Positions 1 through 64,000 of a DNA stretch of 64,000 nucleotides are shown one piece after another. The stretch's first letter is position 1; each line of letters opens with the position of its first letter. The DNA comes from Leucobacter sp. L43 (GTDB taxonomy: Bacteria; Actinomycetota; Actinomycetes; Actinomycetales; Microbacteriaceae). Under the pieces are notes generated by a model, which had not been told where the DNA came from, did not search any database, and saw only the letters and a program-made list of their open reading frames with translations. A program made the translations under genes and the position numbers. The DNA is taken from the NCBI RefSeq assembly GCF_016597785.1, contig NZ_JAENJG010000001.1, positions 1,736,001 through 1,800,000 on the forward strand, written 5' to 3'.

Positions 1-1232
1 TGCGCGGCCAGTTCGTGCAATCCGGAACCGAAGTCGGCGAGGCCCGCGGTGATCTGGCCGAGCTGCGCCGCCGGGTCGACACCAGGCGGGGTCGCACCGC
101 CGAGTTGCTGCTGCAACGCCTGCGTGGCCTCGGCCACCCCGGCCGCGCCGTCGCTCGCCGTCTCAAGCCCCCCGCCAATGGCTCCGGCATGAGCTGTGAG
201 CGCCTCACTCAGCCGTTCGCAGTACTCGACGTCGCCCGTCGACACCACGCAGTCGGTCACCAACGGTTCGATGTCCGCGCCGAACGAAGCGGCGCCGGTG
301 CCTGCGGCCGTCAGCCCCTGCTCGAGCTGCGCCGACGGCTCGGCCGAAGCCGCCTGCAGCTGCGTCATCGCCCCGATGAGCGTCTGGAGCTGCTGCACCG
401 CGGCGGTCGCACCCGCCGAGAGCTGCGGATACGCGTCGGCCAGCTGCTGAGCGCCGGCGACGTACTGCCCGACGCCGGAGGCCAATTCGCCGGAGCCGCT
501 CGCCAACGTTCCGGCGCCGGACGCGAGCTGCTGCGTGCCGTCCGCGAGCTGCTGCGTGCCGTCCGCGAGCTGAACCGCGCCCTCGTCGAGCTGCGCGGTG
601 CCCGTCGACAGTTCTGACACCCCGGTCGCCAACTGATCGGCTCCGTCGGCGGCGTCGCCCACTCCGTCTCCGAGCTCATTGAACCCGACGTAGACGCCGG
701 CGACGAATTGCTCGCCGAGCTGCTCGTTCAGCACCTGCGTCGCGGTCTGCGTCACGATGCCAGACAGCGCTGCATCGATCAGACGTCCCCGATCGCTCTC
801 AGTGACGTCGATCCGCGCCTGCCTGGCGTCTCCCGGCTCGCCCGACAGCGACGTCGCATCGGCGGAGAAGGTCCTCGGAATCGTCACGACGGTCGCGTAC
901 CGGCCATCGGCGACGCCCTCAGCCGCGTCCTCGGCATCGGTCAGCACCCACGTGAAGTTCGCGGTGCCGTCGTCGCCGGCCGACGAATCGGATTCGGGCT
1001 CGCCGATCAGCTCGCCCGCGAGCACCCGTCCGAGCGGCACGGTCTGCCCGTCGACCTCGGCGGCCTCGTCGAGGTTCACGACGGCAGCGGTCACATTCTC
1101 GAGGCGCTCCGTGGGGTTCCAGAGCCCCCACAGCAGCACGCCGGCCACCGTCAGGGGCACGAGCATGATGCCGATGATCGTCGTCCATCGCACGGGTCGG
1201 TCGCTCTTGAGTCGGGTCAACGCGGCGCTCAT
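1..1232 (-). CDS. YhgE/Pip family membrane protein, C-terminus cut off
   Basis: The reading frame from the ATG at 1232 stays open to the left edge, so about the first 410 residues are visible. After a short basic N-terminus (MSAALTRLKSDRPVRW) comes one membrane segment at roughly residues 16-38, then a long outside region. From about residue 200 this has repeating glycine/leucine units such as QLADGTQQLADG and LASGSGELASG, the hallmark of YhgE/Pip (phage-infection-protein type) proteins; the missing C-terminus should carry the remaining membrane helices. Part of the repeat is a 21-bp DNA tandem near 535-575. The start overlaps the stop of the upstream MMPL gene (ATGA), so the two are co-transcribed. 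The biochemical role of the family is not settled; pairing with an MMPL transporter suggests export or envelope work. Confidence 0.85.
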   Translation of the reverse strand, partial: MSAALTRLKSDRPVRWTTIIGIMLVPLTVAGVLLWGLWNPTERLENVTAAVVNLDEAAEVDGQTVPLGRVLAGELIGEPESDSSAGDDGTANFTWVLTDAEDAAEGVADGRYATVVTIPRTFSADATSLSGEPGDARQARIDVTESDRGRLIDAALSGIVTQTATQVLNEQLGEQFVAGVYVGFNELGDGVGDAADGADQLATGVSELSTGTAQLDEGAVQLADGTQQLADGTQQLASGAGTLASGSGELASGVGQYVAGAQQLADAYPQLSAGATAAVQQLQTLIGAMTQLQAASAEPSAQLEQGLTAAGTGAASFGADIEPLVTDCVVSTGDVEYCERLSEALTAHAGAIGGGLETASDGAAGVAEATQALQQQLGGATPPGVDPAAQLGQITAGLADFGSGLHELAA

Positions 1233-4117
1233 CGTGCGCTCCCTTCGCTGTCGCTGAAATGCGACACAACTTCTGGTTTCACGGGGCTGATGAGCGGACG
1301 TTCTGTCGCGCTTTCAGCGGGCGGAGTCGAAACGGGGGACGGAACGCGGGCCGCGGCCGCGGCCGAGGTGCGGTCGAGCGTCACCAGCTCCGTGCCCTCT
1401 GGCAGGATCCGCCGCGCGAGCTCGGCGCCGCCGAGCACGACCGGCGTGACTTCTGGCGCCACTCCCCGTGCGACCGACACCGCATGCGCTGCGAACGCCG
1501 AACGCATGCCGTCGACGGCCGCCGACGAGGCATCGGCCTGCCCCGCCTCGCGCAGGTCGAGCACGAGTACGGCCGGGCGATCCTGCAATGCCTCGCGCAG
1601 CGTCGCCGGCGTCGCCCAGGCCGCGCGCGAGCGCAGGGATGCCGCGCGCTCCGGCAGCAGGAGGCCGGCCACCTTCGCCGTACCGGCGATGATCGGCCCG
1701 CGGCCCGACAGCGCTTCGGCGATCGGCACGGCTCGGCCCGTCTGCTGCGGGTCCAGCACCAGCGCTTCGCCGACTCCGACGCGAATCGTCGGCGCTCCGA
1801 CACCCGCCGCATCCGCGCCGCCAGACGTGCTCGCGGCGTCGCCGGGCAGGACGAGCGCGTCCGCCGCGATCCGCGCCTGTGGCATGTCCGCCGGCCATGC
1901 AGCGTGCACGATCTCGCGGGCGAGACCTTCGCCTTCCACATCGAACGACGGCAGCACGCGGCTCAGCCAGCCCGGCATGCTCCAGGCGCGGTCGCCGAGG
2001 AGCGCCAAGACCGCCGGCACGAGCGTCATGCGCACGATGAAGGCGTCGACGAAGACGCCGACCGCGAGCCCGAGCGCGATCACCTTGATGCTCGGGTCGC
2101 CCTCGGGCACGAAGGCCGCGAACACCGCGAACATGATGAGCGCCGCGGCGGTCACCACTTTCGCGCTGCCGACGAAGCCGCGCCGGATCGCGGTCTGAGC
2201 ATCTGCGCCGTGCACGTACTCCTCGCGGATGCGCGAGACGAGGAACACTTCGTAGTCCATTGCGAGCCCGAAGAGCACCCCCATCAAGATGATCGGCATG
2301 AAGCTGAGCACCGGTCCGGTGGCGTGCACGTTGAGCGCATCGCCGAGCCATCCCCACTGGAAGACGGCGACCACGGCTCCGAAGGCGGCGCCCACGGAGA
2401 GCAGGTAGCCGAGGGTCGCCTTGATCGGCACCCAGACCGAGCGGAAGACCATGGCGAGCAGGATCAGCGAGAGTCCGACCACCAGCACCCCGAACGGCAG
2501 CAGCGCTTCGCCGAGCAGGTTCGACACGTCGATGCCCACCGCGGTGAATCCCGTCACGGCGAGACTGACCCCGTAGTCGTCGAGCCACTCGTCGTGGTGC
2601 GCTCTGAGCTCGGCGACGAGCTCGGAGGTGCTCTCGGCCTGCGGCCCGTCCTCCGGGACGACCTGGATGATGCCGGTATCCGCGTTCTGGTTCGGGGTCG
2701 CGAGCGGCACATCGTGCACGCCGGGAATGTCGCGCACCTCGTCGGCCAGGTCTTCCATCAGGCCGACGGGATCATCGCTGGTGATGATCGATCCGGTGAG
2801 GATGAGCGGCCCGTTCGCGCCCTCGCCGAAGTGCTCCCCGGTCAGCTCGTAGGTGACGCGAGCCGGGTCGGTCTCCTCGAGTGTTTCGGCCCCGGGGAGC
2901 GCGAGCCGCAGCTGCGTCATCGGAATCGCTGCGACGCCGAGCACGACCAGAACGGCGAGTATCGTCGCGACCGGCTTCGCCGTCACTCCGCGCACCCATC
3001 CGCCGAAGAAGCGGTCGGCGCGGCTGGGGCCGCGGGAGGCGCTGGCCGATGCTGACTCGATCGGTGCGCCGGCGGCGAGCGCGTCGCGCTGCCGTTTCGG
3101 AAGGATCTTCAGCCCGGCCATGGCGAGGACGGCAGGCGTGAGCGTCACCCCGATGAGCACGGCCACTGCGACACCGGCGGCGGCGGCGACCCCGAGCGCG
3201 GTGAGGAACGGAATGCCCGCGACCGCGAGGCCGAGCAGGGCGATGATCACGGTGAGCCCCGCGAACACGACGGCCGAGCCGCTCGTCGCCGTCGCCCTGG
3301 CGATCGACTCGGTGACTCCGAGCCCCGACCTCAGTTGCTCCTGATGCCTGCTCACGATGAAGAGGGTGTAGTCGATGCCGACCGCCAGCCCGAGCATGAG
3401 CGCGAGCATCGGGGTCGTCGAGGTCATCTCGGCGAATGCCGTCGTGACGAACAGACCCGCGATCGTCACGCCAACGCCGATGATGGCGATGATGAGCGGC
3501 ATGCCCGCCGCGACGAGCGACCCGAGCGTGAAGAGCAGCACGACGAACGCGATGACGACGCCGATCGCCTCGGTCGCGGTGAAGCCGGGGATCGAGACCG
3601 AGAACACGTCTCCGCCGTACGAGACTTCCGCGTCGGCGGGCAGGCGATCCTGCAGCTGTTCGGCTACGGCGATGATGCCGTCGGCCGTCGCGTCGGACAC
3701 ATCGCTCTGCGCGCCGGTGATCTGCACGGTGACGAGCGCCGCCTGCCCGTCGTCGCTCAGGCCCGCCGCGGCCTGCTCGTCGAACGGGTGGGTCACCGCA
3801 CTCACGTCGTCGAGTTGCTCGAGTTCGTCGACGGCGTCGACGATGGTCTGCTCGTAGGGCTGCCGGTCCGCCCGCTCGCCGTCTGCGGCGACGACGATGA
3901 TCGTCGCACTCGTGCCGCTCACCTCGGGGAATGTGCGCCCGAGCGTGTCGATCGCCTCCTGCGACTCCGTACCGGGAATCGTGATGGGCGCGTTCGCCCC
4001 CTGCGAGAACAGGCCGGCGGCGATGCCGAGGACCGCGAGGATCGCGATCCAGGTCGCGAGCACCAGCCATCTCGCGCGGGTCGCCCAGAGTCCGATGGCG
4101 TGCAGCAGTGTCGACAT
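1229..4117 (-). CDS. MMPL/RND family transporter with an extra C-terminal domain
   Basis: Integral membrane transporter of 962 residues. The chosen start (MSTLLHAIGLW) follows GAAAGG about 10 nt upstream; the frame stays open further upstream, but that extension would cross the operators. Both RND-type repeats are visible, each with the family signature: GLAVGIDYTLFIVSR near residue 245 and FGLAMDYEVFLVSR near 615. From about residue 715 to the end lies a soluble extension not usual for MMPL proteins. It has phrases such as EALSGRGPIIAGTAK and PAVLVLDLREAG that recall a degenerate ABC ATPase without a P-loop; this is a weak impression. The family exports lipids or drugs. Its promoter region carries three palindromes shared with the divergent TetR gene, so TetR control is likely. 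Confidence 0.9.
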   Translation of the reverse strand: MSTLLHAIGLWATRARWLVLATWIAILAVLGIAAGLFSQGANAPITIPGTESQEAIDTLGRTFPEVSGTSATIIVVAADGERADRQPYEQTIVDAVDELEQLDDVSAVTHPFDEQAAAGLSDDGQAALVTVQITGAQSDVSDATADGIIAVAEQLQDRLPADAEVSYGGDVFSVSIPGFTATEAIGVVIAFVVLLFTLGSLVAAGMPLIIAIIGVGVTIAGLFVTTAFAEMTSTTPMLALMLGLAVGIDYTLFIVSRHQEQLRSGLGVTESIARATATSGSAVVFAGLTVIIALLGLAVAGIPFLTALGVAAAAGVAVAVLIGVTLTPAVLAMAGLKILPKRQRDALAAGAPIESASASASRGPSRADRFFGGWVRGVTAKPVATILAVLVVLGVAAIPMTQLRLALPGAETLEETDPARVTYELTGEHFGEGANGPLILTGSIITSDDPVGLMEDLADEVRDIPGVHDVPLATPNQNADTGIIQVVPEDGPQAESTSELVAELRAHHDEWLDDYGVSLAVTGFTAVGIDVSNLLGEALLPFGVLVVGLSLILLAMVFRSVWVPIKATLGYLLSVGAAFGAVVAVFQWGWLGDALNVHATGPVLSFMPIILMGVLFGLAMDYEVFLVSRIREEYVHGADAQTAIRRGFVGSAKVVTAAALIMFAVFAAFVPEGDPSIKVIALGLAVGVFVDAFIVRMTLVPAVLALLGDRAWSMPGWLSRVLPSFDVEGEGLAREIVHAAWPADMPQARIAADALVLPGDAASTSGGADAAGVGAPTIRVGVGEALVLDPQQTGRAVPIAEALSGRGPIIAGTAKVAGLLLPERAASLRSRAAWATPATLREALQDRPAVLVLDLREAGQADASSAAVDGMRSAFAAHAVSVARGVAPEVTPVVLGGAELARRILPEGTELVTLDRTSAAAAARVPSPVSTPPAESATERPLISPVKPEVVSHFSDSEGSAR

Positions 4118-4188
4118 GCGGGGTGAGGCCTTTCGATCTCGGGCGGGAGGGGAACGGATCGGTGCGCCTGACCGCCGATTCAGCGATC

Positions 4189-4248
4189 GATACACGAATG
4201 CATCCGTTTCGATACACGAGTGTATCCGATTGGGTACACTGATGTATC
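4189..4248. promoter_or_regulatory. Three 16-bp palindromes at 22-bp spacing, putative TetR operators
   Basis: Three related 16-mers start at 4189, 4211 and 4233, exactly 22 bp apart. The middle one is a perfect inverted repeat, GATACAC-GA-GTGTATC. The first is GATACAC-GA-ATGCATC and the third GGTACAC-TG-ATGTATC. They lie between the divergent MMPL and TetR genes, where a local repressor would bind. TTGGGT at 4230-4235 may be a -35 box for the TetR gene, overlapping the third site. That these are TetR sites is inferred from position and symmetry. Confidence 0.75.
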
Positions 4249-4304
4249 GGGAATCTTTCAGGCTAGGCTCTGCATGCTGTCTGCCGAGACGAGAAGGGGC
4301 TGCG

Positions 4305-4967
4305 ATGACGAACGAGCCGCACCAGGATCCGCCGACCGCACGGCGACGAGAGACGCGCGGCCGCCTGCTCGACGCCGCCATCGAGGTCTTCGCCGAGGCC
4401 GGAGTGCAGGGTGCGTCAGTCGAGCAGATCTGCGCCCGCGCCGGATTCTCACGCGGCGCCTTTTACTCGAACTTCTCCACGAAGGAGCAGCTGTTCCTCG
4501 CGGTGCTCGAACGCGAGTTCGATCGACGCATCGAAGAAGTCGAATCGACGATCGCCGAGCTCACGCCGGCGTTGCAACGGCTCCAGGGCAAGATCGATGC
4601 GGAACAGGCTGCCGAGTACATCACGCGATTCATCGCCGTGGAGCAGGGCGATGCCCACTGGATCATTCTCGAGAACGAATTCGCGCTGCTCGCGATGCGC
4701 GATCCCGACATCGCGCCGGGATACCTCGCCCTGCTCGACCGCGCGACGGCAAGCCTCGCCGAACTCGTCGAGACGGCCATCGCCGCCGCGGGTCGCCGCT
4801 TCATCTTCCCCGCCGATCGCACCACCGAGATCATCAACGGCATGTGCGAGCGCGCCGCGCGCGTCTCCGCACTCGAGGGCGAGCAGCACCCGCGCGGCAT
4901 CGCGGCGCTCCCCCACCAGATCGGCGAACTGCTCTTCGCCGTCACCGAACCCCTCAGCCCGCGCTGA
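4305..4967 (+). CDS. TetR/AcrR family transcriptional regulator
   Basis: A 220-residue one-component regulator. The N-terminal helix-turn-helix spans about residues 38-60 (ASVEQICARAGFSRGAFYSN), with the F-Y-x-x-F pattern typical of TetR proteins. The rest is an all-helical ligand and dimer domain that I cannot assign to a ligand. The start is set by ATG at 4305 behind GAGAAGGGG. It is divergent from the MMPL/YhgE operon, with three palindromes between them, so it probably represses that operon and itself. Its last 14 bp overlap the end of the convergent azoreductase gene. Confidence 0.92.
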   Translation: MTNEPHQDPPTARRRETRGRLLDAAIEVFAEAGVQGASVEQICARAGFSRGAFYSNFSTKEQLFLAVLEREFDRRIEEVESTIAELTPALQRLQGKIDAEQAAEYITRFIAVEQGDAHWIILENEFALLAMRDPDIAPGYLALLDRATASLAELVETAIAAAGRRFIFPADRTTEIINGMCERAARVSALEGEQHPRGIAALPHQIGELLFAVTEPLSPR

Positions 4968-5580
4968 TCGTGCGGCCGAGCTCGGCCGCCTCCGCTTGCG
5001 CGCGCCGAAGATCGTCCGCAGCCCACTCCAGGCCGAGCTCGGGCAGCATCTCAGCGAGTGTGCGACTCGTGCCCACCACGAACACCTCCATGCCGAAGCC
5101 CGCTCCGAACAGATGGGCGAGCGGCGCCGTCACGAAATCCTGCACCTCGGGTTCGAGCGGGCCCCCCTGGGCGGTGACGATCACGGCGGGCCTGCCCTCG
5201 AGAGGCCGCGGCGATCCGGCCCACGACGACGTGAGCCCTGGCACATGGACCAGGTCGACCCAGGCCTTCAGCGTCGAGGGCATCGCGTAGTTGTACATCG
5301 GCGCACCGACGACGAGCGCATCCGCGTCGAGCAGCTCGGCGATCAGCTGATCCTGCACCCGTTGCCGCGAGGCGCGAAGGCTCTCACCGCCTCGCAACTC
5401 GACGGGCCAGTGCTGCGAGCGCTCGGTCAAGTGCGGCGGCTGGTCGTAATGCAGATCGCGCTGCACCACGACGAACTCGTCCCCCCTGGCGATCCAGGCC
5501 TCCGCGACCGCGTTCGTGAGCATCCGAGTGCGCGACGCGCTGTCGGCGATGGCGCCGTCGACCTGCAGCAGAGTCGGCAT
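4954..5580 (-). CDS. azoR: FMN-dependent NADH-azoreductase-like flavoprotein
   Basis: A 208-residue flavodoxin-fold protein of the AzoR/NAD(P)H-quinone reductase group. It would use FMN and NAD(P)H for two-electron reduction of quinones or azo compounds in the cytoplasm. The diagnostic stretch is PMYNYAMPSTLKAWVD at residues 94-109, which matches the FMN-binding loop of AzoR; VVTAQGG follows near residue 139. Length is normal for the family. It is convergent with the TetR gene and overlaps its end by 14 bp, so the two transcripts are complementary at their 3' ends. The natural substrate cannot be told from sequence. Confidence 0.88.
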   Translation of the reverse strand: MPTLLQVDGAIADSASRTRMLTNAVAEAWIARGDEFVVVQRDLHYDQPPHLTERSQHWPVELRGGESLRASRQRVQDQLIAELLDADALVVGAPMYNYAMPSTLKAWVDLVHVPGLTSSWAGSPRPLEGRPAVIVTAQGGPLEPEVQDFVTAPLAHLFGAGFGMEVFVVGTSRTLAEMLPELGLEWAADDLRRAQAEAAELGRTISAG

Positions 5581-5637
5581 GACTTCCCCTTCCCTCGTTA
5601 CGAGACGAGGATAACCGCCACCCCGTAGAATCGTCCC

Positions 5638-6243
5638 GTGCTGCTCTCAGATCGTGACATCAACGCCGAACTCGAATCAGGACGCATCGGCCTCTCGCCG
5701 AGCGAGCCGTCGATGGTGCAGCCCTCGAGTGTCGACGTGCGACTCGATCGCTACTTTCGCCTCTTCGACAACCACAAGTACGCGGTGATCGACCCGTCCG
5801 AGGAGCAGCCGGAGCTGACGCGCCTGATCGAGGTCGACCCGGAAGAAGGCTTCATCCTGCACCCGGGCGAATTCGTGCTCGGTTCGACGTACGAACAGGT
5901 CTCGCTGCCCGACGACGTCGCGGCGCGCCTCGAGGGCAAGAGCTCGCTCGGGCGGCTCGGCCTGCTCACGCATTCGACGGCGGGCTTCATCGACCCCGGT
6001 TTCGAGGGCCACGTGACGCTCGAGCTCTCGAACGTGGCGACCCTGCCGATCCGGCTCTGGCCCGGCATGAAGATCGGGCAGCTCTGCTTCTTCAAGCTGA
6101 CCTCGCCAGCGGAGCGCCCCTACGGTTCTGGTGCGACGTTCTCCCGGTACCTCGGCCAGCGGGGCCCGACGGCGTCGCGCTCGCACCTCAACTTCCACCG
6201 CGCCGATGTGCGCTCCACCGAAGCCGGCGCGATCGGCGCTTGA
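5638..6243 (+). CDS. dcd: dCTP deaminase, probably the dUMP-forming bifunctional type
   Basis: A 201-residue enzyme of the dCTP deaminase/dUTPase superfamily, acting in dTTP precursor supply. It begins at GTG 5638. The core [20 protein letters not shown] (residues 100-119) followed by [13 protein letters not shown] is nearly identical to what I recall of the Mycobacterium tuberculosis enzyme, which both deaminates dCTP and hydrolyses dUTP to dUMP. The glutamate in TLELSN (E129) matches the catalytic glutamate of the family. The QRGPT motif near residue 174 is the usual nucleotide-binding C-terminal lid. It stands alone, with no obvious operon partner. The bifunctional call rests on family resemblance. 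Confidence 0.96.
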
Positions 6244-6270
6244 ACACGGGCTGGGCCCCGTCGCGGCTGC

Positions 6271-6603
6271 CTACGGCTGGCGCGATGCCTCGATCCGCAC
6301 CGCTTCCTGACGCGCCTCCGACGCTGCGATGATCGCCTGCTGCCGCTTCATCTGACGTGACAGCACGACCGACAGCACAACGCCGCCGACCAGCGCGACC
6401 CCGATGAGCAGATACAGGCCGAGATCCGGGTCGATGATGCGCGCGGCGTACATGAGCACGATGAGGATCGCGAGCACTGCGCCCTCCGTCAGCGCGAACC
6501 GCAGAAAGAACCGCATGCGCTCCCGCGTGAGCGCGTGCATCTCCTGCCTGCCGGTCGCGTCGAGGGGCGGTGCGCCGTGCACGTCGTGTTGCGTCATGAC
6601 CAT
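6271..6603 (-). CDS. Small membrane protein of unknown function
   Basis: I do not recognise this 110-residue protein. Two hydrophobic stretches are visible (about residues 35-55, ALTEGAVLAILIVLMYAA, and 63-83, LYLLIGVALVGGVVLSVVL), followed by a basic, helical tail (RQMKRQQAIIAASEARQEAV). A two-helix membrane protein with both ends in the cytoplasm fits. ATG codons at 6603 and 6597 are both possible starts; neither has a clear ribosome site. It lies downstream of, and on the same strand as, the CopD-CtaG gene with a gap of about 50 bp, so co-transcription is possible. Confidence 0.7.
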   Translation of the reverse strand: MVMTQHDVHGAPPLDATGRQEMHALTRERMRFFLRFALTEGAVLAILIVLMYAARIIDPDLGLYLLIGVALVGGVVLSVVLSRQMKRQQAIIAASEARQEAVRIEASRQP

Positions 6604-6654
6604 GAGGCTATCAAGCGTCGGAGGCCCGCATGCCGCCCCGCTCCGCCCGCGCGG

Positions 6655-8661
6655 CTAGCGGCGCTGAGGGTCGCTCGCGCGCTTCCCGTCGCGGCGGGCC
6701 TGCTGAGCGAGCATCTCGTTGTACGCCTCGAGCTCGGCGCCGCCGGAGCGGTCGTCCGCGCGATCCTTGCGCTTCTGCTCCTTCTCATCGCTCCGCGACC
6801 ACTGCACGGCCACGATCAGGGCCAGCGCGAGGGTCGGCAGTTCGCCGATGCCCCAGGCGATGCCGCCGCCCGTCGACTGATCCTCGAGGGGAGGAGCGCC
6901 CCACGTCCGCCCCATGGCCCCGTACCAGTCGGAGAGCAGCAGTCCGTCGCCCGTCATGATCGTGACGCCGAAGAAGGCGTGCGACGCCATCGTGGCGAAC
7001 AGGGTGACGATGCGCAGGGGATACGGGAAGCGGTAGGGCACCGGGTCGACGCCGATCATCGACAGGTTGAAGAGGTAGCCGGAGATCAGGAAGTGGATGA
7101 TCATCCACTGGTGCCCCAGGTGCTCCTCGGCGGCCCAGCGGGCGATCGGCGTGAAGTAGAACACCCACAGCGAACCGGAGAACATGACGGCGGCGAAGGC
7201 GGGGTGCGTCACGATCTTCGAGAAGGGCGTCTGCACGGCCCACAGAATCCATTCGCGACCGCCCCAGGAGCCGTCGGATCGCTTGTGCGTCGCCCGAAGC
7301 GCGAGTGTGACGGGAGCGCCGAGAACGAGGCAGAGCGGGATCAGCATCGCGAACATCATGTGCCCGAGCATGTGCACGCTGAAGAGGTACTGCTCGTACG
7401 CGTTGAGCGCACCGTTCGTCGTGTAGGCGAGCAGCAGAATGCCGAGGAGCCATGCCGTCGTGCGGCCCGACGACCAGCGATCGCCGCGACGAGCGAGGCG
7501 CACGACCGCAGCGAGGTACATGCCCGCTGCGAAGATGCAGACGAGCACCCAGAGCAGGTCGAACTTCCACTCGGTGAGATAGCTCAGCGGCGTGAGCTCT
7601 GGCGGCAGGGGGTCACCGGTGAGCCACTCGGCCGGACTGATCCCGCCCGGCTGGTCGCGCACCGGTTCGAGGGCCACCGGTGTCGCGGTGCGGCCGAGGG
7701 CGCCCGCGATGCCGCTCGCGACGCCCATGACGGCGAGCTCGCAGACCACGAACCAGGCGAACGGGCGCATGCCTCGTGCGGAGTCAGCGATGCGCGGGAT
7801 CAGGCGTACGCGCTGTATCGCGCCGAACGCCCCGAGCACCACGAGCGATCCCGTCTTGAGCAGCACGAGCTGCCCGTACCCGGTGCCGAGCAGAGCGTCC
7901 CAGGTGCCGACGCGCAACCACGCGCTCACGACTCCCGACGCCGCGACTCCGATGAAGGCGAGCAGCGCGATCGAGGAGTAGCGGGCGGTGACCGCGGCGA
8001 GTCGCCTGTGGTCGACCGCGCGCGCGATGAAGATGAGCGTGAGCAGACCGCCGAGCCACACCGCGGCGCCGACGATGTGCACGAGGAGCGCGTTCACCGC
8101 CGCACCGTGACCCGACGCCCCGGCCGCGTGCCCCTGCTGAGCGAGTGGAAGCGCGGTCGCCAGAGCCGCCACCAGCACGATCAGCATCAGCTTGCGGCCG
8201 CGAATCGCGAACGCGAGCACCGTCGTCACCGCCGCGAGCAGCAACTCGAGCAGCCAGAGTTGACCGAGTTCGATCTCCGTCAGGAACTGCGCGAGGCCGG
8301 CACCGAACGAGGCGTCACCGGAGAGCGGCTGGCTCGACACGTCGAGGTAGGTGAACAGCGTGGCCGCGGCACTCGCGACAGTGAGCACCGCTGCGGAACC
8401 GGCAGCGAGATCCATCGCGAGACGCGTCTCCGGGCGATCGCTCGCGAACACCCACACCGACATCACGATGGAGCCGATGAGAGCAGCCATCGCGATGTTC
8501 ACGATCGTCCGGGTGAGCGGCAGCCCGACGCGCACGATCGCACCCGGGTCGGCGAGCGAGCGCTCGGCGGCCGCACCGCCGATGCTCAGACCGAGCCACA
8601 GCGCCAGGAGGGTCGCCGCGAGCAGCGCAGCGGGGGCGAGAACGCGGACGAAACGGGGCAC
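6655..8661 (-). CDS. CopD-CtaG fusion membrane protein (copper handling, cytochrome oxidase assembly)
   Basis: A 668-residue polytopic membrane protein made of two known domains. The N-terminal half (to about residue 330) is rich in membrane helices and resembles CopD/YcnJ copper-import domains. The C-terminal half (about 370-620) resembles the caa3-type CtaG family, with HMLGHMMFAMLIPLCLVLG and the segment YLFNLSMIGVDPVPYRFPYP. CtaG proteins help insert copper into cytochrome c oxidase, so the fusion would link copper passage to oxidase assembly. This fused form is common in actinobacteria. The C-terminus is soluble and charged. No copper gene is adjacent. Confidence 0.88.
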   Translation of the reverse strand: MPRFVRVLAPAALLAATLLALWLGLSIGGAAAERSLADPGAIVRVGLPLTRTIVNIAMAALIGSIVMSVWVFASDRPETRLAMDLAAGSAAVLTVASAAATLFTYLDVSSQPLSGDASFGAGLAQFLTEIELGQLWLLELLLAAVTTVLAFAIRGRKLMLIVLVAALATALPLAQQGHAAGASGHGAAVNALLVHIVGAAVWLGGLLTLIFIARAVDHRRLAAVTARYSSIALLAFIGVAASGVVSAWLRVGTWDALLGTGYGQLVLLKTGSLVVLGAFGAIQRVRLIPRIADSARGMRPFAWFVVCELAVMGVASGIAGALGRTATPVALEPVRDQPGGISPAEWLTGDPLPPELTPLSYLTEWKFDLLWVLVCIFAAGMYLAAVVRLARRGDRWSSGRTTAWLLGILLLAYTTNGALNAYEQYLFSVHMLGHMMFAMLIPLCLVLGAPVTLALRATHKRSDGSWGGREWILWAVQTPFSKIVTHPAFAAVMFSGSLWVFYFTPIARWAAEEHLGHQWMIIHFLISGYLFNLSMIGVDPVPYRFPYPLRIVTLFATMASHAFFGVTIMTGDGLLLSDWYGAMGRTWGAPPLEDQSTGGGIAWGIGELPTLALALIVAVQWSRSDEKEQKRKDRADDRSGGAELEAYNEMLAQQARRDGKRASDPQRR

Positions 8662-8754
8662 CCGACTAGCCTACGCGTAGTGCGGTGGGAGCGTGATCGA
8701 TGCCCCGTCGCCTGCGGTCCGGCTCACCACGCCGCCCGACGGGCCCCGAAACGA

Positions 8755-8791
8755 CGAAGCTCCCGAGCCGCAACGCGGCCCGGGAGCTTCG
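8755..8791 (-). terminator. Rho-independent-type terminator after HU
   Basis: Perfect 11-bp inverted repeat (CGAAGCTCCCG and CGGGAGCTTCG) around a 15-nt loop, starting 13 bp beyond the HU stop codon. On the minus strand it is followed by TCGTTT, a short T-rich run. Confidence 0.8.
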
Positions 8792-8803
8792 AGGAAGACG
8801 ATG

Positions 8804-9082
8804 TTACTTGACAGCAGCCTTGAGCTTGCTGCCGACCGACACCTTGACGCGCTTGCCAGCGGGGATGTCGATGGACTCGCCGGTGCGGGGGTTCCGGCCG
8901 GTGCGAGCAGCGGTGGTCGCGGTCTCGAAGGAGATCCAGCCCGGGATCGAGACCTTGTCGCCCGAAGCGACGGTCTCGGAAACAGCGGAGAACAGTCCGT
9001 CGATCACGCTGGAGACGGCGGCCTGGCTCTGGCCGGTCTCGGCAGCGATCTTCGCGACAAGCTCGGTCTTGTTGAGTGCCAT
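8804..9082 (-). CDS. hup: HU family nucleoid-associated DNA-binding protein
   Basis: A 92-residue histone-like protein that bends and compacts DNA as a dimer. It begins MALNKTELVAKIAAETG and contains the conserved arm motif GRNPRTGESIDIPAGK, whose proline intercalates into DNA in the family. It is the short form, without the lysine/alanine-rich tail seen on mycobacterial HupB. The start at 9082 has GGAAGGA seven bases upstream; an in-frame ATG at 9112 is less likely. A clear terminator follows. The 281-bp stretch upstream to rpsN holds the ribosomal operon terminator, the HU promoter region and a small inverted repeat, CCGATC-GATT-GATCGG, at 9162-9177. Confidence 0.97.
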   Translation of the reverse strand: MALNKTELVAKIAAETGQSQAAVSSVIDGLFSAVSETVASGDKVSIPGWISFETATTAARTGRNPRTGESIDIPAGKRVKVSVGSKLKAAVK

Positions 9083-9302
9083 GTTGTGTCCTTCCAAGGC
9101 GATGCGCCGCAACCGGGCACGCCCCTAGATCTTGGTTCAGGGTTCCCTCCGGATGGAGAGTCCGATCGATTGATCGGTTCGAATCTACCCCAATTCGGCG
9201 GAATGATGCGGAACTTCGGTCGGGGATTCCCCAGAGTGACGCACTGCGACCTGGTATTGCGGCTGATCGGAGACCGTTTCGGGTGCGGGGCGCCGGCAAC
9301 GC

Positions 9303-9336
9303 AAAATGGCGTGGACCCCGAAGGATCCACGCCATT
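9303..9336 (-). terminator. Terminator of the rpmB-rpmG-rpsN operon
   Basis: Perfect 11-bp stem (AATGGCGTGGA and TCCACGCCATT, 9305-9315 and 9326-9336) with a 10-nt loop. Read on the minus strand the stem runs into CATTTTGC, giving the U-rich tail. It lies 27 bp beyond the rpsN stop. Confidence 0.85.
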
Positions 9337-9363
9337 CTCAGCTCAAGCGCCAGCTACGAGTCG

Positions 9364-9669
9364 TTACCAGCTCGACTTGGTGATGCCGGGCAGCTCGCCG
9401 CGGTGCGCCATGTCGCGGAAACGCACACGCGAGACGCCGTACTTCGTCAGCACGCCACGGGGGCGGCCGTCGATGACGTCGCGGCTGCGCACGCGCACCG
9501 GTGACGCGTTGCGGGGCAGCTTCTGCAGGCCGACGCGTGCGGCCTCGCGGCTCTCGTCGGTGCCGTTCGGGTCCACGAGGGCCTTCTTCAGCTCGAGGCG
9601 CTTCGCCGCGTAACGCGCAACGATGACCTGGCGCTGCTTGTTCTTCGCAATCATGCTCTTCTTCGCCAT
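9364..9669 (-). CDS. rpsN: 30S ribosomal protein S14, zinc-independent form
   Basis: A 101-residue S14 with the typical start [20 protein letters not shown] and end [12 protein letters not shown]. It lacks the CxxC...CxxC zinc ribbon of the short 61-residue paralogue, so it is the C-minus form that works without zinc. It is the third gene of the operon rpmB-rpmG-rpsN, two bases after the rpmG stop. In actinobacteria such operons are commonly repressed by Zur and switched on when zinc is scarce, the zinc-containing copies being coded elsewhere. A strong terminator follows. Confidence 0.97.
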
Positions 9670-9671
9670 GA

Positions 9672-9839
9672 TTAACGCTCCTCTCGGAAGTCGACGTGCT
9701 TGCGGATGACCGGATCGTACTTCTTCAGCACGAGACGGTCAGGGGTGTTGCGACGGTTCTTCTTCGTCACGTAGGTGAACCCGGTGCCGGCCGTCGAACG
9801 GAGCTTGATGATCGGACGTACGTCCTTATCCTTAGCCAT
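9672..9839 (-). CDS. rpmG: 50S ribosomal protein L33, zinc-independent form
   Basis: A 55-residue protein, [18 protein letters not shown]...VDFREER, of the L33 family. The cysteine pairs that bind zinc in the other L33 form are absent; the positions are taken by residues such as the [10 protein letters not shown] stretch. Its ATG shares one base with the rpmB stop (TAATG), and rpsN follows after two bases, so translation of all three is coupled. The zinc-free state matches that of the S14 beside it. Confidence 0.96.
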
Positions 9840-10075
9840 TAGAGCTTCACCCCGCGCTTCTGCAGATCAGCGATTACCGATTCGATACCGCGAGCGTCGA
9901 TCATCTTGATGCCCTTGACCGAGAGGGTCAGGGTCACCTTGCGGCCGAGCGAGGGCACGAAGTAGGTCTTCTTCTGGATGTTCGGATCGAACCGACGCTT
10001 GGTGCGACGGTGCGAGTGCGAGATGTTGTGTCCGAAGCCGGGAACGGCGCCGGTCACCTGGCACACTGCTGCCAT
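9839..10075 (-). CDS. rpmB: 50S ribosomal protein L28
   Basis: A 78-residue L28, starting [26 protein letters not shown] and ending GVKL. The start is set by the ATG at 10075, preceded on the minus strand by GAGAGGAAAC; the frame extends upstream but without similarity. Only a single cysteine (C5) is present, so the four-cysteine zinc site of other L28 forms is missing and this is again the zinc-free type. It heads the rpmB-rpmG-rpsN operon. A possible regulator site lies about 80 bp upstream. Confidence 0.96.
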
Positions 10076-10152
10076 GATGTTTCCTCTCATACCGTGAGAC
10101 CGGACGGCCCCACCCAAGATTTCTTGTCTGCACGAACCCGCGGCGAGATCGA

Positions 10153-10162
10153 GAATCGATTC
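10153..10162. promoter_or_regulatory. Palindrome upstream of rpmB, weak Zur-site candidate
   Basis: GAATCGATTC is a perfect 10-bp palindrome inside the wider run CGAGAATCGATTCGC, about 80 bp before the rpmB start. Its core shares GAGAA-n-CGA-n-T with the better Zur-like box before znuA at 26287. Zur control is expected for this operon from other actinobacteria, but the match is poor. Confidence 0.35.
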
Positions 10163-10224
10163 GCTGCGATCAGTTCGCGCGGTCTGCGCACTGGGACGGC
10201 GCACAGCCAAAGACCGAGCCTACG

Positions 10225-11523
10225 TCAGGATCGCACGGCGCGCAAGCCGGGCGTGTCGTCCGCAGTGCCGGAAACACGTCGTCTGCGCGCCGGGCCGCCC
10301 GCCGTCAGCCACGCGATCGCCGCGGCGAGCGCCACGATCGCACCTGCGGTCCCGCCGGTGAGATAGCCCTGCGTCAGCACCCATCCCACCGACCCGACGA
10401 GCAGGCCGGTCGCCGTGAGCGCCGCCCAGGCCGGCATGTCGCGCTCTCGCTCCCGCGGCCAGCGACTCTCGAGCGACGACACGGCGGGGCACAGCACCGC
10501 GAGCACTCCGGCGATCGCCAGTATCCAGGGGATCCGCGTCACCCACCACACGGGCGTGAGCGGCTCTGGGAACGGGAGGCCGAGCGCCATCTGCGCACCG
10601 ACGACGATCGCCATGGCGACGACGTGCCACAGGTAGATCGTCATGCCGAAGGCGCCGAGCATCCCCGCGACGATCAGCACCCGAGGCCGTCGCACGACAC
10701 GGCGGATCGCGGGCTGCAGCAGTGTGAAGAGGTAGACCTGCGCGAGGCCGAGCAGGAGCAGCAGCACGGTGGGCGGGTTCAGGTTGTCGAGCATGTCGGG
10801 CGAGTACCCGAGCCCCCACACCGCAACGGCCATCAGGGCGTACGCCGCGACGGCGAGAGCCACCAGCAGCCAGCGCGGCCGCTTCGCGTACCAGCCGTCC
10901 CGCACGCCGAATCCCAGCTGCTGCACGAATAGCCACACGAGCACCCAGTTCAGCGGCGCGATCGGAAGGTCGGCGAAGCGACTGAGCAGGTCGACCGAGA
11001 CGGCCGCACCGGCGAGACCGAAGTAGGTGGGCCATGCGGCGAGACGGTGCAGGCGCGCCATCACGGGCACGAACGCGGTGCAGATCGCGTAGACGGCGAT
11101 GAACCAGAGCGGCTCTGCGAGACGGAAGGCGAAGCTGCGGAGAAAATCGGGATCGGCACCGCACAGCCGCATCGCGCCGAGGGCCACGAGCACTGCGAGC
11201 ATGGCCGACAGCACGGGGCGCGCCAGCCGCAACGCCCTGATGCGAAGGTAGTCGCCCGGGGTGCCGCCCCGGCCGCGCAGACGCCGCCAGGTCGTGATCC
11301 CCGCGAAGCCGCCCGCGATGAAGAACGTCGGCATGATCATGCCGACCCAGGTGATCCAGACGAGCGGCTGCCAATCTGCGAGTGCGTTCTGCGCGCGGAG
11401 CGGATCCCCTGAGATTCCCATCTGCAGCGCGTGCAGCAGGACGACGATCGGCAGGCACAGGGCGCGCACCGCGTCGATCGAGAGGTCGCGATCCGGAGGG
11501 ATCCTGGGCAGCTGCTTCACCAC
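10225..11523 (-). CDS. Acyltransferase family 3 (OafA/WecH-like) membrane protein
   Basis: A 432-residue protein with about ten membrane helices. The start MVKQLPRIPPDRDLSIDAVRAL followed by VVLLHALQMG carries the R-x(10)-H arrangement of acyltransferase-3 enzymes, which move acetyl or other acyl groups from the cytoplasm onto extracellular sugars, lipids or peptides. FFIAGGFAGITTW and the following TWRRLRGRGGTPGDYLRIRALRL loop are typical of the family. The C-terminal tail is short and basic (ARRRRVSG). It is divergent from the SGNH hydrolase gene with a gap of only 55 bp. SGNH and acyltransferase-3 proteins often act on the same substrate, but no acceptor can be named here. Confidence 0.88.
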   Translation of the reverse strand: MVKQLPRIPPDRDLSIDAVRALCLPIVVLLHALQMGISGDPLRAQNALADWQPLVWITWVGMIMPTFFIAGGFAGITTWRRLRGRGGTPGDYLRIRALRLARPVLSAMLAVLVALGAMRLCGADPDFLRSFAFRLAEPLWFIAVYAICTAFVPVMARLHRLAAWPTYFGLAGAAVSVDLLSRFADLPIAPLNWVLVWLFVQQLGFGVRDGWYAKRPRWLLVALAVAAYALMAVAVWGLGYSPDMLDNLNPPTVLLLLLGLAQVYLFTLLQPAIRRVVRRPRVLIVAGMLGAFGMTIYLWHVVAMAIVVGAQMALGLPFPEPLTPVWWVTRIPWILAIAGVLAVLCPAVSSLESRWPRERERDMPAWAALTATGLLVGSVGWVLTQGYLTGGTAGAIVALAAAIAWLTAGGPARRRRVSGTADDTPGLRAVRS

Positions 11524-11578
11524 CCGCCCAGCTTAGGCCGCCGCGGTCCCGCATCGGCGATGGGCGTAGGCTGGGCCC

Positions 11579-12388
11579 GTGAGCGAGCCGCACGAAGCCA
11601 CTGAACGCGCCCCGATCCGGTACGTCGCCATCGGCGATAGTTTCACCGAGGGGGTCGGCGATGAGCGACCCGACGGCTCCGTTCGCGGGTGGGCCGACCT
11701 CGTGGCGCAGGGGCTCGCGGATGCAACGGGCGCCGCCGTCGATTACGCGAACCTCGCCATTCGGGGGCGACTGCTCGCTCCCATCATCGCCGAGCAGCTC
11801 GAGCCGGCACTCGCCCTGCAGCCGACGGTCGTGACGTTCAACGGCGGCGGCAATGACATGCTGCGCCCGCGCACGAATATCGCGTGGGTCGCCGCGCAGA
11901 CGGAGCACGCGCTGATGCGCATCCGCGATTCGGGCGCCGAGCCGATTCTGCTCGCCGGCGCCAATCCGACGGCGGGGCTACCCGGCGGTGCCCGTGTGCG
12001 AGCGAAAGGCGACGAACTCGTGCGAGCCGCGCGCGCCATCGCCGAGCGCCTCGACGTGCGCTTCGCAGACAACTGGAACGATCCGGAACTCGCCGGCGGG
12101 CAGTACTGGTCGCCGGATCGCCTGCACCTCGCGCCGGTCGGGCATCGCCGCGTCGCCGCCAACGTGCTGCGGGCGATGGGCTACACCGCGCCGGCCGATT
12201 GGGAGCTGAACGCCGCGGCGATCCCGCGCCCGACTCGGAGGGATCAGCTGCGCTACACCCGTGAGCACGTCGTCCCCTGGGTGCAGCGCCGCCTCACCGG
12301 GCGCTCCAGCGGAGACGGACGCACCGCGAAGTACGCCGAGTGGACGCGTGTGGAGCCGCGCGCACTCGGCGCCGACCCCGAGGCATGA
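11579..12388 (+). CDS. SGNH/GDSL family hydrolase
   Basis: A 269-residue cytoplasmic esterase-type protein (no signal peptide). The four SGNH blocks are visible: GDSFTEG with the nucleophile serine near residue 21, the glycine in NLAIRGR, GGGNDMLRP with the asparagine of block III near residue 90, and DRLHLAPVGH with the D-x-x-H pair near residue 180. The start is GTG at 11579. Its stop overlaps the ATG of the following MFS gene (ATGA), so the two are translationally coupled. Substrate unknown; an ester of whatever the exporter handles is one guess. Confidence 0.92.
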   Translation: MSEPHEATERAPIRYVAIGDSFTEGVGDERPDGSVRGWADLVAQGLADATGAAVDYANLAIRGRLLAPIIAEQLEPALALQPTVVTFNGGGNDMLRPRTNIAWVAAQTEHALMRIRDSGAEPILLAGANPTAGLPGGARVRAKGDELVRAARAIAERLDVRFADNWNDPELAGGQYWSPDRLHLAPVGHRRVAANVLRAMGYTAPADWELNAAAIPRPTRRDQLRYTREHVVPWVQRRLTGRSSGDGRTAKYAEWTRVEPRALGADPEA

Positions 12389-13611
12389 CCCAGCCCCGCG
12401 ACTCGAGCGCCGGCCGCACGGGGCCGCTCGCAGCGGCATTGGCGCTCGCCGGGCTGCTGCTCGTCGCCGGCAACCTCCGAGCGAGTCTGACCTCGGTCGG
12501 CCCGATCCTCGATCGCCTGCAGACGGAACTCGAACTGAGCTCGCTCGCCGCGTCGATGCTCATCAGCCTGCCGCTGCTCGCGTTCGCCGGCGTTTCACCG
12601 TTCGTGCCCAGGATCGCGCTCCGCTTCGGGCTCGAACGCCTGCTCGGCGGGAGTCTCGCGCTGCTCGCCGCCGGAATCGCGCTCCGGTCCGTCGGAGGGG
12701 TGTGGCTCTGGGCGGGCACCATCGTGCTCGGCGTCGCGATCGCCGCCCTCAACGTCTCCCTGCCCTCGTTGGTGAAGCGGGACTACCCGAAGCGCATCGG
12801 GCAGGTGACGGGTGCGTACTCCGTGGTGCAATCGGTCTTCGCGGCGATCGCAGCCGGCGTCTCCGTGCCGCTCGCCGACGCCTCAGAGCTGGGGTGGCGG
12901 GCGTCGCTCGGCATCTGGGCGGGGTTCGCGCTCCTCGGGCTTGCCGCGCTCCTTCCGCGGATTCTGCGCTCGCGATCACCGCGCAACGAGCCGCCGAGTG
13001 AGACCATCGCACTGCCCGGCGGCGGCACCTCGCGCGACCGATTCTCCCCGTGGAGATCGGCACTCGCCTGGCAGCTCACCGCGTTCATGGGCGTGCAATC
13101 CGTCGCCTACTACATTCTGATTCTGTGGCTGCCCTCGATCGAGATCGCCGCCGGCATCTCCCCCGCGGCGGCCGGCTTCCACCTGCTCATCATGAACGCC
13201 GTCGCCATCGTCGGCAGCACGGTGTGCTCGGCCCTCATCCCCCGGTTCCGCGATCAGCGCGGCCTCGGCGCCGTCTCCGGCGTCTTCTTCGTGGTGGCGG
13301 CGGTCGGGTTGGCGTTCGCGCCCGAATGGGGAGCGCTGTGGGCCGGCTGCGGTGGGCTCTCGGGCGGAATCTCCATCGTGCTCGCCCTCTCCTTCTTCGG
13401 CCTGCGGACGCATCATCACCGTCACGCCGCTGCCGTATCGGGCATGGCCCAAGCGGTGGGGTACCTCTGCGCGGCCGCCGGGCCTCCCGCCATCGGGCTG
13501 CTGCACGACGCGACCGGCTCATGGGCGCCGGCGCTCTGGACGCTGGGCGGCATCGGCGTGCTGGTCATGGGCCTCGGCGTGCTCGCGGGCCGCGACCGTT
13601 ACGTGCGGTGA
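12385..13611 (+). CDS. MFS transporter, CynX/NimT type
   Basis: A 408-residue protein with twelve predicted membrane helices. The opening LAGLLLVAGNLRASLTSVGP followed by ILDRLQ is characteristic of the CynX/NimT branch of the major facilitator superfamily (cyanate or 2-nitroimidazole exporters), and the central loop is short. The ATG at 12385 overlaps the stop of the SGNH gene; an upstream in-frame extension is rejected because it would run deep into that gene. The substrate cannot be deduced. Rightward transcription continues over a 305-bp gap to the RND pump. Confidence 0.9.
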   Translation: MTQPRDSSAGRTGPLAAALALAGLLLVAGNLRASLTSVGPILDRLQTELELSSLAASMLISLPLLAFAGVSPFVPRIALRFGLERLLGGSLALLAAGIALRSVGGVWLWAGTIVLGVAIAALNVSLPSLVKRDYPKRIGQVTGAYSVVQSVFAAIAAGVSVPLADASELGWRASLGIWAGFALLGLAALLPRILRSRSPRNEPPSETIALPGGGTSRDRFSPWRSALAWQLTAFMGVQSVAYYILILWLPSIEIAAGISPAAAGFHLLIMNAVAIVGSTVCSALIPRFRDQRGLGAVSGVFFVVAAVGLAFAPEWGALWAGCGGLSGGISIVLALSFFGLRTHHHRHAAAVSGMAQAVGYLCAAAGPPAIGLLHDATGSWAPALWTLGGIGVLVMGLGVLAGRDRYVR

Positions 13612-13916
13612 CCGGGGCGGACCCGGCGCACGGAGCCACCCGGGGAGCCACCCGGGGAGCGCGAATGCCTCGGAGAATCGGCGCGGGAGCCGCTTCCGGC
13701 TTCCCGGAATCATCCCACGGGATGATCCGAAATGGTACCGGAGCACGATGCCGTCGAACGGTTCACCGGCCAAGCTGAAAGGGTTGATCTCGCCGCTCGG
13801 CCCGCGCCCGGCTGCGTTCCCCGTCACGCCGCTCCACGATGCACGGTCGCCGACGAATCCTCGGATCCGTCGGCCCCGATCCATTACGCAGTGCGAGACC
13901 CCAGCCGAAAGCGTTC
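13612..13916. other. 305-bp gap with a palindrome before the RND gene
   Basis: No convincing gene. A direct repeat of GAGCCACCCGGG occurs twice in a row near 13634. An 18-bp inverted repeat, ATCATCCC-AC-GGGATGAT, lies at 13709-13726, about 190 bp before the RND start; it could be an operator for a regulator not in this window. GAAAGCG just before the ATG may serve as a weak ribosome site. Confidence 0.5.
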
Positions 13917-16900
13917 ATGTCGTTCCTCACGCGCACCAGTCTCAAGAACCGACTCATCGTCGGGCTCACCACCCTCGCGATCGCCGTGATCGGCATCGTC
14001 TCGATGGGATCGCTCAAGCAGGAGCTGATGCCCTCGATGCAGGTGCCGATGGCGTATGTCATGGCGCAGTCGCAGGGGCTCGCGCCCGAGGAGATGGCGC
14101 GCACGGTCACCGAGCCGGTGGAGCAAGCGCTGCTCGCCGTGCCCGGTGTCACGAGCGTGACGTCGACGACAGCCAGCGGTGACGCGCAGATCCTCGCGGA
14201 ATGGACGTTCGGCACCGACGACGACGAGACGTTGCGCGCCATTCGGAGTGCGGCCGAGGCGCTGCGGCCGACATTCCCCTCGGGCAGCGAGCTGCAGGTC
14301 ATGTCGGGCGGCGCCGACGACATGCCTGCGATGATGCTCAGTGCTGGAACGTCGGGCGACCAGGAGGCCTTCGGCGACGCGCTCGCCCAGACCGTGGTCC
14401 CGGCGTTGCAGAACGTCCCCGGCGTGCGCACGGTCGAGCTCGCCGGGCAGGAGGAGCATCGGATCTCGATCGACCTCCGCCCCGCAGACGTCACCCGCCT
14501 CGCAGTCGATCCGTCGACGCTGCAGCCCATCCTCCAGGCGAACGGCGCGGCGCTTCCCGCCGGTCAAGCCGAATCCGCCGAGGGGCCGATCTCCGTCACC
14601 GTCGGGGCCGCGCTCACGTCGATCGAAGACATCTCGAATCTGCCCGTGCCCACCGCGGAGGGTGCAGTGCGCATCTCCGACTTCGCCGACGTCGAAATGG
14701 AAGCGGTTCCCGCGCAGAACATCTCTCGCGTGAACGGCAACCCCTCGCTGACGCTGCAGATCACGCCGTCGCAGGGCGCGAACGTCGTGGACATCTCGCA
14801 CGCGGTGAACGCCGAGCTCGATCGCCTCGCGCCCACCCTCGACGCCGAGTTCATCACCATCTTCGATCAGGCACCGTACATCGAGCAGTCGATCCACGAT
14901 CTCTCGGTGGAGGGCGGGCTCGGACTCCTGTTCGCCGTGCTGGTGATTCTCGCGTTCCTCTGGTCGTGGAGGTCGACCATCATCGCCGCGGTGTCCATTC
15001 CGCTCTCCCTGCTCATCACCCTCATCGGCCTCTGGTCGAGCGGCAACACGCTCAACATCCTGACCCTCGGCGCGCTCACGATCGCGATCGGCCGTGTCGT
15101 CGACGACTCCATCGTGGTCATCGAGAACATCAGCCGCCGGAGGGGCGACGGGCCGCTCACGATCGAGGGCGTCGTCGCCTCGGTGCGGCAGGTGGCGGGC
15201 GCCATCACCGCATCGACGCTCACCACCGTCGCGGTGTTCCTGCCGATCGCATTCGTGTCGGGCATCGCGGGCCAGCTCTTCCGGCCGTTCGCCATCACGG
15301 TATCGATCGCGCTCCTCGCCTCGCTCGTCGTCGCACTCACCATCGTGCCCGTGCTGGCCTTCTGGTTCCTGAAGAACGCTCCCGCCCATCGGGGCGAGCC
15401 CAGCGCCGAGACCGACGCGTCGGACGACGCCGAGCAGGATCCCGCCGCGGTCTCCGAACTCGACGAGATCCGCACCGCACCGGACCGGCTGCAGCGCACC
15501 TTCATGCCCGCGCTCAACGCCACCCGGCGCCACCCGGCCATCACGCTCGTCGTGTCGGGCCTGCTGCTCGTCGCCACACTCGGCATGACCGCGTTCATTC
15601 AGACGGACTTCCTCGGCTCCTCCGGCCAGGAGAGCCTGCAGCTCACGCAGGCGCCGCCCCAGGAGACCGGCGATGACCTCGTCGCCGCAGCTGAGCCCGT
15701 GGAGGCCGCACTCAGTGAGATCCCTGGTATCGCGGATGTGATGACGTCGATCCCCATGCCCACCCCGGGCACCCCGAGCACCATCAGTTACGATCTGCAG
15801 CTCGCCGATGACGCCGAGGTCGCCACAGTCGAATCGGCCGTGCAAGACGCGATCGATGCGCTGCCGGACTCGGGCGAGATCTCGCTCGCCTCGCAAGACG
15901 CGTTCGTCGCGGGGGCGGGCGACGGCATCGCGCTGCAGATCTCGGGCAACGACTCCGAGGCGCTCCGCGAGGCCAGCGACCTGCTCGAGCAGCAGCTCGC
16001 CGACGCCGACGGGGTCCGCTCCGTGACGAGTGAACTCTCGGGGGAACAACCCGTGCTGCGCGTGCGGGTCGACGAGCTCGAAGCGACGCGTCTCGGGTTC
16101 GACCGCACGACCATCGCGACAGCGGTGCAAGAGGCCCTCACGGGATCGACCGTGGGCTCGCTCATGCTCGACGGCCAAGAGCGCGACATCATCGTGCGCA
16201 CCCCCGGCACTGCGCGCGCCGCCGACCAGCTCGGCGAGGTGCTGCTGCCCGTCACAGCTCAACAGACGGCGGAGGCGCAGAAGGCCGCGAACCAGGTGCT
16301 CGAGGACAGAGCCAAAGCCGAAGCGGAGACCGCGCGCATCGAGGCGGCGAACGAACTCGACTCCCAGATCGCCGAAGCGGCGAATCAGCGGGCCGAGCTG
16401 GTGTCCCAGATCGGAGCGCTGAACGAGCAGCTCGCACAGCTCTCGAGCGTGCCGATCGTCCCGGAGGAGCCGCGCACCCCCGACGAGGATGCGATGCTGC
16501 GGGCGCAGCAGGAACGCGCTGAGCAACTCGCCTCGCTGCAGGGCGCGCTCGAAGGCGCCCAGTCGGGCATCACCGGCATGGATGAGCAGATCGCCTCGCT
16601 CCGCCAGGCGCAGAACGATGCGGCGACGCAGCAGGCCGAAGCCGAGGCGGCGGAGGCCGAACAGCGCGCAGCCGCCGAGGTCACCGGCGCCGCGATCCCC
16701 CTCTCCGCGATCGCGACCGTCGAGGAGGAACCCACCGCGCCGACGATCACGCGCGCCGATGGCGAGCGTCAGGTCTCGCTGACCGTGACTCCGAAGGAGG
16801 GCGAGCTCGAGACCGCGAGCCTCTCGATCGACACCGCGATCGCCGAGACCGAGCTGCCGGCCAGCGTGCAGTTCGAGCAGGGCGGCGCGGCGGCCCAGCA

Positions 16901-17663
16901 AGACGAGGCGTTCGGCCAACTCGGCCTCGCGATGCTCGCCGCGATCATGCTCGTACTGCTCGTGATGGTCGCCACCTTCCGCAGTTTCCGCGGGCCCCTG
17001 GTGCTGCTCATCTCGATCCCGTTCGCCGCGACCGGCGCCATCATCGGGTTGCTCGTCACCAACACGGCCCTCGGGCTTCCCGCCCTCATCGGCCTGCTGA
17101 TGCTCATCGGCATCGTGGTGACGAATGCCATCGTGCTCATGGACCTCGTGAACCGCCTCCGCGAGGCCGGCGCCACCCTCGACGAGGCGGTGGAGCACGG
17201 CACCCGACTGCGTCTGCGCCCGATCCTCATGACCGCGGCAGCCACGGTGTTCGCCCTGATCCCGATGTCGCTGGGCCTGACCGGGGGCGGTGTGTTCATC
17301 TCGAAGCCCCTCGCGATCGTCGTGATCGGAGGCCTCGTGTCATCGACGCTGCTCACGCTCATCCTGGTGCCGATCCTCTACACGCTCGTCGAGCGCCGCC
17401 GTGACCGCAAGATCGCGAAGCGCGAGGCGCGTCGCGCGAGAAAGCTGGAGCGGCAGGCCGAGAGTGCGGGCGCTCCCGGCGAGGCCCGCGAGGCCCAGCG
17501 AGCATTCGCTGCCGAGCAGCGCTCGACGAAGGGCTCCGCCCGCGAGGCGAAGCGCGAAGCCAAGCGCGAGGCGAAGGCGGCCCGCCGGGATGCTCGCGCG
17601 GCGCGCAGGGAGAGCGGCAGTCGGGAAGACGAGAGCGGCGAGGCAGGTGAGGTCGGGCAGTAG
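13917..17663 (+). CDS. RND efflux pump (AcrB/SwrC-like) with coiled-coil hairpin insertion
   Basis: A 1248-residue pump of the HAE-type RND family. Both repeats are present: TM1 at about residues 11-30, a first porter domain, six helices near 345-495, a second porter domain, and six helices near 1000-1145. The proton-relay aspartates D396 and D397 sit in GRVVDDSIVVIENI, equivalent to D407/D408 of AcrB. About 140 residues (781-922), rich in A, E and Q, are inserted in the second porter/docking region just before IPLSAIATV. They look like two long helices joined by a proline loop (SSVPIVPEEPRTPDEDA). The cytoplasmic tail is highly basic and alanine-rich. No adaptor or outer channel gene is adjacent. 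Confidence 0.93.
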   Translation: MSFLTRTSLKNRLIVGLTTLAIAVIGIVSMGSLKQELMPSMQVPMAYVMAQSQGLAPEEMARTVTEPVEQALLAVPGVTSVTSTTASGDAQILAEWTFGTDDDETLRAIRSAAEALRPTFPSGSELQVMSGGADDMPAMMLSAGTSGDQEAFGDALAQTVVPALQNVPGVRTVELAGQEEHRISIDLRPADVTRLAVDPSTLQPILQANGAALPAGQAESAEGPISVTVGAALTSIEDISNLPVPTAEGAVRISDFADVEMEAVPAQNISRVNGNPSLTLQITPSQGANVVDISHAVNAELDRLAPTLDAEFITIFDQAPYIEQSIHDLSVEGGLGLLFAVLVILAFLWSWRSTIIAAVSIPLSLLITLIGLWSSGNTLNILTLGALTIAIGRVVDDSIVVIENISRRRGDGPLTIEGVVASVRQVAGAITASTLTTVAVFLPIAFVSGIAGQLFRPFAITVSIALLASLVVALTIVPVLAFWFLKNAPAHRGEPSAETDASDDAEQDPAAVSELDEIRTAPDRLQRTFMPALNATRRHPAITLVVSGLLLVATLGMTAFIQTDFLGSSGQESLQLTQAPPQETGDDLVAAAEPVEAALSEIPGIADVMTSIPMPTPGTPSTISYDLQLADDAEVATVESAVQDAIDALPDSGEISLASQDAFVAGAGDGIALQISGNDSEALREASDLLEQQLADADGVRSVTSELSGEQPVLRVRVDELEATRLGFDRTTIATAVQEALTGSTVGSLMLDGQERDIIVRTPGTARAADQLGEVLLPVTAQQTAEAQKAANQVLEDRAKAEAETARIEAANELDSQIAEAANQRAELVSQIGALNEQLAQLSSVPIVPEEPRTPDEDAMLRAQQERAEQLASLQGALEGAQSGITGMDEQIASLRQAQNDAATQQAEAEAAEAEQRAAAEVTGAAIPLSAIATVEEEPTAPTITRADGERQVSLTVTPKEGELETASLSIDTAIAETELPASVQFEQGGAAAQQDEAFGQLGLAMLAAIMLVLLVMVATFRSFRGPLVLLISIPFAATGAIIGLLVTNTALGLPALIGLLMLIGIVVTNAIVLMDLVNRLREAGATLDEAVEHGTRLRLRPILMTAAATVFALIPMSLGLTGGGVFISKPLAIVVIGGLVSSTLLTLILVPILYTLVERRRDRKIAKREARRARKLERQAESAGAPGEAREAQRAFAAEQRSTKGSAREAKREAKREAKAARRDARAARRESGSREDESGEAGEVGQ

Positions 17664-17680
17664 CGCTGCACCTTGGTGCG

Positions 17681-17777
17681 CCCCGCCCCGCCCCGCCCCG
17701 GGTGCTCGACTGCTCGGCTGCGCGGCGCGAAGCTGCGCGGCGCGAAGCTGCGCGGCGCGAAGCTGCGCGGCGCGAAG
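17681..17777. repeat. Intergenic tandem repeats (5-bp and 15-bp units)
   Basis: Between the RND and threonine-synthase-like genes, CCCCG occurs four times in a row at 17681-17700. Then CTGCGCGGCGCGAAG occurs four times without a mismatch at 17718-17777. Further GCGACGGC units follow to about 17820. Both genes end here (convergent), so the repeats are between two 3' ends and may vary in copy number. Confidence 0.95.
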
Positions 17778-17835
17778 GCACAGCCTCGGCGCAATGGGGC
17801 GACGGCGCGACGGCGCGAGGCGCCTGAGCGGCGCC

Positions 17836-18954
17836 TCACGCCGCGGCCTTCAACCCGGACCCGGTGAGCAGCACGACCGTCGTCTCGGAGGGCAGGACCG
17901 CGCCGCGCGCGACGAGCTCGCTCACCGCTGCGGCAGCCGTCGCGCTCGTCGGCTCGGCGTAGAGTCCGTGCGAGGCGAGCTCCGCGTGCGCTGAGCGGAT
18001 GTCCGCTTCCGGAATCGCCACCGTGCCGCCGCCGCTCTCGCGCAGTGCGTCGAGCATCGCGCCGAGCCGCAGTGGGTGGGAGATCGCCGTGCCTTCGGCG
18101 ATGGTCGCGCGCACCGGGCGGTTCGGCACCGGTTCTCCTGGTTTCACGTGGAACGCCGCATCCACCGGCGAGCAGTTGAGCGGCTGCGCGGCGTAGAGCC
18201 TCGGCACGCGCTCGATCTGGCCGGCGCGCAGCAGTTCGCGGAAGCCGAACGCGCACCCGAGCAGGCTGCTCCCCGCACCCACCGGCAGCACGACGGCGTC
18301 AGGAGCGCGGAACCCGAGGTCCTCCCAGATCTCGTAGGCGAGGGTCTTCGTACCCTCCAAGAAGAACGGCTGCCAGTTGTGGCTGGCGTACCAGCCCGCA
18401 CCGTGCGCAGCCGCAGCGATCGCCGCCTCCTGCGAGGCGACGCGCGGTCCCTCCACCAGCTCGATGCGCGCCCCGTACGCGCGCGCCTGCACGAGCTTGC
18501 CGGGCGAGGTGGTCGCCGGCGCGAAGACCGTGACGTCGAGCCCGCCCGCGGCACCGTAGGCGGAGATCGCGGCTCCGCCGTTGCCCGAGCTGTCCTCGAT
18601 CACCGCGCGCGCCCCCTGCTGCCGCAGCACCGAGAGCATCACGCTGGCGCCCCGATCCTTGAAGCTGCCGGTCGGGGAGCACCACTCCAGCTTCCACAGC
18701 GGCCGAGCGCTCCCCCAGACACCGGGCACCAGCGGAGTCCGCCCCTCGCCGAGCACGAGTGGTTCGTCGACGTCGAGGGCGAAGGCGGCCCGGTACCGCC
18801 AGAGCCCGGGAGCGCCGTGCTCGATATCCGCGCGGGTGATCCCCCGGCCCGGCGCGAGCAGCAGCGGTCCTCCCGAGTCCGAACGCCAACGACCCTGCTC
18901 GAGCGCGTATCGTGCGCCCGTCGCCGGGTCGAGGTAGGGAAGGACGTCGCTCAC
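17836..18954 (-). CDS. Threonine-synthase-like PLP enzyme
   Basis: A fold-type II pyridoxal-phosphate enzyme of about 372 residues. The PLP lysine sits in PTGSFKDRGAS (near residue 99), the phosphate-binding loop is SSGNGGAA, and the C-terminus has the TGSGLKAA ending shared with threonine synthases. The N-terminus (LDPATGARYAL) is short and lacks the extended domain of the long ThrC. It starts a few bases after gluD on the same strand: GTG 18954 has GAGG six bases upstream, and GTG 18960 is the alternative. It may form O-phosphohomoserine-derived threonine, or be a related beta-replacing lyase; position after an amino-acid importer favours amino-acid metabolism. Confidence 0.82.
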   Translation of the reverse strand: MSDVLPYLDPATGARYALEQGRWRSDSGGPLLLAPGRGITRADIEHGAPGLWRYRAAFALDVDEPLVLGEGRTPLVPGVWGSARPLWKLEWCSPTGSFKDRGASVMLSVLRQQGARAVIEDSSGNGGAAISAYGAAGGLDVTVFAPATTSPGKLVQARAYGARIELVEGPRVASQEAAIAAAAHGAGWYASHNWQPFFLEGTKTLAYEIWEDLGFRAPDAVVLPVGAGSSLLGCAFGFRELLRAGQIERVPRLYAAQPLNCSPVDAAFHVKPGEPVPNRPVRATIAEGTAISHPLRLGAMLDALRESGGGTVAIPEADIRSAHAELASHGLYAEPTSATAAAAVSELVARGAVLPSETTVVLLTGSGLKAAA

Positions 18955-18972
18955 GTGCACCTCAGCGAGAGA

Positions 18973-19914
18973 TCAACGGGTCCGGCGGCGGCCACCGGCA
19001 TCGTCGTCGCCGTCGGTCGCGCCGAGCCCTGCACCGAGCTCACCGCCGATCGAGGCCGCCACCGCTGCCGGCTTGGCCGCGGCCGTCGGCTTTCCGCTGC
19101 GCGTCGCTGCGAGCCGGCCTGCACGACGACCGAGCCACGACACCGTGAGGTTGATCGCCAGGTAGATCACGACGGCCACCACCCAGAAGGTGAAGAGGTA
19201 TCGATTGCCGTAGAACGTGGATGCCTGTTTCACCGTCGAGGCCAGCTCGGAGTAGGCCACGATGTAGCCGAGCGAGGTGTCCTTCAAGAGCACGACGAGC
19301 TGCGCGATGATGATCGGCAGCATCTGAGTGAAGGCCTGCGGGAACTCGATGAGCAAGCGCGTGCGCATCGGGGTCAGACCGATGGAGAGCCCCGCCTCGC
19401 GCTGGCCCTTGTTGAGGGCCACGATGCCCGCGCGCAGGGCCTCGCCGATGATCGCCCCGTTGTAGATGATGAGTGCGATGACCACCGCGCCGAACGCACC
19501 GGTCGACGCCACGAGCAGGATGAAGAGCATCATCAGCAGCACGGGCATCCCGCGGAAGAATTCGAGCAGCACGGTCGTCGGGATGCGGATGAATGCGTTC
19601 GTCGCCAGTCGCCCGAACGCGAAGACCATGCCGAGCAGCACCGCGCCGACCATCGCGACCGCAGCGGCGCGCAGGGTGTTCCACACGCCCCGTCCGATGA
19701 ACTGCCAGACCTCGCCGTAGGCGAGCACGTCCCAGCGCGACGCGTCGAACATTCCGGGGTTCTCGTTGCCGTTGACCGAGATCTGCGGCTGAGCCAGCCG
19801 CCAGACCACCCAGCCGAGCAGTGCCGCGAGCGCGATGACTCCGACGACGGAGATGATGCGGGATCGCCGACGCGCTTTCGGGCCGGGGGCGTCGTAGAGA
19901 ACGGTCGCACTCAT
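18973..19914 (-). CDS. gluD: Glutamate-type ABC transporter permease (GluD-like)
   Basis: A 313-residue polar-amino-acid ABC permease. After a 40-residue cytoplasmic start and one helix come the permease core and the EAA-type loop (GLSIGLTPMRTRLLIEFPQA), which contacts the ATPase. It ends in a long basic, alanine-rich tail after the last helix (LGRRAGRLAATRSGKPTAAA). Its ATG overlaps the stop of gluC by 4 bp. The gene set and order gluA-gluB-gluC-gluD is that of the Corynebacterium glutamate importer; substrate assignment rests on this and on the binding protein. Confidence 0.9.
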   Translation of the reverse strand: MSATVLYDAPGPKARRRSRIISVVGVIALAALLGWVVWRLAQPQISVNGNENPGMFDASRWDVLAYGEVWQFIGRGVWNTLRAAAVAMVGAVLLGMVFAFGRLATNAFIRIPTTVLLEFFRGMPVLLMMLFILLVASTGAFGAVVIALIIYNGAIIGEALRAGIVALNKGQREAGLSIGLTPMRTRLLIEFPQAFTQMLPIIIAQLVVLLKDTSLGYIVAYSELASTVKQASTFYGNRYLFTFWVVAVVIYLAINLTVSWLGRRAGRLAATRSGKPTAAAKPAAVAASIGGELGAGLGATDGDDDAGGRRRTR

Positions 19915-20561
19915 CGCAGCACCCGCACCTTCTTCTCGATCTGCCCGGCGAGCAGGCCGAGCGGAATGGTGATCAGGAGATAGAAGCAGGCGACACCGAC
20001 GAGAATCGGGATCACCGCCTGGCCGTTGCTGTTGGTGAGCTGCCGTGCGGTGGCGAACAGCTCGACCACGAAGAACCCGCCGGCGACCGACGTATTCTTC
20101 GTCAGCGCGATGAAGACGTTGATCAGGGGCGGGACGACCATGCGCAGCGCCTGGGGCAGCACGATCAACGAGAGCGTCTGCCCGAAGCCGAGCCCGATGG
20201 AGCGGGCGGCCTCGGCCTGACCGACGGGCACGCCGTTGATGCCGCTGCGGAGCGCCTCGGCCACGAATGGCGAGGTGTAGACGGCGAGCCCGATGGAGGC
20301 GAGCAGCGCGTAAGGCGGCTTGTCCGGCACGATCAGCGGCAGCACGAAGACCATGAAGAGCAGCAGCAGGGTCAGCGGAATATTGCGGATCAGCTCGGTG
20401 TATGCCGTCGCGAAGCCGCGCAGCGACGACACCGGGCAGATGCGCAGCACGGCGACGACGAGTCCGATGAGCAGCGCGCCGACACCTCCGAAGAGCAGCA
20501 GCTGCAGCGTCATCAGGAAGCCGGCGAGAATGTCGTCGGCGTTCGCCAGTAGGACGTCCAC
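19911..20561 (-). CDS. gluC: Glutamate-type ABC transporter permease (GluC-like)
   Basis: A 216-residue amino-acid ABC permease of the His/Glu/Gln family (HisM type). The EAA loop is visible in VGQAEAARSIGLGFGQTLSL, and the protein ends GLLAGQIEKKVRVLR. I place the start at GTG 20561 (VDVLLANADD) because AGAAGGGA lies eight bases upstream; the frame continues upstream into a hairpin, so a longer form is unlikely. It is separated from gluB by an attenuator-like hairpin and coupled to gluD by a 4-bp overlap. It forms the membrane channel with GluD. Confidence 0.9.
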   Translation of the reverse strand: MDVLLANADDILAGFLMTLQLLLFGGVGALLIGLVVAVLRICPVSSLRGFATAYTELIRNIPLTLLLLFMVFVLPLIVPDKPPYALLASIGLAVYTSPFVAEALRSGINGVPVGQAEAARSIGLGFGQTLSLIVLPQALRMVVPPLINVFIALTKNTSVAGGFFVVELFATARQLTNSNGQAVIPILVGVACFYLLITIPLGLLAGQIEKKVRVLR

Positions 20562-20588
20562 GATCGGGATCCCTTCTTGAGGGCGGAT

Positions 20589-20616
20589 CCCGGGGGCGGC
20601 TCGCACCGCCCCCGGG
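20589..20616 (-). terminator. Hairpin between gluB and gluC, likely attenuator
   Basis: Perfect 11-bp GC stem (CCCGGGGGCGG and CCGCCCCCGGG) with a 6-nt loop, 52 bp past the gluB stop and 27 bp before gluC. There is no T-run. Such hairpins often let the binding-protein message exceed that of the permeases, either by partial termination or by shielding the 3' end. Confidence 0.7.
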
Positions 20617-20668
20617 TCAGCTCAGTTCCGAACGAGTGGATGGATAGGAGAAAAGGTGTCGAGCGAGG

Positions 20669-21553
20669 TCAGTAGCGGTCGATCGCCGGGGGTTCCGGCG
20701 TCTCCAGCACCTTGCCGGCGGTCTTCTCCCAGGCCGCCGCCCAGTCGCCGTTGTCGAAGGACTCCTCGAGCGTGTCGTTCACGAAGGCGCGGAACTCGTC
20801 GTCGCCCTTCATGAGCCCGATGCCGTATGGCTCCTCGGTGAACGGGTTCTCGACGACCTCGAACTCGCCCTCGTTCTGGTCGGCGAGGCCGGCGAGGATC
20901 ACGTTGTCGGTCGACACTGCGACGACCTCACCCGAACGAAGCGGCTCGAGGCAGTTGGAGTAGGTGTCCGTGGCGAGGACCTCGACGCCGGCCTCCTTCA
21001 GGTTCTCCTCGGAGGTCGAACCGGTGACCGAGCAGACCTTCTCGCCCTTCACATCGTCGATGCCCGTGATGCCGTCGGGGTTGCCCGAGAGCACGAGGAG
21101 ATCCTGACCCGCGGTGTAGTAGGGGCCGCCGAAGTCGATGACCTTCTTGCGGTCGTCGTTGATCGTGTACGTGGCGATGACGAGGTCGACCTCGCCGTTC
21201 TCGATGAAGGGCTCGCGGTTCGCGGAGACCGCTTCCTTCCACTCGATCTGGTCTTCCGAGATGCCGAGCTTCGCGGCGATGATCTTGCCCATCTCGACAT
21301 CGAAGCCCTCGGGGGAGTTCGTGGTGGGGTTCATCAGGCCGAAGAGCGGCTGGTCGTACTTCGTGCCGATCGTGATCTTGCCGGCTTCATTCAGCTTCGC
21401 CATGGTCGTGCCGTCTTCGAAGCTGACGTCCTCCGCCGGCGCCGGCGCCGACGATTCCTCGCCGGCGTCATTCGGCGAGCCGGAGGCGCAAGCGGTGAGG
21501 GCCAGGAGTCCTGCTGCGGCGAGGACGGCTCCGTACTGAGCAATTCGCATCAT
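20669..21553 (-). CDS. gluB: Glutamate-type ABC transporter binding lipoprotein (GluB-like)
   Basis: A 294-residue extracellular solute-binding protein, family 3. It has a lipoprotein signal: a short basic start, a hydrophobic stretch and the lipobox LTAC with cysteine at residue 22. The mature protein shows typical phrases of polar amino-acid binders: GKITIGTKYDQPLFG, SPEGFDVEMGKIIAAKLG and FGGPYYTAGQDLLV. It should capture glutamate or a related amino acid outside the membrane and hand it to GluCD. Two ATG codons in a row (21553, 21550) are both possible starts. A run of 13 G lies in the leader between gluA and gluB. Confidence 0.92.
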   Translation of the reverse strand: MMRIAQYGAVLAAAGLLALTACASGSPNDAGEESSAPAPAEDVSFEDGTTMAKLNEAGKITIGTKYDQPLFGLMNPTTNSPEGFDVEMGKIIAAKLGISEDQIEWKEAVSANREPFIENGEVDLVIATYTINDDRKKVIDFGGPYYTAGQDLLVLSGNPDGITGIDDVKGEKVCSVTGSTSEENLKEAGVEVLATDTYSNCLEPLRSGEVVAVSTDNVILAGLADQNEGEFEVVENPFTEEPYGIGLMKGDDEFRAFVNDTLEESFDNGDWAAAWEKTAGKVLETPEPPAIDRY

Positions 21554-21626
21554 TTCTGCTTTCTCTTCGGTGAGTTGGGGCGCGGTGACGCTGTCGGCCT
21601 GCGGCCAGCGGCGTCGAATTCGTGGC

Positions 21627-21639
21627 GGGGGGGGGGGGG
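21627..21639. repeat. Homopolymer of 13 G between gluA and gluB
   Basis: An uninterrupted 13-base G run on the plus strand (C run in the transcript), 5 bp after the gluA stop and about 75 bp upstream of the gluB start. It is outside both coding regions. Such tracts slip during replication and in sequencing. Confidence 0.95.
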
Positions 21640-21644
21640 ACGAG

Positions 21645-22421
<777 letters not shown>

Positions 22422-22517
22422 GCTGCGATCGTACAAACAGAGCGGCTCGCGGTGCTAGTTCTTGTGCCACTGCCACAAAGCTGGTTAGGGTGAGGGAAAA
22501 CGCCTGATGATCGGCCA

Positions 22518-22554
22518 GAACGCTCGAAGATGCGCACCGAAGTGCCGAGCGTTC
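22518..22554 (-). terminator. Hairpin after the zinc permease gene
   Basis: Perfect 9-bp stem GAACGCTCG / CGAGCGTTC (22518-22526 and 22546-22554) whose 19-nt loop can itself fold as GCAC-CGAA-GTGC. It lies 31 bp beyond the last gene of the zinc transporter operon. No T-run, so a terminator is likely but not certain. Confidence 0.55.
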
Positions 22555-22585
22555 TCGAGGAATGCCCGAATCGGTGACGCAATCG

Positions 22586-23380
22586 TTACCGAGCTGACAC
22601 CTTCCGGGCGCCCCATGCCGCGCAGATGAGGAACATCGCGGTGAGCACGAGCCCGACCGATCCACCCGCCGCGATCGAGAACTCCCTCGAGATCCACAAT
22701 CCGATCAGACCCCCCGCGATCCCCAGCACGGCCGAGATCACCGGTATCCACTCGAGCCGCTGAGTCAGCGCGCGCGCAGCCGCGGCAGGGGCGATGAGCA
22801 CTGCGACGCCGAGGATCGCGCCGACCGCAGGCATCGCGACGACGACCGATGCGGCGATCACTCCGGTCACGGCGAGCTCGATCGGCCAGCTGCGGAAGCC
22901 GGCCGCGGCGAAGCCGACCGGGTCGAACGTGTGGAAGAGCATGCGGCGCCCGAACACCGCGACGAGCACGAGGGCTGCGACCAGCACGCTCGCGGTCACG
23001 ACGACGTCGGTGAGGCTCGCCCCGAGCGGCGAGCCCACGAGCAATGCCTCGACCGGTACGCCGAGCCCGGGGTTCAGTGCGGCGAGCAGCGTGCCGAGCG
23101 CGAAGCCGAACGAGAGCACCACTCCGCTCGTGACCTGACGGCCCTGTCCGGGAATGCGGGCCAGCACCGTCATGGCGAGCACGAGCACCGCTGCGAAGAG
23201 CGCCTGGCCGATCAGCAGGTTCCACCCGGCCAGCGCGAACACCACGCCGCCCGGAAAGGTCGCGTGGCTGAGCGCCACGGCGAAGAACGAGCGCCGGCGC
23301 AGCACGATCAGCGTGCCGGCGACTCCGGAGAGCAGGCCGAGCAGCGCGAGTTCGAGCGACGCGAGTGCGAAATAACTCAT
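22586..23380 (-). CDS. Zinc/manganese ABC transporter permease, second copy
   Basis: A 264-residue ABC-3 family permease with about eight membrane helices. Diagnostic stretches are GVAGTLIVLRRRSFFAVALS and HATFPGGVVFALAG, the conserved inner loop of metal permeases. The start at 23380 overlaps the stop of the preceding permease (ATGA). It is the fourth and last gene of the operon binding protein-ATPase-permease-permease. Two different permeases in one system are usual for SitABCD/MntABCD-type metal importers, so the pair probably forms a heterodimer. Metal preference is judged from the binding protein. Confidence 0.9.
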   Translation of the reverse strand: MSYFALASLELALLGLLSGVAGTLIVLRRRSFFAVALSHATFPGGVVFALAGWNLLIGQALFAAVLVLAMTVLARIPGQGRQVTSGVVLSFGFALGTLLAALNPGLGVPVEALLVGSPLGASLTDVVVTASVLVAALVLVAVFGRRMLFHTFDPVGFAAAGFRSWPIELAVTGVIAASVVVAMPAVGAILGVAVLIAPAAAARALTQRLEWIPVISAVLGIAGGLIGLWISREFSIAAGGSVGLVLTAMFLICAAWGARKVSAR

Positions 23381-24273
23381 GCCGCGACCGACCTCCGCAG
23401 GGCCGCGGCACCTCCGCGGATCAGTGCCGCGACCACGTAGGCGGCGACGAGCAGGAGCACCACGACAGCCCCCGGAGACACCGTCGCCCCCAGCGACGTC
23501 GACCACTCGAATGAGAGCCACAGCCCCGCGATGCCCGCCCCGAGGGGAAGCAGGATCGCGACGGGGATGAGCAGCGCGAATCCGCGCGTGAGCAGTCGCG
23601 CCGCGGCCATCGGAACGGTGAGCAGTGCGATGACCATGAGCACGCCCAGCGCCTGCACCCCGGCCACGACGAGCAGCGCGACGGCGACCGAGAGTGCGAG
23701 GTCGGCGCGCAGCACCCGGAACCCCGCGGCCTCAGCCCCGGCGGCGTCGAACGAGCGGAAGAACTGCGCGCGCCAGGTGAGGCCCACGACCGCGACCGCG
23801 ACGATCGCGACGATGAGGATCTGCCAGAGCTGCGTCTCGGTCACCGTGAGGAGACGCCCGAACAGCAGTTCCTTGAGTTCCGAGACGTAGCCCTTCTGCT
23901 TCGACACGAGCACCACGCCGAGGCTGAAGAGCCCGGTGAGCACCACCGCGATCGCCGCGTCGGCCCCGACGCCGCCCCGATGCTCGATGACGGTGAAGAG
24001 CACGGCTGCGAGGATCGCGGCGACCACCGCTCCCGGGAGCAGACCGGCGGAGCCGCCGATCGCGGAGCCGACGACGAGGCCGGGAAACACGGAGTGCACG
24101 AGACCGTCGCTCACGAACTCGAGTTCCCGAAAGCTGATGAAGAGCCCGACGATGCCGGCCGCGACCGCGAGGATCGCGACGGTGACCAGGGCGCGCCACA
24201 TGAACGGCAGTGAGAAGATGTCGATCGGACCGAGCAGCATGAGGTGGAAGGCGGGCGACAGCACCGACGGCAT
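23377..24273 (-). CDS. znuB: Zinc/manganese ABC transporter permease, first copy
   Basis: A 298-residue ABC-3 metal permease. The family loop is FRELEFVSDGLVHSVFPGLV, and the segment GRLLTVTETQLWQILIVA is also typical. About 25 residues longer at the N-terminus than the second permease. Its ATG shares one base with the ATPase stop (TGATG) and its own stop overlaps the next permease by 4 bp, so all genes are translationally coupled. It moves the metal ion across the membrane with the ATPase just upstream. Confidence 0.9.
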   Translation of the reverse strand: MPSVLSPAFHLMLLGPIDIFSLPFMWRALVTVAILAVAAGIVGLFISFRELEFVSDGLVHSVFPGLVVGSAIGGSAGLLPGAVVAAILAAVLFTVIEHRGGVGADAAIAVVLTGLFSLGVVLVSKQKGYVSELKELLFGRLLTVTETQLWQILIVAIVAVAVVGLTWRAQFFRSFDAAGAEAAGFRVLRADLALSVAVALLVVAGVQALGVLMVIALLTVPMAAARLLTRGFALLIPVAILLPLGAGIAGLWLSFEWSTSLGATVSPGAVVVLLLVAAYVVAALIRGGAAALRRSVAA

Positions 24274-25171
24274 CACTCGGTCTCCCGCGTCGTCGTCACG
24301 GTGTGGTGATCGAGTTCCACCGTCGTGTCCTGGAACGCGTGCTGCACCGCGTCGAGGGTGAGCGCCTGTTCGACGGGACCGTACGCCGCCGGATGGCCCG
24401 GCTGATTCGGGTGGTGACCGCTCGCGAGCAGCAGCGCGTGGGAGCACGCCTCCTGAGCGATCTCCAGATCGTGCGTCGACACGATGATCGTGCGCCCTTC
24501 TGCTCGCAGCTCTCTCACGAGACGCAGCAGCACGTCGCGGTTCTCCCGATCGAGCCCGTTGAAGGGTTCGTCGAGGAGGAGGAGCCGCGGGTCGGAGACG
24601 AGCGCCCGCGCGAGAATGCCCCGCTGCTGCTGACCGCCCGAGAGCTCGCCGAAACGGCGCGACGCCCAGGCGGAGAGACCCACGCGTTCGAGCGCCCGAG
24701 AGACCGCCTCGCGGCCGGTTCGGCCGATCGGGCGCAGTGCTCCGCGCGAGCGGTAGAGACCCATGGTCACGACCTGGCGGAGCGTGACCGGAAGCGTCGC
24801 ATCGCGGGTGTCCGCCTGCGGCAAGGACCCGATGCGGCGCCTGGCACGATCCGGAGTCTCGCCGAGCACCCGGATCGAACCGCCGGTGAGTTCGGCCAGC
24901 CCCAGGATGCCGCGCAGCAGCGTCGATTTGCCCGAGCCGTTCGGTCCGATCAGCGCGACCGCTGCGCCCACGGGAACCGCGAGCGTCAGGCCCTCGACCC
25001 GCGACGTCCCGTGGTATCCGAAGGCTGCCCCTTCGAGCACCAACGCCGCATCGGAGGCTGCGAGCGCGCCTCTCTCGGCACCCCCGTCGGCCCCGCCTGC
25101 CTGCATCGGCTCCGGGGCTGCGCAGTGCTGCGCGTCGCCGGGATCAGATGCTGCTGCGTCGCGTGCGGCCG

Positions 25172-25175
<4 letters not shown>
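24273..25175 (-). CDS. znuC: Zinc/manganese ABC transporter ATPase
   Basis: A 300-residue ABC ATPase with Walker A GPNGSGKST (residues 77-85), signature LSGGQQQR and Walker B LLLLDEPFNGLD. The start is fixed by its 4-bp overlap with the binding-protein stop. This gives an unusual 45-residue N-terminal extension rich in alanine, aspartate and glycine and containing one cysteine and one histidine; it has no similarity I know. The remainder matches ZnuC/MntB-type proteins. It energises the two permeases encoded just downstream. Confidence 0.92.
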
Positions 25176-26272
<1,097 letters not shown>

Positions 26273-26286
26273 GACACACTTTCTAA

Positions 26287-26301
26287 TGAGAACGAGTATC
26301 A
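26287..26301. promoter_or_regulatory. Zur-like palindrome before znuA
   Basis: TGAGAACGAGTATCA is an imperfect 15-bp inverted repeat. It differs at three positions from TGAAAACGATTTTCA, the general form of actinobacterial Zur boxes as I recall it. It is 15-29 bp upstream of the znuA start, inside the only AT-rich part of this gap, so a bound repressor would block the promoter. Confidence 0.6.
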
Positions 26302-26413
26302 CTATACACCCCACGCCGGCAACGGCGTCCTCGCTGCGCCGGCACCAGGCACCTCGGAGGAACGGACGCGCTTCGACGCGCATTCCCGGCGCTGGCGCTC
26401 GTAAGCTGGGCGG

Positions 26414-27811
26414 ATGGAAGACGCGACGGCGGAGACCGCGCTGGCATGGCGCGACGCGCTCCGCCGCGGCGACGTCTCCGCGCGCGAGGTGGCCGAACGG
26501 TATCTGCGCCGCATCGAGGCGCACCACGAACTCGGAGCATTCCTCGCGGTCATCGGCGACCAGGCTCACTCGGACGCGACGGCAGCCGACGCGCGATTCG
26601 CGGCGACATCACGCTCGGAACGCTCGACGCTGCCTCGTCTCCATGGGCTGCCCATCGCCGTCAAGGACCTCGTAGAGGTCGCCGGAATGGCGACGACCCG
26701 CGGCAGCGCCGCCCTTCGCCACCGCGTGGCCACCGCCGACGCTCCGGGAGTCGCGATGCTGCGCGCGGCCGGCGCGATTCCGCTCGGGAAGACGCAGGTG
26801 TCGGAGCTCGGACTGACCGGTTACTCCGAGAACGCCATCGCGCCACCCGCGCGCAATCCGCTCGACCCCTCGCGCACTCCGGGCGGATCCTCCGGCGGGA
26901 GCGCGGCTGCGGTCGCGGCCGATCTCATCCCCATGGGTCCGGGAACGGATGGCGGCGGTTCGATCCGCATCCCAGCGCTCGCGTGCGGTCTCGTCGGACT
27001 CAAGCCGGGTCTCGGCGCGGTGCCAGGGGATCTGGCCGCGGCCGCTCCCTCCCTGCACGACGAGTTCGGTGCGCCGCGGTTGACGGTGAGCGGCCCCTTG
27101 GCCCGGGACCCGGCCGACGCGGCGATGCTCTTCGATGCGCAGCGCGGCGCGACGCGGGAGCCAGCCTTGGCGGCCGTGCGCGCCGCCGATGAGCTCACCG
27201 GACTCCGCATCGCGTACTCTGCGGCCTCGCCGTTCGCATCGGTGTATCCCATCGCGCTCAGTGCCGAATCAGGCTGCGCGTTCGAGGCGGCCAGGGAGCG
27301 CCTCGCCGCCCGCGGTCACCGCATCGATGAGGCGACCTTCGCCTACGACCCCGAGTACCCCGAGGCGTTCACGACCTCGTGGACGGCGGGCCTCTCGCGT
27401 CTGGCGCTCGCTCCCGATGCCGCTGCACGCCTGATGCCGCTCACCAGCCTCTTCCGCGAGCGCGCCCGCGCACGAACCGTCGAGGCGCATGAGCGCGCAG
27501 GGGCACGGCTGCGCGATTTCGCCGCAGACGCGCGACAGCAGTGGGGCGCCTACGATGCCGTCCTCACTCCCGGACTCACGATGCTCCCCCCGCGCGTCGG
27601 CACCTTCACATCGATGCATCCGGATGACGACTACCGGCTGCAGTGCGAGTGGGCTCCCTTCACGTCGATGGTGAACGTCTCAGGGCTGCCCGCGGTCGCT
27701 GTGCCGGTGATGCGGCTGCCGACCGGGCACGCAATGGGGGTGCAACTCATCGGCAGGATCGGCTCCGAGTCGCAGTTGCTGCAACTCGCGGCGCAGCTCA
27801 CGTCCCCGTGA
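26414..27811 (+). CDS. Amidase signature family hydrolase
   Basis: A 465-residue amidase. The Ser-cisSer-Lys triad is clear: K84 in GLPIAVKDLVEVAG, S159 in TPGGSSGGSAAAV, and the nucleophile S183 in GTDGGGSIRIPA, with the usual 24-residue distance between the serines. No signal peptide, so it works in the cytoplasm. It is a stand-alone amidase rather than GatA, since gatB/gatC are absent and GatA-specific regions are not seen. The substrate may be a small aliphatic or aryl amide. It is divergent from znuA and convergent with nothing; hsp20 follows on the same strand after its own control region. Confidence 0.9.
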   Translation: MEDATAETALAWRDALRRGDVSAREVAERYLRRIEAHHELGAFLAVIGDQAHSDATAADARFAATSRSERSTLPRLHGLPIAVKDLVEVAGMATTRGSAALRHRVATADAPGVAMLRAAGAIPLGKTQVSELGLTGYSENAIAPPARNPLDPSRTPGGSSGGSAAAVAADLIPMGPGTDGGGSIRIPALACGLVGLKPGLGAVPGDLAAAAPSLHDEFGAPRLTVSGPLARDPADAAMLFDAQRGATREPALAAVRAADELTGLRIAYSAASPFASVYPIALSAESGCAFEAARERLAARGHRIDEATFAYDPEYPEAFTTSWTAGLSRLALAPDAAARLMPLTSLFRERARARTVEAHERAGARLRDFAADARQQWGAYDAVLTPGLTMLPPRVGTFTSMHPDDDYRLQCEWAPFTSMVNVSGLPAVAVPVMRLPTGHAMGVQLIGRIGSESQLLQLAAQLTSP

Positions 27812-27892
27812 GTGCGCCGTCGCGCCCCTCTCGGCAACTCGACCGCGACTACCGACAGACCGCTATTTTCAGAGATCTTGCAGCGAGCTTCA

Positions 27893-27919
27893 TTAGCACT
27901 CTCAGGTACCGAGTGCTAA
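27893..27919. promoter_or_regulatory. CIRCE element (HrcA operator) before hsp20
   Basis: TTAGCACTC-N9-GAGTGCTAA, a perfect match to the CIRCE consensus. It ends 56 bp before the hsp20 start. HrcA represses through this element at normal temperature. Confidence 0.97.
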
Positions 27920-27930
27920 TTTATATGCAC

Positions 27931-27951
27931 ATTGAGTGACCTCCACTCAAG
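27931..27951. promoter_or_regulatory. HAIR-like element (HspR operator) before hsp20
   Basis: ATTGAGT-N7-ACTCAAG differs by one base from the HAIR consensus CTTGAGT-N7-ACTCAAG. It begins 11 bp after the CIRCE element and ends 24 bp before the start codon, so HspR could act together with HrcA. Confidence 0.85.
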
Positions 27952-27975
27952 TTTCACTGGAAGGAGAAAATCATC

Positions 27976-28419
27976 ATGGCAATGACATTCGATCCCTTCA
28001 GCGAGCTGGATCGCTGGGCCGCAGGAGCGCTCCAGCAAGCGCGCTCCGGTCCGCGCCAGATGCCGGTCGACCTCCAGCGCGACCACGAGCGGTACGTCTT
28101 GAACGCCGATCTGCCCGGCGTCGACCCGGGCTCGATCGACGTCGATGTCGACGGCCAGCTCCTGACAATCCGCGCGCAGCGCACCGCCGACGTGGCAGAA
28201 GGCTCGAAGTGGCTCACGCGTGAGCGCCCCTCCGGCACCTATCTGCGGCAGTTCAGCGTCGGGCAGGGCGTCGACATCGCCGGCATCTCCGCCTCGTACG
28301 ACAACGGCGTGCTCAGCGTCGTGATCCCCGTGAGCGAGCAGGCGAAGCCGCGCAAGATCGCCGTGCAGGGTCAGTCCGAGCACGTCGAGAGCGACACTCA
28401 GAAGTCCCTGACCCACTGA
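27976..28419 (+). CDS. Small heat-shock protein (Hsp20/alpha-crystallin)
   Basis: A 147-residue holdase chaperone that binds unfolding proteins without ATP. The alpha-crystallin domain covers about residues 30-130: VDLQRDHERYVLNADLPGVD, IDVDVDGQLLTIRAQR, and RERPSGTYLRQFSVG followed by YDNGVLSVVIPV, with the family A-x-x-x-n-G-v-L pattern. The N-terminal arm is short (MAMTFDPFSELDRW). A strong ribosome site AAGGAGA precedes the ATG. Dual control by HrcA (CIRCE) and HspR (HAIR) is written in the 80 bp upstream, so expression should rise sharply on heat shock. Confidence 0.96.
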   Translation: MAMTFDPFSELDRWAAGALQQARSGPRQMPVDLQRDHERYVLNADLPGVDPGSIDVDVDGQLLTIRAQRTADVAEGSKWLTRERPSGTYLRQFSVGQGVDIAGISASYDNGVLSVVIPVSEQAKPRKIAVQGQSEHVESDTQKSLTH

Positions 28420-28438
28420 TCCGGCACCGTACGCACGC

Positions 28439-28485
28439 CGCGTGACGCAGTGGGGCGCCGTTCGGGCGCCCCACTGCGTCACGCG
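28439..28485. terminator. Strong bidirectional hairpin between hsp20 and the dehydrogenase gene
   Basis: A perfect 21-bp inverted repeat with a 5-nt loop (GTTCG at 28460-28464) between two convergent genes. It has no T-run on either side but could end transcription from both. It occupies most of the gap. Confidence 0.8.
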
Positions 28486-28535
28486 CGAACCGGGACGCGC
28501 GGACTCGAGAAGCTTCCGATCCGCCGTCGCAGCGA

Positions 28536-29585
28536 TCAGGAGGCGAGGCGGCCCGGCCGAAGCGGCAGGCCCGCCGCCGTGTACACCTCGTCGATGAGGG
28601 TCATCGTACGACGGGAGCGCTCGAGGCCGACGCGCGATCGCTCACCGCTGCGCACCGCTGACCGAATGCGGCGCAGTTGATGGGTGTACGACGACGAAGC
28701 GCCCAAATGCTCCGAACGCTCTTCGACGCCGGCTCCCGTCGTCGTGCGCACGATGAGGCGCCCGTCCTCCTGAGGTTTCACGAAGTTCGGCAGCACGACC
28801 TCGCCCAGGCTTCCGTGCACTCGGAGCCCGAAGTTCCATTCGTCGCTCGCCATGCTCGTGTGCATCGACACGGGCACGCCTCCGAGCTCCAATCCGGCGA
28901 CGACCGTCGCATCGACCCTCGCGTCACCCGTGTGCCCCTCAGCCCGCGCGAAGTCGAGGGTGAGCGGCGCCGCAGTCGGCAGACGCACACCCCCGAGCTC
29001 TCCTCCGAGCTGATCTCCGAGCAGGAGCAGGGCGTGCAGCGCGTAGCACCCGAGATCCATCAGCGTGCCGCCGGCGAGATCGAAGCTCCATCGCGGGTCG
29101 CGCGGCGCGGGCGCCGGCATGTCCATATGCACGTCGACACCGCGGATCTCCCCGATCGCGCCCTCGCGCACGTGACCGATGAGGCGATGCATGGCCGGAT
29201 GATCGGCGTAGTGGAATGCCTCCCACGCCCAGCCGGCCGAGCGCTCGAGTCTGGCGGCGACGCGATCGAATTCTGCGAGGTTCGCCGCGAACGGCTTCTC
29301 GACGAGCACATTGCGTCCGGCTTCGAGCGCTCGTGCCGCCCACTCGGCGTGCAGCCCGTTGGGAAGGCCGATGTAGACGAGGTCGAGCGAGTCGTCTTCG
29401 ATGAGGGACGCGTAGCTCTCGGCTGCCGCCGAGAAGCCCCGTTCGGCGGCGTAGTGACGAGCGCGCTCGGGATCCCGCGCCGCGACAGCGGCACGAATGT
29501 CACCGGTCTCCGCCGTCGCCGCGATGATCGACTCCTCGGCGATGCGCGACGCGCCCAGCATGCCGATGCGCAGCGGCGCACTCAT
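28536..29585 (-). CDS. Gfo/Idh/MocA family oxidoreductase
   Basis: A 349-residue NAD(P)-dependent sugar or polyol dehydrogenase. The Rossmann start is RIGMLGASRIAE; the catalytic lysine is in NVLVEKPFA near residue 95; the C-terminal domain holds GGTLMDLGCYALHALLLLG. This N-terminus and the WEAFHYADHPAM segment recall the branch with dihydrodiol dehydrogenase and NADP-xylose/anhydrofructose enzymes. Its ATG overlaps the stop of the TIM-barrel gene upstream by 4 bp. It is the last of three genes (dehydrogenase, isomerase, dehydrogenase) and ends at a strong hairpin. Substrate unknown. Confidence 0.9.
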   Translation of the reverse strand: MSAPLRIGMLGASRIAEESIIAATAETGDIRAAVAARDPERARHYAAERGFSAAAESYASLIEDDSLDLVYIGLPNGLHAEWAARALEAGRNVLVEKPFAANLAEFDRVAARLERSAGWAWEAFHYADHPAMHRLIGHVREGAIGEIRGVDVHMDMPAPAPRDPRWSFDLAGGTLMDLGCYALHALLLLGDQLGGELGGVRLPTAAPLTLDFARAEGHTGDARVDATVVAGLELGGVPVSMHTSMASDEWNFGLRVHGSLGEVVLPNFVKPQEDGRLIVRTTTGAGVEERSEHLGASSSYTHQLRRIRSAVRSGERSRVGLERSRRTMTLIDEVYTAAGLPLRPGRLAS

Positions 29586-30478
29586 GACGCCTCCGGGATG
29601 TCGGTCGCGCCGAGTGCCTCGCGCAGGCAGGCGACGCTGCGGCGCGCGCTGTCGAACGCCGCCACCGCGTCAGCTTCGTGCTCGATGACCGTATCCTGCT
29701 CCACCACGTACCATCCGGCATACCCCACGCCGCGCAGCGCGCGGACGATCTCCACGATGCGCGCGTCGCCGGCGCCGAGTGACCGATACATGCCCTGGCG
29801 CACCCCCTCGCGGTAGTCGATCTCTCCGGCTCGCACCCGCGCGGCGACGGCGAGACTCACATCCTTCAGGTGCGCGTGCACGATGCGGTCCGCGTACTGC
29901 TCCACGAAGGCGACCGGATCGCCGCCGCCGAGCGTGTAATGGCCCGTATCGAGGCACAGGCCGATGCGGGAGCCTGCGATCACGCGCTCCACCGCATTCG
30001 GGGCCTCGACCACCGTGCCGAGATGGGGGTGCAGGGTCGCCACCACCCCGACGGCGGCGGCGGCATCGTGCGCACGATCGAGGTTGGCGAGCAGCGTGAC
30101 CCATTCCGGGTCGCTCAACTCGATCGCACCGTCATACCCTTCCGCTCCCGTCACCGCCGAGAGCACGAGCGTCGTGGCGCCGGAGGCGACGTAGGCCTCG
30201 AGTTCGCGCTCGATCGCCGGCAGCGGATCCACCGCCGCCCGGTGCAGCACGACCGGGAAGAACCCGCCGACGGCTTCGAGGCCCGCTGCGGCGAGCGCTG
30301 CGGCGCGCTCGGCCGGAGCATCGGGCAGAAACCCTTCCGGCCCGAACTCGGTCGCCGTGATCCCGAGCGACACCATCTCGGAGAGCACGCGCTCCCGCTC
30401 CAACTGCAGCCCCCAATCGGGGACCTCGATGACGCCCCAGCTGATGGGGGCGGCTGCGATGCGTGCGCGATGTGCCAT
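29582..30478 (-). CDS. Sugar phosphate isomerase/epimerase family TIM-barrel protein (IolE-like)
   Basis: A 298-residue protein of the xylose-isomerase-like TIM-barrel superfamily. The start ARIAAAPISWGVIEVPDWG closely follows inosose dehydratase (IolE)-type N-termini, and likely metal ligands are in GLCLDTGHYTLGG and HAHLKDV. ELDIS-type ends are replaced by GWYVVEQDTVI. It could dehydrate or epimerise a keto-polyol made by the dehydrogenases on either side. It lies 39 bp after the first dehydrogenase and overlaps the second by 4 bp. Distinct from the iolE of the main operon (49116-50033), so a different stereoisomer may be its substrate; this is inference. Confidence 0.88.
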   Translation of the reverse strand: MAHRARIAAAPISWGVIEVPDWGLQLERERVLSEMVSLGITATEFGPEGFLPDAPAERAAALAAAGLEAVGGFFPVVLHRAAVDPLPAIERELEAYVASGATTLVLSAVTGAEGYDGAIELSDPEWVTLLANLDRAHDAAAAVGVVATLHPHLGTVVEAPNAVERVIAGSRIGLCLDTGHYTLGGGDPVAFVEQYADRIVHAHLKDVSLAVAARVRAGEIDYREGVRQGMYRSLGAGDARIVEIVRALRGVGYAGWYVVEQDTVIEHEADAVAAFDSARRSVACLREALGATDIPEAS

Positions 30479-30517
30479 GTGCGACTCCTTCGTCGGTGCA
30501 GTGCGAGTGGATGAGGA

Positions 30518-31738
30518 TCAGGCGCCGGCCGCGGTCGTGCCCTCGACCGGCGTGCTCGACTGCCAGGTGCGCGTCTCGGCCGATCGCTCGGCCGCCGAGA
30601 CCACCTGGGCCGCCGAGAGCGCATCCTGAATATTCGAGTTGATGGCCTCGCGCCCGAGCACCGCCTGGAGGAACTTCTTGGCCTCGATCACCTTGAGGTC
30701 GTCGTATCCCATCGAGGTCCCGGCTCCCGGCTGGAAGCGGCTGAAATCACCCATCCCCGGCCGGGCCATGACGCGCGTGTACCCCTGGTTCTCCGCGCCC
30801 AGCCCGCCCGAGAGGTGCAGCTCGTTCATGCGCTCGAAGTCCCAGTGCGCCGAGCCGCCCGTGCCGTAGACCTCGATGCCGTAGCTCGCGCGAGGGCCCA
30901 CCGAGACCCGGGAGGCCTCGAGGGTGCCGACGGCGTGCGCCGCCGGAGCCCCGTCCGCGACGCGCACGAGCATCCCGGCGTAGTCCTCGTTCTCGACCGG
31001 TTTCATGTCGCCGTTCTCGATCAGCGCGAAGTGGGTTCCCGTGCCCATCGGAAGCTCGGGGCGCTCGGCGTACACCGTCGAGGTGACTGCGCTGACCTCG
31101 CCGATCGGGCCGAGCGTGTACTGGACGAGATCGACCAGGTGGCCCATGAGGTCGCCCAGAACGCCGTTGCCCGCCAGCCCCCGCACGAAGCGCCACGACA
31201 GGGCGCCGCGCGGGTCGGCCGAGTAATCCGCGAACATCTGCCCGCGGACATTCGTGATGCGCCCGAGCCTGCCCTCGGCCACGAGTTCGCGCAGGTACTC
31301 GATCGCGGGTGCATGGCGATAGTTGAACCCGATCGACGTGACGACGCCGGCCTCCTTGGCCGCGTCCGCGACCGCGCGGGTCTCGTGCTCGCCGCGGCCG
31401 ACCGGCTTCTCGATCCAGAAGTGCTTGCCGGCCCGGGCCGCCGCGATGCCGATCTCCGAGTGCAGGAAGTTCGGGGCGCAGATCGACACGACGTCGACGT
31501 CTGGATCGTTCAGCACATCGTGGTAGTCCGCCGAAGCCCGCTCGTACCCGAGCACGCGCACCGCCTCATCCGTACGCGCCGGCGCCGGGTCCGCCGCGTG
31601 CACCAGGCGGGGTGCGAGCCCGAGATCCGGGTACGCGTACTTGAGGTTGGCGTAGGCGCGGCTGTGCAGCTGGCCCATCCACCCGACGCTGATGAGGCCC
31701 ACCCCGATCTCGGTGGTGCCGTCTGCACGTGTCCGCAT
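30518..31738 (-). CDS. Gfo/Idh/MocA family oxidoreductase, long type
   Basis: A 406-residue dehydrogenase. Rossmann motif GLISVGWMGQLHSRAY, catalytic lysine in FWIEKPVGRG, and C-terminal features GNGVLGDLMGHLVDLVQY and GYDDLKVIEAKKFL. Its size and these motifs resemble the roughly 390-residue branch that includes levoglucosan dehydrogenase and IolW-like enzymes. ATG 31738 is used; GTG 31771 would add eleven residues. It is first in a three-gene operon. About 125-150 bp upstream sit a palindrome and a TGT-N4-ACA site, suggesting LacI-type and IolR-type control. The substrate is not evident. Confidence 0.9.
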   Translation of the reverse strand: MRTRADGTTEIGVGLISVGWMGQLHSRAYANLKYAYPDLGLAPRLVHAADPAPARTDEAVRVLGYERASADYHDVLNDPDVDVVSICAPNFLHSEIGIAAARAGKHFWIEKPVGRGEHETRAVADAAKEAGVVTSIGFNYRHAPAIEYLRELVAEGRLGRITNVRGQMFADYSADPRGALSWRFVRGLAGNGVLGDLMGHLVDLVQYTLGPIGEVSAVTSTVYAERPELPMGTGTHFALIENGDMKPVENEDYAGMLVRVADGAPAAHAVGTLEASRVSVGPRASYGIEVYGTGGSAHWDFERMNELHLSGGLGAENQGYTRVMARPGMGDFSRFQPGAGTSMGYDDLKVIEAKKFLQAVLGREAINSNIQDALSAAQVVSAAERSAETRTWQSSTPVEGTTAAGA

Positions 31739-31861
31739 CTTCGCTCGTTTCGTCTTCGTGGTGCCGTGCACCGGTTCTCACTGTGGGGCCGGCCGGGGGC
31801 CGGGCCCGGGTCTGGGATCCTCGCCTGTCGACCGGAGTGATCCTGACTCTGGACTTGATTC

Positions 31862-31873
31862 TGGACCGGTCCA
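31862..31873. promoter_or_regulatory. Palindrome TGGACCGGTCCA, LacI-type operator candidate
   Basis: Perfect 12-bp palindrome with a central CG, the usual form of LacI/GalR sites. The right half, TCCAA, is shared with the operator at 41037. It lies upstream of the dehydrogenase-isomerase-dehydrogenase operon; three LacI genes are within 10 kb. Confidence 0.6.
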
Positions 31874-31876
31874 AAT

Positions 31877-31886
31877 TGTACGGACA
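31877..31886. promoter_or_regulatory. TGT-N4-ACA motif, possible IolR site (weak)
   Basis: TGTACGGACA. It has the outer TGT and ACA of five better sites in this window but departs from the remembered IolR consensus KGWCHTRACA at two of ten positions. Confidence 0.35.
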
Positions 31887-32044
31887 TGGTGGCTGCGGTG
31901 TCAACAGTCCCGTGGGACCGAGGGTGTCCGCCGAACCCGAGCGAATCCCGCCGCCCGAATCCCTCGTGCTCAGCACTCGAGCTCGATCTCGGTGCGGGGG
32001 CGCCGGTGCAGCGGGGGCGGCCGGTGCGCCCCCGGGATGCAGAA

Positions 32045-32078
32045 CGGGCGCCCGATCCTCATCCGGATCGGGCGCCCG
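32045..32078 (-). terminator. Terminator of the sugar ABC operon
   Basis: Perfect 14-bp stem (CGGGCGCCCGATCC and GGATCGGGCGCCCG) with a 6-nt loop, 22 bp beyond the ATPase stop. No T-run. Confidence 0.75.
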
Positions 32079-32100
32079 CCCTCGCGGAACCGAGAGACGC

Positions 32101-33090
32101 TCAGCGGCGTGAACGCCCTGGGGCGTCCTCCCCGTCGTCGTCCTCGTCGTCCGCGTACTCGCCGGGGACGACGGTGACGGCCTCGGTCACCTGCACGCGT
32201 CCCACGCCCGCCGCGGCGTCGCCCTCGATCTCATCGCGGATCGTGCGCACCGCGTCGGTGCTCGTGCCGACATCCCGCAGTTCGTGGACCAGCTGCTCGA
32301 GCTCCGCGCCGCCGGCCATGAGTCCGGTGAGCTCCTCGAGCGAGATCGCCGATTTCTCGTGGTACCCGATGCTCTGTCCGCGCTTCAGCAGCAGGAAGCG
32401 ATCGCCCACCGGGTAGGCGTGGTGCGGATTGTGGGTGATGAAGATCACGCCGAGGCCGCGATCGCGCGCCTGGATGATGTAGCGCAGCACCACACCCGAC
32501 TGCTTCACGCCGAGCGCGGCGGTCGGCTCGTCGAGGATCAGCACCTTCGCGCCGAAGTACACGGCTCGCGCAATGGCCACGCACTGGCGCTCGCCGCCCG
32601 AGAGGGTGCCGATCGGCTGATCCACGTCGCGCAGATCGATGCCCATGTCGAGCAGCTCCTGCTTCGCCGTCTTGCGCATGAAGTCGACGTCGAGCCGCTG
32701 GAACGGACCCCAGCCCTTCGTCTGCTCCGACCCGAGGAAGAAGTTGCGCCAGACCGGCATGAGGGGCGCGACCGCGAGATCCTGATACACGGTGGCGATG
32801 CCCCGGTTCAGCGCCTCGCGCGGCGAGTTGAACTTCACCGGTTCGCCCTCGACGAGGTACTCGCCGGCGGTGTGCTGATGGAGCCCTGCGATGATCTTGA
32901 TGAGCGTGGACTTGCCAGCGCCGTTGTCGCCGAGCACGCACATCACCTCGCCGCTCGCCACCTGCAGGCTGACGTCGCGGAGCGCGATGATGTTGCCGTA
33001 CCGCTTCTCGGCGTCGCGCAGCTCGACGAGCGGCGCCTTCGCGGTTGCCGTGGCCGTCGCCGGAGCGGCGGCTGTCGATGTGGCGTTCAC
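32101..33090 (-). CDS. Sugar ABC transporter ATPase (FrcA-like, single domain)
   Basis: A 329-residue ABC ATPase for monosaccharide or polyol import. It has Walker [10 protein letters not shown], signature LSGGERQ, Walker [16 protein letters not shown], and the switch histidine in [14 protein letters not shown]. Unlike RbsA/XylG it has one ATPase domain, as in the fructose/inositol FrcA branch. It ends in an unusual acidic stretch, [19 protein letters not shown]. The start is GTG 33090 behind GGAGGG, with a GTGA overlap onto the permease stop. Binding protein, permease and ATPase form one operon whose promoter carries an IolR-like site, so inositol is a likely cargo. Confidence 0.92.
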
Positions 33091-34133
33091 TTTTTCCCTC
33101 CTCGCGCCGCGCGGCGCTGCAGCGTGAAGTTCAGCACGGTGGCTCCGAGGAGCATGGCGCCGAGGAAGAACTTCAGCCAGTCCGGATTCCACTCCGCGTA
33201 CACGACGCCCTTGAGCGCCATGCCGTAGATCAGTGCGCCGATCGCGCCGCCGATCGCCGAGCCGTATCCGCCGGTCATGAGGCAGCCGCCGACGACGGCC
33301 GCGATGATGTAGAGGAACTCGTTGCCGATGCCCTCACCCGACTGCACCGTCTTGAATGCGAAGAGCTGGTGCATGCCGAGCAGCCACGCGCAGAAGCTGA
33401 CGCCCATGTAGAGGCCGATCTTCGTCTTCACGACGGGGACGCCCACGGCGCGAGCCGCGTCGGGGGCGCCGCCCGACGAGAAGATCCAGTTGCCGACCTT
33501 GGTGCGCTGCAGGATCCAGGTCGCGATGAGCACGAGGATGATCCAGTAGAAGACCGTGATCTTGACGTTGACGCCGAAGACGGGGATGTCGGCCGCGAAC
33601 ACCGCTTCCGCGGAGGCGAACCCGGGCCACTGCGCGATGGAGGGGGCTGCGACGCCGCCCGTGAGCGCGCGCGTCACGCCGAGGTTGAGGCCGGTCAGCA
33701 TGAAGAAGGTCGCGAGCGTGATGATGAAGCTCGAGAGCTTCGTCTTCGTCAGCAGCCAACCGTTGAGCAGCCCGATCAGCAGCGAGAACACCAGGCCGAC
33801 GATCGCTCCGACCCAGACGTTCCCCCCGAACCAGTACATGAAGAGGGACGAGGAGAGCGCCGCCGAGATGACGCCGACACCCGCCGACAGGTCGACCTCG
33901 CCGCCGATCATCAGGAGCGATACGCCGACCGCCATGATGCCGACGGTCGAGGCGCCGTACAGGATCGTCGCGATCGAGCTCGGCTGGGTGAACTGGGGGG
34001 CGACCACGGCGAACATGATCGCGAGTACCAGTGCGGCTGCGGTGGCGCCCGCCTCGGGCTTCGTGAAGAACCTGGTGAACAGGTTGCCAGAGGCGACGCG
34101 CTCATCGAGCTTGGGTGCGGTTGCTGTACTCAT
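33087..34133 (-). CDS. Sugar ABC transporter permease (RbsC/FrcC-like)
   Basis: A 348-residue BPD_transp_2 family permease with about nine or ten membrane helices. Conserved stretches are [19 protein letters not shown] and [19 protein letters not shown], and the ATPase-contact region is near [21 protein letters not shown] long outside loop (about residues 165-195, [15 protein letters not shown]) faces the binding protein. It works as a homodimer with the ATPase encoded downstream, whose GTG overlaps its stop by 4 bp. It ends in a basic tail, RRAARGGKK. Confidence 0.93.
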
Positions 34134-34162
34134 GGATTCGACCTTCCGGCGCGACCCTTCTC

Positions 34163-35185
34163 TTACTCTGCCGACTCGTCGTCGCCGCTGCCTTCGAACT
34201 GCGCGGAGACGCTGTCGGCGTTTTCGGCGTTGACGACGGTGGGTCCGGTCAGCACGGCCTGGCCGCCGCCGAGCACGTATCCGCCCTCGGTGTAGAGGCG
34301 CACCGCTTCAACGGCGGAGTATCCCTGCACGAACGGCTGCTGATCGATGCCGAAGAGGATCGTGCCGTCCTTGATCGCGGTGTAGACGTCGGCGTTGAGG
34401 TCGGTCGTGGCGAGCGTCGCGCTGCTGCCGGCGTCGGCGATCGAGTCCATCGCGGTCATCGCGAAGGGTGCTCCGAGGGTGAGCACCGCGTCGATGTCGG
34501 AGTTGGTCTGCAGCTTCGACGTGATGGTCGAGGCGACGTTGGTCATGTCGGTGCCCTGCACGTAGAGCACTTCCGACGTGCCCTCGAAGGTGTCCGCGAG
34601 CCCCTCGCAGCGGGCTTCGAGGCCGACGTGCCCCTGCTCCTGGATGACGCAGACGGCCTTCTTCAGGCCGGCGTCGTTGAACTGCTCGCCAGCCGCCTGG
34701 CCTGCGATGAACTCGTTCTGCCCGAAGTGCGCGAGCACTCCGAGGTCCTTGTAGGCTTCCTCGCCCGCGTTGATGCTGAAGACGGGGATGCCCGCGTCGA
34801 CGGCCTTCTGCACTTCGCCCGCCATGGCGTCCGACTTCGCGAGCGTCACGACGATGCCGTCCACGCCCTGGTCGACTGCCTGCTGCACGAGCTGAGCCTG
34901 GCGCGCACCGTCGGGATCAGAGCTGTAGAGCAGCTCGACGTTATTGCGTTCGGCGGCGTTCTCGGCCCCCGAGCGGATGGTGTCCCAGAAGGTGTCGCCC
35001 GGTGCGGCGTGCGTGACGAGTGCAACCTTGATCTCTTCTTCGTCGACGCCACCGCCGCCGCCACCACCTGCAGCACCGCCGCCGGCGCCGGCGGGAGTAC
35101 CGCACGCAGCGAGGGCCAGTGCTCCGACGCCCGCGAGGCCTGCGAGGCCGATCTTCGACCAACGCCCGAAACGTGATTTCAACAT
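34163..35185 (-). CDS. Sugar/polyol ABC transporter binding lipoprotein
   Basis: A 340-residue periplasmic-binding-protein type 1 (RbsB/FrcB-like) lipoprotein. The signal ends in LAAC (Cys 28), followed by a glycine-rich tether with seven G in a row. The ligand domain begins EEIKVALVTHAAPGDTFWDT and contains VDQGVDGIVVTLAKSDAM and GIPVFSINAGEEAY, with hinge strands typical of D-ribose, fructose or inositol binders. Start ATG 35185 has GGAGTG upstream. It heads the importer operon, divergent from a LacI gene. TGTCGTTACA lies 30 bp upstream of the ATG. Confidence 0.92.
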   Translation of the reverse strand: MLKSRFGRWSKIGLAGLAGVGALALAACGTPAGAGGGAAGGGGGGGVDEEEIKVALVTHAAPGDTFWDTIRSGAENAAERNNVELLYSSDPDGARQAQLVQQAVDQGVDGIVVTLAKSDAMAGEVQKAVDAGIPVFSINAGEEAYKDLGVLAHFGQNEFIAGQAAGEQFNDAGLKKAVCVIQEQGHVGLEARCEGLADTFEGTSEVLYVQGTDMTNVASTITSKLQTNSDIDAVLTLGAPFAMTAMDSIADAGSSATLATTDLNADVYTAIKDGTILFGIDQQPFVQGYSAVEAVRLYTEGGYVLGGGQAVLTGPTVVNAENADSVSAQFEGSGDDESAE

Positions 35186-35573
35186 AGCTGCACTCCATCG
35201 TGTAATTGAACTAATGTCGTTACAAAGCTTGCGCTCTGCGTTTACAGTACCGTAACTTCCGCGATCCGGCATCTCTTCCGGTAAAGGTTGAATAACGACC
35301 ACTCGGCACCTCGCTCATGTCTGTTGCAGCCATCTGTACGGTCTCTCGCAGCGTTCCGCGGAGCGCTGCGGCTCACGGGCGATGCCGACAGCGCCGGTCG
35401 CTCTCGAGCGCCGCGCGCCAGCCGCAGCTGCCGCGTCGGCTCGCTTTCGAACGGCGAGAAACCCCTCCGCCTCTAGTATCCCGCTGTCCGGCGTCTCCCC
35501 GGGCGCACCGAGCGCGGACGGGTGCGGGTCGCGCAGTGCCGGTGACCGCGGCACGCCGTGGCACGATGGGAGC
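35186..35573. other. 388-bp divergent control region, ABC operon and LacI gene
   Basis: The AT-rich part next to the ABC operon holds the IolR-like site (35215-35224) and a second inverted repeat, TTAC-N6-GTAA, at 35242-35255. The rest towards the LacI gene is GC-rich, and I see no clear LacI operator or further gene there. Confidence 0.55.
35215..35224. promoter_or_regulatory. TGT-N4-ACA motif, putative IolR site, ABC operon
   Basis: TGTCGTTACA, followed by AAG as in two other sites. The identical 10-mer occurs before the IolT-like gene at 46103. It lies 30 bp upstream of the binding-protein start, in promoter position. Confidence 0.6.
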
Positions 35574-36632
35574 GTGAGCACCCGCGAGCCGGCACCCCGT
35601 CGCCCCACGATGCGCGACGTCGCTGCGCGCGTCGGCCTGTCGCGGCAACTGGTCTCGATCGTGCTGCGCGGCGCACCGGGCGCGAGCGACGCGTCTCGCG
35701 AGCGGATCCTCGCAGCGGCGCGCGAACTCGGCTACCACCCCGACGATTCAGCTCGCATGCTGCGGCGACGACGCAGCGGGCAGCTGGGCGTCCTCTTCAC
35801 CGTGCGGCAGCCGTTCGAGGTCGATCTCGTCGATGCGCTCTACCGTCGCGCCGACGAACACGGGTTCACGCTCGCGCTCGGCGCCATCGGCGAGCAGCAC
35901 GATCTCGAGACCGCTCTGTCGGGCCTCATGCGCCAGCGCATCGAGGGTCTGATCGTGCTCGACGCCGGAACCGGCGGGCACGAGATCACCGGGCTCCCCT
36001 CCGGCCTTCCCGCGCTGCTGCTGGGAGGCCCGACCTCACCGGACGCGCACGACCGGATCGATATCGAGAACGAGCGAGGGATCACCCTCGCCGTCGAGCA
36101 CCTCAGCGCTCTCGGGCACACGAGAATCGCCTATCTCGGTGCGGCGAGCGGGCCGAACGCCGCCTCCAGGCTCGCCGGATACCGGCGCGCGATGGCCTCA
36201 CGCGGCCTCCCCGGACGCGTCGTTCCGAGCGACTTCACCGAACTCGGCGGTCATCGGGCAGCACTGTCGCTCCTCGCGGATGGGAGCGTCCGGGAGCACA
36301 GCCGCGGAGGGGGAGGCGCGGCCGACGCGCCTGGCAGGGTGACGGCGCTCGTGTGCATGAACGACCACTGTGCGATCGGCGCCCTGCAGACCCTGGTGCG
36401 CGCCGGCGTGCGGGTGCCGGAGGAGGTCTCGATCGTCGGCTTCGACGACAGCTCGGCCGCGGCACTGCCCTACGTGGCGCTCACCTCGGTGCGATCCGAT
36501 CCTGATCATCTGGCGCAGTCGGCCGTCGAGACACTGCGCGCCCGCCTCGCCGACCCGGGAGCGCCCGCGGTCAGGCGCCAGGTGGCTCCGACCCTGTGCA
36601 CCCGTGCGAGCACCGGTGCAATGAGAACGTGA
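35574..36632 (+). CDS. LacI family transcriptional regulator (1)
   Basis: A 352-residue repressor. The helix-turn-helix is TMRDVAARVGLSRQLVSIVL at residues 12-31; instead of the usual S-K-x-L-V it has SRQLVS. The hinge ARMLRRRRSGQLGV leads into a sugar-binding domain with GFTLALGAIGEQH, GHTRIAYLGA and VSIVGFDDSSAAALPYVALT. GTG 35574 is chosen just behind GATGGGAG. It is divergent from the sugar ABC operon and probably controls it. The effector is likely the imported sugar or polyol. Confidence 0.9.
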   Translation: MSTREPAPRRPTMRDVAARVGLSRQLVSIVLRGAPGASDASRERILAAARELGYHPDDSARMLRRRRSGQLGVLFTVRQPFEVDLVDALYRRADEHGFTLALGAIGEQHDLETALSGLMRQRIEGLIVLDAGTGGHEITGLPSGLPALLLGGPTSPDAHDRIDIENERGITLAVEHLSALGHTRIAYLGAASGPNAASRLAGYRRAMASRGLPGRVVPSDFTELGGHRAALSLLADGSVREHSRGGGGAADAPGRVTALVCMNDHCAIGALQTLVRAGVRVPEEVSIVGFDDSSAAALPYVALTSVRSDPDHLAQSAVETLRARLADPGAPAVRRQVAPTLCTRASTGAMRT

Positions 36633-36711
36633 CGACGCAGCGCGCAGGTAGCGCCGTCAGCGGGCAGGCGATGCCGCGCGCGCGGAGCACGAAGCCCAGC
36701 CGGCGGCTCGA

Positions 36712-37755
36712 TCATGCGGAGGCGCGCACCACCAGAGCGGGCGGGATCAGCAGTTCGCCGGCCGGCTGATCGGGATCGCCGGCCTGCGCCCCGAGCAGCG
36801 CCTCAGCAGCCTCACGGCCGATGCGGCGGTTGTCGGGATCGACGCTCGTCAGCGAGATGCGCGGGATCCCCGCGAGTGTGGTGTCGTCGTACCCCACGAC
36901 CCGGCAGCCGCCGGGCACCGGCACGCCCGCCGTCTCGAGCGCGGTGATGACGGCTACGGCCGTCAGATCGTTGAAGGCCACGATCGCCTGGGGCAGGCGG
37001 TCTTCGACGAGGAGCCGTTCGACGGCCTCGCGCACGCCCTCCTCGGTGAACGCGGCCGGTTCGACCCACGCCCGACCGCCGAACTGGCGGGCCTCGACCG
37101 CCGCGCGGAATGCGGCTTCGCGAGCGGCAGCCACCGTCCCGCCGTCGCCCCCGACGAACGCGATGCGCTCGACGCCCCGCGCGGCGAGGTGCGCGATCAC
37201 GAGATCGAGCCCTGCGTCGTCGTCGGTGCGCACCGTGGCGACCACGTCGTCCGTCGCGTCGATCGCGCTGGCGACCACGGTCGGAATCATCGCGGTCAGT
37301 GCGGCGAGCTCCCGGAAATTGGGGATCGTGCCGACCGCGATGAGCCCCGACGGGCGCAGGTCGCGCAGCACGTCGAGGTTGTCGCGATCCAGCACAGCCC
37401 CACCAGCGCCATCATCGACCTGCGCGCTCATGATCATGGTCCGCCGCCCGGCTTCGGCGAGCCGCGCCTTCGCTGCCCCGACGATCTCCGCGAAGAGCGG
37501 GTTGTGCAGGTTCGACACGAGAATCGCCACGATGTCGCGGCGCCCCGCCGACAACGACTGCGCGACGAGGTTAGGCCGGTAGCCGAGCTGCGCTGCGGCG
37601 TGCAGCACACGGAGGCGGCGCTCCTCGCTGACGTTGTCGCCGTTGGTGAAGACGAGGGAGACGAGAGACTTCGAGACCCCGGCCACCCGTGCCACATCCC
37701 GGATCGTCGGCGGGCGCACGGGGGCGTCAGGCGTCTCGCCCGGTGTGCGCTCCAT
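36712..37755 (-). CDS. LacI family transcriptional regulator (2)
   Basis: A 347-residue LacI/GalR regulator with helix-turn-helix TIRDVARVAGVSKSLVSLVF (residues 17-36) and hinge VAQSLSAGRRDIVAILVSN. The effector domain shows NPLFAEIVGAAKARLAEAG and CRVVGYDDTTLAGIPRISLT. AGGAGGGAC before the ATG is a very good ribosome site. It is the third gene of a minus-strand operon (dehydrogenase, isomerase, regulator), so it probably senses an intermediate of that pathway and controls its own operon, whose promoter lies at about 39.7 kb. Confidence 0.92.
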   Translation of the reverse strand: MERTPGETPDAPVRPPTIRDVARVAGVSKSLVSLVFTNGDNVSEERRLRVLHAAAQLGYRPNLVAQSLSAGRRDIVAILVSNLHNPLFAEIVGAAKARLAEAGRRTMIMSAQVDDGAGGAVLDRDNLDVLRDLRPSGLIAVGTIPNFRELAALTAMIPTVVASAIDATDDVVATVRTDDDAGLDLVIAHLAARGVERIAFVGGDGGTVAAAREAAFRAAVEARQFGGRAWVEPAAFTEEGVREAVERLLVEDRLPQAIVAFNDLTAVAVITALETAGVPVPGGCRVVGYDDTTLAGIPRISLTSVDPDNRRIGREAAEALLGAQAGDPDQPAGELLIPPALVVRASA

Positions 37756-37803
37756 CGTCCCTCCTCATGCCTCGTTCATCATATGGGGGCCGCACTCATG
37801 AAC

Positions 37804-38592
37804 TCAGGGCGCGAGCGCAGTCGGGAACGCGGCCGCGAACGCGTCGAGCGCAGCATCGGCGTCTCCGCTCGCCCAGGCCTCCATGCCGACCACGCCGTCG
37901 TATCCGACCTCGCGCAGCACCCGCGCCACGGCCTCGTATCGGATCTCGCCCGTGCCGGGCTCGCAGCGCCCCGGCACGTCGGCGACCTGGATCTCACCGA
38001 TCCACGGCAGCGACTCGCGCACGAGCTCGACGAGATTCCCCTCGCCGATCTGCGCGTGGTAGAGGTCGAGATTGAGTCGCAGGTTGGGGTGGTCGACCCC
38101 GCGCACGAGGGCGAGCGTGTCGGCAGCCCGCGCGAACGGTGTGCCCGGATGGTCGACTGCGGTGTTCAGATTCTCGAGCACGAAGGTGCGCCCGGCTGCC
38201 GCACCCAGATCGGCCACTCGGCGGAGGGTGTCGGCGGCGTGAACCCAGTCCGCTCCCGAGACCCGCGCCCCGGGCACGACCGGCAGGCCGCCCTCGCCGA
38301 GACCGGTGCCGTGCAGGTTGAGGCGCGGGGCATCGATGACCTCTGCAGCCCGCAACGATTCGCCCGCGGTCGCGAGCAGGGCAGCACGGCCCTCGGCGGT
38401 CGTGAGGTCGCCGCGCAGGTAGCCGGTCATCGAAGAGAACGCGGCCCCGGTCGCGGCGAGGGCGGCGAGATCCTTCGTGCTCCAGTCCCAGATCTCCACG
38501 AGAAATCCGCGCTCGTGGATGCGTCGCACGCGCTCCGCGATCGGCAGGTCGGTGTACAGCATCTCGGCGCAGGCCGCGAGACGATAGCTCAT
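37804..38592 (-). CDS. Hydroxypyruvate-isomerase-like TIM-barrel protein
   Basis: A 262-residue member of the xylose-isomerase-like TIM barrels, closest in feel to hydroxypyruvate isomerase (Hyi/OtnI). Start MSYRLAACAEMLYTDLPIAE followed by ERGFLVEIWDW; likely metal ligands in FVLENLN (E), LNLDLYHAQIGEGNL (D/H), IQVADVPGRCEPGTGEI, and GVVGMEAW (E). These last motifs are nearly those of Hyi. It lies 31 bp after the dehydrogenase and 48 bp before LacI-2. It may isomerise a ketone made by the dehydrogenase, or a short keto-acid. Confidence 0.88.
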   Translation of the reverse strand: MSYRLAACAEMLYTDLPIAERVRRIHERGFLVEIWDWSTKDLAALAATGAAFSSMTGYLRGDLTTAEGRAALLATAGESLRAAEVIDAPRLNLHGTGLGEGGLPVVPGARVSGADWVHAADTLRRVADLGAAAGRTFVLENLNTAVDHPGTPFARAADTLALVRGVDHPNLRLNLDLYHAQIGEGNLVELVRESLPWIGEIQVADVPGRCEPGTGEIRYEAVARVLREVGYDGVVGMEAWASGDADAALDAFAAAFPTALAP

Positions 38593-38623
38593 GCGCGCAC
38601 TCCCGCCCGCTCGGTGCCCGGGA

Positions 38624-39631
38624 TCACAGCTCGACCGCGACCGCGGCGCCGGTCTCGGCCGATCGCTGCGCCGCATCGGCGAGGATCAGCGCCGCGCGCC
38701 CATCCTCGAACGTCGGGCTGGTCGACGACTCTCCGCGCACGAGCCTCACGAACTCGCCGAGTTCAGCCGCATACGCCTCCGCGTACCGTTCGAGGAAGAA
38801 CTCGGGGTAGGGCGGCCGGGCTTCCACGGCGTGCCCGTTCGAGAGCACCACCGTGTTCTGCAGAGGGTTGCCGACCTGCAGCATCCCCTTCGATCCGAAG
38901 GCTTCCATGCGCTGGTCGTACCCGATGGCGCTGTGCCGGGAGTTCACGATCGTCACGATCGCGCCCGACGCGGCCCGCAGGGTGGCGACGGCGGTGTCGA
39001 AATCACCGTGCTCGCGTGCGCCGGCGTCGAAGGTGCGCGTGCCGGTGGCGCTGACCGAGACGATGTCGTCGATGAAGAATCGCGCCATGTCGAAGTCGTG
39101 GATGGTCATGTCGCGGAAGATGCCGCCCGAGACGCCGATGTAGTCCGCGGGAGGAGCCGCCGGGTCGCGGCTCACGATGATCAGCTGTTCGAGATCGCCG
39201 ATCTCTCCAGCACGCACCCGCGCCTGCGCGGAGGCGTGATTCGGATCGAACCGGCGGTTGAACCCGAGCGCGACCGGAACGCCGCTCGATGCGACCAACG
39301 GCCGGAGGGCGTCGACGCGCGCGATGTCGAGGTCGATCGGCTTCTCGCAGAGCACGGGGAGGCCCGCGCGCAGGGAGGCCTCGATGAGGTCGACGTGCGT
39401 GGGGGTCGGCGAGGCGATGAGGATCGCGTCGACCTCTCCCGAGGCGATCAGCGTCTCGGCGGATTCGGTCGCCGTTGCGCCGTAGCGCGCAGCGACCGCG
39501 TGCGCTCCGTCGACGAATGGGTCGGCGACCCAGGAGAGCGTCGCCTCCGGCGAAGCGGCGATGCTGGCCGCGTGCACCTGGCCGATGCGGCCGGTGCCGA
39601 TGAGTCCGAAGCGGATGGGCTGTTGCGTCAT
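38624..39631 (-). CDS. Gfo/Idh/MocA oxidoreductase, inositol 2-dehydrogenase-like
   Basis: A 335-residue NAD-dependent dehydrogenase very like IolG/IdhA: RFGLIGTGRIGQVHAASIA at the start, LPVLCEKPIDLD with the catalytic lysine, VALGFNRRFDPNHA, and SGGIFRDMTIHDFDMARFF, where D and H fit the catalytic pair. It should oxidise an inositol isomer at one carbon to an inosose. AAGGGAA precedes the ATG. It is first in an operon with the Hyi-like gene and LacI-2, under an IolR-like site. It is clearly different from the iolG at 48015, so another inositol stereoisomer is a reasonable guess. Confidence 0.92.
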   Translation of the reverse strand: MTQQPIRFGLIGTGRIGQVHAASIAASPEATLSWVADPFVDGAHAVAARYGATATESAETLIASGEVDAILIASPTPTHVDLIEASLRAGLPVLCEKPIDLDIARVDALRPLVASSGVPVALGFNRRFDPNHASAQARVRAGEIGDLEQLIIVSRDPAAPPADYIGVSGGIFRDMTIHDFDMARFFIDDIVSVSATGTRTFDAGAREHGDFDTAVATLRAASGAIVTIVNSRHSAIGYDQRMEAFGSKGMLQVGNPLQNTVVLSNGHAVEARPPYPEFFLERYAEAYAAELGEFVRLVRGESSTSPTFEDGRAALILADAAQRSAETGAAVAVEL

Positions 39632-39696
39632 TGCGATTCCCTTGCGGTGGGTGCCGGGGCGGGCGCTACCGTTCCTGCGCCTAGCACGAGCCAAAT

Positions 39697-39706
39697 TGTT
39701 AGTACA
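39697..39706. promoter_or_regulatory. TGT-N4-ACA motif, putative IolR site, dehydrogenase operon
   Basis: TGTTAGTACA followed by AAG. Read on the minus strand, TGTACTAACA fits the remembered IolR consensus KGWCHTRACA at nine of ten positions. It overlaps a GTAC-AAA-GTAC palindrome (39702-39712) and lies 66 bp before the dehydrogenase start. Confidence 0.6.
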
Positions 39707-39780
39707 AAGTACGATTGTAGGGCCGGCGCAGGCCGAGCGCCACTCGGGTGGCGCGCGCCCGGCTGAGCCCCGGCATGTAT

Positions 39781-39844
39781 GCGCCGAAAGCGCACTTCGT
39801 GTCGTACCGAGCGGCGGGGAGAGCCGCAATTGCGCTTTCGGCGC
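39781..39844 (-). terminator. Long-range hairpin after the LacI-3 gene
   Basis: Perfect 14-bp inverted repeat, GCGCCGAAAGCGCA at 39781-39794 and TGCGCTTTCGGCGC at 39831-39844, with a 36-nt loop. The right arm begins directly after the LacI-3 stop. A terminator function is plausible; the loop is long for a standard one. Confidence 0.5.
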
Positions 39845-39846
39845 GA

Positions 39847-40866
39847 TCAGACGTGCGGGATCCCCGCCGTCGAGGCGCGCACCACGATGCGCGGCGGGAA
39901 GATCCGCGATTCGGCGGCCGTTCCCGACAGCAGCGCGAGCAGCGCCTCCCCCGCAGCCTCGCCGAGCTCCGCGGGGTCTCCGCTGATCGTCGTGAGCGCG
40001 ATGAGGCCGTAGGCGGCGAGCGGCGAGTCGTCGTACCCCACGACGGAGAGGTCTCTCGGCACCGCGAGCCCGGCATCGACGGCCGCTCCGATCACTCCGA
40101 CGGCCATCGGATCGTTCACCGCGAAGACGGCCGTCGGCCGCGCTCGTGAGCGTCCGGCGGGGCGTTCCCGGGCGGTCGGTCCGGCGAACAGCGTCGCCAC
40201 CGCCGCGCGGGCGGCGTCCTCTCCGGTCGCATCCGCCGGCACGACGAGCGGTTCGAGGCGGGCTTCAGTCATGGCGGCGACGTACCCGCGCGCACGTTCC
40301 GTCGCGCTCGCTCCCGGCCCCGAGACGCAGACGATACGGCGATGACCGAGCCCGAGCAGGTGCCGCGTCGCAAGGCGCCCGCCGGCGGCCTCATCGCTGG
40401 CGATCACGGGCACCCGCGGCGCGCTGACGGCTCGCGTGCCGAGCACGACTGCCGGCACTCCCGAGCGCTCGACGGCATCGGCGCTCACCTCGCCGGCGAT
40501 CACGATCCCGTCAACGCGCAGGGCGCGGAACGCGTCGAGCGGATCGATGTCGAGGTGCGCGTTGAGGTGCGCGTCGGCGATGCTGAGTGCGTAGCCGTCG
40601 GCGCGGAATGCCGCCCGGAGACCGGCGAGCGCCTCGACGAACCACAGATTCGAGAAGTCGTCGACCACGACGCCGATGCTGCGCGTGCGGGTTCCCGCGA
40701 GACCGGCGGCGAGCCGGCTCGGCGTGTAGTCGAGCTCGGCGACGGCTGCGAGCACCGCCGCGCGCTTCTCGTCGCTGACCTGCGAGGAGTTGCGCATCAC
40801 GAGCGAGACGAGGGACTTCGAGACGCCGGCGCGCGCGGCAACGTCGTAGATGGTCGGTCGTCGCAT
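39847..40866 (-). CDS. LacI family transcriptional regulator (3)
   Basis: A 339-residue LacI/GalR repressor. Helix-turn-helix TIYDVAARAGVSKSLVSLVM is at residues 4-23, the hinge is PSRLAAGLAGTRTRSIGVVV, and the effector domain has FSNLWFVEALAGLRAAFRAD and LSVVGYDDSPLAAYGLIALT. It is divergent from the dehydrogenase/isomerase pair at 41.1-43.3 kb. The 249-bp gap holds the perfect palindrome TTGGAGCGCTCCAA, its likely operator. It should respond to the substrate or first product of that pair. Confidence 0.93.
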   Translation of the reverse strand: MRRPTIYDVAARAGVSKSLVSLVMRNSSQVSDEKRAAVLAAVAELDYTPSRLAAGLAGTRTRSIGVVVDDFSNLWFVEALAGLRAAFRADGYALSIADAHLNAHLDIDPLDAFRALRVDGIVIAGEVSADAVERSGVPAVVLGTRAVSAPRVPVIASDEAAGGRLATRHLLGLGHRRIVCVSGPGASATERARGYVAAMTEARLEPLVVPADATGEDAARAAVATLFAGPTARERPAGRSRARPTAVFAVNDPMAVGVIGAAVDAGLAVPRDLSVVGYDDSPLAAYGLIALTTISGDPAELGEAAGEALLALLSGTAAESRIFPPRIVVRASTAGIPHV

Positions 40867-41000
40867 CGTTCGCCTTTCGCGCAGCTGGCAGGTCCCCCTG
40901 CCGACATCAGGGTACGCGACTTCGGTTCCGGGCGAACGCGGTGGGCTCTGGCGAACGCAGCCTGGGGCGGCCGACGCGCGATCGCATGCCGCGGTCTAAT

Positions 41001-41050
41001 TGACAGGACATGGATGCCCGGCTACCGTGGTGCCAATTGGAGCGCTCCAA
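41001..41050. promoter_or_regulatory. LacI operator TTGGAGCGCTCCAA and a half IolR-like site
   Basis: TTGGAGCGCTCCAA at 41037-41050 is a perfect 14-bp palindrome with central CG, 66 bp before the dehydrogenase start. TGACAGGACA at 41001-41010 fits the remembered IolR consensus at nine of ten positions but lacks the 5' TGT. The first is a strong LacI-type site, the second is tentative. Confidence 0.75.
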
Positions 41051-41115
41051 ACGAAGACGCGCTGCTGGTGCCCAGCACCGAAGTTCCCCAGCAAGGAAGC
41101 CCGAAAGGAACCCCC

Positions 41116-42306
41116 ATGACCACATCACTCGGCGTCGCCGTCATCGGAGCCGGCATGGCCGGCAAAGCTCACGCCGCCGCATACCGGGCCGCCTCGACCG
41201 TGTACGCGCCCGTGCTGCCCGAGATCCGACTCGTCGCGATCGGCGACTCCTTCGAGCCCCTGGGCGTCGAGACCGCGCAGCGCTTCGGCTTCGAACGGCA
41301 CGTCGTCGACTGGCGCGACATCGCCGCCGCAGACGACATCGACGTCGTCAGCGTCGTCGTCGCGAACTCGCTGCACCGCGAAATCGTCGAGGGTCTCCTC
41401 GCGGCCGGCAAGCACGTGCTCTGCGAGAAGCCCCTCAGCGACACGATCGCAGATGCGCGAGCCATGGCCGAGGCTGCACGATCCGCGGAAGCGCAGGGCC
41501 TCGTGGCCCGCATCGGATTCAGCTACCTCCGCTCCCCCGGCATCGCGTTCATGCGGCAGCTCATCGACGACGGACGGCTCGGAGACCTGCTGCACTTCTC
41601 CGGCCGCTACTGGACCGACTACGGGTGCCGCCCCGACGCGCCGATCAGCTGGCGCTACCAGGGCCCCCAGGGATCGGGCGCTCTGGGCGACATCGGCAGC
41701 CACGTGAGCTACATCGCGGAATACCTGTGCGGACCAGCGCACGACGTCTCCGGCGGTCGCTTCCACACGTCGATCGTCGAGCGCCCGAAGCCGCTCGGCC
41801 AGGTGATCGGCCACACCGGGGGCGACGTGAGCGATGAGACTTCCCCCGTGACGAATGACGACTACGCGACCTTCAATGCGCGCTTCGCGGCCTGTGTCGG
41901 CACGATCGAGGTCTCACGCGTCGCGGCCGGTCACCCGAACGGTCTCGCGCTCGAGATCTTCGGAACGCGCGGGGCCGCGCGCTGGTCGCAGACGAACCCG
42001 GCGCAGGTCGAGGTCATGCTGCACGACGAGCACGCCGACGTCGCCGGTTACCGCACGATCCCGCTGGGGCCGGCGCACCCCCACTACGCCGGTGGATGGG
42101 CGATGGACGCCCCCGGCGTCGGCATCGGCCAGAACGATCTATTCGTGCACCAGGCCCGCGCCTTTCTCGAAGAGGTCGCCGGCGTCCCCGCCGAAGCGTC
42201 GCTCCCCCGCTGCAGGAGTTTCGACGACGGCGTGCACAACATGGAATTCCTCGCCGCCGTCGCCGACTCGGCCGCGCACGGCGGCACGACGGTCGCCGTC
42301 CGCTGA
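41116..42306 (+). CDS. Gfo/Idh/MocA oxidoreductase, levoglucosan-dehydrogenase-like
   Basis: A 396-residue dehydrogenase. Rossmann motif VAVIGAGMAGKAHAAAY, EKP motif in HVLCEKPLSDTIADA, GSGALGDIGSHVSYIAEYL, and late features LGPAHPHYAGGWAMDAPGVG then IGQNDLFVHQARAFL. Length and the last two features resemble what I recall of levoglucosan dehydrogenase, which oxidises carbon 3 of anhydro-sugars and glycosides. Start ATG 41116 is behind GAAAGGAA. It is first in a two-gene operon with a TIM-barrel gene, under a LacI operator. Other glycoside or inositol 3-dehydrogenases are possible. Confidence 0.9.
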   Translation: MTTSLGVAVIGAGMAGKAHAAAYRAASTVYAPVLPEIRLVAIGDSFEPLGVETAQRFGFERHVVDWRDIAAADDIDVVSVVVANSLHREIVEGLLAAGKHVLCEKPLSDTIADARAMAEAARSAEAQGLVARIGFSYLRSPGIAFMRQLIDDGRLGDLLHFSGRYWTDYGCRPDAPISWRYQGPQGSGALGDIGSHVSYIAEYLCGPAHDVSGGRFHTSIVERPKPLGQVIGHTGGDVSDETSPVTNDDYATFNARFAACVGTIEVSRVAAGHPNGLALEIFGTRGAARWSQTNPAQVEVMLHDEHADVAGYRTIPLGPAHPHYAGGWAMDAPGVGIGQNDLFVHQARAFLEEVAGVPAEASLPRCRSFDDGVHNMEFLAAVADSAAHGGTTVAVR

Positions 42307-42344
42307 TCCTCCCCGCTTCCACCTCTGGCGAAAAGAGCCCTCAT

Positions 42345-43352
42345 ATGAAACTCGGCGTGTACAACGCGATCCTCCACGACCGCAGCCTGCCGCAGGCGAT
42401 CGAGATCGTCCGCTCGCTCGGCCTCACCGGCATCGAGCTCAACTCGGGCGGATTCCTCCCCGCCACGCACATCCCGAACCTCGGGGACGTCCTCGACTCC
42501 GACGTCGCTCGCGACGAGTTCCTCGAGCAGTTCGCCGACACGGGAGTCTCCATCGCGGGCCTCAACTGCAACGGCAACCCGCTGCACCCGAAGCGCGCGA
42601 TCGGTGAGGCGCACGCGGCAGATGTGCGGCGGTCGATCCGGCTCGCTGAGCGACTCGGCCAGGATCGCGTGGTGACCATGTCGGGTCTTCCCGGCGGCGA
42701 ACCGGGCGCGACCGTGGTCAACTGGGTGGTCAACGCCTGGAACTCGGCCGCCCTCGACGTGCTCGACTACCAGTGGGATATCGCAGCGGAGTTCTGGCGC
42801 GAGATGGACCGCTTCGCCGCCGACCATGGCGTGAAGATCGCACTCGAACTGCACCCGCAGAATCTCGTGTTCAACTCGGCCGACGTGCACAAGCTCATCG
42901 AGCTCACGAATGCGACGCACATCGGCGTCGAGCTCGACGCCTCACACCTCTTCTGGCAGCAGATGGATCCCGTGGCCGTCGTACGGCATCTCGGCGAACT
43001 CGTCGTGCATGCCGCGGCGAAGGACGTGCGCGTGAACCCCGAGTGGGCGCGGCTCAACGGGGTGCTCGACAACTCGTTCCGCCGCCTCGGCCCGGACGAG
43101 CCCCGCACCAATCTCGGCGGCGACGAGTGGGCGAACGAGTGGCCGAAGCGCTCGGCGTGGGACTTCGTCGCGCTCGGGCGCGGCCACGACACCGCGTTCT
43201 GGACGGAGTTCCTCCGCGCGATCCGCGACGTCGACCCCGGCATGTGGGTCAACATCGAGCACGAGGACGTCTCGCTCGGGCGCATCGAGGGGCTCGAGGT
43301 CGCATCGAAGGTGCTGCTCGAGGCCGACGCGGCGCTGCAGGGCGCCCGCTAG
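42345..43352 (+). CDS. Sugar phosphate isomerase/epimerase family TIM-barrel protein
   Basis: A 335-residue xylose-isomerase-like TIM barrel. Start MKLGVYNAILHDRSLPQAI, then GLTGIELNSGGFLPATHIP; likely metal ligands in KIALELHPQNLVFN (E, H), IGVELDASHLFWQQMDP (D, H), VHAAAKDVRVNP and WVNIEHEDVSLG (E, H). It is larger than IolE or Hyi, with an added segment around residues 225-260. It lies 38 bp after the levoglucosan-dehydrogenase-like gene. Together they may oxidise a substrate and then eliminate or isomerise the keto product, as in the levoglucosan route; this is inference. Confidence 0.87.
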   Translation: MKLGVYNAILHDRSLPQAIEIVRSLGLTGIELNSGGFLPATHIPNLGDVLDSDVARDEFLEQFADTGVSIAGLNCNGNPLHPKRAIGEAHAADVRRSIRLAERLGQDRVVTMSGLPGGEPGATVVNWVVNAWNSAALDVLDYQWDIAAEFWREMDRFAADHGVKIALELHPQNLVFNSADVHKLIELTNATHIGVELDASHLFWQQMDPVAVVRHLGELVVHAAAKDVRVNPEWARLNGVLDNSFRRLGPDEPRTNLGGDEWANEWPKRSAWDFVALGRGHDTAFWTEFLRAIRDVDPGMWVNIEHEDVSLGRIEGLEVASKVLLEADAALQGAR

Positions 43353-43382
43353 CCGGCCCGGACGCCCCGGCGGGCCAGCGAG

Positions 43383-43513
43383 AGCGCAATTGGAGTCGGT
43401 GTGCGGGCGGCGGCGCGCACCAACTGCGCTTTCGCGGGACTCGCGGCGCGCGGCGCGCGGCGCGCGGCGGGCGGCGCGGGACTCGCGGCGCGTGGCGCGG
43501 GACTCGCGGCGCG
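43383..43513. repeat. Hairpin and 21-bp period GC-rich repeat
   Basis: After the plus-strand pair, AGCGCAATTGG (43383-43393) pairs imperfectly with CCAACTGCGCT (43420-43430). Then GCGGGACTCGCGGCGCG occurs at 43434, 43476 and 43497, that is at multiples of 21 bp, with degenerate GGCGCGC units between. It separates two convergent genes and may end transcription. Confidence 0.8.
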
Positions 43514-43520
43514 TGGCGAG

Positions 43521-44555
43521 TTACGGACGCACGGCGACGCGCACCCGTTCGCCGGTCTCAGCGCTCTCGCGAGCCGCATCGAGCACCGCGACCGTGTGCA
43601 GCGCTTCATCCAGGGTGACGCTCGGCGAGGTGCCGTCGACGAGCGCACGGTGCACGTCGCGGTAGAACTCCGTGTAGTCTCCGCGCAACGACGGGACGCG
43701 GATCGCGCCGGCCCCGGTGGTGAGCACGCCCCAGCGCTCCTCCCCTTCGACGCCCCACACGTCCGCGTTCGCGACGGGGGTCAGGCCCGCGAGCAGCTGG
43801 TCGACCTGCACGTCGGCCATGTGCGACTCGTAATTGCCCTCGTGTCCGATGACGATCATGCGCCGATCGTTTCTGCGCGCGCCCTTGGTCGAGGAGACCG
43901 AGCTGAAGACGCCGGAGGCGTGGTGGAGCCCGAGGAAGAACCCGACATCGACGCGCGCGTCACCCGAGCCGAACCAGTCGAGATGCGCATCGACACGGTC
44001 GACGGGACCGAAGAGCTGCGTCAGCTGGTCGACGACGTGCGCGCCCAGGTCTCGCAGCAGCCCCTCGTCGGGGCCCTGATCGAGCACCGCGCGATCGTCC
44101 TGGTCGAGCGCGAAGTCGGCGCGCCAGACGGGCCCGAGCGCACCGGAGTCGAGCACGGATCGCAGGGTGACGAGATCCGTGTCCCATCGCCGGTTGTGGA
44201 ACACGGTGAGCATGCGGTCCGCCGCGGATGCCGCGGAGATGAGCTCGCGCGCCGTAGCGGCGTCGGGAGCGAACGGCTTGTCGGCGATCACATGCACCCC
44301 GCGCTCGAGCGCGCGCAGCACCAGCTCGCGCCGCGTCGCGGGCGGCGTCGTGATGACGACGGCGTCGACGCCGGCATCGATGAGCGCGTCGAGCGACGCG
44401 AACGCGGGCACGCCCGGCGCCGCCTCGGCGAGCGAGGACCGCGTGGCCTCCGATCGGGCGACGACGCCCGTGAGCTCCCATTCGATCGCGGCCTGAATGT
44501 ACGGCAGGTGGAAGCGCCGCCCTCCGACGCCGAATCCGACGATCCCGATGCGCAC
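43521..44555 (-). CDS. Gfo/Idh/MocA family oxidoreductase
   Basis: A 344-residue dehydrogenase with RIGIVGFGVGGRRFHLPYIQ at the start. The usual EKP motif is ADKPFAPDAAT here, keeping the lysine. The C-terminal domain shows LLRDLGAHVVDQLTQLFGPV. This RxFH-type N-terminus is that of the scyllo-inositol 2-dehydrogenase (IolU/IolW/YcjS-like) branch, so scyllo-inositol or a related polyol is a reasonable guess. It lies 9 bp after the IolT-like importer gene and is surely co-transcribed with it, which suggests that it acts on the imported compound. Confidence 0.9.
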   Translation of the reverse strand: MRIGIVGFGVGGRRFHLPYIQAAIEWELTGVVARSEATRSSLAEAAPGVPAFASLDALIDAGVDAVVITTPPATRRELVLRALERGVHVIADKPFAPDAATARELISAASAADRMLTVFHNRRWDTDLVTLRSVLDSGALGPVWRADFALDQDDRAVLDQGPDEGLLRDLGAHVVDQLTQLFGPVDRVDAHLDWFGSGDARVDVGFFLGLHHASGVFSSVSSTKGARRNDRRMIVIGHEGNYESHMADVQVDQLLAGLTPVANADVWGVEGEERWGVLTTGAGAIRVPSLRGDYTEFYRDVHRALVDGTSPSVTLDEALHTVAVLDAARESAETGERVRVAVRP

Positions 44556-44564
44556 GCGCGCTCC

Positions 44565-46040
44565 CTACTTGCTTCGCGGCACGTAGATCGCGCCGGTGGT
44601 GACTTCTTCTTCGAGCGCTTCGAGCGTACGCCCGCGGGTCTCGGGAATGCACTTCCAGACGAAGAGCAGCGCGAGCGCCCCCACGGCGGCGAACACGAAG
44701 AACGTGTTCGAGATCCCGATGCCGTCGACGAGCGGCAGGAAGAAGAGCGCGACGATGCCGTTCATGATCCACAGTGCGAAGACCGAGATGCCCATGCCGA
44801 TGCCGCGCATGTGCAACGGGAAGATCTCCGAGAGGTACACCCACACGGCGACGTTCAAGAACGTCTGCATGGAGCCGACGAAGATGACGACGAGTGCGAG
44901 GATCACCCAGGGGCGGGCAGCGCTCTCAGCCGGCAGCGTCAGCGATGCGACGCCGATGAGCAGGTGGCTCACCGTGGTGAGCGTGAATCCCGTGATGAAC
45001 GTCTTGCGGCGATCCAGCCGGTCCATCATCTGCAGCGCGATGATCGCGCCGATCACGGCGATGATGCCCGGTGCGACGTTCGCGATGAGGGCCGCGTTCT
45101 GCGAGAAGCCCGACTGCTCGAGCACCTGGCTGCCGAAGTACATGATGGAGTTGATGCCGGTGAGCTGCTGGGCGATGCCGAGCCCGATGCCGACGAAGAT
45201 GATCTTCGTCAGGTTGCGGTTCGCGAAGATGGCACGCCATCCGATCTGCGATGCTCCGCGCTCCTCCTCGATGAGTGCGCGGAGTTCGCCGATCTCGGCC
45301 GCTGCGCGCTCGGGGGTGCGAACGGTCGCGAGAACCCGCTCGGCGTGCTCGTAGTCGCCCCGGTTGACGAGCCAGCGCGGCGATTCCGGCATGCGCAGCA
45401 TGCCGAAGAAGAGCGCGATCGCCGGCAGCGCGCAGACCGCGAACATGACGCGCCAGATGTTGTCGATGTGTCCCCAGACGTTGCCGATGATCGCGTTGAC
45501 CACGAATGCGGCGAGCTGACCCACGACGATCATCAGCTCGTTGCGGCCCGCGATGGAGCCGCGGATCTCGTAGGGCGCGAGCTCGGCGAGGAAGACGGGC
45601 ACGACGGTCGACGCTCCGCCGACCGCGAGGCCGAGCAGCACCCGGCCGAGGATGAGGGTGCCGAATCCGAGTGGCGTGTGCGTTCCGTAGGTCTCGCCGC
45701 CCGGGGCGAAGACCACGAACGCGGTGCCGACGAAGAAGAGCACGGCGAGCAGGATGATCGTCTTGCGTCGGCCCCAGCCGTCGGAGAGCCGACCGCACGC
45801 CATCGCGCCGAGCGCGGCAGCGAATACGAGCGAACTGGTGAACCAGCCTTCGAGGAACGGCGTCAGACCCAGTTCCTCCGACATCGGGCTGAGCGCGCCG
45901 TTGACGACGCCCGTGTCATAGCCGAAGAGCAGTCCGCCGAAGGTGGCGATGAGCGCCACGAGACCGAGTCGACGGCGATGCGGTCCGTTGCCGAGTGGCG
46001 GCAGTGCCGTACGACTCTCTCCCGCGGTTCCGACTGTCAT
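44565..46040 (-). CDS. iolT: Sugar-porter MFS transporter, IolT-like
   Basis: A 491-residue proton-linked importer with twelve helices. All sugar-porter signatures are present: FGYDTGVVNGAL in helix 1, GRLSDGWGRRKT, LRMPESPRWLVNRG at the end of the first half, and the second-half motif IPETRGRTLEALEEE near the C-terminus. Its context (inositol dehydrogenases, IolR-like site upstream) makes myo-inositol the likely cargo, as for corynebacterial IolT1. The start ATG 46040 is behind AAGGAGTC. A dehydrogenase gene follows after 9 bp. Confidence 0.92.
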   Translation of the reverse strand: MTVGTAGESRTALPPLGNGPHRRRLGLVALIATFGGLLFGYDTGVVNGALSPMSEELGLTPFLEGWFTSSLVFAAALGAMACGRLSDGWGRRKTIILLAVLFFVGTAFVVFAPGGETYGTHTPLGFGTLILGRVLLGLAVGGASTVVPVFLAELAPYEIRGSIAGRNELMIVVGQLAAFVVNAIIGNVWGHIDNIWRVMFAVCALPAIALFFGMLRMPESPRWLVNRGDYEHAERVLATVRTPERAAAEIGELRALIEEERGASQIGWRAIFANRNLTKIIFVGIGLGIAQQLTGINSIMYFGSQVLEQSGFSQNAALIANVAPGIIAVIGAIIALQMMDRLDRRKTFITGFTLTTVSHLLIGVASLTLPAESAARPWVILALVVIFVGSMQTFLNVAVWVYLSEIFPLHMRGIGMGISVFALWIMNGIVALFFLPLVDGIGISNTFFVFAAVGALALLFVWKCIPETRGRTLEALEEEVTTGAIYVPRSK

Positions 46041-46102
46041 CTCGTTGACTCCTTCGTCGCCCGGGCCCGTCGAGTAACGGACCGCTCATCCGAGCTTAAC
46101 AA

Positions 46103-46112
46103 TGTCGTTACA
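46103..46112. promoter_or_regulatory. TGT-N4-ACA motif, putative IolR site, iolT operon
   Basis: TGTCGTTACA, the same 10-mer as at 35215. It lies 63 bp before iolT and 39 bp before the divergent TauE gene, so it could control both. Further AT-rich sequence, TTTGGACAAACTTTGG, follows it. Confidence 0.6.
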
Positions 46113-46150
46113 TTTGGACAAACTTTGGCGAGCGGTACAGTGGTCCGGTG

Positions 46151-46960
46151 ATGTCAGCCCTCCCCGATCTCGCCCCGCTCGCCTGGGTGGTACTCGGCAT
46201 CGCGGCGTGCATCGTCGGATTCTCGAAGACGGCGCTCCCGGGCGCGAACACGGTGTCGATCGCGATCTTCGCCGCGATCCTGCCCGCGAAGCAGTCCACG
46301 GGGGCACTGCTTCTGCTGCTCATCGTTGGCGATGCCTTCGCGGTGTGGGCCTACCGGAAGCATGCGAGTTGGCCGACGATGCTGCGCCTCGCACCCGCGG
46401 TCGTCGCAGGACTCGTGCTGGGCGCCGTGTTCCTCGCGTTCGCCGACGACGACTGGGTGCGCCGCGTGATCGGCGCGATCCTGCTGCTCGTCGTCGCCTT
46501 CACGATGTGGAGGCGCTACTTCTCGCTCGGCCGGGGCACGACGGCCTCGCGAGGCTCGGCGGACGGCGCTGCACCTCCCGCCGGAGCTGGCAGCGCCACC
46601 GGCCGCGGTCTCGCCGGTAGCCTCGGCTACGGCTCCCTCGCCGGCTTCACCACAATGGTCGCCAACGCCGGAGGGCCTGTCATGTCGATGTACTTCCTCG
46701 CCATGAAGTTCCCCGTGCAGGCGTTCCTCGGCACGGCGGCCTGGTTCTTCGCGATCATCAACATCGCGAAGCTCCCGTTCTCCGTCAGTCTCGGCCTGAT
46801 CGATGCCTCGAGCCTCGCACTCGACCTGGTCCTCGTGCCGGGCGTCGTCATCGGCGCCGTGCTCGGACGCTGGATCGCGATGCGCATCAAGCAGCGCGTG
46901 TTCGAGCGCGCCGTGCTCGCCGTGACGATCCTCGCCGCGCTCTACCTCGTCATCTTCTGA
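46151..46960 (+). CDS. TauE/SafE family membrane exporter
   Basis: A 269-residue protein with about eight membrane helices of the TauE/SafE (DUF81) family. Both half-repeats are visible: GIAACIVGFSKTALPGANTV at the start and GYGSLAGFTTMVANAGGPVM in the middle, followed by MSMYFLAMKFPVQAF. A soluble loop of about 25 residues rich in G, A and S lies between the halves. The family moves anions such as sulfite, sulfoacetate or other organic acids. GTG 46148 directly before ATG 46151 is an alternative start; no clear ribosome site is seen. It sits divergent from iolT and may export or import an acid product. Confidence 0.88.
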   Translation: MSALPDLAPLAWVVLGIAACIVGFSKTALPGANTVSIAIFAAILPAKQSTGALLLLLIVGDAFAVWAYRKHASWPTMLRLAPAVVAGLVLGAVFLAFADDDWVRRVIGAILLLVVAFTMWRRYFSLGRGTTASRGSADGAAPPAGAGSATGRGLAGSLGYGSLAGFTTMVANAGGPVMSMYFLAMKFPVQAFLGTAAWFFAIINIAKLPFSVSLGLIDASSLALDLVLVPGVVIGAVLGRWIAMRIKQRVFERAVLAVTILAALYLVIF

Positions 46961-47002
46961 GCCGCGGCGCGGCGGCTGCGGCGGCTCCGGGAGCGGCCGC
47001 TC

Positions 47003-47875
47003 TCAGACCACGCCGGCCAGCTCGCGCAGTTTGGCGAGCTGGAAGCGCGAGATCTCATCTGCGCGCTCGTCTTCGGCGAACACGTTCGACACGATCAACG
47101 CGTCGTCGCGTTCGAGGTACCCCGAGTCGCGGAGCACGGTGAAGAGCTCGATCCAGTCGACGTCGCCGTCGCCGATCGCCAGGTGCTGATGCACGCGCAC
47201 CGCGTTGTCCGGAGGGTTGGTGATGTAGCGCAGGGCGTTCGACCGCGTGTGGTCGAAGGTGTCGGCCGCGTACACGGCGCCGAGGCGGTTCCCGAGCTGC
47301 GGGATCAGGCTCGTCGCCCGGTCGCCGTAATGGAACGTGTGCGCGGCGACGTAGACGAATCCGACGCGGTCGGTGTTCAAACCGCGGATGATGCGCCACG
47401 CCTCGAGCCCGTCCTCGACGAAGTCGTCTGGGTGCGGGTCGAAGTTCATGGTGACGCCTTCGCGCTCGAGCACCGGAATGAGACGCTCCATCGCTCGGTA
47501 GAACGCGACCTCCGAGTCCTCCTCGCGCTCGGGCCGACCCGAGAACTCGGTGTTGACGATCGGCGCCTCGAGCTCGGCGGCGATCTCGATGTAGCGCGTC
47601 GTGTTGAAGACTGCGGCGTCGACCTCGTGCGGCTCCGGGCCTCCGAAGCGCTGCACCGGCAGCAGGGAGGTGATCGTCACCCCGGCGTCCCTCGCCCGCT
47701 TCTTCAGCTGTGCGATGAGGGCGCTGTCCATCTTGGGGTGGTGGAAGTGCCGCCCGAAATCTGGGCTGGGCGTCAGCTGCAGGTACTCGTATCCCAGCCG
47801 CGCGACGAGGTCGGGGAAGTCGAGCAGGTGCACCGAATCGTTGTACGGCGTGGGGTCGAGTGCGATGCGCACCAT
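47003..47875 (-). CDS. iolH: IolH-like sugar phosphate isomerase/epimerase
   Basis: A 290-residue xylose-isomerase-like TIM barrel, last gene of the iol operon. Start VRIALDPTPYNDSVHLLDFP; likely ligands in APIVNTEFSGRPE, VTMNFDPHPDDFVEDG, VGFVYVAAHTFHYGDRA and VYAADTFDHTRSNAL. It takes the place of IolH in the order I remember for Corynebacterium (iolC-aldolase-iolABDEGH). Its exact reaction there is not settled as far as I know; an epimerase or isomerase role in inositol breakdown is assumed. It is 139 bp behind iolG, a gap that contains a repeated element. Confidence 0.88.
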   Translation of the reverse strand: MVRIALDPTPYNDSVHLLDFPDLVARLGYEYLQLTPSPDFGRHFHHPKMDSALIAQLKKRARDAGVTITSLLPVQRFGGPEPHEVDAAVFNTTRYIEIAAELEAPIVNTEFSGRPEREEDSEVAFYRAMERLIPVLEREGVTMNFDPHPDDFVEDGLEAWRIIRGLNTDRVGFVYVAAHTFHYGDRATSLIPQLGNRLGAVYAADTFDHTRSNALRYITNPPDNAVRVHQHLAIGDGDVDWIELFTVLRDSGYLERDDALIVSNVFAEDERADEISRFQLAKLRELAGVV

Positions 47876-47932
47876 GGGGCCTCCTCAGTACTCAGTGTGT
47901 TGCTGCGCGCGGGCTGCGCGGGCAGCGCGGGC

Positions 47933-48007
47933 TTCGGTGAGTGATTCGACATCGGTGAGCGGTGTTCGTGCACATCGCTCCCACCGAAGCCGAATATCTC
48001 ACGGCGG
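47933..48007. repeat. Intergenic inverted-repeat element, copy 1
   Basis: About 75 bp between iolG and iolH. It opens TCGGTGAGTGATTCG, then CGGTGAG, and closes with the near-inverse CCACCGAAG...GAATATCTCAC. A similar element lies at 60648-60720. The two copies share TCGGTGAG-n-GATTCG, CGGTGAG, CACCG, GAAT and CTCAC in the same order. Confidence 0.7.
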
Positions 48008-48014
48008 CAGTGGA

Positions 48015-49031
48015 TCAGGCGTAGAACGCCGGGCGCTCCGGCGCCTCGACCGGCACCACACCGCCGTCGTGCATCGCGGTGACGCCCGCCTCGCACGAGA
48101 GCGCGACGAGGTAGCCGTCCCACGCGTTCGGTCCGTCGACGAGGTCGCCGCGGTGCACCGCATCGACCCAGCGCTGGATCTGCTCGTCGTACGCCGCGGC
48201 GAAACGCGTGGTGAACGACTCGTGCTCCTGCATGCTGAAGCGCCCGGCGCTCCAGCGCTGCAATCCTGCGGGCTGGCCGATGCGGGCGACGCCCTGCTCG
48301 AAGACGGCCTCCGTGGCGACCTGGTAGCCGAACTGCACGCTGACGCTCATCTCCACGTCGACGAGCACGCCGTTCTCGAGCTCCATGAGTACGAGGATCG
48401 GCTCGTGCAGCCGCTCCGGCGCGAGCGAGTTGCGGCGCGGGTGCTTCACCTCGACGCTCACGACGCGCGACCCCGCGAGCCACGGCACAACGTCGAACTC
48501 ATGCACGACCGAGTCGGTGATGAGCATGTCGTTCGTGTAGGTGTCCGGCACCGAGGGGTTGCGGTGCACGCCGCGCACCATCAGCAGTTCACCGCTCTCG
48601 CCCGAGGCGACCAGGTCGCGCAGCGCCTGGTACTCGGCATCGAAGCGGCGCATGAAGCCGACCTGGATGTGCGGCCGGTCGAGCTGCTGTTCGAGCTGCA
48701 GCACCTCCCAGGAGCTCGCGGAATCCTGGGTGAGCGGCTTCTCGCAGAGGATCGGCAGCTGCGCTGCCAGCGCCGGAGCGAGCACCGGCGCGTGGAACTG
48801 GCCGGGAACGGCGATGAGCACCGCGTCGAGCGCGTCGGCCGCGATGGCCTCCTCGACGCTCGCGAACACCTGCGCGTCGGGCGCGTGCTCAGCGGCCGCG
48901 GCCGCTCGGTCGGCGTCGGGCTCGACGACAGCCGAGACGCGAGCGCCGCTGATGCGGGCGGTGATGCGGGCGATGTGGTCGGCGCCCATCTTGCCGGCGC
49001 CGACGACGGCGACGCGGAGATCTTCAGTCAT
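48015..49031 (-). CDS. iolG: Inositol 2-dehydrogenase
   Basis: A 338-residue Gfo/Idh/MocA enzyme that oxidises myo-inositol to 2-keto-myo-inositol (scyllo-inosose) with NAD, the first step of the pathway. Visible motifs are RVAVVGAGKMGADHIARI, LPILCEKPLTQDSA with the catalytic lysine near 100, QVGFMRRFDAEY, and ITDSVVHEFDVVPWLAG, carrying the D and H expected in the active site. It lies between iolE and iolH, in the same place as in the corynebacterial operon. The best start is ATG 49031. Confidence 0.94.
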   Translation of the reverse strand: MTEDLRVAVVGAGKMGADHIARITARISGARVSAVVEPDADRAAAAAEHAPDAQVFASVEEAIAADALDAVLIAVPGQFHAPVLAPALAAQLPILCEKPLTQDSASSWEVLQLEQQLDRPHIQVGFMRRFDAEYQALRDLVASGESGELLMVRGVHRNPSVPDTYTNDMLITDSVVHEFDVVPWLAGSRVVSVEVKHPRRNSLAPERLHEPILVLMELENGVLVDVEMSVSVQFGYQVATEAVFEQGVARIGQPAGLQRWSAGRFSMQEHESFTTRFAAAYDEQIQRWVDAVHRGDLVDGPNAWDGYLVALSCEAGVTAMHDGGVVPVEAPERPAFYA

Positions 49032-49115
49032 GGTCGATGGTTCCTTTCGATTCGAATCCGGGCCCGAGGGCGATCCCTGGACCGGCAGCGCGCGCCGCGA
49101 TGCGACGCTCGAGCG

Positions 49116-50033
49116 CTACCTCCTGGCGAGGTGCGTGCAGGAGAAGATGTGCTCGCGCGTGCGCGTCGCGATGGGCAGCGGGCGGTCGACGTCGCAGCCG
49201 TACATGTCCTGCTCGACGATCGCGAAGATGTCGGCGTCGATCTTCGCGACGGCTTCGATCACCGGTGCGAGGTCGGGAACGCCGTTGGGGGGTTCGATCA
49301 TGATGCCCTGGGTCACCGCTTCGGCGAAGGGGACGTCGTTCTTCAGCACATCGAAGAGCAGCGAGGGGTCGACCTGTTTGAGGTGCAGGTAGCCGATGCG
49401 CTCCGGCCGCTCCTCGATGAGCTTCACGTTGTCACCGCCGTAGTAGGCGAAGTGGCCGGTGTCGAGGCACAGGTTGGTGTACCGCTCGTCGGTCTCGTCG
49501 AGGAAGCGCAGCACCTCTCGCGTGGTGCCGATGTGGCTGTCGGCGTGGGAGTGGAACTGCTGCTTGACGCCGAACTCCTCGAGCAGGGCCTTGCCGAGGC
49601 GATCGTGTCCGGCGCCGAGCTTCGCCCACTGCTCGTCGGTGAGGGTGCGCGGCTCGAGCACTTGACTCGTGGCGTCGCTGCGCCAGAGGTCCGGGATCAC
49701 GACGAGGTGCTCCGCACCGAGCTTTGATGCGAGGCCAGCGACGTTCAGCGCCTGATCCCAGGCACGCTGCCACTCGTCGTCTCCCTTGTGGAAGCCGGTG
49801 AACACCGTGCCGGCCGAGAGCTTCAGGCCGCGCTTGCCGAGCTCGTCCTCGAGCTGGTGCGGGTCGGTGGGGAGGTAGCCGTACGGTCCGAGTTCGATCC
49901 ACTCGTAGCCGGAGGCGACGACCTCGTCGAGGAAGCGCTCCCAGGGCACCTGACCGGGATCGTCGGGAAACCACACGCCCCAGGAGTCGGGGGCGGTGCC
50001 GATGCGCAGCCCGGCTTCGTTCGCTGCAGTCAT
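49116..50033 (-). CDS. iolE: Inosose dehydratase
   Basis: A 305-residue TIM-barrel enzyme that removes water from 2-keto-myo-inositol to give 3D-trihydroxycyclohexane-1,2-dione. Its start RIGTAPDSWGVWFPDDPGQV, then YEWIELGPYGYLPTDP, is typical of the actinobacterial IolE form. Likely metal ligands are in QQFHSHADSHIG, NLCLDTGHFAYYGG and YLHLKQVDP, with a late glutamate in FAIVEQDMYG. GAAGGACAG precedes the ATG at 50033; a longer frame upstream is rejected. It lies between iolD and iolG. Confidence 0.93.
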   Translation of the reverse strand: MTAANEAGLRIGTAPDSWGVWFPDDPGQVPWERFLDEVVASGYEWIELGPYGYLPTDPHQLEDELGKRGLKLSAGTVFTGFHKGDDEWQRAWDQALNVAGLASKLGAEHLVVIPDLWRSDATSQVLEPRTLTDEQWAKLGAGHDRLGKALLEEFGVKQQFHSHADSHIGTTREVLRFLDETDERYTNLCLDTGHFAYYGGDNVKLIEERPERIGYLHLKQVDPSLLFDVLKNDVPFAEAVTQGIMIEPPNGVPDLAPVIEAVAKIDADIFAIVEQDMYGCDVDRPLPIATRTREHIFSCTHLARR

Positions 50034-50079
50034 GACCTGTCCTTCGTATTTCGCGGTGAGATTCGGGAGGGATCGGCGC

Positions 50080-52020
50080 TCAGCCGAGCAGCGGCTTCTG
50101 CGCGGCTGCCTGCTCCTCATAGGCGGCTCGCGCGCGCTGCGTCGACTCGAGCGTCGAAACCTGCTGCACCGGCACGTCCCACCAGCCGGCGCCGTCGGGG
50201 GCGTAGACCAGCGGGTCGCTGTTGATGTGGATGAACGTCGCGCGATCCGACGCCTTCGCCTGAGCGATCGCCCGCTCCAGGTCGGAGATCGCGTCGCTCG
50301 TCGGTTCGACCTCGATGACGTCCATGCCGTAACTGCGGGCGTTCATCGCAAGGTCGACCGGCAGCACTCGCTCGCCCTGGAAGTTCTTCGCGGTGTCGTC
50401 GTACTCGCGGTACCAGGTGCCGAAGCGCTCGGAGCCGACCGTTTCGGAGAGGTGGCCGATCGAGGCGTAGCCGTGGTTCTGGATGAGGATCACGATGACC
50501 TTGATGCCCTCGGCGACCGCGGTCACGAGCTCGCTGTTCAGCATCAGATACGAGCCGTCGCCGACCATGATGATCACGTCGCGGTCGTCACCTGCAGCGG
50601 TCAACCCGCGCTTCGCGCCGATACCGCCCGCGATCTCGTAGCCCATGCACGAGTACGCGTACTCGACGTGGTACCCGAGCGCGTCGCGCACGCGCCACAG
50701 CTTGTGCAGGTCGCCCGGCAGCGATCCCGCCGCCTGCACGACCACGTCCTCCGCAGCACTCGAGCGCTGCACCGCTCCGATGATCTCCGGCTGGCCGGGC
50801 AGCTCCCTGCCGGAGGGGGCGAACGCCTCGTCCACGAGGCCGTCCCACGCCGCTTTCTCCGCGGCGATGCGCTCGGCGTAGGCGGCGTCGACGCCGAGCT
50901 GCGCGGCAGAGCCCCCCTCGAGCGCTGCGAGCAGCTCGACGAGCGCCTCTCTGGCGTCGGCGATCACCGGGATCTGCGTGCCGTGCTTGTACGCGTCGAA
51001 TGACGCCACGTTGATGTTGACGAAGCGCACGCCGGGGTGCTGGAACGCGGTGCGCGACGACGTCGTGAAATCGCTGTAGCGCGTGCCGATCCCGATGATG
51101 ACATCGGCATCCGCAGCGAGGCGATTGGCCGCGAGGGTGCCGGTCGCCCCGACACCGCCCAGGTACTGCGGATGATCCCAGTCGAGCACGCCGCCGCCGG
51201 CCTGCGAGGAGCCGACGGGAATGCCGGTCGCCTCGACGAACGCGCGCAGCTGCTGCTCGGCGTCCGAGTACAGCACGCCTCCGCCCGCGACGATGAACGG
51301 GCGTTTCGCCTCGCGGATCGCCTCGAGCGCGACGGCGAACGCATCGCGCTCGGGGCGCGGACGGCGAATGCGCCACTCGCGCGGTTGCAGGAACTCCTCC
51401 GGAACATCGACGGCCTCCGCCTGCACGTCTTCGGGGAGCGCGATCGTCACGGCTCCGGTCTCGGCAGGATCGGTGAGCACGCGCATGGCGGCGAGCGCGA
51501 TCGAGAACAGCTGCTCGGGGCGCTGCACCCGGTCGAAGAACTTGGAGACCGGGCGGAAAGCGTCATTCACCGTCAGCCCGATGTCGTGCGGCTGCTCCAG
51601 CTGCTGCAGCACGGGGTCGGCGACGCGCGTCGCGAACGTGTCGCTCGGCAGCAGCAGCGCTGGCAGGCGGTTCGTCGTGGCGAGCGCCGCGCCCGTGAGC
51701 AGGTTCGTGGCGCCGGGGCCGACCGATGCAGCAGCGGCGTAGGTGCCGCGCCGACGGTGCATGCGGGCGTAGCCCACCGACTGGTGCACCATCGCCTGCT
51801 CGTTGCGAGCCTGGTAATAGGGCATGAGGTCGGGCTGCTCGACGTTGACCTGCTTGAGGGCCTGGCCGATCCCGGCGACATTGCCGTGCCCGAAGATGCC
51901 GAACGTTCCGGGAATGGTGCGCTCGCGGATCTCGGTTCCGTCGGCCGCGCGATCGACGGTCCACTGGTTCGCGAGGAACTCGATCAGTGCTTGACTCACG
52001 GTCATCCGTCGGGTCGTCAT
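50080..52020 (-). CDS. iolD: 3D-(3,5/4)-trihydroxycyclohexane-1,2-dione hydrolase
   Basis: A 646-residue thiamine-diphosphate enzyme that opens the ring of the trihydroxycyclohexanedione to 5-deoxy-glucuronate. It has the three-domain layout of the acetolactate-synthase family: FGIFGHGNVAGIGQAL and YYQARNEQAMVHQSVGYAR, with the catalytic glutamate in RNEQ, at the N-terminus; and the ThDP motif MVGDGSYLMLNSEL near residue 485. The length is normal for IolD. Its ATG overlaps the iolB stop by 4 bp. Confidence 0.97.
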   Translation of the reverse strand: MTTRRMTVSQALIEFLANQWTVDRAADGTEIRERTIPGTFGIFGHGNVAGIGQALKQVNVEQPDLMPYYQARNEQAMVHQSVGYARMHRRRGTYAAAASVGPGATNLLTGAALATTNRLPALLLPSDTFATRVADPVLQQLEQPHDIGLTVNDAFRPVSKFFDRVQRPEQLFSIALAAMRVLTDPAETGAVTIALPEDVQAEAVDVPEEFLQPREWRIRRPRPERDAFAVALEAIREAKRPFIVAGGGVLYSDAEQQLRAFVEATGIPVGSSQAGGGVLDWDHPQYLGGVGATGTLAANRLAADADVIIGIGTRYSDFTTSSRTAFQHPGVRFVNINVASFDAYKHGTQIPVIADAREALVELLAALEGGSAAQLGVDAAYAERIAAEKAAWDGLVDEAFAPSGRELPGQPEIIGAVQRSSAAEDVVVQAAGSLPGDLHKLWRVRDALGYHVEYAYSCMGYEIAGGIGAKRGLTAAGDDRDVIIMVGDGSYLMLNSELVTAVAEGIKVIVILIQNHGYASIGHLSETVGSERFGTWYREYDDTAKNFQGERVLPVDLAMNARSYGMDVIEVEPTSDAISDLERAIAQAKASDRATFIHINSDPLVYAPDGAGWWDVPVQQVSTLESTQRARAAYEEQAAAQKPLLG

Positions 52021-53042
52021 CGTGCCTGCTCCGTTTCGGTCACTGGGGTCTGCGGGGTGAAGGGAAGGCGCGCGTCGAGTTCCTGACCCTCCCAGGTGTC
52101 GCGCACCCAGCCGTGCGCCGGGTCGTCGCTGATGAGCCAGGTGCGCTCTGGATCGGGGCCGGCCATCACGTTGAGGTAGTACATGTCGTACCCGGGGGCG
52201 GCGACGGCGGGCCCGTGGTAGCCGTGCGGCACGAGCGCGATGTCACCGGTGCGCACCTGCGAGTCGATCTCGATGGGCCCGGCCGGTGAGGCGTACGTGC
52301 TGAACAGGCCGAACGCGCGCTCGGGATCGACGCCGGCGGGGGCGTCCTTCGTCGGCGCGACCTCGAAGTAGTAGATCTCCTCGAGCTCCGACTCGTGCCC
52401 CGGGATGTGCTCGTCGTGCTTGTGCGGCGGGTACGACGACCAGTTCTCGGCCGGAGTGATGACTTCGACGACGATGAACCGTGCCGCGTCGAGCGACTCC
52501 TTGCGGCCGAAGTTGTGCACCTGGCGACTCGAAGCACCGGCGCCGCGCAGCTCGACCGGCACGTCCTCGACCGCCATGTAGCGGGAGGGGCGCACGAGGG
52601 CCGGGTCGTCCGCCGGCACCGGAGAGGTGGCGACGAGGAAGCGCGCTTCGCCCGATGGTGCCGAGGTCGCGGTGACCTCGGCCTCGGCGACCGCTGACAG
52701 GTAGAGCACGTCGGTCGGCCCGTCGAAGACGGAGGCGCGTCCGGCGAGATCGACCGTCGTCTCGGTGTCGGCATCGGCCCCGGCAGCAGTCGCGGCCGGC
52801 GCGCGGCCGTCTTCGCGGTATCGCACGGAGAACGCGCCGGAGAGGGGAACGATCAGTCGTTCGACGCCGCTCCCGTCGAGGGCGATGGACGCACCCTCGG
52901 CGAGCCGGGCGACCCGCACACCCGTGTGCTCCCAGCCGGGGATGCGCTCGTCGACGACGGACTCCCACCCTCCTTCGGCGAGCTCGCCGCGCCGATGGAA
53001 CCATCGGCCGGCCGGTGCCGTCTGCTGCGCGTCGTGCGTCAT
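52017..53042 (-). CDS. iolB: 5-deoxy-glucuronate isomerase
   Basis: A 341-residue double-cupin (KduI/IolB) metal enzyme that turns 5-deoxy-glucuronate into 2-deoxy-5-keto-gluconate. The metal site is recognised in YPPHKHDEH followed by ESELEEIYYFEV, and the late histidine in ALVPHGYHGPAVAAPGYDMY is typical of IolB. GGAGGGG lies before the ATG at 53042; the frame upstream lacks similarity. It is longer than the 270-residue Bacillus form because of an N-terminal acidic/alanine-rich insertion (about residues 85-95). It sits between iolA and iolD. Confidence 0.96.
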   Translation of the reverse strand: MTHDAQQTAPAGRWFHRRGELAEGGWESVVDERIPGWEHTGVRVARLAEGASIALDGSGVERLIVPLSGAFSVRYREDGRAPAATAAGADADTETTVDLAGRASVFDGPTDVLYLSAVAEAEVTATSAPSGEARFLVATSPVPADDPALVRPSRYMAVEDVPVELRGAGASSRQVHNFGRKESLDAARFIVVEVITPAENWSSYPPHKHDEHIPGHESELEEIYYFEVAPTKDAPAGVDPERAFGLFSTYASPAGPIEIDSQVRTGDIALVPHGYHGPAVAAPGYDMYYLNVMAGPDPERTWLISDDPAHGWVRDTWEGQELDARLPFTPQTPVTETEQAR

Positions 53043-53067
53043 GTCGCCCCTCCTCCGGTGCGTTCGA

Positions 53068-54582
53068 TCAGTCGTTCTGGGGGAACCCGAGGTTGATGCC
53101 GCCGTGCGTCGCGGGATCGAGCCAGCGACTGGTGATGGCTTTCTCACGGGTGAAGAACTCGAAGCCCTGCACGCCGTACGCCTTCGAGTCGCCGAAGAGC
53201 GACGCCTTCCACCCGCCGAAGGAGTGGTATGCGACCGGCACGGGGATCGGGACGTTGATGCCGATCATGCCGACCTGGATCTCGTGCTGGAAGCGGCGGG
53301 CCGCACCGCCGTCGTTCGTGAAGATCGCAGTGCCGTTGCCGAACGCGCCCGAGTTGATGAGCTCGACGCCCTCTTCGAACGTCTCGACGCGCACGATCTC
53401 GAGCACGGGCCCGAAGATCTCCTCGGTGTAGGCGCGCGACGTCGTCGGCAGGTGATCGATGAGCGTCGGCCCCACGAAGAACCCGTTCTCGTGCCCGTCG
53501 ACTGAGAAGCCCCGGCCGTCGACGACGATGGTCGCCCCGTCCTGCTCGGCGATGTCGATGTAGCCGGTCACCTTGTCGCGATGCGCATCGGTGATGAGCG
53601 GCCCCATGTCGGGTTCGGGCGTCGATGCGCCGTTGCCGATCGAGAGGTTCGCGATGCGCTCGGTGATCTTCTCGATGAGCGCGTCGGCGACGGGCTCGAC
53701 CGCGAGCACGACCGAGATCGCCATGCAGCGCTCGCCTGCGGCGCCGTATCCGGCGTTGATCGCCTGGTCTGCGACGAGGTCGAGGTCGGCATCGGGCAGC
53801 ACCAGCATGTGGTTCTTCGCTCCGCCCAGAGCCTGCACGCGCTTGCCGTGCTTCGAGGCGGTCTCGTAGATGTACTGCGCGATCGGCGTTGATCCCACGA
53901 ATGAGATCGAGTGCACGCCCGGGTCGGTGAGCAGGCCGTCGACGGCGAGCTTGTCGCCGTTGAGCACGGTGAAGACGCCGTCGGGCAGGCCGGCCTCCTG
54001 CCAGAGCTCGGCGAGCCACAGGGCCGCAGAGGGATCCTTCTCGGAGGGCTTCACGATGACGGCGTTGCCCGCGGCGATCGCGACGGGGAAGAACCACATC
54101 GGCACCATGGCCGGGAAGTTGAAGGGGGCGATGATGCCCGCCACGCCGATCGGCTGCTTGATCGAGTAGACGTCGATGCCGGTCGAGGCGTTCTCGGAGA
54201 ACGCGCCTTTGATGAGGTGCGGGAATCCTGTGGCGAGTTCCACGACCTCCTGGCCGCGCAGGATCTCGCCCATGGCGTCCGAGACCACTTTGCCGTGCTC
54301 GCGCGTGATGATCTCGGCGAGCTCGCCCTTGCGGGCGTTCAGCAGCTCGCGGAACTTGAAGATGACGGTCTGGCGCTTCGCCATGGAGAATGCGCTCCAG
54401 GCCTCGAAGCCGCGGGTGGCCGAGGCGATCGCCGCGGCGATCTCCGCCTCGTCGGCGAGGGCGACGTGCGCCTGCACCTCGCCGGTCGCCGGGTTGAAGA
54501 CGGGGGCGGTGCGGCCGCTCGTCGAGGCGCGACGTGCGCCGTCGATCCAGTGCGGGATCACGGGGAGGGAATCAGTGCTCAT
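53068..54582 (-). CDS. iolA: CoA-acylating malonate/methylmalonate-semialdehyde dehydrogenase
   Basis: A 504-residue aldehyde dehydrogenase that converts malonate semialdehyde to acetyl-CoA and CO2 with NAD and CoA, the last step of inositol breakdown; it can also serve valine breakdown. The catalytic cysteine is C286 in GAAGERCMAISV, and the NAD region is ISFVGSTPIAQYIYETASKH, where the CoA-acylating MmsA group lacks the usual glutamate (LGGAKNH in place of ELGGK). The start overlaps the aldolase gene by 11 bp. It lies between the aldolase and iolB. Confidence 0.96.
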   Translation of the reverse strand: MSTDSLPVIPHWIDGARRASTSGRTAPVFNPATGEVQAHVALADEAEIAAAIASATRGFEAWSAFSMAKRQTVIFKFRELLNARKGELAEIITREHGKVVSDAMGEILRGQEVVELATGFPHLIKGAFSENASTGIDVYSIKQPIGVAGIIAPFNFPAMVPMWFFPVAIAAGNAVIVKPSEKDPSAALWLAELWQEAGLPDGVFTVLNGDKLAVDGLLTDPGVHSISFVGSTPIAQYIYETASKHGKRVQALGGAKNHMLVLPDADLDLVADQAINAGYGAAGERCMAISVVLAVEPVADALIEKITERIANLSIGNGASTPEPDMGPLITDAHRDKVTGYIDIAEQDGATIVVDGRGFSVDGHENGFFVGPTLIDHLPTTSRAYTEEIFGPVLEIVRVETFEEGVELINSGAFGNGTAIFTNDGGAARRFQHEIQVGMIGINVPIPVPVAYHSFGGWKASLFGDSKAYGVQGFEFFTREKAITSRWLDPATHGGINLGFPQND

Positions 54583-55540
54583 TGCGGGTGTCCTTCGTGT
54601 CGTTCGTGTGCGAGATCGAAGCGAGACCGCGGATCGGCTGCGCCTCGCGAGGAGTTTCGGGGAGATCGCGGTGCACCAGCCGCGCGGCCGTGTCGACCGC
54701 GGCGGCGACGTCGCCGTCGTGCGGGTAGAGCAGCGTGCGGCCGACCGTGAGGCCGCGCACGCCGGGCAGGGCGAGGGCGCTCTCCCACGAGGCGAACGTC
54801 TCGTCGGGATCGCCGCCGTTGTCGCCGCCGAGCAGCAGCGTCGGCATCGTCGTGGCCTCCATGACGCGCTCCATCTCGGGGACCACCGGCAGCTTCATCC
54901 ACGTGTAGGCGCTCGAATTGCCGAGCCCGGAGGCGATGGCCGTCGAGAGGATCACCGCGTCCGCCGAGAGATCGTTGATCACCTTTCCGCCGACGCGGCT
55001 GCTCATGAACGGCTCGAGCATGATCGGCAGCCCCGCGGCCGCGGCAGCGTCGACGGCGCGAGCGGTCGCCTGGAGCGTCGACGCGGTGCCGGCGTCGTTC
55101 AGGTCGACGCGGATGAGCGTCTTCGCGAAATCGAGGCCGTGACTGACCATCGCGTCGATGTCGTAGGCCGTATACCGGTCGTCGAGCTCGAACGAGGCGC
55201 CGCGCAGCCCGCCCCGATTCATCGACCCGACGACGATCTTGTCGTCGAGCAGGCCGAGGGCTGCCAGATCGTCGATGATGTCGGGGGTTCCGAGCACGCC
55301 GTCGACGCCGGGGCGCGAGAGCGCCAGCGCCATCCGCTCGAGCAGATCGTAACGATTGGCCATGGCGGTGGCGTGACCGCCAACGGCGATCGCTCCGCGG
55401 GCCGGGTGATCCGCGGCCACGATGAAGAGCCTGCCGTCACCGGCGATGACGTCGCGCCGGCGCCGTTCGGCGAGCGCGCGAGTGATGCCGGACGGGTCCG
55501 CGGCGCGCAGCTGGCGCAGGCGGTCGAAGTCGAGTGCCAC
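54572..55540 (-). CDS. Cgl0159-type (beta/alpha)8-barrel aldolase of the iol operon
   Basis: A 322-residue TIM-barrel protein that holds the place of the IolJ/DeoC aldolase in actinobacterial iol operons. It would split 2-deoxy-5-keto-gluconate 6-phosphate into malonate semialdehyde and dihydroxyacetone phosphate. Visible stretches are RLFIVAADHPARGAIAVGGH, KIVVGSMNRGGLRGASFELD, KTLIRVDLND and MPTLLLGGDNGGDPDETF; the lysine in FAKTLIRVD is a candidate Schiff-base residue. Start GTG 55540, two bases after the iolC stop, with AAGGGGG upstream. The role is inferred from operon position; the family is less studied than IolJ. Confidence 0.88.
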   Translation of the reverse strand: MALDFDRLRQLRAADPSGITRALAERRRRDVIAGDGRLFIVAADHPARGAIAVGGHATAMANRYDLLERMALALSRPGVDGVLGTPDIIDDLAALGLLDDKIVVGSMNRGGLRGASFELDDRYTAYDIDAMVSHGLDFAKTLIRVDLNDAGTASTLQATARAVDAAAAAGLPIMLEPFMSSRVGGKVINDLSADAVILSTAIASGLGNSSAYTWMKLPVVPEMERVMEATTMPTLLLGGDNGGDPDETFASWESALALPGVRGLTVGRTLLYPHDGDVAAAVDTAARLVHRDLPETPREAQPIRGLASISHTNDTKDTRNEH

Positions 55541-55542
55541 GA

Positions 55543-56499
55543 TCAGGCCCCCTTCGCGAGCAGGGTTTCGACCTCTGCGGCGTCGGGCATCGCCGTCGAG
55601 CACTCGCGGCGCGTGGCCACGATCGCTCCTGCGACGTTGGCGAAGCGGAAGATGCGCTCGAGGTCCCAGCCCTCGAGCAGCCCGTGGCAGAGCGCTCCGC
55701 CGAAGGCGTCGCCCGAGCCGAGGCCGTTGATCACATCGACGAAGTGCGGGGGCACCTCCACGCGCTCCTCCCGGGTCTTCGCGAGTACGCCCTTGGGCCC
55801 CTGCTTCACGATCGCGAGTTGCAGACCGCGATCGAGCAGCGCGTCTGCGGCTCGGTCCGGCTCGGTCTCCCCCACCGCGACCTCGCACTCCTCGCGGTTT
55901 CCGACCGCGATCGTCGCGCGGCCGATCGCCGCCGCGACCTGCTCCGTGGCTTCGGCCGCGTCGCCCCAGAACATGGGGCGGTAGTCGAGGTCGAAGATCG
56001 TGTGCGCGGCGCCGTCTCGTGCTTCGAGGGCGGCGTGGTGCGTCGACCGGCTCGGCTCCTCGCTCAGTCCGGTGAGCGTGAACCACAGGATGCGCGCCTC
56101 GCGGACGGCCTCGAGGTCGAGATCCTCGACCGCGATCTGCAGATCGGGCGCCTTCGGCTTGCGATAGAAGTAAAGCGGGAAGTCGTCCGGCGGGAAGATC
56201 TCGCAGAAGGTGACCGGCGTGGGGTACTCGGGGTCGACGCGGACCTCGCGATTGTCGACCCCGAGTCGTTCGAGTTCGCGCAGCAGGTACGTGCCGAAGG
56301 GGTCGTCGCCGACGCGTGAGATCAGAGCGCTCGCCCGGCCGTACTTCGCTGCGGCCACCGCGACATTCGCCGCGCTCCCGCCGAGGTATTTGCCGAAGCT
56401 GGTGACATCTTCGAGGCCGATCCCGTCTTGCAATGGGTAGATATCGACTCCGAGCCGACCCAGTGCCAGAACGTCATCCCGACGCCGCAGTTCCGACAT
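55543..56499 (-). CDS. iolC: 5-dehydro-2-deoxygluconokinase
   Basis: A 318-residue PfkB-family (ribokinase-fold) kinase that phosphorylates 2-deoxy-5-keto-gluconate. N-terminal motif GKYLGGSAANVAVAAAKYG and C-terminal signature GLGSGDAFGGALCHGLL with catalytic base D264 are clear. FPPDDFPLYFYRKPKAPDLQ is typical of IolC. It is the first gene of the eight-gene iol operon. GAGAAGGCGAG lies before the ATG. The best IolR-like site of the window is 54 bp upstream. Confidence 0.96.
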   Translation of the reverse strand: MSELRRRDDVLALGRLGVDIYPLQDGIGLEDVTSFGKYLGGSAANVAVAAAKYGRASALISRVGDDPFGTYLLRELERLGVDNREVRVDPEYPTPVTFCEIFPPDDFPLYFYRKPKAPDLQIAVEDLDLEAVREARILWFTLTGLSEEPSRSTHHAALEARDGAAHTIFDLDYRPMFWGDAAEATEQVAAAIGRATIAVGNREECEVAVGETEPDRAADALLDRGLQLAIVKQGPKGVLAKTREERVEVPPHFVDVINGLGSGDAFGGALCHGLLEGWDLERIFRFANVAGAIVATRRECSTAMPDAAEVETLLAKGA

Positions 56500-56552
56500 T
56501 CGCTACTCGCCTTCTCGTAGTGACGCAGGCGGGCCCCGTGCACCGCTGCATT

Positions 56553-56562
56553 TGTCCTAACA
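56553..56562. promoter_or_regulatory. TGT-N4-ACA motif, best IolR site, iolC promoter
   Basis: TGTCCTAACA fits the remembered corynebacterial IolR consensus KGWCHTRACA at all ten positions. It lies 54 bp before iolC and 127 bp before the divergent regulator gene. Confidence 0.7.
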
Positions 56563-56613
56563 ATAGCACGAAGCGGCGGGGCGCCACGTGCACACTCCGC
56601 TCGGGGGTAATGT

Positions 56614-56623
56614 TGTCATCACA
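56614..56623. promoter_or_regulatory. TGT-N4-ACA motif, putative IolR site, iolR promoter
   Basis: TGTCATCACA followed by AAG, nine of ten positions of the same consensus. It is 66 bp before the GntR regulator start, so it may serve autoregulation. Confidence 0.6.
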
Positions 56624-56688
56624 AAGAGGTCGCTCGCGGCCCACCGCATTCGATCCGCGTGCCACCCCAGCGCCGAGGAGCACCGCAC

Positions 56689-57447
56689 ATGAGCATTGAA
56701 CCCGTCTGGCCGAGCGAGCTCTTCACCGATCTCGACCGCAGCGGCCCCATCCCCCTGTACTTCCAGATCTCGAGCCGACTCGAGCGCGCGATCCGCGACG
56801 GCATCATCCCAGCCGGCGCTCGCCTCGAGAACGAGATCGCGATCGGGCAGCATCTCGGCCTCTCACGCCCGACCGTGCGACGCGCGATCCAGGAGCTCGT
56901 CGACAAGGGCCTGCTCGTACGGCGCCGGGGCATCGGCACCCAGGTCGTGCAGGCCAGGGTGAGCCGACCCGTCGAGCTCACGAGCCTGCAGGAGGATCTC
57001 ACCCGCGCGGGCCACCACCCGAGCACGCGGGTGCTCTCACTCGAGAAGATCCCCGCGGACGAGGAAGCGGCGGTGCGACTCCGCGTCGACGTCGGCACCG
57101 AGATCACGCGCATCCGCCGGCTGCGCAGCGCCGACGGCACCCCGATGGCGATCCTCGAGAACCTCCTGCCGCCCGAGTACGCCGACATCACGTTCGCGGA
57201 CCTCGAGACGCACGGGCTCTACGAGATGCTGCGAGCGCGCGGCATCGCCATCAAGATCGCGAACCAGACGATCGGAGCGCGGCGCACTCACAGCGACGAG
57301 CACGAACTGCTCGACGTCGCGAAGGGCAGCCCCGTGCTCACCATGGATCGCGTCGCCTTCGACCAGGGCGGCAGTGTCATCGAGGCCGGGCATCACTGCT
57401 ACCGGCCGGATCTGTACTCGTTCGAGACCACACTCGTCTCCCGGTAG
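56689..57447 (+). CDS. iolR: GntR/HutC family regulator, probable IolR
   Basis: A 252-residue regulator with an N-terminal winged helix (PIPLYFQISSRLERAI through LGLSRPTVRRAIQELVDKGL, residues 21-76) and a C-terminal UTRA ligand domain (from about residue 95, with ITRIRRLRSADGTPMAILEN). The UTRA domain places it in the HutC subfamily. It is divergent from iolC, as iolR is in Corynebacterium, and the gap holds two TGT-N4-ACA sites. It probably represses the iol genes until an inositol intermediate is present. GAGGAGCAC lies ahead of the ATG. Confidence 0.92.
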   Translation: MSIEPVWPSELFTDLDRSGPIPLYFQISSRLERAIRDGIIPAGARLENEIAIGQHLGLSRPTVRRAIQELVDKGLLVRRRGIGTQVVQARVSRPVELTSLQEDLTRAGHHPSTRVLSLEKIPADEEAAVRLRVDVGTEITRIRRLRSADGTPMAILENLLPPEYADITFADLETHGLYEMLRARGIAIKIANQTIGARRTHSDEHELLDVAKGSPVLTMDRVAFDQGGSVIEAGHHCYRPDLYSFETTLVSR

Positions 57448-57481
57448 CGCGCAGACGGTCCGGACCCCGCTCGGCTCGCTC

Positions 57482-58708
57482 CTACCGAGCGATCACCTCG
57501 CGGTACACCTCGACGAGACGGTCGGCCGACGCCTGCCAGCTGCGCTGCAGCGCGTGCGCGCGTGCCGCATCCCCCATGCGCTTCAACCCGGGGCCGTCGG
57601 CGAGCATCTCGCGGATGGTCGACGCCCAGACCTCGGGGTCGTCGCCGGCGATCAGGACGCCCGTCGTCCCGGCGACGACGGCTTCGCGCAACCCGCCGGC
57701 GTCACGGGCGATCACGGGCACGCCCGATGCTGCCGCCTCGAGCGCGACGAGGCCGAATGTCTCGGTGTGCGACGGCACGAGCATGAGACTGGCCGACCGA
57801 ATGCGCTCAGCCAGTTCGCGCCGTCGAAGCGCCCCCTCGAACGCCGTCGTACTGAGCATGCCGTGCGCGACGACCGACTCGTGCAGCGCGCGAGCGTAGT
57901 CATCGCCGTCGGGAGGGGGCGCGCCGACGATGCGGAGCGTCGGGCGCTCGGCGTGAGGGAGCTGCGCGATCGCCTCGATCGCGAGATCGAATCCCTTGAG
58001 GGGGTGCAGGCGGCCGACGAGGATCACCTCGGGCCTCCCTCCTCCGCGCAACCAGTCGCGCTGCTCCTCGCACTCCGCGGTGTCGCACGGTCGGAACAGG
58101 TCGGTGTCGACGCCGAGCGGCACCACGCGCACGCGATCCGGATCGCCTTCGAGCCTCGCGAGCACCGTGGCCCGTTCAGCCTCGCTCACCGCGATGATGA
58201 GGTCGGCCTCAGCGGCCAGCCGCGCTTCGCCCGCCAGGCGTCCGGGCGACTCCGGGCGCTCCCCGTCACCGAACGGCGACTCGGGCGGCGCGGCGATCGA
58301 ATGATAGCTCTGGAGCAGCGGAATGCCGCAGTCACGGGCGACCGGCAGTGCGGCGATGCCCGAGAACCAGTGCTCCGCATGCAGCACCTCGACCGGGTCA
58401 GCGGTGAGTTCGGTGTGCAGCAGGCGGCTGAAGTCCTCCATCACCTGCTCGTGCTCGCCCTTCGCCAGCAGGCGAGGGGCACCGGCGTCGAGCAGCAGCA
58501 CGGTCAGGTTCGGCATGAGCTCGACGCGCGCCGGAGTGTCGGTGTCGCTGCGCCTCGTGAAGATGCGCACGCGGTGGCCGGCACGGGCGAGCGCTTCCGC
58601 CTGCGCGCGCACGACGACGTTCATTCCGCCGGCATCTTTCGTGCCCGGCACATCGAGCGGCGAGGTGTGCAGCATGACGAAGCCGATCGAAAGTGCTGCG
58701 GGAGTCAT
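57482..58708 (-). CDS. mshA: MshA-like glycosyltransferase (family GT4)
   Basis: A 408-residue GT-B glycosyltransferase. The N-terminal motif MLHTSPLDVPGTKDAGGMNV matches the substrate loop of MshA, which joins GlcNAc to 1L-myo-inositol 3-phosphate in the first step of mycothiol synthesis. The donor-binding E-x7-E region is HTETFGLVALEAAASG, as in retaining GT4 enzymes, and VGRLHPLKGFDLAIEA is also typical. It is convergent with the GntR gene and stands alone. The motif is strong, but paralogues with other roles exist in actinobacteria. Confidence 0.85.
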   Translation of the reverse strand: MTPAALSIGFVMLHTSPLDVPGTKDAGGMNVVVRAQAEALARAGHRVRIFTRRSDTDTPARVELMPNLTVLLLDAGAPRLLAKGEHEQVMEDFSRLLHTELTADPVEVLHAEHWFSGIAALPVARDCGIPLLQSYHSIAAPPESPFGDGERPESPGRLAGEARLAAEADLIIAVSEAERATVLARLEGDPDRVRVVPLGVDTDLFRPCDTAECEEQRDWLRGGGRPEVILVGRLHPLKGFDLAIEAIAQLPHAERPTLRIVGAPPPDGDDYARALHESVVAHGMLSTTAFEGALRRRELAERIRSASLMLVPSHTETFGLVALEAAASGVPVIARDAGGLREAVVAGTTGVLIAGDDPEVWASTIREMLADGPGLKRMGDAARAHALQRSWQASADRLVEVYREVIAR

Positions 58709-58782
58709 GCTTCGAGCGTAGTGGCAGGATCGGTGCCTTCCGTCGCACGACCCCGTCGTCATCGGCCGCCCCTCGACGAAAT

Positions 58783-58799
58783 ATACCCCAGGTGGGTAT
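58783..58799. promoter_or_regulatory. CsoR-type palindrome before the CDF exporter
   Basis: ATACCC-N5-GGGTAT, a perfect 6-bp inverted repeat in the AT-rich run ATATACCCCAGGTGGGTATG, 31 bp before the ATG. Sites of this kind (TATACCCC...GGGGTATA) are bound by the CsoR/RcnR family of copper or nickel sensors. No csoR gene is next to it. Confidence 0.6.
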
Positions 58800-58830
58800 G
58801 CTCGAAGTATCCGATCGTGAAGGAGACCCG

Positions 58831-59847
58831 ATGACCGAGCCGCACGAGAGCAGCGACGCCTGCGAGCCGGAGTTCAGCGCCGGGCACCCCTCACGTCCAG
58901 GAGAGCACGCCGGCGCCCGCGGATCGCACGCGCACGATCACGGCCTGCAGGGCGCGACCTCCGGCACGGCGAAGCACCGGCGCAAGCTGGTGCTGGTGCT
59001 CGTGATCACGCTGACGGTCTTCGTCGTGCAGCTCATCGGCGCCTTCGTCTCGAACTCGCTCTCCCTCCTCGCCGACGCCGGCCACATGCTCACCGACGCC
59101 ACCGGAGTCGCGATCGCGCTCATCGCGAGCCTCATCGCGGGCGTCGCGGCGACGTCGAAACGCACCTTCGGGTATCTGCGGATCGAGATCCTCGCCGCGC
59201 TCATCAACGGCATCGTGCTCGGAGTCATCGCGATCGTCATCCTCGTCCAAGCCATCGCTCGCTTCGGCACCGAGGTCGAGGTGCACTCCGTTCCGATGCT
59301 GGTCGCCGCCGTCATCGGAGCCATCGCCAACCTGATCTCCCTGCTCATTCTGCAATCGGGGCAGCGCGAAAGCCTCAATGTGCGCGGGGCGTACCTCGAA
59401 GTGCTCGGCGACCTGCTCGGCTCCGTCGCCGTCATCGTCGCCGGCACCATCATCCTGTTCACCGGCTGGAACGCGGTCGATCAGATCGCCTCGATCCTCA
59501 TCGCCCTCCTCATCTTCCCCCGGGCGATCAGCCTGCTGCGCGACGTCGTCGATGTGCTGCTCGAGGCGTCGCCGAAGAACGTCGACGTCGACGCCGCCCG
59601 TGCCCACATGGAAGCGGTGCCCGGCGTCGAAGAGGTGCACGACGTGCACGCCTGGACCATCACCTCAGGCGTGCCCGCCTTCTCAGCCCACGTGACGGTG
59701 GCCGACGCCGCGTGGAGCGAACGCGGGTACCACGCGATCCTCGACGAGGTCCGCGCCTGTCTGCACGAGCATTTCGACACCGAGCACGTCACGCTCCAGT
59801 TGGAGCCGCGCAGCCACGAGACCGCGGGCGAGCGCGTGCACGCCTAG
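58831..59847 (+). CDS. Cation diffusion facilitator metal exporter
   Basis: A 338-residue CDF (CzcD/ZitB-like) antiporter that expels divalent metal. After a 50-residue N-terminus with a few histidines (SHAHDHG) come six helices. The helix 2 site is HMLTD (H85, D89), as in zinc exporters; the helix 5 site is YLEVLGDLLGS, with glutamate 190 where the usual H-x-x-x-D has histidine. The C-terminal cytoplasmic domain has VEEVHDVHAWTI, typical of the family. GAAGGAGA precedes the ATG. A CsoR-type palindrome is in the promoter. Confidence 0.92.
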   Translation: MTEPHESSDACEPEFSAGHPSRPGEHAGARGSHAHDHGLQGATSGTAKHRRKLVLVLVITLTVFVVQLIGAFVSNSLSLLADAGHMLTDATGVAIALIASLIAGVAATSKRTFGYLRIEILAALINGIVLGVIAIVILVQAIARFGTEVEVHSVPMLVAAVIGAIANLISLLILQSGQRESLNVRGAYLEVLGDLLGSVAVIVAGTIILFTGWNAVDQIASILIALLIFPRAISLLRDVVDVLLEASPKNVDVDAARAHMEAVPGVEEVHDVHAWTITSGVPAFSAHVTVADAAWSERGYHAILDEVRACLHEHFDTEHVTLQLEPRSHETAGERVHA

Positions 59848-59951
59848 GGTCGGCACCGAGACGTACTCCACCCGTGACGCGGCGCCTCCCGTTCGGCATA
59901 ATGAGTGTGAGCTGTGTATCTGCACAGAATGCCTGAGAAAGTGAGTCGAAG

Positions 59952-60596
59952 ATGACCGGTACCGTTCGCAACGCTGGGGCCGAGGCTCTCGCAACACTGC
60001 TGTTCGTCTTCTCGATCGTCGCCGCGATCAACAACGCGGGCGACTTCGCGCCCCTCGCCATCGGGTTCACTCTGATGGTGCTGATCTACGCCACCGGCCA
60101 CCTCTCCGGCGCCCACCTGAACCCGGCGGTCTCGCTCGGCGCGCTCATCCGCGGTGCGCTGAGCGCAGGCGACTTCGTGGCCTACGTCATCGCTCAGCTC
60201 GTCGGCGGCGTGCTCGGCGCGCTGCTCGCCGGACTCATCTTCCCGGCAGCCGCAGCGGCGAAGGAGATCGAGGTCGGGCCGGCCTTCCTGGTCGAGGCGC
60301 TCTTCACCTTCATCCTCGTCTACGTCGTGCTCAACGTCGCGACGTCGAAGGACACCGAGGGCAACTCGTTCTACGGCCTCGCCATCGGTTCCGTCGTCGT
60401 CGTCGGAGCGTTCGCCGTCGGCCCGGTCTCGGGCGGCGGGTTCAACCCGGCGGTCGCTCTCGGCCTGGCCGTGCACGGCGACTTCGCGTGGTCGAATCTG
60501 TGGCTCTACTTCGTCGCCCCGCTCGTCGGCGGTGCACTCGCCGCATTCGCCTTCCGCGCCTTCAACCGCCACGACCTCGCCACGGTCGAGGCCTGA
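59952..60596 (+). CDS. Aquaporin (MIP family) with atypical second NPA region
   Basis: A 214-residue channel with six helices and both half-helix motifs: GAHLNPAVS (NPA at 57-59) and GGFNPAVAL (NPA at 165-167). Most aquaporins have arginine after the second NPA (NPAR), which forms the selectivity filter; here it is valine. The loop between TM3 and TM4 is short, so it is not a glycerol facilitator of the GlpF type. It may pass water or small neutral solutes. It is the next gene after the CDF exporter on the same strand, 104 bp away, with CATAAT at 59897 as a possible -10 box. Confidence 0.9.
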   Translation: MTGTVRNAGAEALATLLFVFSIVAAINNAGDFAPLAIGFTLMVLIYATGHLSGAHLNPAVSLGALIRGALSAGDFVAYVIAQLVGGVLGALLAGLIFPAAAAAKEIEVGPAFLVEALFTFILVYVVLNVATSKDTEGNSFYGLAIGSVVVVGAFAVGPVSGGGFNPAVALGLAVHGDFAWSNLWLYFVAPLVGGALAAFAFRAFNRHDLATVEA

Positions 60597-60647
60597 GCGG
60601 AGCCTGAGCGGGGCCCGCTCCGTAGGCTCGCATCGCTGAGTTCCCGC

Positions 60648-60720
60648 GTCGGTGAGAGATTCGGCGACGGTGAGGCCGAGATCCCCGAGCACTTCTCACC
60701 GACGGTGAATCCCTCACCGG
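60648..60720. repeat. Intergenic inverted-repeat element, copy 2
   Basis: About 73 bp between the convergent aquaporin and E2 genes, beginning TCGGTGAGAGATTCG, then CGGTGAG, and ending CTCACCG...GAATCCCTCACC. It is similar to the element at 47933-48007. It is followed to about 60810 by degenerate repeats of CGCGCACCTGATCGGCGCCG type. Confidence 0.7.
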
Positions 60721-60819
60721 CCCGCGCGACTCATCGGCGCCGGGTCGCGCACCTCACCGGGCCGCGCACCTGATCGGCGCCGCGCCGCGCACCTGACCAG
60801 CGCCGCAGAGCTCATCCGC

Positions 60820-62253
60820 TCAGTCGAGCAGCAGTGCGGGCTCCTCGAGCACCGAGGCGACGTCGGCCACGAATCGTGAGATCACATCGCCGTCGACGAT
60901 GCGGTGGTCGAACGATCCGCCGACGGTGGTCACCATGCGGGGGCGCACCTCTCCGTCGACCACCCACGGCTTCTGACGGATCGTGCCCATCGCCATGATG
61001 CCGCACTCACCGGGGTTGAGGATCGGCGTGCCGAAGTCCATGCCGAAGACGCCGATGTTGGTGATGGTGATGGTGCCTCGCGCCATGTCGCTCGGCTGCG
61101 TCCGCCCGTCGCGAGCGGTGATGGTCAGCTGCTCGATCGCACGCGCGAGGTCGAGCAGGCTGAGGTCTTGCGCGTCCTTGATGTTCGGCACGACGAGCCC
61201 GCGCGGCGTGGCCGCGGCGATCCCGAGGTTCACGAAGTTGTGCCGGATGATCTCGGTGTCGGTGAAGGTGGCGTTCACCTCTGGGCTCCGGCGCACTGCC
61301 CAGAGCATCGCCTTCGCGAAGATCAGCAGCGGCGACACCTTGACTCCAGCGAAATCGGTCGAGCTTTTGAGCCGCTTCACGAACTCCATCGTGCGAGTGG
61401 CGTCGACGTCGGTGAACACGCTCACGTGCGGCGCCTCGAACGCGCTCGTCACCATCGCCTGCGCGGTCATCTTGCGAATGCCCTTGAGCGGGATGCGCTC
61501 CTCGCGCGCCTCCGTGACCTCCGGGGTCGACAGATTGCGGAAGAGACTGGCCTGCGACGCCTGACGAACCACATCGTCGCGCAGCACCTCCCCGGCGATC
61601 CCCGAACCGATGATCTGCGTCATATCGACGCCCAGGTCTTTCGCGAGCTTGCGGATCGGCGGTTTCGCGATCACCGGCGACGAGTCGGCGACGGGGATCA
61701 CGGCGTGCGAGCCCTGCTGGGGCGTGCGCGTCGCACCCGCCTGCGCGGCGGCGGCGTCCGCCGATCCCTCGCTCGCAGCTCCGCTCCGCACCAGCGGTTC
61801 TCCCCCGCGACGACGGCGCGACTTCACTGCGCCGCCGGTGCCGTAGCCGACGAGTACCGCTCCGGCCTCGCCGTTCTCGTGCGCCACACTCGCCGCGGTG
61901 TCGGCGACCACGTCGCGCGTCTCCTCGGTATCGACGGGGGCGGCAGTGGCCTGGGGATCCGCGGCGACGTGGTGCTGCCCACCGACGGCCGGCGCGCCGT
62001 CGGCGTCCGCAGCATCGACGGTCACGCGCAGGATCGGCTGCCCGACCGGCACCGTGACGCCGACCTCGACGAGCACCTCAGACACGATCCCCGTGAATGG
62101 GGACGGCAGCTCGACGAGCGATTTCGCGGTCTCGATCTCGCAGATCACCTGGTTCAGCGCGACCGTATCGCCGGCCGCGACGTGCCACGTGACGATCTCG
62201 GCCTCGGTGAGTCCCTCGCCGACGTCGGGGAGTGGGAACGTCATCTCGCTCAT
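60820..62253 (-). CDS. bkdC: Branched-chain keto-acid dehydrogenase E2 (dihydrolipoyl acyltransferase)
   Basis: A 477-residue E2 core protein. One lipoyl domain (residues 1-77) carries the lipoyl lysine K44 in [12 protein letters not shown] long flexible alanine-rich linker follows, then the E1/E3-binding domain ([20 protein letters not shown], near 200), then the catalytic domain with H450 and D454 in [10 protein letters not shown]. It transfers branched acyl groups to CoA after oxidation of valine, leucine and isoleucine keto acids, or in making branched fatty-acid primers. It is the third gene after E1-alpha and E1-beta. E3 is not in the window. Confidence 0.95.
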
Positions 62254-62279
62254 GGAATCTCCTGCTGTCAGTTCGGGGG

Positions 62280-63281
62280 TCAGTAGTGCATCGTGCGGTC
62301 GACGGCTTCGAGCACCCGGTCCGCATCGGGGAGGAAGAGCGGTTCGATCGCCGCCGCGGGGAACGGGACATCGTAGCCCGAGACGCGCAGCACTGGCGCC
62401 TGCAGCGAGTAGAAGGCGCGCTCGGCGACCGTCGCCGCGATCTCGCTGCCAACGCTCGCGTTGCCCGAGGCCTCCTGCGCCACGACGAGGCGACCCGTCT
62501 TGCGCACGGAGGCGAGCACGGGCTCGTAGTCGATGGGCGAAACGGTGCGCAGATCGATCACCTCGAGGCTCGTGCCCTCCGACTGGGCGATCTCCGCGGC
62601 CTGCAGCAACGTCGTCACCATCGCGCCGAACCCGACGACCGTGCAGTCGGTGCCGGTGCGGGCCACGCGACTCTGGTGCAGGCCGGAGGCGGGCGCACCT
62701 GGATCGACCTCGCCCTTGTGCCAGTACTTGGCCTTCGGCTCGAAGAAGAGCACCGGGTCATCGGAGGCGATCGCCTGCTGAATCATCCAGTAGGCGTCGT
62801 TCGCGGTCGACGGGGCCACGACGCGCAGGCCGGCGGTGTGCGCGAAGTACGCCTCCGGGCTCTCCTCGTGATGCTCGATCGAGTTGATGTGCCCGCCGTA
62901 TGGCACACGGATCACGATGGGCATGTTGACGGTGCCGTCGTGCCGGGCGCGGATCTTCGCGAGCTGCGTGGTGATCTGGTTGAACGCGGGGAAGATGAAT
63001 CCGTCGAACTGGATCTCAACCACGGGGCGGTACCCGCGCAGTGCCAGACCGATCGCGCTGCCGACGATGCCCGCTTCGGCGAGCGGCGTATCGAGCACGC
63101 GCGCTGAGCCGAAGTCGGCCTGCAGTCTGTCGGTGACACGGAACACGCCCCCGAGCGGGCCGATGTCTTCGCCCATCAGCAGCACACGGTCGTTCTCGAC
63201 CATCGCGGCGCGCAGCCCCTCGTTGATCGCCTTCGCGATCGGCAGGGTGGTGCGCTCCGTCAGCGTCTGCCCCTCGGTCAT
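62280..63281 (-). CDS. bkdB: Branched-chain keto-acid dehydrogenase E1 beta
   Basis: A 333-residue transketolase-type subunit. [20 protein letters not shown] (with the glutamate that activates thiamine diphosphate), [20 protein letters not shown] and [20 protein letters not shown] are those of branched-chain E1 beta rather than pyruvate E1 beta; the HHEESPEA motif is diagnostic as I know it. The start overlaps the E1-alpha stop (ATGA), and E2 follows 26 bp on. It forms the alpha2-beta2 decarboxylase. Confidence 0.96.
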
Positions 63282-64000
63282 TCGGCGCCCCCCTCGAACG
63301 ACGATTCGTATTCGGCGAACCAGGCGCGCTGCTCGTCGATGCGCGGATGCGGCTCGGCGTACACGTGGGCGAACATCGACTCCGGGTGCGGCGCGGGCAG
63401 GGTCAGAATCTGGTCGCGAACGACCTTCGCCTGCTGGTCCGCGGTCTCGGCGACCTCGGCGAAGAACGCGTCATCCACTCCGAGCCCCCGCAGGTACGCC
63501 TCGAGGCGTGCGATCGGGTCGCGCAACTGCCACGACTCGAGCTCGCCCTCGGGGCGGTAGCGCGTGGGGTCGTCGGCGGTCGTGTGCGCGCCGATGCGGT
63601 ACGTGAGCGCTTCGATGTACCCGGGCCCCGCGCCCTCGCGCGCGAGGCGCATGAAACGCCGACCCACCGCGTAGGCTGCGAGCGGATCGTTCCCGTCGAT
63701 CTGCACCGCGCGCAGACCGAAGCCGAGTGCGCGACGGTAGAGCGGCGTGCGCGACTGACGCGCCACCGGTACCGAGATCGCCCAGCCGTTGTTCTGCACG
63801 ACGAACACCTCCGGCGTCTGGTAGCTCGCCGCGAAGATCATCGCCTCGTTGGGATCGCCCTGGCTGGAGGTGCCGTCGCCGTAGAAGACCATGGTCGCCT
63901 CGCCCGTTGGGGTGCCCGCCTCGCCCGCGTCGAGCGTCGTGCTGCCCGAGCGGCGCTTCGCGTCGAGCACCTGCGCGAGGGCGTGCCCGGTGGCGTGCTG
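63278..64000 (-). CDS. bkdA: Branched-chain keto-acid dehydrogenase E1 alpha, N-terminus cut off
   Basis: The C-terminal 240 residues of E1 alpha; the frame is open at the right edge (reading QHATGHALAQVLDAKRRSGS there), so the true start lies outside. The ThDP/magnesium motif MVFYGDGTSSQGDPNEAM, then QNNGWAISVP, is clear, as is the phosphorylation-loop region GAHTTADDPTRYRP. The HTTADDPTRYR form is typical of branched-chain E1 alpha. Together with E1 beta it decarboxylates the keto acid and loads the acyl group on the E2 lipoyl arm. Confidence 0.95.
   Translation of the reverse strand, partial: QHATGHALAQVLDAKRRSGSTTLDAGEAGTPTGEATMVFYGDGTSSQGDPNEAMIFAASYQTPEVFVVQNNGWAISVPVARQSRTPLYRRALGFGLRAVQIDGNDPLAAYAVGRRFMRLAREGAGPGYIEALTYRIGAHTTADDPTRYRPEGELESWQLRDPIARLEAYLRGLGVDDAFFAEVAETADQQAKVVRDQILTLPAPHPESMFAHVYAEPHPRIDEQRAWFAEYESSFEGGAE

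Follow-up and report, generated by a model that had tools for sequence, protein, structure and literature searches.

The island at positions 28536-57447 of the window (the whole 64,000-nucleotide stretch that was analysed) is likely, with a probability of about 0.75 judging from its sequence, to be a catabolic cluster for inositol stereoisomers, consisting of an iol1-type trunk and several feeders. The first-pass annotation had proposed that several dehydrogenase/TIM-barrel pairs feed one central iol pathway. This is probably correct, and motifs and orthology point to the myo, D-chiro and scyllo isomers. The island is mostly of a known kind, with the pair at 41116/42345 corresponding to the OxiB/Cg0212 pair of Corynebacterium glutamicum, while an ABC-linked module (A) stands apart. 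These assignments offer likely roles for 11 similar-looking genes in a type of cluster that is common in actinobacteria.

The previously listed inventory was recovered in full. Six Gfo/Idh/MocA dehydrogenases (28536, 30518, 38624, 41116, 43521 and 48015) pass the GFO_IDH_MocA cut-off, and five xylose-isomerase-like TIM barrels (29582, 37804, 42345, 47003 and 49116) pass that of AP_endonuc_2. Three LacI regulators (the 35382 ORF, 36712 and 39847) are present as well, together with one ABC importer (32101-35302) and one MFS sugar porter (44565). A GntR gene at 56659 was absent from the earlier list of regulators. Across the whole genome there are 10 Gfo matches, six of them inside the island, and 11 TIM matches (10 above cut-off), of which five are inside. 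Treating genes as random points, the upper bounds for chance clustering in 20.5 kb are ~1.5e-8 (6/10 Gfo) and ~2e-6 (5/10 TIM), indicating that the clustering is not due to chance. The genes also sit side by side, as had been reported: gaps, computed from gene ends using the chosen start codons, are 31–39 bp or a 4-bp overlap in three places (a 4-bp overlap between 28536 and 29582 and then 39 bp to 30518; 31 bp from 37804 to 38624; 38 bp from 41116 to 42345), and, for the 47003/48015/49116 run, 139 and 84 bp. The dehydrogenase at 43521 adjoins the MFS gene and is without a TIM partner.

The C. glutamicum reference genome (G275) was identified by a protein 100% identical to PDB 3EUW, which is OxiD according to PMC9603128. 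An OxiD match is found in 4 of the 242 genomes examined. Compared with this reference, the iol1-type run of the trunk (47003-57447) is complete, with orthologues of iolC, the aldolase, iolA, iolB, iolD, iolE, iolG and iolH, IolB being assigned solely by model; at 1e-5 the C. glutamicum gene in the IolB position finds no match among island proteins. All on the minus strand are IolH (E1, 47003..47875, 66% identical to C. glutamicum IolH), the myo/D-chiro type IolG with an FGY motif (E2, 48015..49031, 74%), the inosose dehydratase IolE (49116..50033, 85%), IolD (50080..52020, 83%), IolB (52017..53042, start inferred within the 52017-53147 ORF), the methylmalonate/malonate-semialdehyde dehydrogenase IolA (53068..54582, 81%), a Cgl0159-like aldolase in IolJ's place (54572..55540, start approximate, 76% to the C. 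glutamicum aldolase) and the IolC kinase (55543..56499, 70%). NCBIfam cut-offs are passed by IolD, IolB, IolA and IolC. The GntR regulator (56659..57447, plus strand) is 61% identical and orthologous to the GntR gene in the same position of iol1, presumably IolR. Next to the trunk lie a TauE/SafE family membrane protein (46148..46960, plus) conserved within the genus, the MFS porter (44565..46040, minus), 57% and 64% identical to two C. glutamicum porters that we take to be IolT2 and IolT1, respectively, and a predicted IolW/IolU-type NADPH keto-inositol reductase (D, 43521..44555, minus), placed there by a VVARS motif and 47% identity to IolW. A turned LacI/oxiB/cg0212 unit adjoins as well, and dehydrogenases 41116, 43521 and 48015 and barrels 42345, 47003 and 49116 all have counterparts inside iol1 (47–85% identity). 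The IolD of C. glutamicum iol1 may have been acquired by lateral transfer from the Microbacteriaceae lineage.

Family models are less generous to some of these genes. The bifunctional myo/D-chiro dehydrogenase model NF052679 gives 48015 291 bits against a cut-off of 540, and from its motif and its identity to C. glutamicum IolG, 48015 may work like such an enzyme. The IolE model TIGR04379 (cut-off 290 bits) scores both 49116 (128) and 29582 (154) below threshold, and it seems to miss the clade of 49116, since this protein is so close to C. glutamicum IolE. Inositol 2-dehydrogenase model TIGR04380 (IolG, cut-off 355 bits) is passed by 38624 (382), whereas the other five dehydrogenases score 54 to 184.

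The turned unit opens with a LacI gene (39847..40866, minus, 41% to the iol1 LacI) divergent from C1 (41116..42306, plus, 58% to OxiB), a likely NAD-type myo/scyllo-inositol dehydrogenase and OxiB orthologue. C2 (42345..43352, plus), the Cg0212 orthologue at 80% identity, is a likely inosose isomerase. Between the divergent genes lies a perfect palindrome, TTGGAGCGCTCCAA (41037..41050), the genome's only exact copy and a putative LacI operator. It precedes the OxiB-type gene in 81 of 91 loci, where 1.6 would be expected, or in 79/89 once two duplicated places are counted as single loci. Among distinct loci, ranging from Leucobacter to Corynebacterium, the palindrome occurs in 74/75 with a divergent LacI of the 39847 type versus 5/14 without one, and C. 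glutamicum carries it upstream of oxiB. This putative LacI operator, which is testable, would be common to Leucobacter, Arthrobacter and C. glutamicum, the last of these an industrial host. For maps of relatives' loci a homology-only map was preferred, as ORF-based gene calls include spurious overlapping frames. Another element, TAACAACATTGTTA, lies before MFS/TauE in 3 of 34 loci (one strand, within 2 mismatches); the window carries it on the opposite strand with 1 mismatch. It was set aside as a conserved element.

The second pair consists of a TIM barrel (B1, 37804..38592, minus) and an OxiD-type inositol 2-dehydrogenase (B2, 38624..39631, minus, 52% to OxiD). B1 shares 72% identity with the TIM barrel that neighbours IdhA3 in C. 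glutamicum and that from its position we take to be Cg2312. Cg0212 and Cg2312, the counterparts of 42345 and 37804, are reportedly inosose isomerases for D-chiro-inositol (Ramp et al., Metab Eng, 2023). In C. glutamicum, OxiD belongs to oxiC-cg3390-oxiD-oxiE (iol2), whose OxiC, cg3390 and OxiE have no island match above 37%; the Leucobacter partner of the barrel is of the OxiD type and not of the IdhA3 type. IdhA3 supported no growth on inositols (PMC9603128), which counts against the inositol reading.

Motif rules for inositol dehydrogenases given in PMC9603128 would make 48015 and 38624 myo/D-chiro enzymes (Asp/Glu at the cofactor position and Gly-Tyr in motif V), and the same rules fit 41116, which has His as in OxiB, and 43521, which has Ala-Arg as in IolW. 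The Lys/Asp/His triad is present in five of the six dehydrogenases, 28536 having Tyr for His. Barrels 37804 and 42345 keep Glu/Asp/Glu at what we take to be the usual ligand places, and 29582 has a His in common with IolE where isomerase-type barrels have Glu.

It had also been suggested that at least two of the pairs may be undescribed. This goes too far: most have C. glutamicum counterparts, and only the A module (28536, 29582 and 30518; best C. glutamicum identity about 30%) is without a close one. A1 (28536..29585, minus) is a Gfo/Idh/MocA reductase with a sugar 3-ketoreductase-like N-terminal half, the NADP-type motif VAARD and Tyr where the catalytic His would be; A2 (29582..30478, minus) is a second IolE-type dehydratase; and A3 (30518..31711, minus, start approximate) is an NAD-type Gfo dehydrogenase related to levoglucosan and scyllo-inositol/L-glucose dehydrogenases. 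They are linked to the ABC importer (32101..35302, minus; ATPase, permease and solute-binding protein). Beyond it lie two LacI regulators, one at 35382..36632 (plus, start probably near 35607) and LacI36 at 36712..37755 (minus), whose homologues in sister genomes adjoin ALDH2-IolD2. A second palindrome, CTGGACCGGTCCAA (31861..31874), is conserved before A3 and is the putative LacI operator of this module: within 2 mismatches it is found in 15 of 16 Leucobacter loci, and the form TTGGACCGGTCCAA in 14 of 16. The second palindrome also precedes an IolA-labelled gene in nine loci, eight with ALDH2 and IolD2; in the ninth (L028), IolD2 was not seen in the part covered. A literature search with both palindromes and cg0210 returned, among the matches listed, only the cg0210 string and none with two terms.

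It is quite unlikely that the pairs are near iol genes by accident and act on unrelated carbohydrates (levoglucosan, 3-keto-glycosides, L-glucose). The best NCBIfam model for both A3 and C1 is indeed levoglucosan dehydrogenase (NF052479), and most of each protein aligns with L-glucose/scyllo-inositol dehydrogenase structures, but their 277 and 262 bits are far below the cut-off of 650. The earlier suggestion of levoglucosan use is rejected on these scores, as is a rhizopine reading of the importer, whose solute-binding gene (34163) has the rhizopine-binding model NF052284 as its best match at 185.5 bits (cut-off 420). Homologues of C2 lack an iol gene within the flank covered in 28 of 80 loci, some with flanks cut by contig ends, so 42345 may serve something else; against this, the C1 and C2 orthologues lie inside C. 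glutamicum iol1, and OxiB is an inositol dehydrogenase (PMC9603128). Plain redundancy, with all feeders acting on myo-inositol and extra copies adding capacity only, is likewise improbable. PMC9603128 describes seven potential C. glutamicum dehydrogenases with overlapping activity, but here motif V, the cofactor position and the TIM-barrel ligand sets differ among copies, and the modules have two different palindromes in front of them.

A tentative reading, which we regard as possible but somewhat doubtful, makes the A module the initial part of a second cyclitol pathway whose back end has been lost here, so that the A2 product would enter the ordinary IolD; in sister genomes an aldehyde dehydrogenase, IolD2 and an HpaI/GarL-like aldolase would carry the pathway on. 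The score of IolD2 exceeds the cut-off of the IolD model (740 vs 715 bits), but at about 43% identity to canonical IolD the protein sits on a long branch as a separate clade (100/100). A3/A2 are accompanied by LacI36/ALDH2/IolD2/HpaI in Leucobacter (contiguously in L255) and in members of two other families of the order (L224, L234); in a third (L240) the enzymes occur with no LacI36 match. Nesterenkonia L048 carries the LacI36/ALDH2/IolD2/HpaI portion, and A3/A2 were not seen in the 21 kb covered. The shared second palindrome also favours this reading. However, an A2 homologue sits within iol operons (with IolC, IolD and IolA) in other genera, so that A2 by itself does not point to a novel pathway. 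The iol trunk, too, is retained in Leucobacter genomes that have IolD2, and IolD2 may therefore draw on the trunk's IolB, IolC and aldolase. In the window, only the initial oxidising and dehydrating part is left, and IolD2 was not found within about 1.26 of the 3.15 Mb of this genome. Doubtful, too, is a so far undescribed kinase-free cyclitol route, in which ring oxidation would fall to a Gfo enzyme, dehydration to IolE2 and ring opening to IolD2, with the HpaI/GarL-like aldolase and ALDH2 completing the breakdown independently of IolB, IolC and the Cgl0159-type aldolase. This route would have its own ABC importer and LacI operator TTGGACCGGTCCAA, and the window strain would be a reduced form of it, feeding the ordinary IolD. 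One targeted literature search found no paper on an IolD/HpaI route. The one part that merits bench work is the second IolD lineage, which has an aldolase of its own. What appears newer here is the TTGGAGCGCTCCAA and TTGGACCGGTCCAA palindromes and the LacI-ALDH-IolD2-HpaI-like aldolase set of sister genomes.

Under the preferred reading of an iol1-type trunk with feeders, 2-keto-myo-inositol (2KMI) would pass through IolE, IolD, IolB, IolC and the Cgl0159-type aldolase, after which IolA would handle malonate semialdehyde. IolG (48015) and the OxiD-type 38624 are predicted to oxidise myo- and D-chiro-inositol with NAD, and the OxiB-type 41116 to oxidise myo-inositol and, weakly, scyllo-inositol. 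Barrels 42345 and 37804 would convert 1-keto-D-chiro-inositol to 2KMI, and the NADPH-type 43521 would reduce 2KMI to scyllo-inositol. The A module may be a separately regulated branch in which A3 oxidises, A2 dehydrates and A1 reduces with NADPH. GntR would govern the trunk, one LacI the 41116/42345 pair via TTGGAGCGCTCCAA and another the A module via TTGGACCGGTCCAA. We infer all of these substrates and regulator-operator matches; homology, gene order, motifs and conserved palindromes are what was observed.

Among known systems, the levoglucosan pathway (LgdA/LgdB1/LgdB2; PMC10066097) has a Gfo dehydrogenase, an AP_endonuc_2 TIM barrel and an ABC importer in common with the island, but the Leucobacter genes miss the model cut-off and the trunk is iol. 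Within the genus, an inositol cluster of Leucobacter musarum is already named in a survey (PMC9430895, Fig. 2b), which in the section covered assigns no functions to the additional dehydrogenases and isomerases. The trunk genes and modules A, B and C are present in L. musarum L039 and L244 (same contig), and the species still has three genes missing from the window (HpaI, SDR and Gfo5). The closest likeness is to C. glutamicum iol1 (cg0197-cg0212), which shares its content, and nearly its order, with 39847-57447 at 41–85% protein identity. A 458-aa gene after iolH in iol1 is without a match in the Leucobacter island. Relative to iol1, the Leucobacter island has TauE added and the LacI/OxiB/Cg0212 unit turned round, joins OxiD-type and Cg2312-type genes into one island, and carries the extra ABC module.

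The island is an enlarged cluster for inositol isomers, of a known kind. PMC9430895 counts 7,384 clusters for inositol and cites Leucobacter musarum and Nesterenkonia muleiensis as examples; this type of cluster has therefore already been published for the genus. Levoglucosan genes are described in PMC10066097. What is new here is a pair of conserved palindromes and a possible second ring-breaking route for the ABC-linked module. The first-pass annotation had reported six Gfo-type dehydrogenases (28536, 30518, 38624, 41116, 43521 and 48015, named by start coordinate) and five xylose-isomerase-like TIM barrels (29582, 37804, 42345, 47003 and 49116), and all are borne out, each scoring above the Pfam cut-offs. 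When the whole 3.15-Mb genome was searched, ten Gfo matches were found, six of them in the island, together with ten TIM barrels above the cut-off, five of them in the island, and an eleventh below it. Under chance alone, such clustering would have a probability of at most ~1.5e-8 (dehydrogenases) and ~2e-6 (barrels). TIM-barrel genes also lie near a Gfo gene at two other places in the genome (G000:C1 near 1506923-1514924 and 952636-954557).

Motifs were read off two alignments, using for the dehydrogenases the rules set out in PMC9603128. By these motifs, 48015 (with FGY and Glu) and 38624 (with IGY and Asp) resemble NAD enzymes acting on myo- and D-chiro-inositol, 41116 (GHP, Asp) looks like OxiB, and 43521 (VVARS) looks like an NADPH-type IolW. 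The remaining two are 28536, whose motif VAARD is read as NADP-type, and 30518, which has Asp at the cofactor position and neither Tyr nor His at the place of motif V. Among the barrels, 37804 and 42345 retain a Glu/Asp/Glu set at what we take to be the metal-ligand positions of the xylose-isomerase-like fold. His replaces the first Glu in 29582 and 49116, and 47003 and C. glutamicum IolH alike lack the usual Asp and last Glu.

Ramp et al. (2023, in Metabolic Engineering) reportedly found Cg0212 and Cg2312 to be the isomerases linking 2-keto-myo-inositol and 1-keto-D-chiro-inositol; the numbers cg0212 and cg2312 are presumed assignments, made by position. In the pair 37804/38624, the dehydrogenase scores above the IolG model cut-off and is 52-53% identical to OxiD, and the barrel is 72% identical to a C. 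glutamicum TIM barrel located 2 bp from a Gfo gene. In that neighboring Gfo gene, Glu replaces the catalytic Asp of the other dehydrogenases, which matches the Glu described for IdhA3 in the available part of PMC9603128. The same text has the isomerase for these two keto-inositols still being sought in 2022, and the available parts of PMC11266056 and PMC7533341 mention cg2312 as a deletion edge, without a function.

The ABC-linked module (28536-35302) consists of an ABC importer with 30518, 29582 and 28536. Across the order, 75 of 396 genomes have relatives of 29582 (E <=1e-45); within the genus, 22 of 54 do at an identity of at least 70%, the window's genome included. In several other genera this barrel sits in iol operons, and its presence there, at some loci (L225, L227, L230 and L237) with no canonical iolE match within the stretch examined, suggests that 29582 is probably an inosose dehydratase; three loci (L226, L232 and L235) have both matches in the stretch. 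In sister Leucobacter genomes the module extends to an HpaI-like aldolase, a second IolD (IolD2) and an aldehyde dehydrogenase (ALDH2) beside the relative of the LacI gene at 36712 (L025:766-4278, L252:15960-16778), with an SDR gene and further Gfo genes after the 28536 counterpart. IolD2 scores 740 bits, above the IolD cut-off of 715, and the aldolase scores 169 bits to HpaI and 164 to GarL, both below cut-off. Three other families also include genomes with the enzymes of this extended module (L224, L234 and L240); there, IolB, IolC and the Cgl0159-type aldolase had no match within the three 18-kb stretches examined. The window has the three enzymes and the importer, and the homology map places no IolD2, ALDH2 or HpaI in it. 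A further 1.199 Mb of the same genome holds no IolD2, one HpaI match at 40% and six ALDH matches at 33-40%, which we read as ordinary relatives. The module may be what is left of a second route for breaking the ring.

A perfect palindrome, TTGGAGCGCTCCAA, was observed at 41037-41050, between the LacI gene 39847 and 41116. It has one exact copy genome-wide and, at <=2 mismatches, 7 copies, fewer than the 13 of the reversed-pattern control. Of 91 loci with a 41116 homologue, 81 carry it (<=2 mismatches) in the 300 bp before that gene, with 1.6 expected from motif density in the loci; two places are duplicated in the set, and the count for distinct loci is 79 of 89. Nearly all distinct loci with a divergent 39847-type LacI carry it (74/75, versus 5/14 without; duplicates included, 76/77 and 5/14), although the Fisher value of 2e-8, calculated with duplicates, overstates the association because related genomes are not independent. 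The second palindrome precedes homologues of 30518 at most of the 16 Leucobacter loci. At <=2 mismatches, the form CTGGACCGGTCCAA, which was picked on these data, occurs at 15 of them and the form TTGGACCGGTCCAA at 14. At fewer loci it precedes the solute-binding protein gene, the 38624-type gene, LacI genes or the ALDH2 operon. In the window alone, at 3 mismatches, neither palindrome exceeds chance (first, 5 versus 3.2; second, 2 versus 1.6); the case for both rests on conservation. We infer from place which LacI would pair with which putative site.

In a scan of named genomes, the nearest matches to the profile of one island protein were Leucobacter species. Among 60 genomes searched for 42345, 36 belonged to the genus, and full-length homologues (at least 84% identity) were found in 14 of these 36 other genomes; in G024 the homologue is broken into pieces with stops (G024:C1:146038-146623). 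Homologues (E <=1e-30) occur in 7 of 201 Corynebacterium genomes. From 341 relatives found in named genomes, the best 80 were chosen by likeness to 42345; they come mostly from Arthrobacter and kin. Of these, 76 have a 41116 partner and 69 a 39847-type LacI (at least 38%), and for 52 the flank examined contains an iol gene. At loci picked by barrel likeness, the barrel is ~80% identical across actinobacterial families versus ~62% for 41116, and versus ~65% for IolD in Arthrobacter. A TauE/SafE membrane protein gene (46148-46960) lies between the MFS gene and iolH; it is present (at least 35% identity) in 15/15 Leucobacter loci (L021-L034 and L038) and 3/20 loci of other genera.

In a midpoint-rooted IolD tree, four Corynebacterium rows (L126, L128, L129 and the C. 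glutamicum locus L152) cluster with Leucobacter and Nesterenkonia (95/91), and Subtercola joins this group as the next branch outward (100/99), with all within a Microbacteriaceae set. The six IolD2 sequences make up a clade of their own (100/100). This nesting of the Corynebacterium iol1 IolD (compare 50080-52020) among those of Microbacteriaceae fits lateral spread and suggests lateral transfer of the cluster.

Genome G275 was used as C. glutamicum, since its OxiD equals PDB 3EUW across 327 residues, and 3EUW is C. glutamicum OxiD in the available text of PMC9603128, which also supplies the locus names cg0211 oxiB, cg0204 iolG, cg0207 iolW, cg2313 idhA3 and cg3389-cg3392. In C. glutamicum order, the iol1 identities to the window are GntR 61%, IolC 70%, Cgl0159-type aldolase 76%, IolA 81%, IolD 83%, IolE 85%, IolG 74%, IolH 66%, IolW/43521 47%, LacI/39847 41%, OxiB/41116 58% and Cg0212/42345 80%. 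Three dehydrogenases (41116, 43521, 48015) and three barrels (42345, 47003, 49116) are therefore iol1 counterparts, and for most of the pairs, earlier proposed to include undescribed ones, C. glutamicum has orthologous genes. At the far end of the trunk (47003-57447), a family 4 glycosyltransferase gene (57482-58762) has its end, from the coordinates, 35 bp beyond the GntR gene end. A 296-aa gene with no scored match occupies the IolB place in iol1; the window's IolB exceeds its own model cut-off (218 versus 205). Three more genes of the iol1 stretch, 458, 152 and 128 aa long, are unmatched in the window, and 39847, 41116 and 42345 are inverted relative to iol1. Exact TTGGAGCGCTCCAA stands before oxiB in C. 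glutamicum, as before 41116 in the window, and before the oxiB homologue in four further Corynebacterium genomes (L126, L128, L129 and L108).
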